Positions 1-64,000 of a stretch of DNA of 64,000 nucleotides are shown piece by piece. The notes under the pieces are model-generated. The model did not search any database and was not told the origin of the DNA. It was given only the letters and a program-made list of their open reading frames with translations. The translations under genes were made by a program, and so were the position numbers. Numbering within the stretch: the first letter of the stretch is position 1; the number at the start of each line of letters is the position of its first letter. Source of the DNA: Argopecten irradians (taxonomy: Eukaryota; Mollusca; Bivalvia; Pectinida; Pectinidae); contig NC_091142.1 in the NCBI RefSeq assembly GCF_041381155.1, positions 31,237,528 to 31,301,527 on the forward strand. The letters run 5' to 3'.

Positions 1-1
1 A

Positions 2-7
2 TTTATT
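2..7 (-). terminator. Putative SLX1 polyadenylation signal
   Basis: On the minus strand this reads AATAAA, 83 nt after the SLX1 stop. It supports the exon at 374-90 being terminal. Confidence 0.45.
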
Positions 8-89
8 TTACTCATATACTCATGAGAACAAAGATCATTAAACCAGGAGCATTGGTGTACACTGCTTCATCGAAGGTGTTAATATATGT

Positions 90-3000
90 TTAACCTGGGT
101 TTAAATCACCACAAGGGAGGGCAATGGAAACACCAAGAACGTTAAGTAAGTACTGAATAAACCTGACCTCTTCCAGATTTTGATAGCAGCCCATCTTGAA
201 TCTGATAACATCTCCCCACAACACCAACTGTTTACAGCCCGGACATGTTCCTTCAATGGGCAGGATTTCCTTGGTCTGTTGTTTGGACTGAGACAGAAAC
301 TTCCGAGACAGACACTCGATGTGAGAGGTCATAGAACACTTCGGGTGTACACAGTTCACTGTGGTGTCGTCAACCTGCAATATACAGTTTAATTACATTT
401 ATGTCGTATGGGCATATCCATTGAGCAATTCTACAAGAGAAAGTTTCAGAACTCACTGGTAAAACTTAACTATACAAACAAACGTCGATTCCATGAGCAT
501 ATTTATGCGCTTTCAGCTTCGTAGCACACATTTGCAAAATCATAAATTTTCTATATTTGTCCAAAAAAATGTTTGGGAAAAGATAATGCATGTGTTCGGG
601 GTTAGGTTTAGATACATTTTAGCGTCACCAAAATCCATGAAAGGTATCTGCCATCAGTCTTGTAACCTAACAAAACAGACGTATGAAAAACAGAACGTTC
701 TGAAAATACGCTCTTGGTATCGCACATCTACGTATTACCCTATCCGCGATGGTTCAGGGGCTATAATCTATCCTCAATATGGGCCTACGCGTTGTGATGT
801 CTAATATGTTTGGCTTTCTAATAATACAATATATAGTATTAAATTGTCCATGTTCAAGGGCTGTAATGCGGTAAACAGCTTATGTGCAATAGACACCAAA
901 TGTAAGTCGATCTAATGTGACATGCAACGTTTAATGCAGGATTCGTAGGAAACCTGGCTTATTTGGACTTCAAACACTCGATATTATGTCAACGTTTCCA
1001 CGTTATAATCTATACTTTTAAAGAATATGATACAGAAATATCACAACATCCAGATGGGGAATGCATGTTTTTCTTTAGTCCCATTCCAAACGATACAGCG
1101 TAACAGCCGACAATAATGATTACATGTAACTTGGATACTTTAAACACATAAATATTCAATTCCCTTTGTTTAATACGTTGATATTTTCAGTAATTTGAGA
1201 ACAAGAGTGTTAAATCAGTGGCTACCATGGTAACTATAACTAAAACGTATAATTATTTATGTGTCATATATATGTCCTCAAACTGCAATGCTCCCCCGAG
1301 TCTGCGCACACACAAAGCAGCAGCTAGATATAGAAACGTTACAGTTACAGAACACAGTCACGATTTATGTTGGAGATAACCATGGGTACCGTATTCAGAT
1401 TAGGTAAGTAGAACATTTGGTATGGGTAACATGGTTAGTACCTTATAATATAAATCACTTTCACAAGAAATACTCTATGGCTTATAATTAACTTTCTTTG
1501 TTCTCATACTAAATCTGGCTTTCTGATTGGCCAATTCTTTTTGTATATAAAGAAAAAAAAAATTGTTATGCAGATTCACAGTAGCAGTTTGCAAACACTC
1601 TTTCCATACCTTGAAGAAATTTTAAAAAGTGACATCAATGCTCAAATAAATTGAAGATAAATGGTTTCTTTCTGTATATGAAATATTACAGTAACATTCA
1701 AAATATTACTTTGTGTTATCTGTTTATAAGTCATTTTTAAAACGCGTGTCATATACTTTTCATTAACCTAAACGTCAATTTGCAAAGACGTAAGTCCGTG
1801 CAGAGTATCCCATTATAAGATGTACATTGATGCTGTTGTGAATTAGGTTATGTACAAAAACATCCCATTTGGTACCAAAATGATGACAAAACAAATGTAT
1901 TTCGTACTACGATACACAGCTGGCCTTGTCATAGTCTAACTACCAGCTATGTACTCACTCTCTAAATGCCTATTTAATATGCTGACATTTACAGCCATCA
2001 CACAATTACAGCAATTACAATTGTAAAATTAAAAACAAGAGAGGAAATATATACAATGATATAAAGACTCGTGAACAAATGCACTGACATAATGGCATAC
2101 GGTACACAAAGATAGTGGTAACGACCAATTATACGCATTACACGCTGTTAAACGTGTATTCAGAAGAATTACACATTGTTTCATGCATTTACAGTATTGT
2201 CAATGAAACTATATCTGATAGAGCACGTAGATAAATTGTTTCCACTGAATGATTTGGTACTTTTACCATACAACATGAATAATCAAGTGAAACATGAAGA
2301 TGTAAATAGCAAAATATCAACATATATTCAATTTTAAAATAATATGATACGCATAATCTGATTACTAGTTGTTTCACAAACATTATGCCTATATCACATT
2401 TTTATTGCTTGTACAAAGCGTTCATTTACGTTTCTTGTTTTAAGGGTTTTGTTTTAAAATCCAAGTAACGTATGAACTTGTTTTATATTTATTATATATG
2501 TATATTGCAGTACTGTTAGCTGTGATCTACCTGGTCAACGTGACCTCCGGGTACCCTTATCAGTCCCTTTCAGGATTCAGCTCACGGAGCCAAGCCGACA
2601 GTACAGCATGCAACACCTACAGATTATATCAACGAATTCTTCAGAGGCAAACCACGCCACTGGTTGACGATTTCATAATTACCCTGTTCCGTCAAAGTCC
2701 GATAACTAGGGATATTCTTCGTACAGAAACGACCGCAGTATGCAGGTATGGCTGATTAAAACCTGTCAGAGGTAAATTAAAACCCAACAGCTCACGACCG
2801 CAGTATGCAGGTGACTGATGAGCGGTGATTTAAAACGTCAATTTTACATCATCAAGATGTTGATTGGGTGATGTAATGATTAAGCCATTCTCCTTTCATA
2901 TGACCGTCCAAGAATAAATCCCGTCACGAACGTGAAAAGATCAGGGGTCAACCTTATCAGGAGTGTTTTCTCTGGATACTCCGGTTTCCTCCCACTGTAT

Positions 3001-6000
3001 GCCCCATCGCAGGCATGTGGGTATTATACGTTTTATACTTAATTTTGGTTGTAAAGAATATTTTTATTGGTTAAGTCATTTTCTTTATTACATGGCGTAA
3101 AGTTGAAACGCTGAGTAGCTAGTTTACTTCGGTTTTCTGTCTATACATTAACAGACTAAGGTATTAAAGAGTGTTAATCCAAAATAACTTCTCAATCGAT
3201 GTAAAAAAAATGAAACTACGCGTAATACGGAGTACAAGGAATACAATTTGTCAAACAACAATAACACTATGGTCAATTTAATTATAGTGATAATTTGGAA
3301 TGCCGTTTAACAATACTTGCAGTTTTCTAGTTTAAGTTAATAAAAAATCCTCTTGTTTACCTTTGACAGCTCAATAGCAGAATTAGCCAGCGATCTGTCA
3401 CAAAGTGATCCTGCCATTGTGTCATGTTTCAATGCTGACGAAGTGACGGCTGTCACCTCTGTGTACGGAGGGATTTGTACCAGGGACGGAGGGGTAACAG
3501 ACTTCTTCACGAGCAGTAAGTGTTTCAAATCATCATCTTAATAAAGCAAAGTCAATTACGGTAGTATCAGGGATGGATTTTGGCATCCCGAAAATAACTT
3601 TAAAACCGTAATCTTACATGATCTTTCTATAATTATGAATTCAAAGGTGCAGATATATCACTGATTTTATGGTGACTTTTACATCACGAATATACTGGAA
3701 TGTTTTTTATGATGTTGTTAAATGATGTTCTGACCAAAGATGGTCTAGATGCGATTTGCTCAAATCTTTGCAAAAGGGTTTGGTAACTCAATGGCTGTTA
3801 GCTTGAGCATACCTAAACGATAAGGGGTCGCGGTGGCGAGTAGTTAAAATGTTCCGACATATTACCACAAGCCCTCCACCTATGGGTCGCGAGTTCGAAT
3901 CCCATGTGTGGAAGTTGCCAGATACTGATGGCCGCTGGTTAAACTAATAAAAAACTAAGCGATCATGTGATATTGTACAATCGGTAACATGTGGAATGCC
4001 TAGTGCACGTGCTATTTCTTCCACCTGAATTTGCATTTCGGAGTATACCTGGGCCCGATTTCTCGAAACAAAAGGGCACACTTAAGTCAAAACTTAAGTG
4101 TTTCTCCTTATGTAACTTATATGAAAACTTCAGACTTAAGTCAGTTTTGAACTTATGTTTGTTTCGAGAAATCGGGGCCAGACCGCGAACTTTGTCACAC
4201 ACTGGCATCCTGTGATCGTCAAGAGATTGGTTCTTGTATAGACGATCTATATAGATCTACCATGATTGAATTACTCTACCCTAGTTCACGGTGTATTTCC
4301 TTGCCTGTTTTATCCTTTAAATACCCAATTATAGCATGGTACACTCAAATTTAGTTCAACAAGAAATCCCAGAGGGATCCACCAAAGAATTATCTTTGTC
4401 TGACAATGAAAAGAGTGGTCTTTTCTCTGCTACTACATTCTAATATTCAATTTGAGAACGATCTTTTCAGTTCTTTATGAGAAATTACACTAACAAAATC
4501 AATTATCAAAATCAGAGATGGTGACCTGTCCGCCATCTTGTTGCCTGAACCGTCTCAAAATGCAAATTGCACAACTATGGTACATGTGCAAAAACATGCC
4601 TTTGTATCACTATCCATATTTGACATTCAATATGACTCGATACGCGTGCAATTTTATACCCAAGTATAAAACATTTATAGAAATCAGTCGTGAATATCGT
4701 CTCGGTCAATCGGAAATCACGTTACTTTTTGCCTCGTCTTCATATAACAATTACATAAAACACAAGAAAATGTAACAAGACACTTTTTATCCTGCAGTGA
4801 CCACTGGCTTCGTGCAGGTAACAGCATCGTCTTGGACAAGTCCGTGTATGAATATGCTGATCGATCTTATCTTAACATGTCGTTTCCCGCCAGTAGACAG
4901 CACGAGCGGGTTAGGGAATGGACCAGCCATCTATCAAAGGTAAGTATCAAACAAGAATTCTCCTCACTATATATCTCAAATTAATTATAATATTACTCCT
5001 GGCATTATCTTATTATGGTTTCAATTTAGTTGGTTGCCAGAATGTGTGACAATGCCGTAATCCTGCCATTGATTACAGTATGAAAAATTCAAATCATCAC
5101 ATCTCCGATACAGGGAAAGATTGAAAACACAGTAAAAAGGTTAAATCACTGGTTGTGATTAATTAGCCATGTCTATGACCAGGTACATGTATATAGACTT
5201 AGACATGATGCATTAATTGAATACCTTAGGTAATTGTTGATTTTATACTTTTATGTCAATGTGATAGTCTCCAGATAAGGTAAACAAATAAAAATTTACA
5301 AAATGACCTAACTTACTTTGGTCCATACGTAATCAGTACTTCATTCCATATACATAATGTAGGACATAGTGCCACGGATTTTTTTCGGGACGCAATTACT
5401 TATTTTTAATACTTTTATCTTAAAGTAAAATTAGAAGCTCAAACTTTTCAAATGTGGTAAAAGATAACTTTCGTGTCTGAAGAAAAATACTAATTCTCTG
5501 CTCGTGTGTTTGATAGAGAGGCCAGAGGGCCTGTATCGCTAACCTGGCTTGTAATGCCAAGTAATGTTCTGAATACAGGATCATTGTTTCTTTTCTGAAG
5601 GAATTTTTACCTCTAATTCCCCTATTAGGCCCCGCCCCTCCTGCCCCCGGGGGGTCAGAGACAAAATTTAAACAAGTTCTGTTCCCCTTCCCCCCAGGAT
5701 GTTTTTGGCTAAAATTGGTTACAATTCATGCAGTACTCTAGGACTAGTAGCGATTTATAGGATTTACCTCTATTTCCCCTACTTGGCCACGCACCTCCTG
5801 CCCTCCCTGTGGTCAGAGCCAAAATTTATACGAGTTCTGCTCCCCTTCCCCCAAGGATGTTTGTGGCCAAATTTGGTTACAATCCATGCAGTAGGCAAGT
5901 AGCGATTTACAGGATTTATTTCTATTTCCCCTATTGGGCCCCGCCCCTCCTGCCCCTGGGGGTCAGAGCCAAAATTATACAAGTTCTGTTCCTTTTCCCC

Positions 6001-9000
6001 TAAGGATGTTTGTGGCCAAATTTGCTTACAATCCATGCAGAACTCTATGACTAGTAGCGATTTAAAGGAAATGTTGACACACGGACGGAAGGATGACGGA
6101 CGCCATGCCATGACATAAGCTCACTGGCCCTTCGGACCAGTTGAGCTAATAAATGCTAAAATACAGGTTATTTTCAATGGGGTAAGGTATGTGTAATCTG
6201 AGTCTAAAATTAAAATCAACATGGAAAAGCATGCCAGTTTGCAATATTAGACAGGTATAGACAGAGATGACAGCTGTTAGGCACATCCTTAAAATATTTC
6301 TAGAATAGGTTTTATATCATCATTTACCATCAACATATGTGGCTCCAATTCCACGAACATTAGTTAAATTAAGGATTAAATTTTAAACTAAAATTCTCCA
6401 TAGGACAGCATTACAGGAGTTGAGACAAATTGCTCTAAACTTTCCTTATTAACTTTTTAATGCTTTACTTTTCCTTAAGTTAACAAATGTTCTTGAAACT
6501 GGGGCCGATTTGCCACATTCCTTTCATGCTTTCACATGTATGAACAATAATGTAACATTAATTCAATTGAACTTTTTTTTACAGAAAGATACGTGAAGGT
6601 GTTGGATGCGCTAACAGCCGTATAGATACTGCTGATGTGTCTATGTGTGGGGACAAGTCGAGTCTGAAGAGATTTTTTCTTGTTTTCGAACTCCTCTTGG
6701 ACTTATCTCCCGGTGTTCACTTCACCATGACTGACTTTGAGTTATAGATCTTGGTGGACCTTAGTACCCTGAGCTGTGTTATAGACATGTACAATCTCAG
6801 TAAAGCACAGACCACAGCTCTACATGAACACAGCTGTTGATATTATATTCTACAGTAACTTTGTCAAATGAAGGTGGAATCTGAAGAATATTTCCAGTGT
6901 ATTAATAAAAGAATGTTATATATGGTCACATTTTAAAAATCTATGAAGGAATGATATGTTGATGTGGAGTAATATCTCTTTGTTAGTATTGTGTTATATT
7001 AACTGGAGGTTTTATAGGAGTATTCACAGAGATATATTGATGGTCAGTCCATATTCAAACAAAGGTAGGACATTTAAAATAGTCATAAGGATCTTTAATG
7101 AATCATGGGAGCATTTCAGAAACAATTCAACAACTGAAAGAAATAAAGGTCTTTAAGGAAAATATTAGACAATGTCTTTCTCTAAGACTTCATACTTTTA
7201 CTGGGGTAAACTCTAATACTTCATACTTTTACTGGGGTAAACTCTAATACTTCATACTTTTACTGGGGTAAACTCTAAGACTTCATACTTTTACTGGGGA
7301 AAACTCTAAGACTTCATACTTAACTGAGTGATTCAGCTGAACTTAAAATAATGCTTTAATTTGTACAGGGAGAAACTAAAAATGCCACAACATTCCAATA
7401 ACAAGAGGCCCAGAGGGCATGTATTGCTTTTTAGTAATTATCTCAAAGACTCTTACAATTAGAAAAATTAGCAAAATTTACTCCAAAATTTGTTTAATTT
7501 TGAATCACAACCATATAATGATGTTATTGATACCATACAAATATGCTATCCTAAGTAATTCATATGAAAATAGTAGCCTAATTGACCTTTTTGGCCCCGC
7601 GTCTAAGCACTATCATTTACACAATTTTGAATCCCCACCTATAAGGCTGTTACCATTGCATTATGAGAGTAATCCCATGCTAAGTTGCAGAGAAGAAGTC
7701 ATTTATATGGAAATTGCCAAATTGACTCCTTTTGACCCTGCCCCTCAAGCCCCCAGGGGGTAGCCCTATCAATGCACAATTTTGAATCCTCACCCTATAA
7801 GGATGCTGCCATTGCATTATGGGTGCTATCCCGTGTAGTTTCATAGAAGAAGTAATTTATATAGAAATAGCCAAATTGAGCCCTTTTGACCTTGCCCCTC
7901 AGGCCCCAGGGGGTCAGCCCCATCATTTGTACAATTTTGAATCCCCATGCTATGACAATGCTACCATTGCATTATGAGTGCTATCCCATGCATGAGGATG
8001 CTACCATTCAAATAGAGATTGAACAGTGTTTTGATTGCGTTAAAGGTGGTATGAACGCAATGGGATACAGACATATTCAATGTAGCGCGTTAGCGCTACA
8101 TGTAGAATATGTCTGTATCCCATTGTGTTCATACCACCTTTAACGCAATCAAAACACTGTTCAATATTTATATGTACATAAATAAGTCTACTTTTACGTC
8201 AAATTTAAAACGGTGATGGTTGCTAAGTTGGGTAACTACGGTAGTCAGGATGACCGAAGATATAGTTCCGATTGTTGAATGTTATAGCTGCAGTTTGATT
8301 TGAAATATAACAATGACACCTTTAATTATTTTTAAATTATATTTTTTTTTCCAATTTGATAATGTATCAATAATGTCCATTTCGAATAAAAATTGAGATA
8401 ACCGAGGCGGAGCGACTACCATTATCGTTGTCAGGGTAGTGATGCGATCCGAAGTGGAGCAAACCGCCATATTTGATTTTCAACCGAGAAAAGTAACTGT
8501 GAAATAGTCTGTTGATCAAATGGTATGACTGTTGAGCTGCTGAATGTCTCTAATGTATGTATCAGTCTACGTACGCGATATAGACTAAATTCTTCATAGT
8601 CACGACTTTTATTTTATTGTACGGATGATAGACAAGTGTTTACATGGTGTGTGACTGACTTAACTATGGAATTCCTCGAACATTCCTGAGGAAAGCCCCC
8701 GGTTGTAGACCCGACCAGCGATTCTTTTTGTTGTTTATTACCGTTACAATGCTTGAACACATATTCTGTTTTGATGTCAAATACATTTTAATTGGATCTA
8801 ATAACAACTCTTTATTATTATTTTGAATCCGATAACGATGAAACTTTGTTTACATTTCATACAGTAGGCCAACCGAGTAGGCTAATGACGAGCATGTTAT
8901 TGTCTGTGCCGCCTAAGGATCAGTCTTGAGACAAATAGAAGACCGAAATCGTTTTTTAGTTTATTATTAATTCAAAGCAAATCTGTCATCTGTGAAAAGG

Positions 9001-12000
9001 TAAAATGTAAATTAAGTAATTATAGTTTATTTAGATTATCATATGACGCAAAATCTTACCGAAGCGTGAACTAGAAATAGTCCGATCCTACTTTGGGTTT
9101 GTATTCATACGTCGTTGCGTTTACGCTAATTTGAACGCAACTCCCCTCCCGTTGACTATATAGAGGCATATGTAAATATATTTTGTTGAAATCCGACCAG
9201 CGGTTATGGAGAAGAATTAAGTCGATTGTTCATGGACGGACGGACGACGGATACCACTGCCACGGTATGGCATAAGCTCACCTTGGTCCTTCGAACAAGG
9301 TGAGCTAAAAATGTGTAATAAACCATAGCCTTAATATAAAATGTGGAAATATAGAAATGGTTATGAGACTTTCTGTAGTTAATTAACGAGACTTTTTGTA
9401 GACAAGAGGCCCAAAGGGCCTTAACGGTCATCTGACTACCTTGGCAATAGTAAATTTAATTTCATATGGTGTCACTTTGTCAGGACCGTGTCAGGATCAT
9501 TTTCAATTTCTTTCAACAAATTTTCTTTCAAACAAGAGGCCAAAGGGCCTTAACATGTAGGAAGTTAAATTAGATATAGTGTCATGGTAGCCATCTTCGA
9601 TTTGGGATCAACCAGAGATGTAACAACACTTTGTCGGGACCATGTCAGGATCATTTCATGCAAGTTTCAGCCAAATCGCACAACTTGAGAAGAAGTTCAA
9701 AATGTGTTTTAAAGATGGCGGCTGTGGCGGCCATCTTGGTTTTCCGATTGACCCGAAAAATAACAACACTTTGTCAGGACCATGTCAGGATCATTTCATG
9801 CAAGTTTCAGCCAAATCGCACTGGTAGAACTTGAGAAGTTCAAAATGTATTTTCAAGATGACGGCTTTGGCGGCTATCTTGGATTACGGATCGACCCGAA
9901 AAATAACAACACTTTGTCGGGCCATACCAGGATCATTTCATGCCAGTTTCAGCCAAATCGCACCGGTAGAACTTGAGAAGAAGTTCAAAATGTGTTTTCA
10001 AGATGGCGGCTGTGGCGGCCATCTTGAATTTCGGATCGACCCGAAAAATAACAACACTTTGTCGGGACCATGTCAGGATCATTTCATGCAAGTTTCAGCC
10101 TAATCGCACCGGTAGAACTTGAGAAGAAGTTCAAAATGTATTTTCAAGATTGCGGCTTTGGCGGCCATTTTGAATTTCGGATCGACCCGAAAAATAACAA
10201 CACTTAGTCGGGACCATGTCAGGATCATTTCATGCAAGTTTCAGCCAAAACGCACTGGTAGAACTTGAGAAGAAGTTCAAAATGTATTTTCAAGATGGCG
10301 GCTTTGGCGGCCATCTTGGATTTCGGATCGACCCGAAAAATAACAACACTTTGTCGGGACCATGTCAGGATCATTTCATGCAAGTTTCAGCCTAATTGCA
10401 CCGGTAGAACTTTTTTTTTTTGTAATTTTTTTATTTTTCAAGTTTTCATTAGACATATATCATGACAAAACATATATAACACCGCACACATATACCCTCA
10501 CTAAAGAGACTCACTCTCAAATCCACACACACATAGCATAGTCATTATATTTATATTTGTATACACATCCAACAGCCATTTACACTCACACATTCTTACT
10601 CACACGCATGTACACAGAATAGAAAATATATATCAAAAATGTATATATCTACATTACACATCAGCAGATGACCACATCTACACACAATTACATGCACAAA
10701 AACGTACACTCACACACATACATGTATTTCATACATAGGATTTCACATTGAAATATACATTCACATTGTTCTATTTTTATACACCAATATGTAACTATCT
10801 CACATACACACACACACTCACATTCACACACAGACATATACAATTAGAAACATGATTACAATAAAACATACTATGTCCAATAAATGCTACAAAGTTTAAA
10901 CTTCACACACAAATAGTTATAGACCACTTAGAATATCTAATATACAAAGCATAATTATTTTAATATATTGAAAATAAGTGATGTAGATTTATGATTTTTT
11001 TTGTACTTTTTGGGATATATAAATCATTTGCATTATTGGACATAGTATGCGTATACCATTGATGAAAGAGAAAAAAAAAAAAAAAAAAACCAAAATACAA
11101 AAAAAAAAAAAAATAAAACAAAAATCAGGACATGAATAAAGTCATTGTGTAGGAGAAAGAAATAGAAAGAAAAGAGAAGATTGGAATAAAAGAAAAATGA
11201 AGGGGAGGGGGGGTTAAAAGAAGTAGAGGGAGGGGGGGGGTGTTGGATGCACTGTGTATTATAATTTGGTTTAATGAAGGAACAGCATATTATTATAGAT
11301 TATTGCAAAAAAATCAGGGTTGACATTGTAACATAATATAAAGACATGGTATGCATTTGACACACCGTAGGGCGGCCAGTATACATATCGCTAGACAAAC
11401 AAACTGTTTACTATATACATAATATGTAATCTTTATGAGGGGCACCAATCAATCAAAAAATTTATTAAAGATCCAGTAAAGGTTTCCATTTTCTCCATTC
11501 CATCTCAAACATTTTTATCTTATTTTCACTCTGATAAGATATATTATACTTTTGAACATTATAATTATCCTTAATATTATTAATTAAGGCATTTATACTC
11601 AATGATTTATAAAGACATCTTGTTTTGTACATATATTGTTTAATAATTATCAATATTTCATTATCAACCTTACTACATTTTTGTTCAACAATTCCAAAGA
11701 GGAAAGTTTCTTTATTATAAGCAAATGGAATAAAAAGTACATCCAGCAAAGATTCAAATTGTTGTAATAATGTTTGAATCTCATTACACTCCCATAAACT
11801 GTGTATCATTGATTCATTCTCCAAATTACAAAAGGTACACAATGAACTAGGTATCAAATTGATCTTAAATAGAAATGTGTTTGTCACCAAAATATGGTGA
11901 TTAATTCTTGCCTGAAACCATATAAGCTTTGAGTTATTAGTAACTGAAAAGGGCAATTTATGAATTTTTTTCCATTTATCATCGTCAAAGTCAAACTCTC

Positions 12001-15000
12001 TATTCCATTTTGTAGTGCCAGTAGGCCTCGGTGGTGTTACTAACATACAATTATAAAAGTCTTTACACCCTCTTTTACTTTTAATGACCAACTCTAAATT
12101 TAATGGTATATTAGGAAGCGGTAATTTTTCTGTATCTTTAACAATATTTCTTAGATATTGTTTAATTGCCATTATCATTCCATGATATTGTAAGAAATTA
12201 CAATTAAGGATGTACACCTCTGAGAAGTCAAAATTTTCTTGTATTAAACTTTTTTTCTCATATAGATTTTTGGAAAAAGGAGTTCATACCATAAAAGAAA
12301 ATGAAAGAAAAAAACATATGTCCGTGTGCTCGTTTTTGAGCTTTTGTCACTCAAAGACACCTAGTTGACAAAATATTGGATTTTATGGAAATTTTGCCGT
12401 TTTGACCATATAAGACAGAGATTAAAGCCATAATTTCCTAATGAGGTGTTTGACATGTATGAATGTTTGTAGAATTCATTTTCTAGTAGTCTTCTTTAAA
12501 AATATACCAGTTTTGATCAATTAAACTAATATATTTTCTCAGAAAAACAACTTATGCTACCCCTACCCCTTAATTTTGTGCTACCAAATGCACCATTTTC
12601 AGCCATTTTTGCCAAATTTAACCCTTTATAAAAAAAGTTCTGGTATTAAACTTTTGTTATTATTTTGCATATCAATAGGGAAACGGTTGTTCTTTCTAAA
12701 TCAGGAAGAAAAATTGGGGGTCCGTGTGCTTACTTTTTTGCCCCATTTGAATTTTTGTTATTTTTCATTATTTTGGAGTAAAAAATAAAAGTGCCCAAAT
12801 TACCATTAAATGTAAAAATAAAGTCACAAAAGTGTATTGTTTCACATATTAATGCTAAATATTTTAATTACTACGAACCTAGTAACGATTTGCAACAAAA
12901 ATTAGCTAAATACAGCTAAAAATGCCGGCGCAGTAATGATTTAAGTAAAAACAATTTCAGTAAAAAATGGTAAAACTGTGGCTCTACTTGAAGCAAAAAA
13001 AGACACAATTTCAAAATGGCCGCCAAATGGGCCATTTCTTAAAATCCCCGTATAAAAAAATCTACTAAAAATAGAAATGTAATTTTTTGACAAAATTTGC
13101 ATCTGGCAACTTGCTACAGATACTGATAAATTATATTTGAAAATCTCATAACTTCTTTGGTCTATGTTGAAACGAGACTTCAACGGGACCAAAACCTCAG
13201 AAGAATACATCCTTAACATTAAACTTTTGTGAAAAATCCTCAAATGATAGGAAATTTAAGTTGTTAAAATCAGTATCCTTTATAAGATCATTTATCATAT
13301 AAATGCCTTTTAGGTACCAGCTCTGGAAGAAGACAAATTTCCTATTTATTTGAATTTCATTGTTGTACCAAAGTGGAGATTTAAGAAAATTTTCCTTTTT
13401 GTGCTGTTTCATATTTTCAGAATTATTTAGCAATTTCCAGGCTTTGAAAACATCTGTCCAAAATTTATTTTTACAGTTTAAAATACATGAATTCACATAT
13501 TCTTCTCCACATTGATAAAATTTATTGAAATCAATATCTAGCTTCAATATGGATGTCCATTTACCAGATGCACTAGTTAATCTCCTTATCCACCCTAGCT
13601 TAAGGGAGTTGATAAAACATAACAAATCAATCATTTTAAAACCCCCATTTTATATATTTCTGTACAACAACATCCTTCTTAATTTGATGTCTATTACCAT
13701 TCCATAAAAAGTTATATATGATAGAATTTAACTGGGAAATGTATTTTTCCGAAGGATTCGGAAGGGTAATAAATAAATAGTTTTAGTTGCGAAATCAAGA
13801 GTGATTTTATAATATGAATTTTTCCTATTGGAGTCAGATTTCTTCTTTTCCATGAGGTTATTATTGCCTTAAGCTTCACAATTTTCTTGTCAAAGTTCAT
13901 TTTTGGTATCATATCTAAATCAACAGAGAAATCTATACCCAAGAAAGTGAAATTGTTCTTCCCCCATTGTAAATTTAGGTCCGGACGATATTCTATGTTG
14001 CTATATATTTGTAACTCCCTAACCAGATCACTTGTGTTTTATTAGTATTGATATTAAGACCAGAAATTTTGGCATAGTAACTTAATTCAGAGACTGACTC
14101 GCTTAGTGATGTCTCTGAACCATCTAATATAAGGCCAGTGTCATCTGCATATTGAACATTCAAAATAGGTATGTTATCAACTGGTAAATTTATGCCTGTA
14201 ATTTTATCATTTGTTCTTATTCTTGCAGCGAGGACTTCGGCACAAAGTATAAAGATATATGGCGAGATTGGATCACCCTGACGGCATCCTCTTTTGATGT
14301 CAATTTTCTTAGAGATATTGCCGCCTTGATTAATTGAAGCATATGTATTACAAAGAAAAACTTTTATCCAATTTTGAATATCCTTTCCAAAATTAAAATA
14401 TTTTAAAACTTTATCAATAAAATCCCAAGAAACTGAATCGAAAGCTTTTTCAAAATCAATTAACATTAGCATGCCAGGGATATCAGCATCATCTAAATAT
14501 TTCATTATGTCATAAACTGTTCTAATATTTTCTCCTATATACCTTCCTGACAAAAAACCAGTCTGGTCTTCGCTTATTAACCTATCCAAAACTCTTTTTA
14601 TTCTATTGGCTATAACACCAGATGCAATTTTATATATAATATTCAATAAAGTAATTGGTCTCCAATTTTTTAAAAACTGGCGCGGCTTATCTCCCTTTGG
14701 TATACATACAATAACACCATGTCTTTGTGTAACAGATAACTGACCAGAAGAAAATCCATAGTTTAAAGAGCGAACAATAAAGTTTCCAAGATTTTTCCAA
14801 AAAAATTTAAAAAATTCTGTAGTAAAACCATCCGACCCCGGACTCTTATTATTTTTCATACTATAGAGTGTTTTTCCTGCTTCTGTGTTATTAATATTTC
14901 CCTCTAACTTATGAGCCTCGGAGTTAGTTAGTTTTGGTACATTACAGTTATGTAGGTGTATTTCTAAATCAACATTATCTACAACCCTATCTCTATACAA

Positions 15001-18000
15001 ATTTTCATAAAAGTCACTAACCTCATTTAATATTTCAACCTGATCAGTGATAAATTCGCCATTTTCCTTCTGGATGTTAGGAATTATTTTAGAAGTAAAG
15101 TTTCTGTTTTCTAGGTTAAGAAAATAAGAAGTTGGTTTTTCTCCCTCATGAACCCATTTTGCTTTAGATCTAATGAGACTTCCTCTTATCCTTTTTGCTC
15201 TACTATCCTCTAACTCTTTCTTCAGACGAGTTAATTTTACAAGATCAATATTAGTTTGTGCTTCTAGTATCAAAATTTCCTTCTTTAACTTTTCTTCTTG
15301 TTGACTTCTTTGTTTTTTCTTGAATGATGCATAAGAGATAGATTTTCCTCTAATTTCCATTAGTAATGTTTCAAGGAATAATTGATCATTTATCATAAAC
15401 TGTAAGTCATCCTCAGGAATGTTTTCAATTGTGTCAATATTATAAACAGGTAAACAATATTGTCGTTTTGTATCTTTGATGCAAGTTTTTTACTATTTCA
15501 GTATAAGATGTATCATTGAGTAGGGAATTATTTAATTTCCATAGTCCTTTTCCTTTCCTAAATTCATTTACTGACAGGGATATTATAGGGGTAGAATGAT
15601 CAGATTTGTAGCCTGGTTCAATTTTTGATTTATTTACACTTGATAGCAAAGATTCAGAAACAAGAAAAAAGTCCAATCTGGCTTGTTTTACAGGATTAAC
15701 CCTACGCCAAGTATATCGTCTAATATCAGGGTGGTGTTCTCTAAAAATATCAATAAGATTATTGTTTTCTATTATTTCAAGAACCTTATTCCTCGCTGCA
15801 GGATTATTTACATGTTTATAGTTACTATCATAGTCTACCGACGGGTTCAAAACAAGATTAAAATCACCACAAATTATAATATGGTCATTGTTAAAATCAT
15901 GTATGGTTTCTTGTATTACATCATAAAAATCTGGAGTATCTTGATTCGGGCCATAGAGTGATATTAGAGTTGTCCTTAACCCATCAATATTAATATCAAG
16001 CGCAAGACAATTGCCATTTCTATCCTTTTTCTCTCTGTGTACCTTAGATTCAAAATTGTTATTTAGTAGGATGGCAACACCACGCGAGTTTGATTTAAAA
16101 GAGCTAAAGTACGCATTATATCCCCATTCATTTCTCAAAAAGTCTTCATGTTCCTGTGTGAAATGGGTATCTTGTAAACAAAAAATACTGTATCTTTTAT
16201 CTTTCAAATATGAGAAAACGTCTTTTCTTTTGAACTTCTCACCTAAACCCTGACAATTTGCTGATAGAACATTGATTTCATTCATAGGTTATGAGATAAC
16301 CTGAAAAAAAATATATCAAACGAGAGAAAGCGGCAGTGACATCCAACACAGGGCAAGTAACGGAAACAAACGGGAGAGAAAGAATAAGAAGAAGAAAAAG
16401 GAAAATAAAGAAAACATGTAAAAAGTTTTCATTTAGGTCAAATCAATCAAAAGACAACCATTCAACTTACACGCCCAGTCTAGGAACAGTTGCATTGTGC
16501 GAATATATAGATTTCTAATATGCACTTCAGTACTTGCTATGAAATAAAACCGGAAATTGATAAAAACCGGAAGTACTATACTAAATGTAGACTATAATGC
16601 CTGTTGGTTTTGTCCGGAAAATAACATACCATGATCAACCACTAATAAATGTGGTGAATTGTTATTTCAGTAATATCTTTATATATGTAACATAGAAATA
16701 TGCAATACAGTTATAAGAATTAATAGAATATAAAGTATTTGGAGGTAAAGAACCCCATTAGAAAAACGAGTTAAAAAATCTGGGGTATTTTACTCACCTT
16801 ACACTATGGAATAATTTTAGATCCCAAACATCGAAAAAAAAAAAAAAAAAAAAAAAAAAAACACTTTCACGTACGCACTTACAAATGAAGAGATTTCCTA
16901 TTATTAACACAAGAAAAACCACAAAGATTGAAGTTAATATGTGATCGGTAGTCCAGGAATGATCCCCGAAATGTCCTCTACCGATATCGGAAATGGATAG
17001 CTCAACCAACTCGCGTTCGCGTGAAGTTTTCATCTCTGAGTAAGAATTCCTCAGTTAGTGGCGTGTCATATAGAAGTCTACGTTTCCTACCATCCTTGAG
17101 AATAACGAAAAGTTTTCCATCGATACTGTACGAGTTTTGCACACAGTTGACATGATACGCTTCCTTTAGTCTGTCCTGGTTATATTTGGTGAGGTCTTCA
17201 AATACAGAAATTCCCGTCCCTTTCAGGATCTTCCTTGCTCTCAAGATTTCGTGCTTTTTAGTCCTATGGGTAAACTTTACAATCACATTTCGTTTTTTTC
17301 CCGTGCACAAATTTTCCCAGTCTATGCGTTATGTCTATTTCATCACCACGTAATGCAACCTTCAATTTGGAGTTCACCAGAGATACTACTTTCTCCTTAC
17401 ATTCCTGAACAGTCTCTTTCTCTGATGTATCTTCTAGGCCGAAAATTCTGATTGAGTTCTTCCGTCCATGCTGTTCTAGGTCATTATATTTCTCTTCAGA
17501 CCATTGTTGGGATTTCTGTAGTTCGGTGTAGCGATCCTGTAACTCTGTCACAGTTTGCACCGGTAGAACTTGAGAAGAAGTTCAAAATGTGTTTTCAAGA
17601 TGGCGGCTGTGGCGGCCATTTTGAATTTCGGATCGACCCGAAAAATAACAACACTTTGTCGGGACCATGGCAGGATCATTTCATGCAAGTTTCAGCCAAA
17701 ACGCACTGGTAGAACTTGAGAAGAAGTTCAAAATGTGAAAAGTTAACGCACGGCGGACGCGGCGGACGGCGGACGGCGGACGACGCAGACGAAACATGAC
17801 GACTATAGGTCATCCTGACCCTTCGGGTCAGATGACCTAAAAAGTCAAAAGACATTCTTTGGTAACGTTATAAGCCTTTGAGTAGATATGTAGATACATG
17901 TAAGTCATTGGACTTTCTGTAGTAAAACCATTAAATTGTCTACAGAGAGTAAGGGAACTTTACCTGTAACGGTTTGAAATAAACTGAACATCTCTGTTGA

Positions 18001-19587
18001 CTGGGGATTAGATTTTATATAGAGTGAGGAATATTTACCTGTAAACATTTGAAACAAACTGAACATCTCTACTGACTGGGGATTAGATTTTCTATAGAGT
18101 GAGGAATATTTACCAGTAAACGTTTGAAACAAACTGAACATCTCTGTTGACTGGTGATTAGATTTTCTATAGAGTGAGGAATATTTACCTGTAAACGTTT
18201 GAAACAAACTGAACATCTCTGCTGACTGGGAAGCGCCAGCTGACCGATATCATCTCCCTCTAAATCCTGTTTTACTGGACTGCTGCTGTTAGAACCTTTA
18301 GGATTCTTTTTACCTTTAGTCTTGTTGTCTTTAGCCATTGTTTTTATCTTAACAGGACCATAAGTTATAGGCATGTGTATAGGGGGACGGCAATCCGGAG
18401 AGAAATCCTGTACATAGTTCTGTTTGAGCCAGCGAATCGTTAATGCAAAACGATTCCATGGACCAAGACGAAGCATCTCCGACACAATCCGAAAACGATA
18501 CAAGAAAGGTGTTTCCTTTTTCTTCTTTCCAACCAGGTGTCTAAGTCGACGGGACTTCTCTGGATTCTGCCATGCCCACTCAAACTAAGGATGACAAACA
18601 AAAAACAGTCAATTTCCTTGTGTGGATCATACCATTAAATAACATTTCTTGGAATAAAAAAAAATTACCCATATCACATGCATTCTGAAACTTTGTTTTG
18701 ACTTTACAAAGTCATATATTGTTTTCAATTTTCAATCATTTGAAACTCTGACCAACGACCAAAAATCTTATAAAAACTGTTCCAGTAAAATATCTGCCAG
18801 CACAGTTAGTAATAGTCTTCAATACCACATGACATTTGTATACATATCACAGAGTTATCTGCCCTTGTAGTAGTTATGAATTGTGTAAATTCTCACTGTT
18901 CACAAAACAATGATGTAACAATTGATAACTACCTCCAAGGGAGATAACTTTGTAATATTCAAATGAGTAGATAGGATTAGATAACCTTAGCTTCATGGAT
19001 ATCAAGATTTTACATTGTGCTTCACCAAAAAAATTAATCACAGGGCCTTAGATCATGTGTTTTCCCCACCATCTCACCCTGTGTAATGTGGTCATATGTC
19101 AAGGTGAAGACACACATCCATAATATATATACATTTTTTTAAAGAAGCTTTCAAATTATAATGTACATACCCGCAGTGCAGAGATGTCATTTGGGAATCC
19201 ATGAATAATCAGAACCATTTCCCTGGAAAATAACACAATCTTACAATATGTATGACACATATATGGTTTTAAAGTAATCAAACTAATCAACCTATTTGAA
19301 TGGTCAAATAGAGACAGTCAATCCTTATTCTATATATTTAATTGACCTTTCCTATTTGCTGTAGAGAACAGTGACTCCAGTTCAAACGTTTGATAACAAT
19401 AATTCCGTTACCATGGTCCGCGCCCGTGTGTCCTCCACGCCCCTCCAGCATGCTTGCCTTTGTTGTGTTGCTGTATTCTGCGGTTTGGGTTGACTGTATA
19501 CCCGATGTATGTTCTTCCTTTAAACTTTGGATTGACGTTATACAAGAGGTACACTCCAAAGAATCTCTCAATGGCCTGATCTGCCAT
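90..19587 (-). CDS. SLX1: SLX1 structure-specific endonuclease subunit (GIY-YIG + C-terminal RING), four exons, complete
   Basis: Exons, in coding order: 19587-19412, 19222-19171, 18584-18189, 374-90. All junctions are GT/AG and phases agree; predicted length is 302 residues (human SLX1 has 275). Residues ~9-38 carry the GIY-YIG signature: G-V-Y at 11-13, Y-I-G at 27-29 and the RR pair at 36-37, whose second Arg aligns with the catalytic one. Glu78 in the F-E-W motif aligns with the metal-binding Glu. The C-terminal zinc-binding domain has C200/C203 at the end of exon 3, then C216, H218, C221, H226, C229, C252 and C255 in exon 4, ending with the family motif LWGD-I. In known biology SLX1 is the nuclease of the SLX1-SLX4 complex, which cuts Holliday junctions and flaps in the nucleus. 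The ATG at 19587 directly precedes the conserved RFFGVYLL. The last ~25 residues match the family poorly. A 75-bp repeat sits on the exon-3 donor. Confidence 0.93.
1382..6747 (+). CDS. Uncharacterised small secreted cysteine-containing protein, five exons, nested in SLX1 intron 3
   Basis: Proposed exons: 1382-1403, 2511-2745, 3370-3515, 4798-4939, 6585-6747. All introns are GT...AG and phases (1, 2, 1, 2) join without a stop, giving 235 residues. The first ~21 residues form a convincing signal peptide only when exons 1 and 2 are joined: a short basic start, hydrophobic [10 protein letters not shown], then a cleavage-like TSG. The mature part has eight cysteines, spread over exons 2-5, enough for four disulphides, and no membrane segment. 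I recognise no family. The gene lies wholly within the last intron of SLX1, on the opposite strand. A 19-nt copy of the exon-2 donor lies 65 bp downstream of it. The phase agreement and signal peptide make a real gene likely; the function is unknown. Confidence 0.72.
2729..2812 (+). repeat. Two-copy direct repeat of an exon-2 splice donor
   Basis: The 19 nt at 2729-2747, covering the last 17 coding bases of exon 2 and the donor GT, recur exactly at 2794-2812 inside intron 2. Both copies read TATGCAG|GT, so a second donor lies 65 bp downstream of the first. Confidence 0.75.
2940..3010 (+). repeat. SINE body fragment
   Basis: Contains a stretch around 2968-3000 (GATACTCCGGTTTCCTCCCA) typical of the body of tRNA-derived SINEs in molluscs. 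No tRNA head is joined to it here, so it is a fragment in intron 2 of the nested gene. Confidence 0.4.
3823..3930 (+). mobile_element. tRNA-derived SINE head
   Basis: Starts with a tRNA-like segment (GGTCGCGGTGGCGAGTAGTT) and has a B-box-like GAGTTCGAATCCC about 60 nt downstream, the two parts of a Pol III internal promoter. It is degenerate and lies in intron 3 of the nested secreted gene. A related head fragment occurs at 26540-26575. Confidence 0.55.
4051..4180. mobile_element. Short MITE with ~22-bp terminal inverted repeats
   Basis: The left end reads GGGCCCGATTTCTCGAAACA; the right end is its near-perfect reverse complement (TTTCGAGAAATCGGGGCC). The interior is AT-rich with CTTAAGT motifs in both orientations and has no coding potential. 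It looks like a non-autonomous DNA transposon in an intron. Confidence 0.7.
5330..5514. repeat. MITE-related dispersed repeat
   Basis: About 180 bp here closely match 50835-51040 (shared core CATAGTGCCACGGA, then AAGTAAAATTAGAAGCTC and AAGAAAAATACTAA). The copy at 50702-51062 has inverted ends, so this is a truncated member of the same MITE family. Confidence 0.6.
5515..6152 (+). mobile_element. Pearl-like non-autonomous Helitron-type element with internal ~120-bp repeats
   Basis: Begins with GAGGCCAGAGGGCC and ends with a strong hairpin (AGCTCACTGGCCC / GGACCAGTTGAGCT) followed by AAT, preceded by a GGACGGAAGGATGACGGAC tract. Between them a unit of ~120 bp (TAGCGATTTA...CCCCTATT...GGTCAGAGCC) is repeated about three times. 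Hairpin end plus internal tandem core is the organisation known for bivalve pearl/CvA elements; the assignment is by architecture only. It lies in intron 4 of the nested secreted gene. Confidence 0.55.
6341..6506. mobile_element. MITE with ~30-bp imperfect inverted ends
   Basis: The left end GGCTCCAATTCCACGAACAT is an imperfect inverted match to the right end ATGTTCTTGAAACTGGGGCC, and the similarity runs on inward through AGTTAA-TTAAGG. It resembles the 4051-4180 element in type. It ends ~78 bp before exon 5 of the nested gene. Confidence 0.55.
6904..6909 (+). terminator. Polyadenylation signal of the nested secreted gene
   Basis: AATAAA 157 nt after the stop at 6747, giving a plausible short 3' UTR. 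Confidence 0.55.
7179..7325. repeat. 31-bp minisatellite, about 4 copies
   Basis: Unit CTTCATACTTTTACTGGGG plus TAAACTCTAA(T/G)A is repeated about four times, just downstream of the nested gene's poly(A) signal. No coding content. Confidence 0.8.
7392..9307 (+). mobile_element. Pearl-like element, composite
   Basis: Starts ACAAGAGGCCCAGAGGGC and ends with a GGACGGACGGACGACGG tract and the hairpin AGCTCACCTTGGTCC / GGACCAAGGTGAGCT, with ~120-150-bp internal repeats at 7590-7990 (CCATTGCATTATG recurs). The middle (about 8000-9170) is unrelated sequence, including a long palindrome at 8017, and is probably a later insertion. No gene seen. Confidence 0.45.
8017..8165. repeat. Long near-perfect palindrome (~71-bp arms)
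   Basis: The left arm beginning ATTGAACAGTGTTTTGATTG is the reverse complement of the right arm ending CACTGTTCAAT with only a few differences. The centre is GCGC-GTTA-GCGC, so the RNA or single strand would fold into a ~71-bp hairpin. It may be the fused inverted ends of a MITE. Confidence 0.85.
9529..10410 (+). mobile_element. Pearl-like element, left part (split by a LINE), ~147-bp internal units
   Basis: Starts ACAAGAGGCCAAAGGGCC and contains about five units of ~140-150 bp, each with AACTTGAGAAGAAGTTCAAA, AAGATGGCGGCTGTGGCGG and CAGGATCATTTCATGCAAG. It is interrupted at 10410 by a LINE and resumes at 17555. Apparent plus-strand reading frames here are only the repeat read in different frames. 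Confidence 0.65.
11465..16285 (-). pseudogene. LINE ORF2 remnant: AP-type endonuclease, reverse transcriptase, C-terminal domain
   Basis: Starts at an ATG at 16285. The endonuclease (16285-15440) shows SANCQGL, LQDTH (Asp where L1 elements usually have Glu), GDFN and SDHSTP. The reverse transcriptase (15396-13993) shows [40 protein letters not shown] and YADDTG. Thumb and C-terminal parts follow at 13942-13217 and 12203-11465, the latter with a C-x2-C...H...C knuckle ([18 protein letters not shown]). At least three frame changes, plus a MITE insertion at 12208-13212, show it is dead. Confidence 0.9.
12208..13212. mobile_element. 1-kb non-autonomous transposon with TTAA duplication inside the LINE
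   Basis: Flanked by TTAA at 12204-12207 and 13213-13216. The ends are inverted: GGATGTACACCTCTGAG on the left against GGATGTATTCTTCTGAG read from the right. With one TTAA removed the LINE protein reads straight through. TTAA targeting is known for piggyBac and Kolobok elements; which one applies is open. No transposase is visible. Confidence 0.85.
17002..17554 (-). pseudogene. LINE ORF1 remnant (coiled coil + RRM-like nucleic-acid-binding domain)
   Basis: The 5' end is cut off inside a Gln/Glu-rich coiled coil. The segment around [10 protein letters not shown] is the typical start of the RRM of L1-type ORF1 proteins, and the C-terminal half carries [16 protein letters not shown] and [15 protein letters not shown]-type residues. 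One reading-frame change near 17300 separates the two halves. Family role: RNA chaperone of the retrotransposition particle. It is not functional here. Confidence 0.8.
17555..17837 (+). mobile_element. Pearl-like element, right part after the LINE
   Basis: Continues the same ~147-bp unit after the LINE, then a CGGCGGACGGCGGACG tract and a terminal hairpin (GGTCATCCTGACCC / GGGTCAGATGACC). The first 15 bases duplicate 10396-10410, marking the LINE target site. Confidence 0.65.
17936..18235 (-). repeat. 75-bp tandem repeat (4 units) spanning the SLX1 exon-3/intron-3 junction
   Basis: Units start at 75-bp spacing (shared marker TGAACATCTCT at 17985, 18060, 18135, 18210 on the plus strand). On the minus strand each unit holds the last ~39 nt of SLX1 exon 3 (the CSVCFKRL codons), the donor, and ~36 nt of intron. 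The exon-adjacent unit reads TTACAG|GTAAAT and the next TTACTG|GTAAAT. The most distal unit is the most diverged. The 75-bp length keeps the reading frame. Confidence 0.92.
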
Positions 19588-19918
19588 CCTGGTTCATCAA
19601 CATCTTCGCGAGTATTTCACATGTAGAACTCCTTGACCTTCCATTTTGTGTAACCTCTGTTAGATAAAACATCCATTCTGTATGTTTCTGAAACACAAAT
19701 GGAACTAATTTATGTCCTGATAAACTCAGGAAAACATATCCCAATACCCAAGTACCAACTACCACAGTACAGAGCAATAAAAACGTCCCAGTACAGGTAC
19801 ACAATACACAGGGAAACCAGCTTAATTAGTTTGCTTACCCTGTACATACATTTTTATTTAGATAGGTATTTACATCCACCACTACAAATACCTGTATACA
19901 AATTAAGTTATATTAGTG

Positions 19919-20760
19919 TAACAGGGTGAGAGTAGTGTGCAGCCAGTCAGTCTCGAACCCACGCCACGGACTTACTGGTCTACCGCTCTACTGACTGAGC
20001 TAATAGGAAATCATCCATAGCACTAAGCTAGAAGGTTCTCTCTCCAAAGAAGCCTCTAATACTTCCAGTTAGAGTGGTCTACTGCATCAAATGTACCAAG
20101 GCGAGAGTAGTTTGACTAGGCTCCAATCTGTGGCATTAATGGTCTGCTGCACTACTGACTGATGACAAAGAGAAATTCCCCCCTAGCGCAAAGCTAGAAG
20201 GTGACAGTATCACTATGTATGTATATGTACACTAATACAACTAATGTAAGGTGCCGAGGCCGGGTCCCGAACCAACAGAGCGGTCACCCATCTGCACTCA
20301 CCATGCAGTACTGCGCACAGCCACAAAAGCTAACTGATGGACTATGCGACTGAAATGGCCATATCCAGGTATCGTCACATTACCCCCTCATTGACAAGCT
20401 TCATCCCGAAGCTTTTGTTCAACCTGGCATCCTCAGCACACAAAACTGTTCTGCTGTTGTCATAGCGGTGCCGCCTCGTGACTATAACCCCAAGAGTCAC
20501 CAACCAGTACCAGGAACATTGTGCTTCTCATGCTGTCTAAGGGCACCATACAGAATGCCAGTTCACTGCCACCAAATGTAATGTGCCAAGGCCGGGGCTT
20601 TAACCAACAGAACTGTCACCCATCAAAGAATTGGACATGCTCACCGTTGCTTATAACTACGATACACAGTACCATCACTCATCTGCATAGCCACAAAAGC
20701 TAACTGATGGACTATGCGGCTGAAATGCCACTGCAACGCCTGCTAAATTAGTGATGGTGA
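19919..20760 (-). mobile_element. Cluster of tRNA-derived SINE fragments and a related direct repeat
   Basis: At 19919-20005 the minus strand reads like a tRNA head (TTAGCTCAGTCAGTAGAGC, then GTGGGTTCGAGACTG), preceded on the plus strand by GTAACAGGGTGAGAGTAG. A degenerate second copy is at 20095-20190. A further unit (CACAAAAGCTAACTGATGGA) occurs at ~20315-20360 and again at ~20690-20740. No gene. Confidence 0.5.
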
Positions 20761-21659
20761 CATATATATTATTGAATGGGAAGCTAGTCTAGATGTTGGA
20801 GACAAGGGAAAAATACACATGAATCATGATACCCCGCCAGTGAGTGACAGAAGCAGTTTTTGACAATATTGTTGTGAACAGGGTTTGGTCGAGTTGTCTT
20901 AATTATCGGAATGTAGCGGGTATTCGGGATACCTGCGGGTATCTGTGTGCATCCGATAGGTAGTTGACAGGTCCGGTAGAGGTAGTTGACAGGTCCAGTA
21001 GCACTGCATGCTTAATCTGGCTATAGCAAAGTTATAGATAGATTTGACTATATATATATCAAATCTCACTACACGTATAGTGGACAAATGAAAACCAAAG
21101 CGACATACCTGGTCATAATGTCAGCGTACGCATCGAAACTTGAATGACAAATCTTGCGAATCAACAGAACAAAATATTTTTGTCATCTAAGATAATTTTC
21201 AGTGAGTTTTTAAAAATCCATTGTTGAATTTTTTGGTACTTGCATCCATTCTTTTTTTCAAGTTTTCCATTTGAAATAAGCCACATATCTTGTTGTTTAT
21301 GAGCCAACTAAGCACTTTTTGCACATGGCCAATTTTGCAGGGATCTGCATGCTCCAAGCGCACCTGTGGCCCAAATCAGGTGGATGCTTACCTGCAGACG
21401 ACACAACAACACCATATTGGATTGATTCACTATAGTTTTGTTATTGGGGAATAGTGATGATGGATACCAGATGATTGCAACGATGGCATCTTAAAAAGTC
21501 GCCTGAAAATGAGCAAGTAGGCAAATATTATTCATATCACTGACCTATCTTTTTCATCATCTATGTTTTCATACTGCACAAGAAAAATGTGACCATACCT
21601 CACCTGTTTGTTTACATTTGTCCACTATACATGTGATGCGGGATTGGACTGGGTTGATC

Positions 21660-21770
21660 ATCAGTGACCAGGTAGCTCAGTGGGTAGAGCACTCGGCTAG
21701 TGGTCGGAGGGTCCCGGGTTCAAATCCCGGTCTGGCCACTACATTTTCTCCTCTTCTGTTACACATGTAG
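21660..21770 (+). mobile_element. tRNA-derived SINE with intact A and B boxes
   Basis: Reads AGGTAGCTCAGTGGGTAGAG (A box) and CCGGGTTCAAATCCCGG (B box in a 5-bp T stem), followed by a CTCCTCTTCTGTTACAC tail. The tail recurs next to the other copies (25990, 26280), so this is a SINE, not a tRNA gene. The acceptor stem has a mismatch and the anticodon stem is poor. Confidence 0.65.
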
Positions 21771-22554
21771 TCAAATTGGGCTATATAGTCAAATCTACAT
21801 GTAATAGCCAGATTAAGCAGTGCTAACGGACCGCCGACCTGGTTGACAAATCTTGGCAGTCTTGAATCCAGAACAAGCCAGTTAACACATGTTTTACGTA
21901 CCTATTTAGGATTGACATTGGCTATTCGTGCTTTCCATTTGCAGATACAACTGATACAAACCCGCTGTATCTGTAATGGAACGCGTTGTACCAGCCAAAC
22001 CGAACCGGTACAAGTGGTTCGTTTTCTGAAGCGGGTGCCGCCATCATAGAAAAAATCATTTGGCGGTGCCGTATCACTTTAGTGGAACTGGTATGAATCC
22101 ACAAATGGAACGCACGGCATGACTGTAGATGCCTGTACTCGCCAAGAGCCCCAGTTCCTGGTGAGTTACTCCAACAATGTTAGAGGTATAGCACTACGAG
22201 ACACATTTGATCATTGCTATGACAGTAGATGACATGTATGTTTATGCCTCTAACGTTATATTCGCCAAGAGCCACATGTACAGTTCCTGGTGAGTATAAT
22301 TTGTACTTTCAATATCAATGACCGTGTAGTTTCATGTGATATTGTGTGGCATTGCACGAGGTTTTACAAAACTATATACAAACCACACATGCCTCTTCCT
22401 TTTTAACCTGTCAGTAGCGACTCTAAATAAATATAAGTAATCATTACTAGACTAGGCCTATTGGAATGAACTTACCAAACCATAACTGGCGCTCAGCAGT
22501 TTCGTTTCGCCATCTAACAAAGCCTCTCGTGTATCATGATCCGTGAAGTTGAAA

Positions 22555-22586
22555 ACATCCAAGAAGTTCCGAAAGTCAAGATCTTG
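22555..22586 (+). repeat. 32-bp direct repeat, left copy flanking the DNA transposon
   Basis: The same 32 bases (starting ACATCCAAGAAG, ending CAAGATCTTG) occur exactly at 25277-25308 on the other side of the 2.7-kb inverted-repeat element. Such a perfect flanking repeat is expected for a target duplication, though 32 bp is very long for a cut-and-paste element. Confidence 0.85.
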
Positions 22587-25278
22587 GTGGGGGCTAAACC
22601 ATGTAGCCCGCCCCGAGCCCGAGCTTTAAAACCCGAGCCCGAGCTTTGGTTATTTTCGTTTTTCTACACAACGACAGCACATATTATAACGATTTTTGAC
22701 ACAACATTTCTTTGTGTTATGTTTGATCTTTCTATGTAAGTTATATTTAATCAAATTAATTTGAATTTCATAAATCGACCTTTATCACTTTTCAAGGGGC
22801 TAATGGAGCGTGACATTTTAAGATTTTTCCAAATTATTAAAATATTATGCCTTTTTGACAATAATTGCCGTAACCCAAACACCAAGTAAACATAGCTGGT
22901 CATAAAGGTATAAATTTCAACATCAATATCAAATGATTTCATAACGAATTCTGCTTTTTTGTAACCTCGTTGACCTGTCTCGCCGATCTCACTGTTTACC
23001 CGAGCCGAGCCCGAGCTAAGGGCAGACAACTCTCCGACCCGAGCTTTTTTAATGACTGTACATGTAGAATGGACACGTTATTATTACAATATTGTATAAT
23101 GTAATTAATGTAATAGCAGTTTATATGTTATATTAATATTTGAATTTTAATTAAATGACATTAAGTACAAAACTTGACTAAATTCAAATGAAAAATAATT
23201 AGATAATTAACTTTGTCCGTGTATGAAATAAACATCAGTTATTCATGATATTGTTTATTTGTAATTTCAATATAATGTTGCGTATTTATTTGGAAGATAT
23301 TCTACAATTATTGAGGTTTGGTAGTGAAAGCGATTTTTTAAAACTATGTTAGATAAGGTCTCTGAGAAGTGGAGTGAACCATTTGTAGATTATTTCAATT
23401 CTAATATCAAGGGAAATATAGTGAAATATACAGGTTGGTGGGTACTAACTGAATTAGGTATAGGAAAGTACATGGGTATAAAAAATAATATAGTTGAAGG
23501 TACGAATAGTTTGATAAAATCTTTAAATACTTGGAAAGAGATACCGTTAAATAGTCAGTTTTGTCATTTTATTATCTTCCAAATTACTATAGCAATGATA
23601 TCAAAAGGGTATAAATAGGAGTAGGTACAGCCCAGCTGAAGGCTATACATAAAAGTGTTAAATTGCTGATTTTCAGATGAATAATGGTAAAAGTACAATT
23701 AGTTTTAAGGAAAAAAATAATATTTCAATGGATGAGAAACCTTGTGGAAATACAATGTGTTATGTTCAGGACATTTTAAAGAAGCAATTTTCTAATATCA
23801 ATGGTATGCAGGCAGGATACGGGTTATGCTCTGGCAATGTTACAGGCAATTTTACCTAATGTACAGCAACAGAAAAACGGGGTCAACTGTGGGGTTTTTG
23901 CAATCGCTAATTTACTAGAGTTTCGTTTCAATGGTTTTAAAGGTTATGAAGAGTTAAAATTCGACATAGATTGTATGAGACCGCATCTATGGATTTTTTA
24001 ATTAAATTTCCAAAGATGAAGTTGAATAAAAAACACTTTAATATATTGACTCTTTGTAGAACTGCGTCACCGTCGCAGAGCTCGGAAACATTCTTACTTG
24101 AAGAATGGCTAAATGTTCTACATGTACTAGAAAAAGCTCGGGAACGGAGAGTTGTCTACCCTTAGCTCGGGCTCGGCTCGGGTAAACAGTGAGATCGGCG
24201 AGACAGGTCAACGAGGTTACAAAAAGCAGAATTCGTTATGAAATAATTTGATATTAATGTTGAAATTTATACTTATCAGACAAGCTATGTTTACTTGCTG
24301 TTTGGATTAAAACAATTCTTCTCAAAAAAGCATAAATTTAAAATAATTTGAGAAAATCGTAAAATGTCACGCTCCATTGCGGGCTACATGTTTTAGCCCC
24401 CTGAGAAGTTACAAAGGTCTATTTATGACATCTCCATTGATATTAGAATTGAAATAATCTACAAATGGTTCACTCCACTTCTCAGAGACCTTACATCATT
24501 TAATGCATCTAACATAATTTAAAAAAAATGCTTTCACTATATATCAAACCTCAATAATTGTAGAATATCTTCCAAATAAATACGCAACATTATATTGAAA
24601 TTACAAATAAACAATATCATGAATAACTGATGTTTATTTCATACACGGACAAAGTTAATTATCTAATTATTTTTCATTTGAATTTAGTCAAGTTTTGTAC
24701 TTAATGTCATTTAATTAAAATTCAAATATTAATATAACATATAAACTGCTATTACATTAATAACATTATACAATATTGTAATAATAACGTGTGCATTCTA
24801 CACGTACAGTCATTAAAAAAGCTCGGGTCGGAGAGTTGTCTGCCCTTAGCTCGGGCTCGGCTCGGGTAAACAGTGAGATCGGCGAGACAGGTCAACGAGG
24901 TTACAAAAAAGCAGAATTCGTTATGAAATAATTTGATATTGATGTTGAAATTTATACCTTTATGACCAGCTATGTTTACTTGTTGTTTGGATTAAAACAA
25001 TTCTTCACAAAAAAGCATAGATTTAAAATAATTTCGGAAAATCGTAAAATGTCACGCTCCATTGCGGGCTACATGGTTTAGCCCCCTGAAAAGTGATAAA
25101 GGTCGATTTATGAAATTCACAATAATTTCATGAAATATGAATTATATTTATAGATAACAAATACCTCAAAGATTCTTTGTGCCAAAAATTGTTTTAATAC
25201 GTGCTATTTTGGAGGAGAAAAACGAAAATAACCAAAGCTCGGGCTCGGGTTTTAAAGCTCGGGCTCGGGGCGGGCTAC
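22587..25278. mobile_element. 2.7-kb DNA transposon with ~0.8-kb inverted arms, inserted just upstream of GPATCH3
   Basis: The outermost ~62 bp (from GTAGCCCGCCCCGAGCCC at 22603 and inverted at 25278) are near-identical inverted repeats. Imperfect inverted similarity runs on to ~23410 on the left and ~24430 on the right, so the arms are ~0.8 kb. A further copy of part of the right arm (24136-24415) lies in the centre as a direct repeat of 24824-25090. CGAGCCCGAGC motifs recur in the arms. The central ~1 kb has coding remnants (23346-24001). It ends 59 bp before the GPATCH3 ATG. Confidence 0.85.
23346..24001 (+). pseudogene. Transposon-encoded protein remnant with an Ulp1/C48-like cysteine-protease segment
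   Basis: The frame ending at 24001 contains QQQKNGVNCGVFAIANLLEF, which fits the catalytic-Cys end of Ulp1-type (C48) proteases (Q...G-x-[DN]-C-G-x-F). An upstream frame (23346-23618) carries EGTNSLIKSLNTWKEIPLNS, resembling the C-terminal part of MULE/SWIM-type transposase proteins found in such elements. Several frame changes separate the two. Protease domains of this kind are known in mollusc DNA transposons; the superfamily remains unassigned. Confidence 0.5.
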
Positions 25279-25308
25279 ATCCAAGAAGTTCCGAAAGTCA
25301 AGATCTTG
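25277..25308 (+). repeat. 32-bp direct repeat, right copy
   Basis: Exact copy of 22555-22586. It starts inside the last two bases of the inverted repeat and ends 29 bp before the GPATCH3 ATG, so it is probably part of the GPATCH3 5' leader. Confidence 0.85.
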
Positions 25309-25337
25309 ATCAAACGTTTTAGTGACACAGATTCAAA

Positions 25338-26128
25338 ATGGAGAACACAAACAACGAAAAGGATTCCATCTATGGAATTATCAACAACATTCCTTCCTCA
25401 TACCATTCTTCGGACCTAAGAAACTACTTCTCCCAATTTTTAGAAACAAATGGGTTCAAATGTTTCCATTTTAAACATAGACCAGAGTCCAGAACAAGCG
25501 ACAACCCTTCCTGTTCATGCTCTTATGAGGAACAACGTTCAGGAACGTTTTGCTGTGTTGTCAAAGTTGATGGAAATCGATTTCAAGAATTCATGAAAAT
25601 GTACCACAAGAGACATTGGTTGGATCGGAATGGAGACGTCATGCCCGCTTTATGTTTTATATCTAGAATCAAAACATCTGAGCAGAATGACGGTAATTAA
25701 TTTCCTATTTACAATTAAGAAACTAAACAGCTAAATGGACTTGTAATGTGTTCATAAACATTTGGTTTAAAAGTTTTTTTCGGTGTAACAGGGCAAGAGT
25801 ACTGGTCCACTGCTCTACCACCTGAGCTAAAGGGAAATTCCCCATAGGCGCATGTAGCTAGATGGCGACCTTATAACTAGCCTATTTACAATTAAAACTA
25901 GCTACTGTTGTAGAGGAAAAGATATCACAGTCAGAAGGTGATATCTTTTCCGCTACGACAGCAGCTAAATTAAAACCTGCTACACTGGTTTAACATCGTG
26001 TAACAGGAGAGGAGAAAATGTAGAGGCCAGACCGGGGTTTGAACCTGTGAACTTTGAACACTAACCGTTTCCTTTACTTGATTGATCTACCCATGTACAT
26101 ATATGTGTAGCAGGTTGTAATTGTTTAG

Positions 26129-26161
<33 letters not shown>

Positions 26162-29100
26162 GCGATACGGTCACCTTAGCTTCGCGCGAGGGGGAAGTTC
26201 CCTTTAGCTCAGTCGGTAGAGCGATGGACTAGTAAATCAGGGGTAGCGGGTTCAAGCCCTGCTGATGGTACACAACTCTCTACCCTGTTACACATGGGAG
26301 TTGAGAGTTATTTTGAGTAGCTTTATTTAATATAAGGGCATGCCAGGTTTGTAGGTGGGAGAAAGCCACTGACTAGGTGTCAATACCTGGCAACTGTGCA
26401 TGCCAGCACATTGGATTCAAACTTGCGACCTATGAGGTTGATGACATAATAATACATGTATGTCGGGACATCTGAAGTACTTCATTACCACAGCCATATT
26501 CGGTTCATAAACAATAACATTATGATAACATTTCAACATCGCGGTGGCTGAGTGATTAAGATGTCATGACAAATTATTATAAAGTAGAGGGGCTTGAACC
26601 AACGGAACTGTCAGTAGAGTTTTAGTAGGTTTCTTTTGGAGATCCAATACCGGCAGACAACAAGGAAATAGTGGTGGCTTTTACATCTTTTATTGCCTGG
26701 TTTCGGAATCGGAATCCGGATCTAGACAGTCCCTATATGATATACAAATAACACTAATTCATACACAATCGAACACACCCAAAATGATGACAGTCTGACT
26801 CACACCTACAAAACTCTTATTTAGATTCAGGCAATTCACATATTTACAAAGTAAAATCATTATTCACTACCCTGTGTATGGCACAAGGGACGTTCATAAA
26901 AAATTTGCTTAGAAACGACGACAGGGCAAAGATGTTCGTCTTGTCTATTGAAAATCCAAATTAGAAGTGAATAAAGAAAATGAAGTAAGGTGGGAAAAGT
27001 AAAGAAAGTGTTAAAGCGCATGTCCAGGTCAAGAGGCCAATGTCCATAACATGTACATACACTGTATATACTATACATATAATGTCTAGTATACCTAATC
27101 AGGGCCTATACTATTACAACTTTATTCTACATATATATAACTCAAGTACACGTGATGAAATGGAAAGTAGACGTGAACTTACAGATGAATACAAACAAAT
27201 ACAAAACACTGACAAGTTCAATTAATATAATAAATTAATAACATATTAAATAACATAATAACATTCTGCATTTAACAGGGTGCCACATATGCATTATCAC
27301 AAGCTCCCCATCTCTGGATCACAAATTCAAATCTCCTGTGAGGCGTTTTAGGTCACCTGAGACGAAGGTCTCAAGTGACCTATTCTAATCGCCTTTTGTC
27401 CGTCGTCCTGCGTCGTATGTCCATAAACAATTTACATTTTCGACTTCTTCTCCAAAACTGCAGAAGCAATTTCAATGAAATTTTGCACAAACCTTCTAAG
27501 GCATAAGGCCAATCAAAATTGTGAATTATATGGTCCCCACCCCCAGGGAGCTATGGGAGGGGCCAAAAGGGGTTAAATTGACTAAAATTTCAAAAATCTT
27601 CTTCTCAACTCACAGATGTGATGGAATTAAATACTCTTCATAGATAGAAAGGTCCTAAGGTCCTTTACAAAAATTGTGAATTATATGACCCTGGGGTCTC
27701 AGGTTTCCCCCTGGGGAGGGGGTTAAGTTTACTATAGTTTATATAGGGAAAACACATTTTTGAGTATTATTTGATCATTTGTAATAGGAAATGAGTCAAA
27801 TATTGTCAGAATTATCAGTATGAGATGGCCATTGAATCTTATTAAACAATTTTCCATGACTGACCCCCAGGGGCCTTAGGGGCGGGGTCAAAATGAGTCA
27901 AATAGGCTATAATTTCAAAAATCTTCTTCTGAAATTCTGGAAATGGTAGAATCACATACTCTTCATAGATGGAAAGGTCTTGAGGTTCTTTACAAAAATT
28001 GTGAATTACATGACCCTGGGGTCTCACGTTTCCCCCTGGGGAGGGGGTCAAGTTTACTATAGTTTATATAGGGAAAACACATTTATGAGCAGATCTAGAG
28101 GGGTGGGGCCAAAAGGGGTCAAAATGGATAACATTTCAAAAATCTTTCTTCTGAATTCACAGAACCAAATAATCTTCATAGATTAAAAAGTCAAATTTAT
28201 AAAATCATTGACTGACTATATTGTAAGGGCCTGATGGGCAAATATATAGTGTTTATATGCATGTCTCGTTCATTCTGTCTGAAATCAGGTGACCACTAAG
28301 GCCCATGGGCCTCTTGTTTGTTTTTCCAAATGATCTGGTTTACTTCCATCCATAAACCTAGCAATCGTTAAGTGACCCTGGTTGTTAATTTTATATTAAA
28401 GTAAACCAAATTGATATCAGAGCTGGTGACAGTCATATCCATTATGCAAATATATACACTGTAGTTCCTTAATTTTGTACAGTTTTGCAATGTACATCAA
28501 GGCATCATCAAAAACAACTTCCAAATCAGTATCTTAATTTCAATTATAAAATTATTATTGTACATTTGTATGTTACATATCCTGTAATTACACATGTATA
28601 TATAGTAGTTGTACTGGATCCCATACCTAAATTGACTTGTGATTATTAAAGTATTAATACTGTTTTTATGCCATTTAGGTGAAAGCAACAAATACAAAAC
28701 AAGAGCTGAACAGAAATGTGTTCCACATGACCGTCAGCAGTTCACCATTAGTGATCTAGAGAAAATGAAGGAGTTACATCCCCCTGATATTATGCCTAAT
28801 GGCAATGTGGGGACACCAACCTCCATCTTCCTAGAATATATTAAACAATGTCGTCTCCCACCTGTCGTCATAAAAAAACTTGGACTGTCATTTCCAAAGA
28901 CAAGATCAAGCAAAAAATATGGAAATGTGCCTTTTAATTACGCTGGAACAGTAGAAAAACTTGATGGTGAAAACTTGGAGGAGGAGGAAGTTCCAGAGGT
29001 AAAATCCTCAAAAGGTCATGAGATTCCAACAGAAAATAACCAGATCAATAGAGAGGATGTTGTTGGAGCAAAAGGTCAATCTACAGATTTGTCAGAGAGC

Positions 29101-32100
29101 ATAAAAGATAATGCTGATTCACAAAAGAAAGGCTCCAAATTTAGACAGGACCCTGAGACAAAGAAAAGATATGGGTTAAAAATCGAGGAAAGCTTAATTG
29201 AAAATGAAGACAAAGATCTGGATGATGTAAGTTGGAATGAAGTACTACTCACAGTGGGTTGCATGGGAAATTTATCTTGACATATTCAATCTTAAACTTG
29301 TTTACCAGTACGATAAAAAAAGAGGATCTCTAAATCTGGTGGCTAAATTTAGTCTATACTGCCAAAAATTTAGAACCTTTTCTTCGGTCAATATGGTGTT
29401 ATACTATAAGACTTTCATATGTGGATATGAAGGATATGGATATTCTACCCGAGGGTCACAAAATGTTGTAAAACCAGAGGCTTGCCGAGGGTTTTATAAC
29501 ATTTTACGATCCCGAGGGTAGAATATCCCTATTCTTCATATCAACGTATGAAAGAGTATTTTTCTCTCATATCTCAACGTTTTATTGCAATTTCACTACT
29601 ATAATTTTTTGCCATTTTGAAATAAATTCGGAAAAAAAACACGACTACAAGTCATTTCTTCATACATGAAAATATGCGTGATATTTTCAATGCAAATCCT
29701 GTTGTTGTAAATCCATTCTACTTTCTGAAAAAAAAAATGTTAAAATTGCACATAGAAAATAGTAATTTTGTCGACGCTGTGACATCACGAGACTTTATTG
29801 CATAGGTACAATGTAGCCATGCAATACAGCTTCAGGCGACATGGGTATATTGCCCTGGACCAGCCAGTATTACACGTGTAGGTATGAGAGAATAACTTAT
29901 ACAACCTTTTCTAGTAAGAATACAGGCTTCACCAATAATGGTCCATATACATGCTGTATGGATAGATTCTGTAATATTAATAACAGAGTTGTCAGCTCTT
30001 GAGGCCAAGAGGGTATGAGAAAATTGTTAATTCAAATGCATCATTAGTTTGTGTGTGAAAATTATGTTGTTTATCATTAAACAATATGATACTTGTACAT
30101 GTATTACTGTACGCTTGCAAACATATCGCATTAAAATCAATCCATGTACCTACAACCAAGGGGAGATAACTCTGTAATACCAAATAATATCAGTGTAGTA
30201 CAGAAGCATACAACCTTACAAACATCTTTTATATTGTGTCTCCAGGACAACGATACATGTGAGGAGTGGGAGCGTCACGAAGCAATGTATGATGACCCAT
30301 CCAATCAGGAGAGAAATTCAGAGCGTTTATTTGAGGAGGAGATTGAACTCAAGTGGGAAAAGGGTGGAAGTGGCCTAGTCTTTTACACTGATGCTCAATA
30401 TTGGAAAGAGCAAGAAGGAGGTAGGTGTTTCTATAGAATTATCCTGGTCTTTATACTGATGTTCAGTATTGGACAGAGCAGGAAGGAGGTAGGTGTTTCT
30501 ATAGAATTATCCTGGTCTTTATACTGATGTTCAGTATTGGACAGAGCAGGTCTTTATACTGATGTTCAGTATTGGACAGAGCAGGAAGGAGGTAGGTGTT
30601 TCTATAGAATTATCCTGGTCTTTATACTGATGTTCAGTATTGGACAGAGCAGGAAGGAGGTAGGTGTTTCTATAGAATTATCCTGGTCTTTATACTGATG
30701 TTCAGTATTGGACAGAGCAGGAAGGAGGTAGGTGTTTCTATAGAATTATCCTGGTCTTTATACTGATGTTCAGCATGGACAGAGCAGGAAGGAGGTAGGT
30801 GTTTCTATAGAATTATCCTGGTCTTTATACTGATGTTCAGCATGGACAGAGCAGGAAGGAGGTAGGTGTTTCTATAGACTAATAAGCCTGGTCTTTATAC
30901 TGATGTTCAGTATTGGACAGAGCAGGAAGGAGGTAGGTGTTTCTATAGACTAAGCCTGGTCTTTATACTGATGTTCAGTATTGGACAGAGCAGGAAGGAG
31001 GTAGGTGTTTCTATAGAATAATCCTGGTCTTTATACTGATGTTCAGTATTGGACAGAGCAGAAGGAGGTAGTGTTTCTATAGATACCTGGTCTTTATACT
31101 GATGTTCAGTATTGGACAGAGCAGGAAGGAGGTAGGTGTTTCTATAGACTAAGCCTGGTCTTTATACTGATGTTCAGTATTGGACAGAGCAGGAAGGAGG
31201 TAGGTGTTTCTATAGACTAAGCCTGGTCTTTATACTGATGTTCAGTATTGGACAGAGCAGGAAGGAGGTAGGTGTTTCTATAGAATTATCCTGGTCTTTA
31301 TACTGATGTTCAGTATTGGACAGAGCAGGAAGGAGGTAGGTGTTTCTATAGAATTATCCTGGTCTTTATACTGATGTTCAGTATTGGACAGAGCAGGAAG
31401 GAGGTAGGTGTTTCTATAGAATTATCCTGGTCTTTATACTGATGTTCAGTATTGGACAGAGCAGGAAGGAGGTAGGTGTTTCTATAGAATTATCCTGGTC
31501 TTTATACTGATGTTCAGTATTGGACAGAGCAGGAAGGAGGTAGGTGTTTCTATAGAATTATCCTGGTCTTTATACTGATGTTCAGTATTGGACAGAGCAG
31601 GAAGGAGGTAGGTGTTTCTATAGACTAATCCTGGTCTTTATACTGATGTTCAGTATTGGACAGAGCAGGAAGGAGGTAGGTGTTTCTATAGAATTATCCT
31701 GGTCTTTATACTGATGTTCAGTATTGGACAGAGCAGGAAGGAGGTAGGTGTTTCTATAGAATTATCCTGGTCTTTATACTGATGTTCAGTATTGGACAGA
31801 GCAGGAAGGAGGTAGGTGTTTCTATAGACTAAGCCTGGTCTTTATACTGATGTTCAGTATTGGACAGAGCAGGAAGGAGGTAGGTGTTTCTATAGAATTA
31901 TCCTGGTCTTTATACTGATGTTCAGTATTGGACAGAGCAGGAAGGAGGTAGGTGTTTCTATAGAATTATCCTGGTCTTTATACTGATGTTCAGTATTGGA
32001 CAGAGCAGGAAGGAGGTAGGTGTTTCTATAGAATTATCCTGGTCTTTATACTGATGTTCAGTATTGGACAGAGCAGGAAGGAGGTAGGTGTTTCTATAGA

Positions 32101-35100
32101 CTAAGCCTGGTCTTTATACTGATGTTCAGTATTGGACAGAGCAGGAAGGAGGTAGGTGTTTCTATAGACTAAGCCTGGTCTTTATACTGATGTTCAGTAT
32201 TGGACAGAGCAGGAAGGAGGTAGGTGTTTCTATAGAATGATCCTGGTCTTTATACTGATGTTCAGTATTGGACAGAGCAGGAAGGAGGTAGGTGTTTCTA
32301 TAGAATTATCCTGGTCTTTATACTGATGTTCAGTATTGGACAGAGCAGGAAGGAGGTAGGTGTTTCTATAGACTAGCCTGGTCTTTATACTGATGTTCAG
32401 TATTGGACAGAGCAGGAAGGAGGTAGGTGTTTCTATAGACTAAGCCTGGTCTTTATACTGATGTTCAGTATTGGACAGAGCAGGAAGGAGGTAGGTGTTT
32501 CTATAGAATGATCCTGGTCTTTATACTGATGTTCAGTATTGGACAGAGCAGGAAGGAGGTAGGTGTTTCTATAGAATTATCCTGGTCTTTATACTGATGT
32601 TCAGTATTGGACAGAGCAGGAAGGAGGTAGGTGTTTCTATAGAATTATCCTGGTCTTTATACTGATGTTCAGTATTGGACAGAGCAGGAAGGAGGTAGGT
32701 GTTTCTATAGAATGAATTATCCTGGTCTTTATACTGATGTTCAGTATTGGACAGAGCAGGAAGGAGGTAGGTGTTTCTATAGAATTATCCTGGTCTTTAT
32801 ACTGATGTTCAGTATTGGACAGAGCAGGAAGGAGGTAGGTGTTTCTATAGAATTATCCTGGTCTTTATACTGATGTTCAGTATTGGACAGAGCAGGAAGG
32901 AGGTAGGTGTTTCTATAGACTAAGCCTGGTCTTTATACTGATGTTCAGTATTGGACAGAGCAGGAAGGAGGTAGGTGTTTCTATAGACTAAGCCTGGTCT
33001 TTATACTGATGTTCAGTATTGGACAGAGCAGGAAGGAGGTAGGTGTTTCTATAGAATGATCCTGGTCTTTATACTGATGTTCAGTATTGGACAGAGCAGG
33101 AAGGAGGTAGGTGTTTCTATAGAATTATCCTGGTCTTTATACTGATGTTCAGTATTGGACAGAGCAGGAAGGAGGTAGGTGTTTCTATAGACTAAGCCTG
33201 GTCTTTATACTGATGTTCAGTATTGGACAGAGCAGGAAGGAGGTAGGTGTTTCTATAGACTAAGCCTGGTCTTTATACTGATGTTCAGTATTGGACAGAG
33301 CAGGAAGGAGGTAGGTGTTTCTATAGAATTATCCTGGTCTTTATACTGATGTTCAGTATTGGACAGAGCAGGAAGGAGGTAGGTGTTTCTATAGAATTAT
33401 CCTGGTCTTTATACTGATGTTCAGTATTGGACAGAGCAGGAAGGAGGTAGGTGTTTCTATAGACTAAGCCTGGTCTTTATACTGATGTTCAGTATTGGAC
33501 AGAGCAGGAAGGAGGTAGGTGTTTCTATAGAATGATCCTGGTCTTTATACTGATGTTCAGTATTGGACAGAGCAGGAAGGAGGTAGGTGTTTCTATAGAC
33601 TAAGCCTGGTCTTTATACTGATGTTCAGTATTGGACAGAGCAGGAAGGAGGTAGGTGTTTCTATAGACTAAGCCTGGTCTTTATACTGATGTTCAGTATT
33701 GGACAGAGCAGGAAGGAGGTAGGTGTTTCTATAGACTAAGCCTGGCTTTATACTGATGTTCAGTATTGGACAGAGCAGGAAGGAGGTAGGTGTTTCTATA
33801 GACTAAGCCTGGTCTTTATACTGATGTTCAGTATTGGACAGAGCAGGAAGGAGGTAGGTGTTTCTATAGACTAAGCCTGGTCTTTATACTGATGTTCAGT
33901 ATTGGACAGAGCAGGAAGGAGGTAGGTGTTTCTATAGACTAAGCCTGGTCTTTATACTGATGTTCAGTATTGGACAGAGCAGGAAGGAGGTAGGTGTTTC
34001 TATAGAATATCCTGGTCTTTATACTGATGTTCAGTATTGGACAGAGCAGGAAGGAGGTAGGTGTTTCTATAGAATTATCCTGGTCTTTATACTGATGTTC
34101 AGTATTGGACAGAGCAGGAAGGAGGTAGGTGTTTCTATAGAATATCCTGGTCTTTATACTGATGTTCAGTATTGGACAGAGCAGGAAGGAGGTAGGTGTT
34201 TCTATAGAATGATCCTGGTCTTTATACTGATGTTCAGTATTGGACAGAGCAGGAAGGAGGTAGGTGTTTCTATAGACTAAGCCTGGTCTTTATACTGATG
34301 TTCAGTATTGGACAGAGCAGGAAGGAGGTAGGTGTTTCTATAGACTAAGCCTGGTCTTTATACTGATGTTCAGTATTGGACAGAGCAGGAAGGAGGTAGG
34401 TGTTTCTATAGACTGATCCTGGTCTTTATACTGATGTTCAGTATTGGACAGAGCAGGAAGGAGGTAGGTGTTTCTATAGAATTATCCTGGTCTTTATACT
34501 GATGTTCAGTATTGGACAGAGCAGGAAGGAGGTAGGTGTTTCTATAGAATGATCCTGGTCTTTATACTGATGTTCAGTATTGGACAGAGCAGGAAGGAGG
34601 TAGGTGTTTCTATAGAATGATCCTGGTCTTTATACTGATGTTCAGTATTGGACAGAGCAGGAAGGAGGTAGGTGTTTTCTATAGAATGATCCTGGTCTTT
34701 ATACTGATGTTCAGTATTGGACAGAGCAGGAAGGAGGTAGGTGTTTCTATAGAATTATCCTGGTCTTTATACTGATGTTCAGTATTGGACAGAGCAGGAA
34801 GGAGGTAGGTGTTTCTATAAACTAAGCCTGGTCTTTATACTGATGTTCAGTATTGGACAGAGCAGGAAGGAGGTAGGTGTTTCTATAGACTAAGCCTGGT
34901 CTTTATACTGATGTTCAGATTGGACAGAGCAGAGGCAAGCGCTTTATACTGATGTTCAGTATTGGACAGAGAGGAAGGAGGTAGGTGTTTCTATAGACTA
35001 AGCCTGGTCTTTATACTGATGTTCAGTATTGGACAGAGCAGGAAGGAGGTAGGTGTTTCTATAGACTAAGCCTGGTCTTTATACTGATGTTCAGTATTGG

Positions 35101-38100
35101 ACAGAGCAGGAAGGAGGTAGGTGTTTCTATAGACTAAGCCTGGTCTTTATACTGATGTTCAGTATTGGACAGAGCAGGAAGGAGGTAGGTGTTTCTATAG
35201 AATGATCCTGGTCTTTATACTGATGTTCAGTATTGGACAGAGCAGGAAGGAGGTAGGTGTTTCTATAGACTAAGCCTGGTCTTTATACTGATGTTCAGTA
35301 TTGGACAGAGCAGGAAGGAGGTAGGTGTTTCTATAGAATTATCCTGGTCTTTATACTGATGTTCAGCATGGACAGAGCAGCTTTATACTGATGTTCAGTA
35401 TTGGACAGAGCAGAATTAGGTAGGTGTTTCTATAGAAGTGGGCTAGACAGAGATATTCATGTGGGTCATTGTAAAATAATTTATCATTATAGTTACATGA
35501 ACATGAGGACCTACCTAGTAGTCTTTGGTTCAGCAAGTGGCCATCTAGAATTTTGATGATCTTAATGGGGGAAAAAAATAGTAGAAGAAAGGGGAAGCAT
35601 TCATCTTCCATTTGACGGTTTAACATCAATATTTTCGTGCCGTTTGTCATGATAGGTAATGGCCTTACAATTAAGTGTTGATGTCACAATTTTTCATTAG
35701 AGTCTTGTTTGCAAACTATGAATCTGCAATAGCAGCAGATTCTCACAAAAATTTGCAGACAAAAGTTATTTCATACCCTGATGAAATTAAAAAGATTGTG
35801 ACATTAATGCTGATTATTAATTTTTAATTCAAAACGCCTTTTGCCGTCTTCCATCGTCCGTCCGTTCGTCCTTCCATCCGTCTGTCCGTTAACAATTCTT
35901 GTTACTGCTATTTCACAGAAAGTACCAAGAGATCTTTTTCAAATTTCATATGAAGGTTCCCTTAGGGCCCTAGGGGATTGATCCGTCAACAAGATGGCTG
36001 ACCGGCCGCCATCTTGCATTTTGATAGTTAAAGTTTGTTGCCACTATTTCGCAGAAAGTACTGAAGGGATCTTTCTCAAATTTCATATGTAGGTTCTCCT
36101 AGGGCCCTAGTTGTGCATATTGCATATTGGGACTGATTGGTGAACAAGATGGCCGACCGGCCGCCATCTTGCATTTTGATAGTTAAAGTTTGTTGCCACT
36201 ATTTCTTAGAAAGTACTGAAGGGATCTTTCTCAAATTTCATATGTAGGTTTCCATAGGACCCTAGTTGTGCATATTGCATTTTGGGACTGATTGGTGAAC
36301 AAGATGGCCGACCGGCCGCCATATTGGTTTTGATAGTTAAAGTTTGTTACCTTTATTTCTCAGAAAGTACTGAAGGGATCATTCTCAAATTTCATATGTA
36401 GGTTCTCCTACGGTCCTAGTTGTGCATATTGCATTTTGTGACCGATTGGTCAACAAGATGGCCGCCAGGCAGCCATCTTGGATTTTGATTCTTAAAGTCT
36501 TTTATAGCTATTTCTCAGAAAGCACTGAATGGATCTGTCTCAAATTTCAGATGTAGGTTCCCCTAGGGCGCAAGTTGTGCATATTGTGTTTTGTGACCGA
36601 TTGGTCAACAAGATGGCCGCTAGACAGCCATCTTGGATTTTGATAGTTAAAGTTTGTTATCGCTATTTCTCAAAAAGTACTGAGTGAAGTATCTGTCTCA
36701 AATTTCATGTGTAGGTTCCCCTAGGGCCCTAGTTGTGCATAATACCTTTTTGGACTGATCGGTCAACAAGATGGCCAACCGGCCGCCATCTTGGATTTCA
36801 AAGTTGAAGTTTGTTACCACTATTTAGTACTTAAGCGATCTGTCTGAAATTTTATGTGTGGTATGTTTGAAAAAGTTTGAAAAGCAGGGAAAAGGTCCCT
36901 CGTTCCATTGTCAAACGCAGATCATTCTTTGGTGGGTGCCAAGAACCCTCTGGTTTAGACTACTTGATAAAAGGAAAATATGTTTAAATATACGAAATGT
37001 TATCTATTGTGTTTTGTGTTTACAGATTTTGATGAACAGACGACAGACGATTTAGACGTGGATATGAGTATATATTATGAAGAGGGAGTCGGTGATAAAG
37101 ATGCACGGGATTATGTCACAATGCGACAAGAGACACGGCGACGTGATGGTGTTGAAGACACAGACAGGTTTAGTGCAGGCATTGCCAAGAAAAGACATTC
37201 CAATTCTAAATATAGTATCAAGGCACCAAAAATTGGAAAGTTTGAGCGACACACTAAAGGATTTGGACGGAAAATTCTAACAAAACAAGGTTGGAGTGAA
37301 GGTCAAGGCCTCGGATCAACTGTAATCGGGATCGCTGAGGCTCTTGAATCAGAAGGTCAAGGACCTAAAGACAAAGCAGGATTTGGGTAAGAATTTTTAG
37401 AAAAAATATAACTTTATACAAAACAATATGTTGTAAATGCTGCCATTTTTTTCCAAAGAGCAGTATCTTGGTATACATATTATAATACCTAGATCAAAGA
37501 ATTTAATTAGCATTATCAACAATTCTATTCAAATGTTTGATTCAAATGACATATATATAAAACTTAATTATTTTTATGCATTCTAGGACAGTTTCTATAC
37601 TATCTTTAAGAATTTGTGTTTTTGTAATATTTGATGCATGGACCGGTCCACTGACAATTTCAGTCATTTAGAGCAAAAAATCACCACTTATATATAAGAT
37701 TTACAAAACTCACCACTTTTATAAGAGTCTGTCCCATCAGACATACATATATACTTAGTGTTTTCTGCTCCCGGTTTCATTCTTTGAGTTTGCCATGTTT
37801 ATTGATGCCATATAATGCAAGGTCATATAATCACTGTAATCTCATAAAAAGGCCTTCCTACCCAGACGCTTGTGCTATTACCCTTAACAGGCCTATCTGT
37901 GACAGGATGATATGAGAGAATATGTTATCAAAGTAAAAAAAAATGTTTCAAGTTAATATTATTGAATTGAACATCGTCAGTTTAAATAAACAAAGGAGGT
38001 AACTTCTTACATTTTCGTTAAATTCTGTTAACAGATACAGAGGAGAGAAATTGTTGAAAACGAAGGATTTGAAGCATAAAAAGCCACAAACTGAGAGACT

Positions 38101-38233
38101 GATTACAACAAAGTATGACGATCCGGCGGAAACAGACCCTGTGGAGCCATTGCTTAGGAGAAATAATCACTATCATATTTCACACCGTCACAGCCATCAA
38201 GTCGCCTTCACTGCAGCACAGTGTCCAGAGTGA
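25338..38233 (+). CDS. GPATCH3: GPATCH3 (G-patch domain-containing protein 3), five exons, complete
   Basis: Exons: 25338-25692, 28679-29226, 30246-30420, 37026-37386, 38035-38233. All junctions are GT/AG with consistent phase, giving 545 residues (human 525). Similarity to vertebrate GPATCH3 is clear throughout: LRNYFSQF near residue 27, PDIMPNGNVGTP and CRLPP in exon 2, EEWERHEA and FEEEIELKWEKGGSGLVFYT in exon 3, FERHTKGFGRKI...QGWSEGQGLG (G-patch, about residues 433-485) in exon 4, and PVEPLLRR near the C-terminus. G-patch proteins are nuclear and usually activate DEAH-box helicases. Mammalian GPATCH3 is reported to dampen RIG-I/MAVS signalling. Exon 3 ends EQEG|D across the donor that has been amplified into the 5-kb array starting at 30421. 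The 6.6-kb intron 3 is mostly that array. Confidence 0.96.
25785..26295. mobile_element. Three tRNA-derived SINE copies and an (AT)n tract in GPATCH3 intron 1
   Basis: Minus-strand heads at 25788-25850 (CACCTGAGCTAAAGGGAAAT seen on plus) and 25985-26095 (after GTGTAACAGGAGAGGAG); a plus-strand copy at 26196-26292 with TAGCTCAGTCGGTAGAGC and GCGGGTTCAAGCCC and a CCTGTTACAC tail. 26129-26161 is (AT)n. Fragments of a second SINE type follow at 26340-26440 and 26540-26575. Confidence 0.55.
27349..28322 (-). mobile_element. Pearl-like element in GPATCH3 intron 1
   Basis: The left end holds the terminal hairpin (AGGTCACCTGAGAC / GTCTCAAGTGACCT) and a GTCCGTCGTCCTGCGTCG tract. The right end reads GGCCCATGGGCCTCTTGTTT, the reverse complement of the ACAAGAGGCC start seen in the other copies. 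Internal units of ~300 bp repeat GACCCTGGGGTCTCA and ACTATAGTTTATATAGGGAA. No real gene. Confidence 0.6.
29415..29915. mobile_element. MITE-like dispersed repeat, copy in GPATCH3 intron 2
   Basis: Shares blocks with 56500-56670 (GGCGACATG...TATTGCC...CAGTATTACAC, GTAGGTATGAG) and contains an inverted pair (TATTCTACCCGAGGGT / CCCGAGGGTAGAATAT). No coding function. Confidence 0.5.
30382..35450 (+). repeat. 68-bp minisatellite (~74 copies) of the GPATCH3 exon-3/intron-3 junction
   Basis: Each unit contains TTTATACTGATGTTCAGTAT, then TGGACAGAGCAGGAAGGAG|GTAGGTGTTTC and TATAGAATTATCCTGGTC (or TATAGACTAAGCCTGGTC). The first ~39 nt are a copy of the end of GPATCH3 exon 3: the codons still read YTDVQYWTEQEG beside YTDAQYWKEQEG in the true exon. 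The donor GGAG|GTAGGT is kept in almost every unit. Two main tail variants (AATTATCC and ACTAAGCC) are interspersed. A few patches (near 31060, 34920, 35370) have many small indels. Reading frames inside the array are by-products of the repeat. Confidence 0.97.
35655..35830. mobile_element. MITE-like dispersed repeat fragment
   Basis: Contains TTGATGTCACAATTTTTCAT, GTTTGCAAACT, CTCACAAAAATTTGC and a CCTGATGAAATTAAAAA block, all also found at 55860-55980 and 62220-62345. It lies just after the GPATCH3 array. Confidence 0.45.
35835..36860 (+). mobile_element. Pearl-like tandem element, ~175-bp units x6, in GPATCH3 intron 3
   Basis: Starts with a TCCGTCCGTTCGTCC tract, then about six units of ~165-180 bp each with CAGAAAGTACTGAAGGGATC, CTCAAATTTCATATGTAGGT, CTAGTTGTGCATATTGC and CAAGATGGCCGACCGGCCGC. 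The CCGGCCGCCATCTTG stretch can self-pair. It has the core-repeat architecture of the other pearl-like elements; no terminal hairpin was found, so it is probably truncated. Confidence 0.5.
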
Positions 38234-38392
38234 GGCAGTGTACAAACTGACGTCATTAAATCAACACAGGCTCTTTGGATGAACACAGAAAAATAATTTT
38301 CGATTTGTAGATATCATCTTTTTTTGAGTAAAATTAACAAGTTTACTTTGAAAAATAGAAACAATGACATATTTGCAGAAGGAAAAGGAACC

Positions 38393-38398
38393 AATAAA
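38393..38398 (+). terminator. GPATCH3 polyadenylation signal
   Basis: AATAAA 160 nt after the GPATCH3 stop codon. Confidence 0.55.
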
Positions 38399-39116
38399 CT
38401 ATATTACCTGATATGAGTCTCCATAAAATTTACTGACTCGGGACATTAATTTGATATTAATGTTGTATCACTATACCATATTCGCTGTAATTAGCACTAC
38501 TCCCCCAATAAATACCCCTCTCCTTTTGTTAAAGAAGAGTTAAACATTCCCTATCCATGAATTTTAACAATTTTTGATACAACATGTAGCGCTTGTATTA
38601 TAGCTATCTGGTATACTATATGTGTAGGACTTGTCCTACAATGACATCTAGTGGTGACCTCAATCTTGAACCATTTTATTCATAAACTTTCATTCATAAA
38701 TTCCCTATTCATCAAATAAAATTCCTTTGGACCAATCAGAGGGTGGCCTTTCAATTAATGCATTACCTGTAAAGCAGTCATAGGAAGACTGCCTTCTGAT
38801 TGGTAGAATACACACTGTGTATAGAATATACAGACTATGTATAATACACAGCCTTATACCAGTACTCCCTGACTGTTGTCTGTGTATACACATAATCTAT
38901 GCATACTGGTGACTCCTCTGTTTACTTACATAATCTCTGTTAATGATAATTCCAATTGGACTTAATATCTAAGGCTTAATCAGAAGTTCTTTCTGTGTAC
39001 ATAAAATAATGTTTTAAAATAATTGTTGAAAACAGATTTGAGGTAAATTTTGGCAATATAATTTATAACGCTGCCCTCATGTGTGCATGGTTTTACCTAA
39101 ATAAGTGTATGTGAAA
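38399..39116. other. Intergenic, no gene seen
   Basis: AT-rich spacer between the GPATCH3 3' end and the duplicated block at 39117. No coding, RNA or clear mobile-element signal was recognised. Confidence 0.5.
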
Positions 39117-39985
39117 CACACTACTTACAAGACGTCAAATTCACAATCTGTGAACTTGCCATATAAATTCCCTTCAGAAAGACCTTCATATGTATTATGT
39201 AAAAAAATAATACCTCGATGAGAACTTGATATTTTATGTGGTTCAGTTTTATTGCCTTGTAGGTAAGTGATATCAAACAAGTAAGATAAAATGCAAACAA
39301 ATGTTTAATAATGGTTTGCATACTGTAATCATTACTTTGCTCCATTAGCAGTAATAGGCACCAATTGTAGCTCTAAAGATGACACCATTATCTGTCTAAA
39401 AGTCTTTTGAGCTACAATATCAAAGCACAACCCTGATCATGTGTTATGATAGAACGAATATACGTACTCGGCGGGGTACGAATTGGTCCCTATGTGTCGT
39501 AGTGGAGAACTGCCTCCGTAATCACTTGGCACAGTTTTCTATACTTTTTTGTAGGTTTCCAATTATTTTATGCGTATACATGCATTTACATATTATTTTT
39601 GTCAAAAATAAACGTAACTACTATTTTTAACATCTACCGTACCGCTCACACGACGTCAAATTCACAATATCTGGACTTGCCCTATAAATTCACTTCAGAA
39701 ACACCTTCATATGTGTTATGTAAAAAAAATAATGCCTCAATGAGTATTTGATAATTTATGTTGTTCAGTTTCATTGCCTAGTAGGTAAGCGATATCGAAC
39801 AAGTAAGATAAAATGCAAACAAACGTTTTGTAATAGTTTGCATAATCATTACTTTGCTCCATTAGCAGTAATAGGCACCAATAGTAGCTCTAAAGATGAC
39901 ACCATTATCAGTCTAAAAATCTTTTGAGCTACAATATCAAAGCACAACCCTGATCATGTGTTATGATAATTATGATCACTTTAGT
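39117..39985. repeat. Older duplicated block (two ~320-bp copies)
   Basis: 39117-39450 and 39650-39970 share long stretches (GACGTCAAATTCACAAT, CACCAAT-GTAGCTCTAAAGA, ATCAAAGCACAACCCTGATC). The spacer 39450-39560 resembles 41157-41300 and 43285-43420 (TACGTA-CCGGC...GGGTACGAATTGGTCC), so this region is a diverged earlier product of the same duplication history as the 2.1-kb tandem copies. Confidence 0.7.
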
Positions 39986-41577
39986 GACGGGTCCAAAGGT
40001 TCCTTGTTTATTATCATGATCACCATAGTAACACTTATTAACTCATAACAGAAAACAATACTTTGATAATAGTGTATTTATTACAATACAGATATCAACA
40101 AGATCCTAACTTGACAATTCGTAGTTCCTTGTGCATACATCTACCTTTGTCGAACTCACACCTGCAATAAGAACATACAGTTAAGTATTTTATGAGAAAA
40201 AAACGTGTATTTGCACTTATTTTTCCGTTTTCCAACCTTAGCATATTTCATAAAGTTTACCTGAACCAAATGACCAGTGAGCTGATATATCTGAGGCCTG
40301 CAGGGAGGAGCCAAAAATAGTGTTATCATGATGTTCTAAATTGATTTCAACCAAAGGCCACTCAGTGATAAGCAAAATATTTTGTATGAAGATACCTTAG
40401 GGTCAGCTGTATATTGTATGCTGCTAAAGAGTCAAAATTCACATTTTCACTGTTTAAGTTCTAATTGATTAAATATTAGAATAGAGACAATATTTTTTGC
40501 AGTTTTTGCCTTCAAATCATGAGTTTGTCAAGTTCAATTCAGAAAAATTCAGATGTAGGTCACAGTGACCTAGTTAAGTACAACATTTGTTCTATTTTAC
40601 CATTAAAACTTTATAAATATTTTTGCTGAAAACTAAGATTTTTCAATAATGAAAAGAATGGGATGACTGGTTTGCCCTTTGGAAGTATAATGTAATATGG
40701 CAGGTGTGTTTTTTCTGTGTCTTTGACAGCATGTTTAAGATAAATAGCACTACAGGAAATGGCAACAGTTCCACTAATGCATATATTACAACATCAACAA
40801 ACTACAGTCCCTCACGCACAAGTGGGACACTCTAGAATATGTATCTCTATTAATTCCAGTCATTTTACTAGTGGGACACGTTTGCCTGAAAATGAGGGTG
40901 GCTATTTTCACGAGGACCCGCTGTCATTTAAAGCCAGCTGACTCATTTAGTGCTGTAGGCTCATAAGATGCTGGAAACGATAATATCACGAGAAAAAATG
41001 ACAAAAAAAAAAAAAAAAAAAAAAATCGTCACAAAAATAATAAAGCTTACCGTGATACATCATGAAAAGTTGTGTTTATAATACGTTTCAATTGCGATAA
41101 GAAATCCCCGTCTTTGTCTTTTCAAGAAGAAAAAATGTCTTGGGTGATATAGTTTAGAACGATTATACGTACCCGGCCTACTATACCTTTCGGCCGGGTA
41201 CGAATTGGTCCATATATGTATATGTGTCCTAGTGGAGGACTGCCTCAGAAAATCATTGGGCACAATTTTCTGTACGTTTTTGTAGGTTTCTAAAGACGAC
41301 ACCATTTTCTGTCTAAAAGTCTTTTGAATTACAAATAATTGAATTGTAAATAACTGGTCGGTTTAACATTCAATAAACGGCAGATACATATATACATGTA
41401 TATCAGTATAACTGCTACATTTTATTACACTTAAAAACATCCCCAATACACACCTGTTTAAAGTCTTTATGGACCCTAAAGATTTCAACGAATAGCTACA
41501 GGCGAGCCTTTAAAGATGTTCAGCTTATTAGTTTTGTCTTTGGCAGATGAATGAAACCAACCTCCTTGTAGTTAAAC

Positions 41578-41785
41578 TACTGTATAATTGGTTATTTTCG
41601 CGGGGATGTTTCGCGGAATATTGCCATGGTCGCGAAGTTTTGACCCATAAAATCATTTATTATTGGTCGAATTTTATATATGTCTGAAGTCAAATCGCGA
41701 AATTTGATTCGTTAAAATTTGATTTTCTATCTTTCGACCAAATCGTGAAAAAAATCACCCACGGAAATAACCGCTGCATACAACA
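41578..41785. mobile_element. MITE with inverted ends (duplicated at 43702-43908)
   Basis: The left end TTGGTTATTTTCGCGGGG is inverted relative to the right end CCCACGGAAATAACC. The inside has paired TCGCGAA/AATTTCGCG motifs. It was carried along in the 2.1-kb duplication, so the second copy is not an independent insertion. Confidence 0.6.
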
Positions 41786-41928
41786 TGTAACGGTATACGT
41801 GTACAGCTATAAACCCAGTTTTGTTATATATTCAACATTGTGCGATTTATTTTACTTCCACATTTTTAATGCTATTTAAAAAAAGGAGTTAATTTTCAAA
41901 AGTTCCAAAGTTTATTTCCTGTAATTAA

Positions 41929-42707
41929 TCATTCATTTTCGAATTTCCGTAAGACCTCTATCCGCAATGTGGCCGGATTGAACTCATGCTCTTCTGTTTG
42001 CATTTGTGTCGAGTCCTCGTAACACCTGAGAGCCCTGCGTATGTCCCAGATAGCTGTGTAACAGATCCCCAGGAGGTTGTGTACTATCCAGTATTTATGA
42101 CCCCCTTGAAAGGGATCATCCTTCAGGACTATCAGATTCCGTAACGCTGTAGCACGCCCTGGTATGTCTCCTAACTCATGGCAACACAAGAAGGACAAAA
42201 ACACAGCGTACGGTAGCGGAGGAATGTCCAGTCTTTTGAACTGCACAGATATCTCTGGTTGAAGTTCGGGAAGACAGAAGTTGTTTTGTCCATATTCAAA
42301 GGAAATATATGAAGTGAACAAATTCTGCAGCTTGTTGATTGGAGTGCCGCCTGGGAAACCGTATACTTGAGCGTACATGACTCTCTGTTCTGATGTCATC
42401 GAGTTTGTATCGTGAAGGAAGTATGCTGCCAGTCTCATCGTCTGTCTGGAGATCTCCAGGGATTTGGTAAAATTCCCAACCCTGAAGTAGAACGTCGCCA
42501 AATACAGCAGTTCCGTCCCCACTGACGCCCGGGGGATTATAAAGCGTTTCGACCTCTTTAGGTTCTGGTACCTATTCTTGTTGCCTGTAGCGGCTGTGTG
42601 ATCGTGGAACACCTGATCTATTGCCCAATTGTACAAGAGATGTACGCCGTAATAATACGTTAGAATCTCCTCGTATTCCGATTCAGATTTTGATAATAAG
42701 TTGAACA
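41929..42707 (-). pseudogene. Truncated tandem copy of the cGAS-like receptor (C-terminal ~260 residues only)
   Basis: Encodes the C-terminal part of the receptor at 44055 with almost no change (for example Pro for Ser in GGTPINK, Lys for Arg before SLEIS) and the same stop. It lacks the nucleotidyltransferase core and begins at the duplication breakpoint, where the frame runs on into unrelated intergenic DNA. No promoter or start is apparent, so it is probably a dead fragment. The intact frame and near-identity show the duplication is recent. Confidence 0.88.
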
Positions 42708-44833
42708 ACCTAGTTAAGTACAACATTTGTTCTATTTTACCATTAAAACTTTATAAAATGCTGAAAACTAAGATTTTTCAAAATGAAAAGAATGGGATGA
42801 CTGGTTTGCCCTTTGGAAGTATAATGTAATATGGCAGGTGTGTTTTTTTCTGTGTCTTTGACAGCATGTTTAAGATAAATAGCACTACAGGAAATGGCAA
42901 CAGTTCCACTAATGCATATATTACAACATCAACAAACTACAGTCCCTCACGCACAAGTGGGACACTCTAGAATATGTATCTCTATTAATTCCAGTCATTT
43001 TACTAGTGGGACACGTTTGCCTGAAAATGAGGGTGGCTATTTTCACGAGACCCGGCTGTCATTTAAAGCAAGCTGACTCATTTAGTGCTGTAGGCTCATA
43101 AGATGCTGGAAACGATAATATCACGAAAAAAAAAGAAAAAAAAAAAAAAAAAAAATCGTCACAAAAATAATAAAGCTTACCGTGGTACATGAAAAGTTGT
43201 GTTTATAATACGTTTCAACTGAGATAAGAAATCCCCGTCTTTGTCTTTTCAAGAAGAAAAAAATGTCTTGGGTGATATAGTTTAGAACGATTATACGTAC
43301 CCGGCCTACTATACCTTTCGGCCGGGTACGAATTGGTCCATATATGTGTCCTAGTGGAGGACTGCCTCAGAAAATCATTGGGCACAATTTTCTATACGTT
43401 TTTGTAGGTTTCTAAAGACGACACCATTTTCTGCCTAAAAGTCTTTTGAATTACAAATAATTGAATTGTAAATAACTGGTCGGTTTAACATTCAATAAAC
43501 GGCAGATACATATATACATGTATATCAGTATAACTGCTACATTTTATTACACTTAAAAACATCCCCAATACAAACATGTTTAAAGTGTTTATGGACCGCT
43601 AAAGATTTCAACGAATAGCTACAGGCGAGCCTTTAAAGATGTTCAGCTTATTAGTTTTGTCTTTGGCAGATGAATGAAACCAACCTCCTTGTAGTTAAAC
43701 TACTGTATAATTGGTTATTTTCGCGGGGATGTTTCGCGGAATATTGCCATGGTCGCGAAATTTTGACCCATAAAATCATTTATTATTGGTCGAATTTAAT
43801 ATATGTCTGAAGCCAAATCGCGAAATTTGATTCGTTAAAATTTGATTTTCTATCTTTCGACCAAATCGTGAAAAAAAATCACCCACGGAAATAACCGCTG
43901 CATACAACATGTAACGGTATACGTGTACAGCTATAAACCCAGTTTTGTTATATATTCTACATTGTTGCGATTTATTTTACTTCCACATTTTTAATGCTAT
44001 TTAAAAAAAAAGAGTTAATTTTCAAAAGTTCCAAAGTTTATTTCCTGTAATTAATCATTCATTTTCGAATTTCCGTAAGACCTCTATCCGCAATGTGGCC
44101 GGATTGAACTCATGCTCTTCTGTTTGCATTTGTGTCGAGTCCTCGTAACACCTGAGAGCCCTGCGTATGTCCCAGATAGCTGTGTAACAGATCCCCAGGA
44201 GGTTGTGTACTATCCAGTATTTATGACCCCCTTGAAAGGGATCATCCTTCAGGACTATCAGATTCCGTAACGCTGTAGCACGCCCTGGTATGTCTCCTAA
44301 CTCATGGCAACACAAGAAGGACAAAAACACAGCGTACGGTAGCGGAGGAATGTCCAGTCTTTTGAACTGCACAGATATCTCTGGTTGAAGTTCGGGAAGA
44401 CAGAAGTTGTTTTGTCCATATTCAAAGGAAATATATGAAGTGAACAAATTCTGCAGCTTGTTGATTGAAGTGCCGCCTGGGAAACCGTATACTTGAGCGT
44501 ACATGACTCTCTGTTCTGATGTCATCGAGTTTGTATCGTGAAGGAAGTATGCTGCCAGTCTCATCGTCTGTCTGGAGATCTCCAGGGATCTAGTAAAATT
44601 CCCAACCCTGAAGTAGAACGTCGCCAAATACAGCAGTTCCGTCCCCACTGACGCCCGGGGGATTATAAAGCGTTTCGACCTCTTTAGGTTCTGGTACCTA
44701 TTCTTGTTGCCTGTAGCGGCTGTGTGGTCGTGGAACACCTGATCTATTGCCCAATTGTACAAGAGATGTACGCCGTAATAATACGTTAGAATCTCCTCGT
44801 ATTCCGATTCAGATTTTGATAATAAGTTGAACA
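42708..44833. repeat. 2.1-kb tandem duplication, unit 2
   Basis: Near-identical to unit 1 (small indels in A-tracts, a few substitutions). It continues uninterrupted into the intact receptor gene at 44834, so unit 2 is the original context and unit 1 the extra copy, or the reverse unequal exchange. Confidence 0.95.
44037..44042 (-). terminator. Putative polyadenylation signal of the receptor gene
   Basis: AATAAA on the minus strand, 12 nt after the stop, unusually close. The truncated copy has the same motif at the matching place. Confidence 0.35.
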
Positions 44834-46103
44834 TTCCCACAATCGTCTTGAAAGACGTCCTAGTTGGATAATGTAAAGTTCGCAAATGTTGCAGAATGGA
44901 CAAATCGCGTCTGATGACGATATCGATCACTGGTTCAGACTGCAGAAGCTGATCTTGTATGTGTGGTTGGCAAATATACATCACTAATGAAAGTCCTTGT
45001 TCAAGGCGAAGACACCCCCACTTCGAATTCAGGTAGTCGTTCAAAATTACCAGCAACCTCTGTTGATTTTGACCATGTATCTTCCGTTGAAATAGGTTGT
45101 TGGCTGGGATAAAATAATGTGGGCAGTATTTTGTCTTGACCCATGCAATAAGAATATTGAAGCAAAACCAAAAGCAAACATACAAGTTTTTGTCCCGCCA
45201 TAATAGTTCATCGGAACTTTCTATTGCATGAAACAGGAGTGTTTTCAGGAAATACGAGCATAATATATCTTCATCACCTAAGTCTGTTTTGAGTGCAACT
45301 TTCACCTGCCTCAAGAAATGTTTCAGTAAAAAGTAAACTTTGAATTGAACGTGATTGAAAGAATGAACAAGCATCCTCTCTGCTGATACAAATGAAATCA
45401 TCCACTGTAGCAGCGTATCACCAGAGCAGTTATCTCCCTTTGGAACAATATGGCAGCCATTTCGAACTATCCTATCTATAAGACTTTGGCGTGGCCAGCC
45501 AGACAATCGTACTCGGGATGTCCATTCATTCGCCTCTTCAGGCCAACTACTGCATGCGAACGAATACACTAGATCCACGCTTAGTGAAGAAGACGCTGTA
45601 GAACAGCTTGGACCACTTGATTTAAAAACATCACCTAAGTGTCGATTCAAAGTTGTTATAAATTGCTCTCGATATATATCACTTGATACATACATCATAT
45701 TTCCACTCTGGACAAGTGAATTCATTAACGAAGGTCTCTGGATTCCGTCCAGTTGGTCGTCTGCGAGGACTAGACTGACATATCCAGGACGACATCCAGC
45801 AGCCTCTACCATGTACAGTACTGTCTGACCACTGGCACGTGGGGGTAGAGATTGACCACGATCCAGTACGGTAACAGATGTGTCGATCAACATTCTGTCG
45901 TGGTCAGAATCGGGGAGATAAAACCCTTCAGCGCGACTCCCACCGTAAAATCTGTGTACAAAGTTATCTCCAAACTGGAACGCTTGCTCCATCACTAGCT
46001 GTGTGGTTCGTCTGATATTCACTTCATCTGCTGTCCCGGTACCAGTCCTGTCCAGGGATCTAGATATCAGAACTGACATTCGCTCCTTCTGCCTGAAGTC
46101 CAT
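44055..46103 (-). CDS. cGAS-like receptor (Mab-21 domain nucleotidyltransferase) with helical C-terminal extension
   Basis: A single open frame of 682 residues from the ATG at 46103. Residues ~54-69 carry GGSRAEGFYLPDSDHD: the Gly-Ser P-loop of the nucleotidyltransferase fold and the DxD metal pair (Asp67, Asp69). The third acidic residue is Asp177 in VDLVYSFACSSWP. The following GWPRQSLIDRIVRNGCHIVP is typical of bivalve Mab-21/cGLR proteins. About 260 C-terminal residues look helical and TPR-like, as in many bivalve homologues. All three catalytic acids being present suggests an active enzyme; the family senses foreign nucleic acid and makes cyclic dinucleotides for STING. Ligand and product cannot be read from sequence. 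A CACAG acceptor-like site at ~46119 allows a 5' intron and an earlier start. Its 3' part is tandemly duplicated. Confidence 0.9.
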   Translation of the reverse strand: MDFRQKERMSVLISRSLDRTGTGTADEVNIRRTTQLVMEQAFQFGDNFVHRFYGGSRAEGFYLPDSDHDRMLIDTSVTVLDRGQSLPPRASGQTVLYMVEAAGCRPGYVSLVLADDQLDGIQRPSLMNSLVQSGNMMYVSSDIYREQFITTLNRHLGDVFKSSGPSCSTASSSLSVDLVYSFACSSWPEEANEWTSRVRLSGWPRQSLIDRIVRNGCHIVPKGDNCSGDTLLQWMISFVSAERMLVHSFNHVQFKVYFLLKHFLRQVKVALKTDLGDEDILCSYFLKTLLFHAIESSDELLWRDKNLYVCFWFCFNILIAWVKTKYCPHYFIPANNLFQRKIHGQNQQRLLVILNDYLNSKWGCLRLEQGLSLVMYICQPHIQDQLLQSEPVIDIVIRRDLSILQHLRTLHYPTRTSFKTIVGMFNLLSKSESEYEEILTYYYGVHLLYNWAIDQVFHDHTAATGNKNRYQNLKRSKRFIIPRASVGTELLYLATFYFRVGNFTRSLEISRQTMRLAAYFLHDTNSMTSEQRVMYAQVYGFPGGTSINKLQNLFTSYISFEYGQNNFCLPELQPEISVQFKRLDIPPLPYAVFLSFLCCHELGDIPGRATALRNLIVLKDDPFQGGHKYWIVHNLLGICYTAIWDIRRALRCYEDSTQMQTEEHEFNPATLRIEVLRKFENE

Positions 46104-46444
46104 CTCGAACTTAATCTGTGACAATGGATCAAAGAAGTAATATCAACGGTTTTAATCAAGGTAACGCTTGATAAATAACAAACACACATATAACCAATAA
46201 TCTTCATTTGAGTAGAATCTATTTCGTTGAAAATAAACGATTCAAAAATACGTCAGGTTATTTAAAACTGATTTTGAAAAAAATTAATACCACTTACAAT
46301 GATGGAATATAAAGAGGAAAGTCAACTATGAATGATGTACCGTTTTAAATATAACGAACAATACAATATATCATAGGAAATGGATAACAAATTTATTTCA
46401 TTAAAGTGTTCTATGGTGAAAATAGACTAGAGTACAATGGATAG

Positions 46445-48082
46445 TCAGCTGTTGACTATAATATAGACATTTGCTATTAGGAATTTACTTAGAATGCCAA
46501 GTAATATCCTAGTAAAGATGGCATGGTTTGGAATAGAACACCGAAGTGGATAGTCTACCCTCAAATCGCCTTTTGTCTGACAGCTGACCTGGGCGATGAA
46601 TCGACAGTATGGCGTGCTATTGGACTGACAGCTACAGACGGCGGCCAACAGTGTGACTAAAACACAGACATCAGTGGATCAACAGATCAATTGAGGAACT
46701 GGAATGTAGGCATTAAATAATTCTACAATCTAATACTGCCATAGTACCGTAATCGCACCGTTAACGTAATGCCTTAGCATATTGTTGTTTGACGATATAG
46801 CTGTACACTTACGCTTAAGGAACATCTACGCTTAAACCGGCCTGCATTTCTGATTAAGTTGGGCTATGTTTATGAGCGGTTCATTGGTTACCGTTTTCGA
46901 TGTTAGTTTAAAAACAAAGGAAGGAAAATCCAATAAGTATGCATCCTATACCCTTATAGCAGGGCCCTCTTAGCCAATCACATGGCCACACAACAATCTT
47001 AAACTAATATTTAAGACCCTTTAAGTAAGAAATGGGATTACGGACCTGATACCGTTGTGTAGTGGGCCGTATTCAATTTGATGTTTAATTAACTTAAAAT
47101 CTTAACTTGCGACAAATTGAACGGCTTTGTAGTACATGTGTGTACATGAACGTGTGCGGCGCTAGACAGATTAGCCCAAAAACGCTTATGTGTTACATTA
47201 GTCCGAAAAAGTCCGAAACATGTTAGCATGTGGAAAAAAAACACATTTTGTTTTCTCTCATTTACCTTTAATGAAGTAGACTAGAAGGTGTATTATACAT
47301 ACCCATAGTCAAAGTAACGCAGTATCTGGTCATGTTCTAGCTTCAATCTTCTACAAAATGTGAACCGGAAAATAAATTACATACACATTGTTGTAATAAT
47401 TAATTATAAAATTAACTAGAATACTAGATAATGTTGATAATTGAAAAGTATATCATGATGTTAGCTTGGTTGATATACAGTTTTATAGCTGTGTCATTTA
47501 GTCGAGTGTCATATCTCTCACTATTCAAATAGGGATTTGTGTCATTTAGTCTAGTTTCATATCTCTCACTATTCAAATAGGGATTTTCGGGTATTTGCTT
47601 CCTATTTTCGTTCTGCAAACATGTTTCATGTTTTAAATATGCTATTTATAGGGTATGTACATGTATAGGCTATTTATGGGTTTATTTGTTTTTATGTTAT
47701 TTACCATTTTTTTTTTGATAACTTTTAGTATAAGTAATCAGCGATTATGTAGCTATTATGTAAGTATTTGGGCTTGAAGTCATGCTGAGAACGAACATAA
47801 TATTTCAATAAATGGAACAAAACGTCGAATTACATGAAACATTTAACAATGAACACTAAGCTAAACCATGTTAGTATATTCTAACATACACAACACTAGT
47901 TCTGGTATTTTCTAGTTGTAATATTTACCACTATTTAGCTTCGTTATTCATCAACTATCGCATGTAAATCAGAGCTATTTATGAAGTCATTATTATATAA
48001 CATATTGACCTCATGGCTGTGTATCTTATAATTGTCCTTTAAGACGTGCTTACTTACCGATAAGGTTGTGTACTGACTTCAT
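46445..48082 (-). CDS. Possible small secreted cysteine-rich protein (weakly TIMP-like N-terminus), two exons
   Basis: Proposed exons 48082-48058 and 46656-46445. Exon 1 (ATG, eight codons, donor G|GTAAGT) joins in phase 1 to exon 2 after a TTTTAG acceptor. The result is a signal-like start (MKSVHNLIVTLLAAV) followed by CSCQSNSTPYCRFIAQVSC. A C-x-C right after the signal peptide followed by a further Cys is the layout of metalloproteinase-inhibitor (TIMP/NTR) N-termini, but the rest does not match. The frame stops at 46445; alternatively exon 2 uses a donor (AGG|GTAGAC or TAA|GTAAAT) to further exons I cannot find. The two ATGs of this gene and the Kazal gene are only ~70 bp apart, head to head, which argues for caution. 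Confidence 0.35.
46660..48050. other. Mostly featureless AT-rich sequence
   Basis: Contains a two-copy ~49-bp direct repeat at 47490-47585 (ATCTCTCACTATTCAAATAG) and short low-complexity runs. It would be the intron of the tentative small secreted gene. Nothing else was recognised. Confidence 0.4.
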
Positions 48083-48153
48083 GACTGTGGTTATCACTAC
48101 CTAGCTGGTCAGTGATAAGGAACGTCTGGTCCGTCCACACCGCCACAGACACC

Positions 48154-51100
48154 ATGAAAGGTCCAATAGTATTCCTGCTTGTTGTACTATCTAGTGAGTT
48201 AACCATCTAATACTTTAGATTGATATGATTATAAAAAGAGGAACTTACATGATGACCTTTGTAAAATGTATAACCTGATATTGATAATTCGTTATGCCAA
48301 GAGTCTTACGTAATTATCTAGTGAGTTTTACAACCAAATATTTTAGATTAATACGATTATAGTTAAATGAACTTACATGATTTTCTTTTTAAAATGTATT
48401 ACCCGATATATGCTAAGAGTTTTGCGTAATTATCTAATGAGATAACCATCAAATACCTAGATTAATATGATTATAAATAGAGGAACTTACATGTTTTTCT
48501 TTGTAAAATGTATTATCCGATATCATGTATCGATATGCCTAGAGTTTTACGTAATTATGTAGTGAGCTTCACCATGAAATGCGTCATCGTTAGATTGAAA
48601 TATTTCGTTTTTAAATGAATAAGATTATAGATAGAGGATCGTACATGATTGGCTTGTATTATGTATTACACGTAATCAATCATTTGATATGCCAAAAACT
48701 ATTAATATTTATTTATAATTTGTTTCCCAAATTTAAAAGAACATCTGAATAGAGACGACACAAGGATTAGTAAACAATATAGGTACAATGTTTCGTAGTG
48801 AGATATATTTTATATTTATTTTTTCTTGTTTCGTAGTTAACTTGTTGATATATATATGATTTTCTATACGTCCCAGGTTGTTTATAATGAAATGTATGAT
48901 ATGTCCTCAGTGATTGCCATAGATGGGCGCCAGAGAAGACTGAGTTGGTATTGTTCCAGTATAAGACATAGAGCCTGTTATCCCTACGGGGAGAACCTAT
49001 TGTGTGGCTCTGACAATTATACATACTACAACAAGTAAGTACAACCGGATGTAGCCTAACTTTTACCGGAAGTATTCGGAACCATACATGTACGTGTAGG
49101 CCAACTCGTCGAAGACCTAGAGGATCCACCAGCTGATAGACGGAAGAGTTTCCACAGCTAATCGAGTTGATCTCTGCATTAATCATACATGAGTTGAGGA
49201 AATTTTGTAAGGATTGTCTCAAATGAAATCCGTTACCATGTCGACATAGAAATTTCATTTACGATTTTAGTGATTTTTTTATATAAGAATGTCAAACGCA
49301 TTGTACTGTCAAAAGTTTAATAACAATTTATTAAAAAGATTTTAAAAATGCCTAAACTTTGCAAGTTAAGCAAATGCAACCTTAAATTATCGGACATCTT
49401 GTATATAGATTTCTATATAAAATAATTTCAGGTGCGATTTCTCCAAGTCTCACTGTATGGACACTCATTTACACGTGGCTCACGAAGGTTCGTGTAATGG
49501 TGAGAGTCACCTGGGTAGTAACCTGACCCAGGGGGAGCTGTTACTCCTACAGTTTATGTGTGACGACATCACAGGACACAGGTGTGATGAGAACTTCGAC
49601 GCAGTGTGTGGCTCCAACGGCGTCTCCTACTTCAACGAGTAAGTCAGTCCATGGTACCATCTCTCTGTTTCAAACATCTACTGGTTTCTCAATGTTTAAA
49701 GCAGGGTTTTAACGTACTTAAGGAAGGATACAAGCATTGTTCATTCTACCCCATTGCATAATCGTCAAAGACGACTGAATTTGAAATCTTAATTTCATGA
49801 CTTCCTAAATCACAATACTTTCATTTCACAACTATTTGTCAATGATAGTTTGAGATCGATTCATTTTAACTGTTTACTATAACCACCAAAAACTCCTGTT
49901 CCCGCCCCAGAGAAATGTTCTGAAAACTTACATATATAGATATAAATATTACACATTGTCTGAGTCGTGTTCGCAATCTGGCGGTTGGGAACGTCATTTT
50001 ACTTGGATTTCAATTTCTGGGTAGATTACATGTATTAAAGATAGATGCAGTTCATTGTTTGAACAGGTGTGAGGGTGACCAAATGAAACTACTGTAAATA
50101 ACTTTATTTTTGCATTATACAAAATATGAAAATGCGAATAATTGTTTACACATTTTACATGAATTCGTGATTGGAAGTGTGATCGCGAACTTATATATAC
50201 CTGAATATGGTGATGAAGATGCGCAATATTGTATACGTGAAAATGCATGGGTTTACAATAAATGTGAAGGGTAATGTTTCCGTACAAATTCGTGAAATTA
50301 TAGTTTTATGTAAATATGTGATTGATTTCTCAGGTTATCGGAAGTATTAGGTCTTCGTTTTGAGTGAATTTGATTCATGAGCACCAACTAAAACAAATAA
50401 TAGTGATGGTCTATTTACAATATTCTATACGCTGCATCTGTTTCTTACAAGAGTAGGTAAATTTAACATTAGTCATGATCATTTTAATACATTTAATCAA
50501 TTTTATATTTTGACTTTCAATATTGTATTCATTTGATACTTAAAATTTTAATATTTATTTTCATTTTATATTTAGTATGCCATTTTTTTTTTACATATTT
50601 TTACATTTAGAATCTTAATATTTGTACTTCATTTTGTATTTATGATTTCAATATTGTATTCATTTTATATTTAGAATTTTGATGTTTGTATTCATGATAT
50701 TTGCTCCACCGCCGACAGAGCGTAAATGATATTCATCATTTGAACAAAAAATGGTATTTAATCGTGAATATACATGCCTAATCGACACAAAAAATAACAT
50801 AAAATAATTCATTTCGCCTTTGGTGCATGCGCAATCATTACTTCATTCCATATAAGATATAGTGCCACGGAATTTTTTCGGGATGCAATTAATTATTTTT
50901 CGTATATTTAACTTTAAGTAAAATTAGAAGCTCTAACTTTTCAATGGTGGTAATAGTGTAAAGTAAGTAACTTTTGTAACTGAAGAAAAATACTAAATCG
51001 TCTGCTCCTGTTTTTGATAGTGAAAAAATACCATTTGTCAGCGGTGGAGCATCTTTAACATTAAATTTTGTATTCATGTTATATTAAGGATTTTAATACT

Positions 51101-54100
51101 GTATTTGTATTTATTTTATGTTCAAATTTTTTTAAATAGTTGATGTTCAAACAGTGTAAAGTAATGCTGACCCCTCTGTCAATAATGATGGCTCGTTGAG
51201 TACGTGTGGAGTTTGAGAGTCTGCTGTATGTCTGTTTTTGTATGTTATACTATAGAACTATAAAAGACTTTAAAAATAGCGCACGATGCTTATCTTTACC
51301 AATTTCATGAACAATGCATACAAATGTACATCAAAAACATCGTGAAGAAGTAAACTCATAGTCAAAAATCCCCACGAGATAAAAAGATTTCACAATGTCA
51401 AATTTGTACGCAAGCTAACATACTTGTAAATTCTACATGAAATAATAGGATTGTATAATACTTGAGCTCTGTACGTATAGGATTGTTCTCTGTGTCAAAA
51501 AGTAACTCGAATTATACCATTGTTTGATTTCATATAGCCTGTAAACTAACGTGCTCGAATCGTTAGGAACGAACGAGACTGCTATAAATACCTCCATTGA
51601 ATCTTGATCTTGAAAATTCCATCATTAATTTTAACCCTCAGAGTAAGTGTATATGTGTATTATTGATAGTGACATTATATTACAGAAAAAAGCCGAGACA
51701 CTAACAGACCATTAATTTCGGGGAATAAAATAACGTCAGAAATATCATAGGATACACAAAAGCACATAGACCTCAACTGAGATTGTCAAAATCAATATTT
51801 GGTTTTTTCAATACCGACTAAAATATCCCGAAAAGTATCATCATTTACCGCAAAGATAACGGCAGTTAGAGTCAGAAAAAAACCTGGCATGGACCCAATT
51901 CTGTAATAATATGGGACTTCAGACTACTTGTATATCCTTCACTCTTCCATTCGAACAAGTTTTACACTTTAATTATTGGATGATATTTGGCTACATCTGT
52001 CATTGTTGGTGTTATATGGATAACAGTCTAGAGTGGGTCATCTTACACAATACTAACGTATAAATGGTATCAATAGGAAACAGTCTCATCCCAGTGGGTG
52101 CGTAACAGACGCCCAGAAGTTAAGTTGACAGACACAACACGGCGTATTTACTTCCGTATACAGTTTCCTGGTCCGCCATTACAATCCATGTAAACTAGGG
52201 ATCGCGACTGTCATATTTGTCATTCATTATTACGTCTTAACTATTAAAGTAAACTTGAAAGCAACAGAAGATAGATTATTTGGTACATTGATGTAGATAA
52301 ATGAATCGTATAACGGTGCACTGTGGTTGACTGTGTGGCTTTGAAGACTGTCAATATGTGTAATCCGTTACAAAGACGTCCGTTACCATATGTTATCCCT
52401 GACTGTGACTGTCAACATATGAAAGTAGATGAACGTTTCTTTTGGAGAATAATAAGTAAAGTAATAATGATGAAACATCACTTAGTACATGTATCAGGAA
52501 GTTTTATTTCGCCTAATGTTTTTTATTAACTATGAAACAATATGATACATCCCAAAAACAAAATGTGAAAAATATGTTGCTTTTTTCTGTAATATGGACA
52601 TTGAGCTGTTATCATGAAAACACAGAAGTAAAATATTAGGCTCAGCGTATTTAGAAGCGTATTATCTGGGCAGATAAAAATGTCATTTTTAACCTCATCA
52701 AGGCTTGGCTAAGTTAAATATTAAAGAAGCTTTATACCTAAGTTGATTCCTGTAAACCTGTTTCAGTGTGTTTTATGAGTAATGTGATTCATGTGGAGCC
52801 CATCCTGTTAGCTAATCCTAACACCAGTTATTGTTGTGCGATACGCGTTGGTGTTAATACCAGGATCTGTCTATTTAACTTCTCCGTTTTACTCCAAATT
52901 ACCGGCCCGTCATTACATCAGTATAACCAGTATGACCGAATGATTAAGTGGGTATTTACGGGCACACTATGACACAGAATTCATTGCAGTCCCCTTATTC
53001 ATCTCTGTCAACGACTCGCAATCTGACCGTCTGTTGATCTCATGTCACGTGAAATATAAGTCACGACAAGTCTTTAATTATGTCTAACACACATTTATGA
53101 GAAAATGACACAAAAGAAAACTTTAAATATATATAATATATATGAAAGAGTTTATCATGCGTGCGATATATGTTTTATCTTGAAACTTCTGTGAGCTATT
53201 TACAGAGATGAATGCAAGGCCCGGTACGCACACAACGTTTCAAATTAAGAAATTGTCAGTGTGATCTTTGCGAGTCGTCAGAAATATTTGACACATTTCA
53301 TTTCGCGGCCAGTTTTTTTCACTTTTACCTTCACTTTTTTGGGAGACTGCGGTACATTCACCGTGTCTCCTTATGTTTGTGGAAATATAGTACTATCACA
53401 CGCTGAACACTTAATATGACATAGAATATGACCTAAAACGTTATTAGTAACCAATCAGTATTCGTTACAAACCAAAACTCATTAGAAAATTAAGATTTGT
53501 AGCAGCGTTTCTCTAAAGGGAGTGGGGTGTCTGGTTTGCCAGTCAGTATTATGTGAACGAGTGGGCTGTGCTGTTCGATGGATTTGCCTGTCAATATAAT
53601 GTGACCGGGTGAACGTGGGCTGTGTCGTACGATGATTTTTGCCAGTGAGTATAATTGTGAACGGGTGGGCTGTGTTGTACGATGATTTTTGCCAGTGAGT
53701 ATAATTGTGAACGGGTGGGCTGTGCTGTATGATGATTTTTGCCTGTCTGTATAATGTGACCGGGTAGGCTGTGTTGTATGATGATTTTTGCCTGTCTGTA
53801 TAATGTGACCGGGTAGGCTGTGCTGTATGATGGTTTTTGCCTGTCTGTATAATGTGACCGGGTAGGCTGTGCTGTATGATGGTTTTTGCCTGTCTGTATA
53901 ATGTGACCGGGTAGGCTGTGCTGTATGATGGTTTTTGCCTGTCTGTATTATGTGACCGGGTAGGCTGTGCTGTATGATGGTTTTTGCCTGTCTGTATAAT
54001 GTGACCGGGTAGGCTGTGCTGTATGATGTAGCTGTGATGATGTTTTTGCCTGTCTGTATAATGTGACCGGGTAGGCTGTGCTGTATGATGGTTTTTGCCT

Positions 54101-55036
54101 GTCTATAATGTGACCGGTTGTATGATGGTTTTTGCCTGTCGTATAATGTGACCGGTGGGCTGTGCTGTATGATGGTTTTTGCCTGTCAATATAATGTGAC
54201 CGGATGGGCTGTGCTGTATGATGGTTTTTGCCTGTCTGTATAATGTGACCGAATAGGCTTTGCTGTATGATGGTTTTTGCCTGTCTGTATAATGTGACCG
54301 GGTAGGCTGTGCTGTATGATGGTTTTTGCCTGTCTGTATAATGTGACCGGGTAGGCTGTGCTGTATGATGGTTTTTGCCTGTCTGTATTATGTGACCGGG
54401 TAGGCTGTGCTGTATGATGGTTTTTGCCTGTCTGTGTTATGTGACCGGGTAGGCTGTGCTGTATGATGGTTTTTGCCTGTCTGTATAATGTGACCGGGTA
54501 GGCTGTGCTGTATGATGGTTTTTGCCTGTCTGTGTTATGTGACCGGGTAGGCTGTGCTGTATGATGGTTTTTGCCTGTCTGTATAATGTGACCGGGTAGG
54601 CTGTGCTGTATGATGGTTTTTGACAGTCTGTATAATGTGACCGGGTAGGCTGTGCTGTATGATGGTTTTTGACAGTATATTGCAGTGAGATAACATTATA
54701 AAGCAGTAAACAGTTGCCATTATTACAAAAAAGATCACAATATAAACGCACCATTAAAACATGTACAAGCACTGCATAGCATACACAGGAAGATGTCCTT
54801 AAAAGCATCCAAATATCGAACGTGTCGAAATCTTATTGTCTCCTTTTACAATACAGTATATAGTGTGCATTCACACGAAATGAAACACTGAAGTTAGTTT
54901 AATACTTGAGCCTGATTTCTATTACACTGTGATACTATGACAACTTATTCTGTTTGTTTTAAGGTGTGAATACGAGCAGACGAGATGTATGCACCCAGAT
55001 CTCACCCTGGCACACCGGGGACCATGTGCGGCTTGA
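48154..55036 (+). CDS. Secreted two-domain Kazal-type serine protease inhibitor, four exons
   Basis: Exons: 48154-48193, 48911-49036, 49432-49638, 54963-55036, giving 148 residues. Phases 1, 2, 2 agree at every junction. Exon 1 gives a signal peptide (MKGPIVFLLVVLS). Domain 1 has the Kazal core LLCGSDNYTYYNKC and domain 2 VCGSNGVSYFNEC, each with the six expected cysteines. Both domains are split by an intron at the same place, between Asn-(Lys/Glu) and the fourth Cys, pointing to internal duplication. By the Kazal rule (second residue after Cys2) the P1 residues would be Pro in domain 1 and Glu in domain 2, so trypsin inhibition is unlikely. Kazal proteins in bivalves act in defence and digestive-protease control. 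The exon-1 donor is repeated four times in intron 1, and intron 3 (5.3 kb) holds a 49-bp minisatellite. Confidence 0.88.
48183..48690 (+). repeat. ~116-127-bp tandem repeat (4 units) starting at the Kazal exon-1 splice donor
   Basis: The donor context TATCTA|GTGAGT (48194) recurs as TATCTA|GTGAGT (48321), TATCTAATGAGA (48437, GT lost) and TATGTA|GTGAGC (48562). Between them units share AGATTAATA-GATTATA, GAACTTACATGAT, TTGTAAAATGTATTA and GAGTTTTACGTAATTAT. About nine exon-1 bases are included in the copied segment. Confidence 0.85.
50702..51062. mobile_element. MITE with ~20-bp inverted ends in Kazal intron 3
   Basis: The left end GCTCCACCGCCGACAGAG is inverted at the right end (TTTGTCAGCGGTGGAGCATC). 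Related ends occur at 61165-61200 (GATGCTTCACGGCCGACAAA) and a body copy at 5330. No coding content. Confidence 0.7.
51063..53529. other. Intron sequence without confident features
   Basis: AT-rich interior of Kazal intron 3. A short segment at 53208-53248 after a TTACAG acceptor reads DECKARYAHNVSN then stop, in a phase compatible with exon 3; it might be an alternative last exon but spoils the Kazal cysteine spacing. Nothing else was identified. Confidence 0.4.
53530..54675. repeat. 49-bp minisatellite, ~23 copies, in Kazal intron 3
   Basis: Unit GTGACCGGGTAGGCTGTGCT plus GTATGATGGTTTTTGCCTGTC and TGTATAAT, spaced 49 bp in the regular part, with diverged longer units at the left edge (53540-53760). 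It does not touch an exon, ending ~290 bp before exon 4. The minus-strand reading frame through it is a repeat artefact. Confidence 0.95.
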
Positions 55037-55066
55037 GTGGTCTGCTAGATCTCATGACTCTAACAG

Positions 55067-55072
55067 AATAAA
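55067..55072 (+). terminator. Kazal gene polyadenylation signal
   Basis: AATAAA 31 nt after the stop at 55036, only ~150 nt before the next gene's start codon. Confidence 0.5.
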
Positions 55073-55218
55073 ATATACCAATATGAGCTTGTATTGTGTT
55101 TATGGAAATGTCTCAATTTCTCCTCTACGAAATGATATTCTGCTACATCATCGTTTAAAATTTATCGGTCTCAAAAAAAACTTCAAATTGTAAGAATAAG
55201 AACGACGTAGCTTGCTAG

Positions 55219-58200
55219 ATGGACTCATTACAACGTAGTATCATGGTTTTATTTTCCGTGACCACAGTTCGATTCTCAGTGCATGTACCGACTAGAGTCG
55301 TAATCTACCAGAGTTGTACGACAGGTGTCGGGGATAATGGAGAGAATGAAATCCATTCCAGAACCCGTGAGTCTATTGTTCAGGAGCCTTCGTACTACAT
55401 GTCGTTTAAGTATATTGAAATGGTTCTTTTTACTTTCAAAATTTCAAAATATCTAAATAATAAAGTAGATGTTTAAAGATGCTATATCGCCGAAAATTTA
55501 TATTTTTAAAACTGGAAAAGATGAGTTAGTGTTTTCCTTCAGTGAAAAAAGACTTTCTTTACACTTTATTGAAAGGTTCGTACTTAACTTCAGAATCAAG
55601 TTATTTTCAAAAAAAAATATTGCATTCCGAAAAAAATCGTTGATACTTTGACTTTCTGATTGGCAGGTTCTTTTTCTTCGTATACTATGAAGAAAAAATC
55701 TGATAATGGCACGAAAACCCGACGATGTTGTCATGACGTCACAATAGAGACGTCGACTTTGCGTATTGATTTAGAAACAAATAATCCTTTGGAAAATCAA
55801 TGGAATCGTACGTTTAAACGTATTTTGTGTTATAAAGTAGTCTGAAAAATTAATTATCAGCATTGATGTCACTAATTTTTAACTTCATCGGGTTATGAAA
55901 TAAATTTTGTTTGCAAACTTTTGTGAGAATCCGCGATGCTATTCTTTCATACCCCGATGACGTTAAAAATAGTGACAAGACTTTCCGAGGGTTTTGTCAT
56001 CCCAAAAATAGATTATCCCTTTCTACCTCGTCAACAGAAATATCTGCACTGCCGATGAGGGTAAGAATTCTCTGTCTTACCAAGGACAAGACAGCCTGGA
56101 CTCGTAGACCATATTCACGTGATAATACGAAAGTTGTAAAACGTCATATGCAAATAAGCATTAACCCGTGCAATCCAATTGAACGTGCTCCAAGCGCATG
56201 CTGAACTTTGGAAGTCCCGATGCCTAAACACATTTCGTTGATATTTATCCGACGAAAGACAAATTAAATGGTTTTGATACAATATATGTTAATATTTCTT
56301 TGACGTATGATATTTCAAAGCGATTTAAAGATCTCCTAGTTGATACAATTAATAAACAAATATTTGTCGTTTTTGGAATTGCGTACATTTGTTGTTTTAA
56401 ATATTTTTTTCGGGAAATTATTAGTCATAAATCTCCTCTTCGGGTAGAGATTCCCCTGTCCAACCCTCAAGGTAAGAAAAGATCTTATTTGAAAGTATTT
56501 TTCTCTATTAAATATGTTAAATTTAAAAAATAAAATAGATATTTTGTTGGTGCCATGACGTCAAGAGTTGCATGGTTAGGCATGCAATACAGCCTCGGGC
56601 GACATGAGTCTATTGCCTGGGAAACCAGTATTACACCCGTAGGTATGAGGGAATAAAACCTTATTTTCACAATCCTCGAATTTCAACGTTTTACAACCGC
56701 AGAAAAATAGCAACCACTTTCTAACCGGATCCCGGAACTAGGCCTTCTAATTTAGTCCATATAACACCGAGAGCTCGGGAGGAAGGTTCAATTATACTAC
56801 TGATCAGTGTGGAGCACATAGCTAATAATAACAACCACTTTCTAACCGGATCCCGGAACTAGGCCCTCTAATTTAGTCCATATAACACCGAGAGCTCGGG
56901 AGGAAGGATAACAGAAAGCACACTTGCTGATGGGACTATAAAAAACATGGAGGAAACAAGCACTTGGCTGAGGGGACATGGAAACTGGTGAAGTCGGAAA
57001 TTTCGAGGAGTATTGTGAATGTTTAGGTACGTTGTATGTATCAGCTTTGTATATTCTTACTTTATCATCACAGCCTGAATTCATGTTGTAATTTATTCAT
57101 TTAGTTACAAAGACAATGTGGTTTATATTACTACACATTCAAATTTCCTGTGTTTTAGTCAGTGTTTCATGTTTTCACTAAGTAGTAATTTTGGCTCGGA
57201 TAGTCTGTATGTATGTAGAATTTCTGGGTTACGCGGGACTTTTCTTTTATTTATGAAGCTTGACACTAAAATGTTCAGTAGGTTTATACTATTCGAAAGA
57301 GTGGTGGTGTTATAATAATAATGCGGTGGAGCAATGTCCGGGGGAAAAGCATATGGTCAATGATACCGGCTTTGGCAAGCAGAATTTTAAAATTTGAAAC
57401 TGAATCACATCTTACATCTTTTTATTTTAGTGCTAACTGTAATGTATAGTTAAAAGACCCGAAATACTATTAAATTGGGTATTTAGTCAAAATTATCAAT
57501 TAGTAATTTATGTCAACTACAAATATGAAGTGGCAAAACCAAAAGACTGTCGTAATCTAGGATATTCACATGTAGTATCTATTCATTTCAGTCAAATGTT
57601 TAACGTTGCTTTCTGTTCAAGAATGTGTTTTTTGAAAAGACTCTTACATCAAATAAGACAACGTATTTTATATATACCACAAATGGAATTTGTTTTAGGT
57701 ATGCCCTGATATATACCACAAATGACTTTTATTTAGGTATCATCCAGGTATGTATATATCTCTACCACAAATGACTTTTTGTTTTAGGTATATCCTGGTA
57801 TGTACAACAAATGACTTTTAGTTTTAGGTATGGGTATGACAACATATGAGGTATGTTGTACACATACATTTGTTATGTCTGGGTATGTACAACAATTTGG
57901 TTTTAGGTATGTCCTGGGTATGTACAACATATGACTTTTGGTTTTAGGTATGTCCTGGGTATGTACAACAAATGACTTTTGGTTTTTAGGTATGTCCTGG
58001 GTATGTACAACAAATGACTTTGTTTTAGGTATGTCTGGTAGTAAACATATGATTTTTTAGGTATTCCTGTATGTACAACAAATGACTTTGGTTTTAGGTA
58101 TGTCCTGGGTATGTACAACAATGACGTTGGTTTTAGGTATGTCCTGGTATGTACAACAAATGACTTTTGGTTTTAGGTATGTCCTGGGTATGTACAACAA

Positions 58201-61200
58201 ATGACTTTGTTTAGGTATTCCTGGTATGTACAACAAATGACTTTTGGTTTTAGGTATGTCCTGGGTATGTACAACAAATGACTTTTGGTTTTAGGTATGT
58301 CCTGGGTATGTACAACAAATGACTTTTGGTTTTAGGTATGTCCTGGGTATGTACAACATATGACTTTTGGTTTTAGGTATGTCCTAGGTATGTACAACAA
58401 ATGACTTTTGGTTTTAGGTATGTCCTGGGTATGTACAACAAATGACTTTTGGTTTTAGGTATGTCCTGGGTATGTACAACATATGACGTTTGGTTTTAGG
58501 TATGTCCTGGGTATGTACAACAAATGACGTTTGGTTTTAGGTATGTCCTGGGTATGTACAACAAATGACTTTTGGTTTTAGGTATGTCCTGGGTATGTAC
58601 AACAAATGACTTTTGGTTTTAGGTATGTCCTGGGTATGTACAACATATGACTTTTTGGTTTTAGGTATGTCCTGGGTATGTACAACAAATGACTTTTGGT
58701 TTTAGGTATGTCCTGGGTATGTACAACAAATGACTTTTGGTTTTAGGTATGTCCTGGGTATGTACAACAAATGACTTTTGGTTTTAGGTATGTCCTGGGT
58801 ATGTACAACAAATGACTTTTGGTTTTAGGTATGTCCTGGGTATGTACAACAAATGACTTTTGGTTTTAGGTATGTCCTGGGTATGTACAACATATGACTT
58901 TTTGGTTTTAGGTATGTCCTAGGTATGTACAACAAATGACGTTTGGTTTTAGGTATGTACTGGGTATGTACAAACAAATGACGTTTGGTTTTAGGTATGT
59001 ACTGGGTATGTACAACAAATGACTTTTGGTTTTAGGTATGTCCTGGGTATGTACAACATATGACGTTTGGTTTTAGGTATGTCCTGGGTATGTACAACAT
59101 ATGACTTTTGGTTTTAGGTATGTCCTGGGTATGTACAACAAATGACTTTTGGTTTTAGGTATGTCCTGGGTATGTACAACAAAATGACTTTTGGTTTTAG
59201 GTATGTCCTGGGTATGTACAACAAATGACTTTTGGTTTTAGGTATGTCCTGGGTATGTACAACATATGACGTTTGGTTTTAGGTATGTCCTGGGTATGTA
59301 CAACAAATGACTTTTGGTTTTAGGTATGTCCTGGGTATGTACAACATATGACGTTTGGTTTTAGGTATGTCCTGGGTATGTACAACAAATGACTTTTGGT
59401 TTTAGGTATGTCCTAGGTATGTACAACAAATGACTTTTGGTTTTAGGTATGTCCTGGGTATGTACAACATATGACTTTTGGTTTTAGGTATGTCCTGGGT
59501 ATGTACAACAAATGACGTTTGGTTTTAGGTATATCCTAGGTATGTACAACAAATGACCTTTAGTTTTAGGTATGTCCTGGGTATGTACAACAAATGACGT
59601 TTGGTTTTAGGTATATCCTAGGTATGTACAACAAATGACGTTTGGTTTTAGGTATGTCCTGGGTATGTACAACAAATGACTTTTGGTTTTAGGTATGTCC
59701 TGGGTATGTACAACAAATGACTTTTGGTTTTAGGTATATCCTAGGTATGTACAACAAATGACGTTTGGTTTAAGGTATATCCTAGGTATGTACAAGAAAT
59801 GACCTTTAGTTTTAGGTATGTCCTGGGTATGTACAACAAATGACTTTTGGTTTTAGGTATGTCCTAGGTATGTACAACAAATGACTTTTAGTTTTAGGTA
59901 TGTCCTGGGTATGTACAACAAATGACTTTTGGTTTTAGGTATGTCCTGGGTATGTACAACAAATGACTTTTGGTTTTAGGTATGTCCTGGGTATGTACAA
60001 CATATGACTTTTGGTTTTAGGTATGTCCTGGGTATGTACAACAAATGACTTTTGGTTTTAGGTATGTCTGGGTATGTCAACAATGACTTTGGTTTTAGGT
60101 ATGTCCTGGTATGTACAACAAATGACTTTTGGTTTTAGGTATGTCCTGGTATGTACAACAATGACTTTGGTTTTAGTATGTCCTGGTATGTACAACAAAT
60201 GACTTTGGTTTTAGGTATTCCTGGGTATGTACAACAATGACTTTTGGTTTTAGGTATGTCCTGGGTATGTACAACATATGACTTTTGGTTTTAGGTATGT
60301 CCTGGGTATGTACAACAAATGACTTTTGGTTTTAGGTATGTCCTGGGTATGTACAACAAATGACTTTTGGTTTTAGGTATGTCCTAGGGTATGTACAACA
60401 AATGACTTTTGGTTTTAGGTATGTCCTGGGTATGTACAACAAATGACTTTTGGTTTTAGGTATATCCTAGGTATGTACAACAAATGACTTTTGGTTTTAG
60501 GTATATCCTGGGTAAAGAGATTACTGAGCCCGTTCGTCTGCCCCTGTCAGACAATCAGTGTTAACGGAGATTGCTGGTCTATACTCACATCTTGTAGAAT
60601 CAAACAGACGGACATCCAACTGACCGTTGGTCAAGAATGCACGTGGTTGACTTTTGACGGGCGAAAGATTCGAGTAAGTTACTGCAATTTAGCTTAAATC
60701 TAATTGACATATGTAGGCCCTTTTGAAGATGTGTGTTGAAATATTCAATAAGAACTGGCATTTTTATTAGATGTTCTCAATAAAATTTTGTATTACATTC
60801 CCATTATGTCATTCATCCCTAAAATTCCATATGGACTAGTCCAGTCTTTGATTTAGAAGAGCCCAAATGTGTCTTCAGTGGTAGATGAGTTTAATAGTAC
60901 TTAATACATTGTACCACTTTCATCCCCTCCTTCTTGGTAAGGTAGGGGGTGTTTTGTCGAGAAAGGTAAATGACAATGGAATATTTACTCATTATTATCC
61001 ATATTTATTATTAAGGTTTTGTCTATTCATTCCTAGTCTACAGGATTTTGATATAGAAAGCATATTTATTAAAGTATATTTCCAATATTATATAAAACAA
61101 TTGTTTCTGTAGTGTTCGCTGTAGATATAAATGATATTGTTTTAGAATATGCACAACTCTTGTATTAAAGATGCTTCACGGCCGACAAATGATATTAAAC

Positions 61201-63384
61201 AATATTTATCATTTGGACAGTAATTGATGTTTATATTTCTAATTAATTTTTGTTATTGAAGAAAATTTCGGATTCATCTGCTGCTAATAAATAAAAGTCA
61301 TCATTGGTTGACGATACAGAACCTTAAAGAAGGACGAATAATCATTCTGATGAATATATACACTGTTTTAAAGTTGTGGACATTTTTTCAATAAAGTCAA
61401 CCTGGTACCAACTGAATGTTAGAACAATAAAATTTATTTATTGGGATTTTATTATGAAAATTAAGTGAGGCAGACTAAAACCCTCTATATCCATAAGAAC
61501 AATTTGATACCAACAATTATGAATAACATTCTTTAACTACATTGTTTAACGAATTTTTCAACAACAGAAACAAAAAAAGCTTTCTTTATCACTTAAAATA
61601 TGTGAGTATAGCTTACGACACAACATAACACTCTGACCTGTCATTCATCTGTAATCATTTCAGACATCAGTTGACCTGGAGGATGGTCGACTTACTCTCC
61701 GGCAGTTAGACCCGCCCCATATCAACATCACACGAGAATTCACCAGTAACACCATGGTAATGGTATGTATTCACATTTACACATATCAAGGAAGAAACAA
61801 TGTTGTATGAGACACGTCGGTGACACAAGTCATGAAACTATTTGTTATAAAGTGACTTAAATGATTTCTACTTACACTGACTGCATACATATTATTTCTA
61901 ACTTAAAATCACCACTTATGAAATAGATAAAAACAAATCCTCTTGTAGAACAGATAGGGATAATTCTACATTTTGTGTTTCCTTATTTCACTGCTTGATT
62001 AAACTGGTCTTGATCCACACTCTGCTGTACGATACAAACTCTAATTTATTTCGTTACATAATAGACATTGTATGTTTGACATCATTATCTAGTTTCAAAA
62101 GTATTACTAAACCGGATTTTTGTGAGCTATGCCGAGGTTTTTAGTTTCTGCAAAAAAAAAAAATATTATCATACACCATTTAATAAGAAAAATATAATTC
62201 TTCATTTAAGCTTCGATGTCACTATTTTGTTACCTTCATAGGGGTATGAAAGAAACTTTGTTTGCAAACTGTGTGAGTTCTCACAAAAAAATTGCGAACA
62301 AAGATGATTTTATAACCCGATGAAGTTTAAATCATCAATGCTTGTAATTAATTTTTCTGACTATAAAACCATAAAACTAAAAACACGTTTAAACGTATGA
62401 TTCCATTAAATTTCCAATTGATTTTTTTCTAAATCAATACGCAATACGAAGTTAAAAAATAGTGACATCAATGCATATAATTAATTTTTCAGACTACTTG
62501 ATAACAAGAAATACATGTACGCTTAAACGTACTATTCCATTGATTTTCTAATGAATTATTTATTCTGAAACAATACGCAACATCGACGTCTCTATTGTGA
62601 CGTCATGATAACGTCGGATTTTCGCACCATTCTTGGATTTATTTATTTTTTTTTTTCTTCACAAGGTATGAAGAAAAAGTATCCGCCAATCAGAAAGTCT
62701 TATTTACTATGTAAACAAATGAAAATTAATTATAGTTGTATTAAGGAAACGTATCTGTCAATCAGAAAGTCGGAATTAGTATGAAAACAAATAAAAATAA
62801 TCATTCAATGATTGTACATTTTATTTCATTACCATGCTGAATCTTCTACTTGTGATAGAGTTCATGTTGTAAACTATGGTACATTTGTATTTCATTTTTA
62901 CATGTGGTAGAATACATATTGTAAACCACGTTATATTCGGCGCGAGGTACAAATTGACACAAAAATCATTGCATAGACGAAATACAATTTGTAAATAATT
63001 ATACAAATATATTTAAAATCATTGGTCGCGAATTAATGTATTTTCGAACATGTTTAAAATTAACGAAGAAGGCGTAACAACACCATGGTTTACTCTATCG
63101 AGAAGTCTCCCTAATTCTGAGATTAATATTGTAAAGATCAAATATTTCGTTGTAGAATGGAATAGTTCAAAAGAAACACAAGGAGCGGCATTTTATTTAA
63201 AACGGTTCGATCTGTTCTATCATTGCAGACACTGGAAGTTCACAATGTCAAGGCCAGACGCATATATAAGAAACAAGACAACACCACATCCCGATGGTCA
63301 CGGACCCTACTGTTTCTATCCTTCTGCCTATCGACAGCTTCCGTAGCCTGGTATTGGAAGCAATTACGGCTTGCCTGGCTCTGA
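55219..63384 (+). CDS. Uncharacterised small membrane or secreted protein with C-terminal hydrophobic segment, four exons
   Basis: Proposed exons: 55219-55366, 60501-60673, 61664-61762, 63229-63384, giving 191 residues. Phases (1, 0, 0) agree and no stop is met. The N-terminus (MDSLQRSIMVLFSVTTV) could be a signal peptide. Exon 2 has a Cys-rich stretch (FVCPCQTISVNGDCW, then SC and EC). Exon 3 has alternating hydrophobic residues with an N-glycosylation site (NIT). Exon 4 ends with TLLFLSFCLSTASVAWYW, a likely membrane helix or GPI-type tail, and a short basic end. An Ig-like or other beta-sandwich ectodomain is possible but no family is recognised. Exons 2-4 are firmer than exon 1, which was chosen by phase and signal-like sequence. 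The exon-2 acceptor is the source of the 57.7-60.5 kb array. Confidence 0.6.
55640..56670. mobile_element. MITE-like dispersed repeat cluster in intron 1
   Basis: Contains TGACTTTCTGATTGGCAGG, GACGTCACAATAGAGACGTC, ATTGATTTAGAAACAAATAA and a GGCGACATGAG...ACCAGTATTACAC block. Inverted versions of several of these are at 62220-62720, and related blocks at 1500-1640, 29415-29915 and 35655-35830. A non-autonomous family scattered through introns; no gene. Confidence 0.5.
56711..56909 (+). repeat. Two-copy tandem duplication, 121-bp period
   Basis: CAACCACTTTCTAACCGGAT and the following ~60 nt (through GAGAGCTCGGGAGGAAGG) occur at 56711 and again at 56832, with one base difference noted. It lies within intron 1. 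Confidence 0.85.
57665..60510 (+). repeat. 41-bp minisatellite (~67 copies) of the intron-1/exon-2 acceptor
   Basis: Unit: GACTTTTGGTTTTAG|GTATGTCCTGGGTA plus TGTACAACAAAT. The last unit runs into exon 2 as TTTTGGTTTTAG|GTATATCCTGGGTA, so every unit copies the end of the intron, the AG acceptor and ~14 nt of exon 2. In most units the AG is followed directly by GTATGT, a donor-like sequence. Copies are near-identical in the centre (58240-60050) and degraded at the left edge. Clusters of single-base gaps occur at 58010-58210 and 60060-60240. Confidence 0.96.
62095..62720. mobile_element. MITE-like dispersed repeat, inverted relative to 55640
   Basis: Reads the 55640-56000 blocks in reverse order and orientation: TTTGCAAACT, CTCACAAAAAAATTGCGAAC, AACGTATGATTCCATT, GACGTCTCTATTGTGACGTC, then CCAATCAGAAAGTC. 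It shows internal duplication (62340-62480 and 62470-62590). Noncoding, in intron 3. Confidence 0.5.
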
Positions 63385-63987
63385 ACGCCGATACATTTAT
63401 CACATTGTAAATATCATTACATCATCGTATCATCCAGTGCATTTCAACATTCTCTGTGATCTTATCGTGTGTGGATTTTGAGATTATTTGATGACTTGGG
63501 ACTGACCTAGATATTTATGGGCCGTAATGAATGAAGTAGAGAACGTTATTCCTCCGGAGCACCTGGTCCTACTACATAGAGATATACAGCTAGTATTTAT
63601 ATCTTCCTGTTAAAATCATTTTGATTTCTGATTATTGATTTGTTCTTTTCAATAATCAAACGGGGAAACATTTACACTGGGCTTAAACTATTGACATCGA
63701 TCAGCAATCCTTGAACGTTGTGACTATAACTACTTGTACAAAAACAAAAGTTTATGTACTGTAAACAATGTTTTTGAAACGGACTTGTTTTCAGAGTGCC
63801 TTTAGAGATGAAACATTAGCTTACTTAAGTATATGATTCTATATTTTCTACTACATTTCTCATTTTAAATGGAATTCAAACTTCATAAACGTTATATGAT
63901 GAAAGATACAGAAAGAAGTAAAGTTGTGTCCACTCCTATACAGAAATATAAAGCTTGCTACCTGTAAACGAGACAATACGTCAACAA

Positions 63988-63993
63988 AATAAA
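63988..63993 (+). terminator. Polyadenylation signal of the last gene
   Basis: AATAAA ~600 nt after the stop at 63384. The intervening 3' UTR shows nothing notable. Confidence 0.45.
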
Positions 63994-64000
63994 CATCCGC

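What the first reader, a model, noticed from the sequence alone, without database searches (positions are those of the whole stretch)
1382..63384. Every confident spliced gene here carries a tandem repeat across one of its own splice junctions
SLX1 (75 bp x4, donor), the nested secreted gene (19 bp x2, donor), GPATCH3 (68 bp x~74, donor), the Kazal gene (~116-127 bp x4, donor) and the last gene (41 bp x~67, acceptor) all show it. Unit lengths and sequences differ, so this is not one mobile element; the common factor is location at an exon-intron boundary. It suggests a recurrent process that duplicates DNA at splice junctions (for example slippage between AG|GT motifs, or R-loop or repair events tied to splicing) and then expands by unequal exchange. 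Tandem duplication across AG|GT is a proposed route of intron birth; here it would be seen at existing introns, at stages from 2 to ~74 copies.
Basis: partly seen in the sequence, partly recalled or inferred. Interest (0 to 1): 0.9.

Follow-up and report, generated by a model that had tools for sequence, protein, structure and literature searches.

The report
Scallop minisatellites spanning splice junctions
In this bay-scallop genome some introns carry short DNA repeats that include the very edge of an exon, a kind of repeat reported before in amphioxus; they recur in unrelated genes, perhaps in modest excess, but not in every gene, and no special process at splice sites is shown.

Summary
The window is bay scallop (Argopecten irradians). 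Five multi-exon genes give 34 junctions. Strict junction-straddling arrays are real in three: SLX1 donor (75 bp), GPATCH3 donor (68 bp, about 74 copies), FABP-like acceptor (41 bp, about 64 copies). The Kazal repeat only touches its donor and the nested gene has one 19-bp copy, so 'every gene' is overstated. Nine (3.3%), in 6 of 17 loci, carry a straddling array, copies always on the intron side. Against shifted positions the excess depends on unit length: none clear for all units up to 600 bp (expected 6.2-10.7, P 0.14-0.74), but 2.4-2.7-fold for units up to 100 bp (expected 3.3-3.8, P 0.0015-0.016), a class I cut after seeing the data; adjusted over five cuts P is 0.0015-0.026. So junction arrays recur, probably in modest excess; a splicing-linked mechanism is not shown. 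The kind is known: amphioxus 'mirages' (PMC3087553). Most likely: ordinary minisatellite birth, tolerated at junctions because the exon-proximal site survives.

The parts
17959..18230 (-). SLX1 75-bp array across the exon-3 donor (exon 18584-18189, minus strand); 41 exonic + 34 intronic bases per unit; copies run into a 17.8-kb intron
18189..18584 (-). SLX1 exon 3, whose last 41 bases are the exon-anchored copy
   Evidence: (SLX1_C, GIY-YIG)
30374..35413 (+). GPATCH3 68-bp array across the exon-3 donor at 30420; about 74 periods, 71 GGAG|GTAGGT including the true donor
30246..30420 (+). GPATCH3 exon 3; model identical to the Argopecten irradians database protein
57896..60514 (+). 41-bp array across the exon-2 acceptor (60501) of a FABP-like gene (database name: sodium/calcium exchanger regulatory protein 1-like); units carry TTTTAG|GTATGT, readable as acceptor and as donor; degenerate copies start near 57680
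60501..60673 (+). FABP-like exon 2, first 14 bases shared with the array
48186..48560 (+). degenerate ~115-125 bp repeat touching the Kazal exon-1 donor (48193); only about 6-8 exonic bases shared (extent by eye)
   Evidence: lax settings only; not by the strict detector
2729..2812 (+). nested secreted-protein gene: 19-bp exact copy (2729-2747 and 2794-2812) across the exon-2 donor at 2745; not a tandem array

Best explanation
These are minisatellites that include an exon edge. The genome is dense in tandem arrays (about one per 3.5 kb in the sampled loci). A tandem duplication of some 40-100 bp can arise anywhere. Inside an exon it damages the protein and is lost; inside an intron it is neutral; across a junction it is also nearly neutral, because the copy that stays attached to the exon keeps its splice site and all extra copies fall into the intron. 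Unequal exchange or slippage then expands and homogenises the inner copies, while selection on the protein holds the exon-anchored edge copy, which drifts apart from the array. Splicing uses the exon-proximal site. Any short-unit excess at junctions may come from longer persistence (the exonic half is held by selection, so old duplications stay recognisable) or from a mild mutational bias. Shown: position, polarity, copy numbers, edge-copy divergence in GPATCH3, and use of the exon-proximal site in the database proteins. Inferred: the duplication mechanism, the neutrality, the expansion route, the cause of the excess.
For: Array density: 61 arrays (period 20-200) in 210,554 bases. All-unit junction rate near the intron rate: 9 of 270 against 6.2-10.7. 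Polarity: none of the 302 junctions tested has the copy on the exon side only, as selection on exons predicts; no straddling unit is longer than 96 bp, as expected if long units would duplicate much of an exon. Unit lengths vary (40, 41, 51, 53, 57, 60, 63, 68, 68, 74, 75, 96; 6 of 12 divisible by 3) and the exonic part is 14-47 bases in the 11 cases measured, with no common motif by eye. GPATCH3: inner units are near-identical while the exon copy differs from their consensus by 5 substitutions and 1 gap in 40 bases (read). Splice-motif columns are no more conserved than neighbouring ones. Exon-proximal use: P0001 and P0121 are 100% identical to the models, and P0125, an uninterrupted 291-aa ORF on a 1440-base contig (so probably from spliced RNA), joins SLX1 exons 3 and 4 with no extra copy. 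Amphioxus precedent: PMC3087553 (passages).
Against: For units up to 100 bp the junction excess is 2.4-2.7-fold outside the window (P 0.0015-0.016) and 3.3-3.7-fold with it, more than neutral tolerance alone predicts. The distance profile peaks at the junction (12 of 302 at 0, 5 of 302 at +40, 8 of 302 at +60). Leaving out the muscle myosin locus L054, which has duplicated exons, raises the excess (all units 0.9-1.9, short units 2.8-3.6). Donor-like motifs in array units exceed shuffles (11 of 61 against 4.75 +/- 1.9), although known junction arrays are in that count. The persistence idea was not tested.
Confidence: 0.6

Rival explanations
1. Junction hotspot: something tied to splicing, transcription or AG|GT motifs (R-loops, repair, slippage) creates tandem duplications preferentially at existing exon-intron boundaries, and these expand later.
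For: Short-unit excess outside the window, 9 against 3.3-3.8 expected, P 0.0015-0.026 after adjustment over five cuts; window 3 of 32; pooled short-unit 12 of 302 against 3.2-3.6; donor-like motif excess in array units.
Against: No clear excess for all units (P 0.14-0.74), and the short-unit cut is post hoc. Acceptors are hit as often as donors (6 and 6 of 12), and several boundaries lack AG|GT at the join (for example TTACAG|TTT in L048). No acceptor-motif excess in array units (21 of 61 against 17.7 +/- 2.6). Three of the nine lie in one gene (L045).
Confidence: 0.28
2. Selective retention: extra copies of a splice site are useful (back-up sites, isoforms, or stepwise removal of long introns), so arrays at junctions are kept.
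For: 71 GGAG|GTAGGT in the GPATCH3 array and 64 TAGGTATGT in the FABP-like intron; dual-use AGGT sites are used in human introns and such introns are enriched in tandem-repeat genes (PMC10809524, passages); by unit length and reading frame a second SLX1 donor would add 25 residues in frame.
Against: Splice-motif columns are no better conserved than the rest of the unit; unit lengths show no clear frame bias (6 of 12 divisible by 3); one contig of probable RNA origin shows only the exon-proximal SLX1 donor.
Confidence: 0.06
3. Assembly artefact: copy numbers or the arrays themselves are assembly errors.
For: Long arrays are error-prone, and the FABP-like exon 1 looks frame-disturbed against relatives.
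Against: Degenerate copy variants and a diverged exon-anchored copy are not what a simple error gives; short two- to five-copy cases recur in unrelated genes.
Confidence: 0.04

Closest known systems
[quoted passage not shown] 2010, PMC3087553, passages read; the Adh3 original it cites was not read)
   Same: Tandem units contain both exon edge and intron; donor or acceptor side; unit lengths vary (there 10-160 bp); many, not all, copies keep AG/GT signals; regular splicing is kept; edge copies escape homogenisation.
   Different: Scallop instead of cephalochordate; one array reaches about 74 copies; here a shifted-boundary test was made, with a modest short-unit excess that is not yet confirmed.
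Human internal tandem repeats at exon-intron boundaries in segmental duplications (PMC2812944, passages read)
   Same: Minisatellites at exon-intron boundaries that can alter splicing.
   Different: Those vary between recent paralogs and change transcripts; here conserved genes whose database proteins are unchanged.
Intron gain by tandem duplication of an AGGT-containing exon segment (Rogers model; potato and other cases discussed in PMC4974935, passages read)
   Same: Tandem duplication with splice signals inside the unit.
   Different: There a new intron is created; here the arrays sit at the edge of an intron and no new intron is shown.
Dual-specific AGGT splice sites in tandem repeats such as polyubiquitin (PMC10809524, passages read)
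   Same: The FABP-like units carry AG|GTATGT, which can in principle act as acceptor and donor.
   Different: Dual use is not shown here.

Membership tests
Amphioxus-type mirage | tandem units that span an exon-intron boundary | tested here: met
   3 window genes and 9 of 270 junctions elsewhere; Kazal and nested cases do not meet it strictly
Amphioxus-type mirage | found at 5' as well as 3' boundaries | tested here: met
   6 donors and 6 acceptors among the 12 strict cases
Amphioxus-type mirage | many, not all, copies keep AG/GT signals | tested here: met
   71 GGAG|GTAGGT in GPATCH3; the nearest copy of one L045 donor lacks GT
Amphioxus-type mirage | regular splicing is not disturbed | tested here: inconclusive
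   database proteins and one contig ORF use the exon-proximal site; no RNA reads available
Amphioxus-type mirage | length instability between haplotypes | not tested
   no second haplotype of these loci was compared; the GPATCH3 unit hit one array only
Introner or other dispersed intron-creating element | the same sequence at many unrelated loci | tested here: not met
   GPATCH3 unit only: 76 of 76 listed hits lie in the one array (that search warns that its counts are lower bounds); SLX1 and FABP-like units were not searched
Rogers-type intron gain | the intron is new in this lineage and derived from the duplicated exon segment | not tested
   no genomes of relatives could be searched for these loci
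Junction-hotspot process | arrays enriched at exon ends over shifted positions | tested here: inconclusive
   units up to 600 bp: fold 0.84-1.40, P 0.14-0.74; units up to 100 bp (post hoc): fold 2.37-2.72, P 0.0015-0.016

The most novel reading that the evidence does not exclude
Scallop splice junctions are a real 2-3-fold hotspot for short-unit tandem duplication, at donors and acceptors alike, giving a standing supply of introns edged by up to about 70 splice sites, including an array of 64 TAG|GTATGT units in the FABP-like intron that could be removed stepwise or could seed new exons and introns.
Probability: 0.27. Interest if true: 0.7.

Novelty: new member of a known kind. Interest (0 to 1): 0.4.

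Why it matters
It extends boundary-spanning minisatellites from amphioxus to a bivalve and gives a rate for them in one animal (9 of 270 junctions in a sample of 135 introns). It turns a striking window into a testable question: are young short-unit duplications more frequent at exon ends than inside introns? If yes, splice junctions would be a mutational hotspot with a direct bearing on intron birth. It also supplies natural constructs, one exon followed by some 70 good donors, for asking how a spliceosome picks the right site.

Tried and rejected
Naive base overlap as a null: about 20% of window positions lie in arrays against 3-4 of 34 junctions, which would look like depletion; rejected because large arrays dominate it. 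I used terminal-copy polarity with shifted positions instead.

First-pass exon picks from profile hits and HMM-only pairing were superseded by spliced alignment. Counts moved with the sample: 11 of 246 with the window and 9 myosin introns, 8 of 234 without the window (fold 1.5, P 0.17; fold 1.27-1.93, P 0.06-0.34 over 18 settings with units up to 400 bp), 9 of 270 finally.

Rows dropped: 3 CCT introns of L050 that duplicate L049 (101 to 98); myosin introns whose gap deviation exceeded 4 residues (number not printed); 2 unpaired window donors (34 to 32). Profile hits in C3:68.06 Mb, C2:32.47 Mb and C451, and the other myosin loci, were not used.

Motif scan of array units: modest donor excess, no clear acceptor excess.

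Literature: nine searches answered. From titles and abstract starts none listed boundary-spanning minisatellites in a mollusc; one paper, PMC3087553, held 'mirages', 'minisatellites', 'intron' and 'exon' together. Only passages of papers were read.
Full report
WHAT THE WINDOW IS. The window lies in an 845,758,899-base genome at G000:C9:31237528-31301527. My GPATCH3 model (545 aa) is 100% identical over its length to an Argopecten irradians database protein on a contig of 44,102,855 bases, the length of C9; so is the FABP-like model (158 aa, named 'sodium/calcium exchanger regulatory protein 1-like'). Five multi-exon genes were modelled: SLX1 (minus; exons 19587-19412, 19222-19171, 18584-18189, 374-168), a nested secreted gene (1382-1403, 2511-2745, 3370-3515, 4798-4939), GPATCH3 (25338-25692, 28679-29226, 30246-30420, 37026-37386, 38035-38233), a Kazal gene (48154-48193, 48911-49034, 49432-49638, 54964-55037) and a FABP-like gene (56978-57026, 60501-60673, 61664-61762, 63229-63384). 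Pfam supports SLX1, G-patch and Kazal; the nested and FABP-like proteins have no Pfam match, so the FABP label rests on the names and one Pfam label of its relatives.

CHECKING THE OBSERVATION. TRF gives 15 merged arrays of period 12 or more in the window. Three cover a junction: SLX1 donor, GPATCH3 donor, FABP-like acceptor. A strict detector (ungapped self-match straddling the boundary, score of at least 8 on either side and 20 in all, copy only on one side) finds the same three; one shuffled window gave nothing at 18 or more. The Kazal repeat begins within the last few exonic bases and is found only with laxer settings. The nested gene's repeat is one 19-bp copy, 65 bp away, not an array. 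So the strict count is 3 of 5 genes and 3 of the 32 paired junctions.

Gene loci outside the window were chosen by protein family, without regard to repeats: chaperonins (PF00118; stretches) and myosins (PF00063; seven of the loci listed there taken). Spliced alignment gave 98 chaperonin introns (101 less 3 duplicates) and 37 myosin introns. Straddling arrays with copies on the intron side only sit at 9 of 270 junctions: CCT8 acceptor (60 bp), CCT2 donor, CCT3 acceptor and two donors, CCT6 acceptor, TCP1 two acceptors, one myosin donor. No junction has the copy on the exon side only. Six of 17 loci have a straddling array among their mapped introns.

RESULT BY UNIT LENGTH. Control positions lie 60-200 bp, 60-400 bp or anywhere 60 bp or more inside the same introns. 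All units up to 600 bp: expected 6.43, 8.23, 10.66; fold 1.40 (95% CI 0.64-2.66), 1.09 (0.50-2.08), 0.84 (0.39-1.60); P 0.20, 0.44, 0.74. Units up to 200 bp: fold 1.63, 1.49, 1.34; P 0.11, 0.16, 0.24. Up to 120 bp: 2.04, 1.95, 2.00; P 0.036, 0.046, 0.040. Up to 100 bp: expected 3.30, 3.58, 3.80; fold 2.72 (1.25-5.17), 2.51 (1.15-4.77), 2.37 (1.08-4.49); P 0.007, 0.011, 0.016. With the window, 12 of 302: fold 1.12-1.82 for all units and 3.3-3.7 for units up to 100 bp. Shifting each boundary at random inside its own intron (4000 draws; pool used where an intron was too short) gives P 0.135, 0.046, 0.042, 0.0115, 0.0015 for cuts of 600, 400, 200, 120, 100 bp outside the window; the smallest P adjusted over these five cuts is 0.0015, or 0.026 when positions are drawn from the pool. 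The 100-bp cut is the customary upper size of minisatellite units (recalled), but I made it after seeing that all junction arrays were shorter. Long control units (about 146-174 bp in several loci) may belong to a dispersed repeat and would duplicate much of an exon at a junction, two reasons why they need not behave alike; neither was tested. My planned confirmation on new loci (note) could not be run.

ANATOMY AND MECHANISM. Units are 40-96 bp in the strict cases, with 14-47 exonic bases in the 11 measured. Copies often keep splice motifs: 71 GGAG|GTAGGT in GPATCH3 (true donor included), 64 TAGGTATGT in the FABP-like intron. In the GPATCH3 alignment the donor columns are 99-100% conserved, but so are nearly all other columns, so recent homogenisation explains the conservation. 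The exon-anchored copy has drifted from the array consensus (5 substitutions and a gap in 40 bases, read) while its protein segment is nearly unchanged in the 20 proteins aligned. The database proteins, and for SLX1 an uninterrupted ORF on a 1440-base contig of probable RNA origin, use the exon-proximal site. The simplest account is random tandem duplication, removal by selection inside exons, tolerance in introns and across junctions, and later unequal exchange. These steps are inferred. The short-unit excess, if it holds, needs either longer persistence of exon-anchored copies or a mutational bias.

KNOWN KIND. Ebner et al. [quoted passage not shown] The scallop cases meet the defining features that could be tested. 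Human minisatellites at exon-intron boundaries are described in PMC2812944 (passages), and dual-use AGGT sites in tandem repeats in PMC10809524 (passages).

VERDICT. A real, recurrent feature of an array-rich genome, of a known kind, not found for a mollusc in my searches. 'Every gene' is wrong; a modest junction excess of short-unit arrays is likely enough to deserve the genome-wide test; a splicing-linked process is unproven.

Noticed in passing
window 56958-57026: FABP-like exon 1: the N-terminus differs from three other scallops and lacks their GTWKLxxSENF segment, which another frame just upstream seems to encode by eye; a frame disturbance in the gene or the assembly.
   Followed up: partly
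window 63229-63384: The FABP-like protein ends in a hydrophobic, membrane-anchor-like tail, seen also in its three scallop relatives and unusual for a FABP (recalled).
   Followed up: partly
window 41929-42750 and 44055-46142, minus strand: A 695-aa open frame with Mab-21 domains and, beside it, a near-identical copy of only its C-terminal part (by eye).
   Followed up: no
window 11465-16288, minus strand: Long ORFs inside the 17.8-kb SLX1 intron look like a non-LTR retrotransposon (endonuclease and reverse transcriptase motifs, recognised by eye).
   Followed up: no
window 9590-10412 and about 17560-17735: Sequence of the 146-bp array unit recurs elsewhere in the same SLX1 intron, so some arrays here may be of a dispersed repeat; units of 146-174 bp occur in several sampled loci.
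   Followed up: no
L045: The CCT3 gene alone has three junction-straddling arrays (two donors, one acceptor) in 12 mapped introns.
   Followed up: partly
L049, L050, L011, L012: CCT5 exons occur twice on contig C4 and again on small contig C451, perhaps an alternate haplotype.
   Followed up: no
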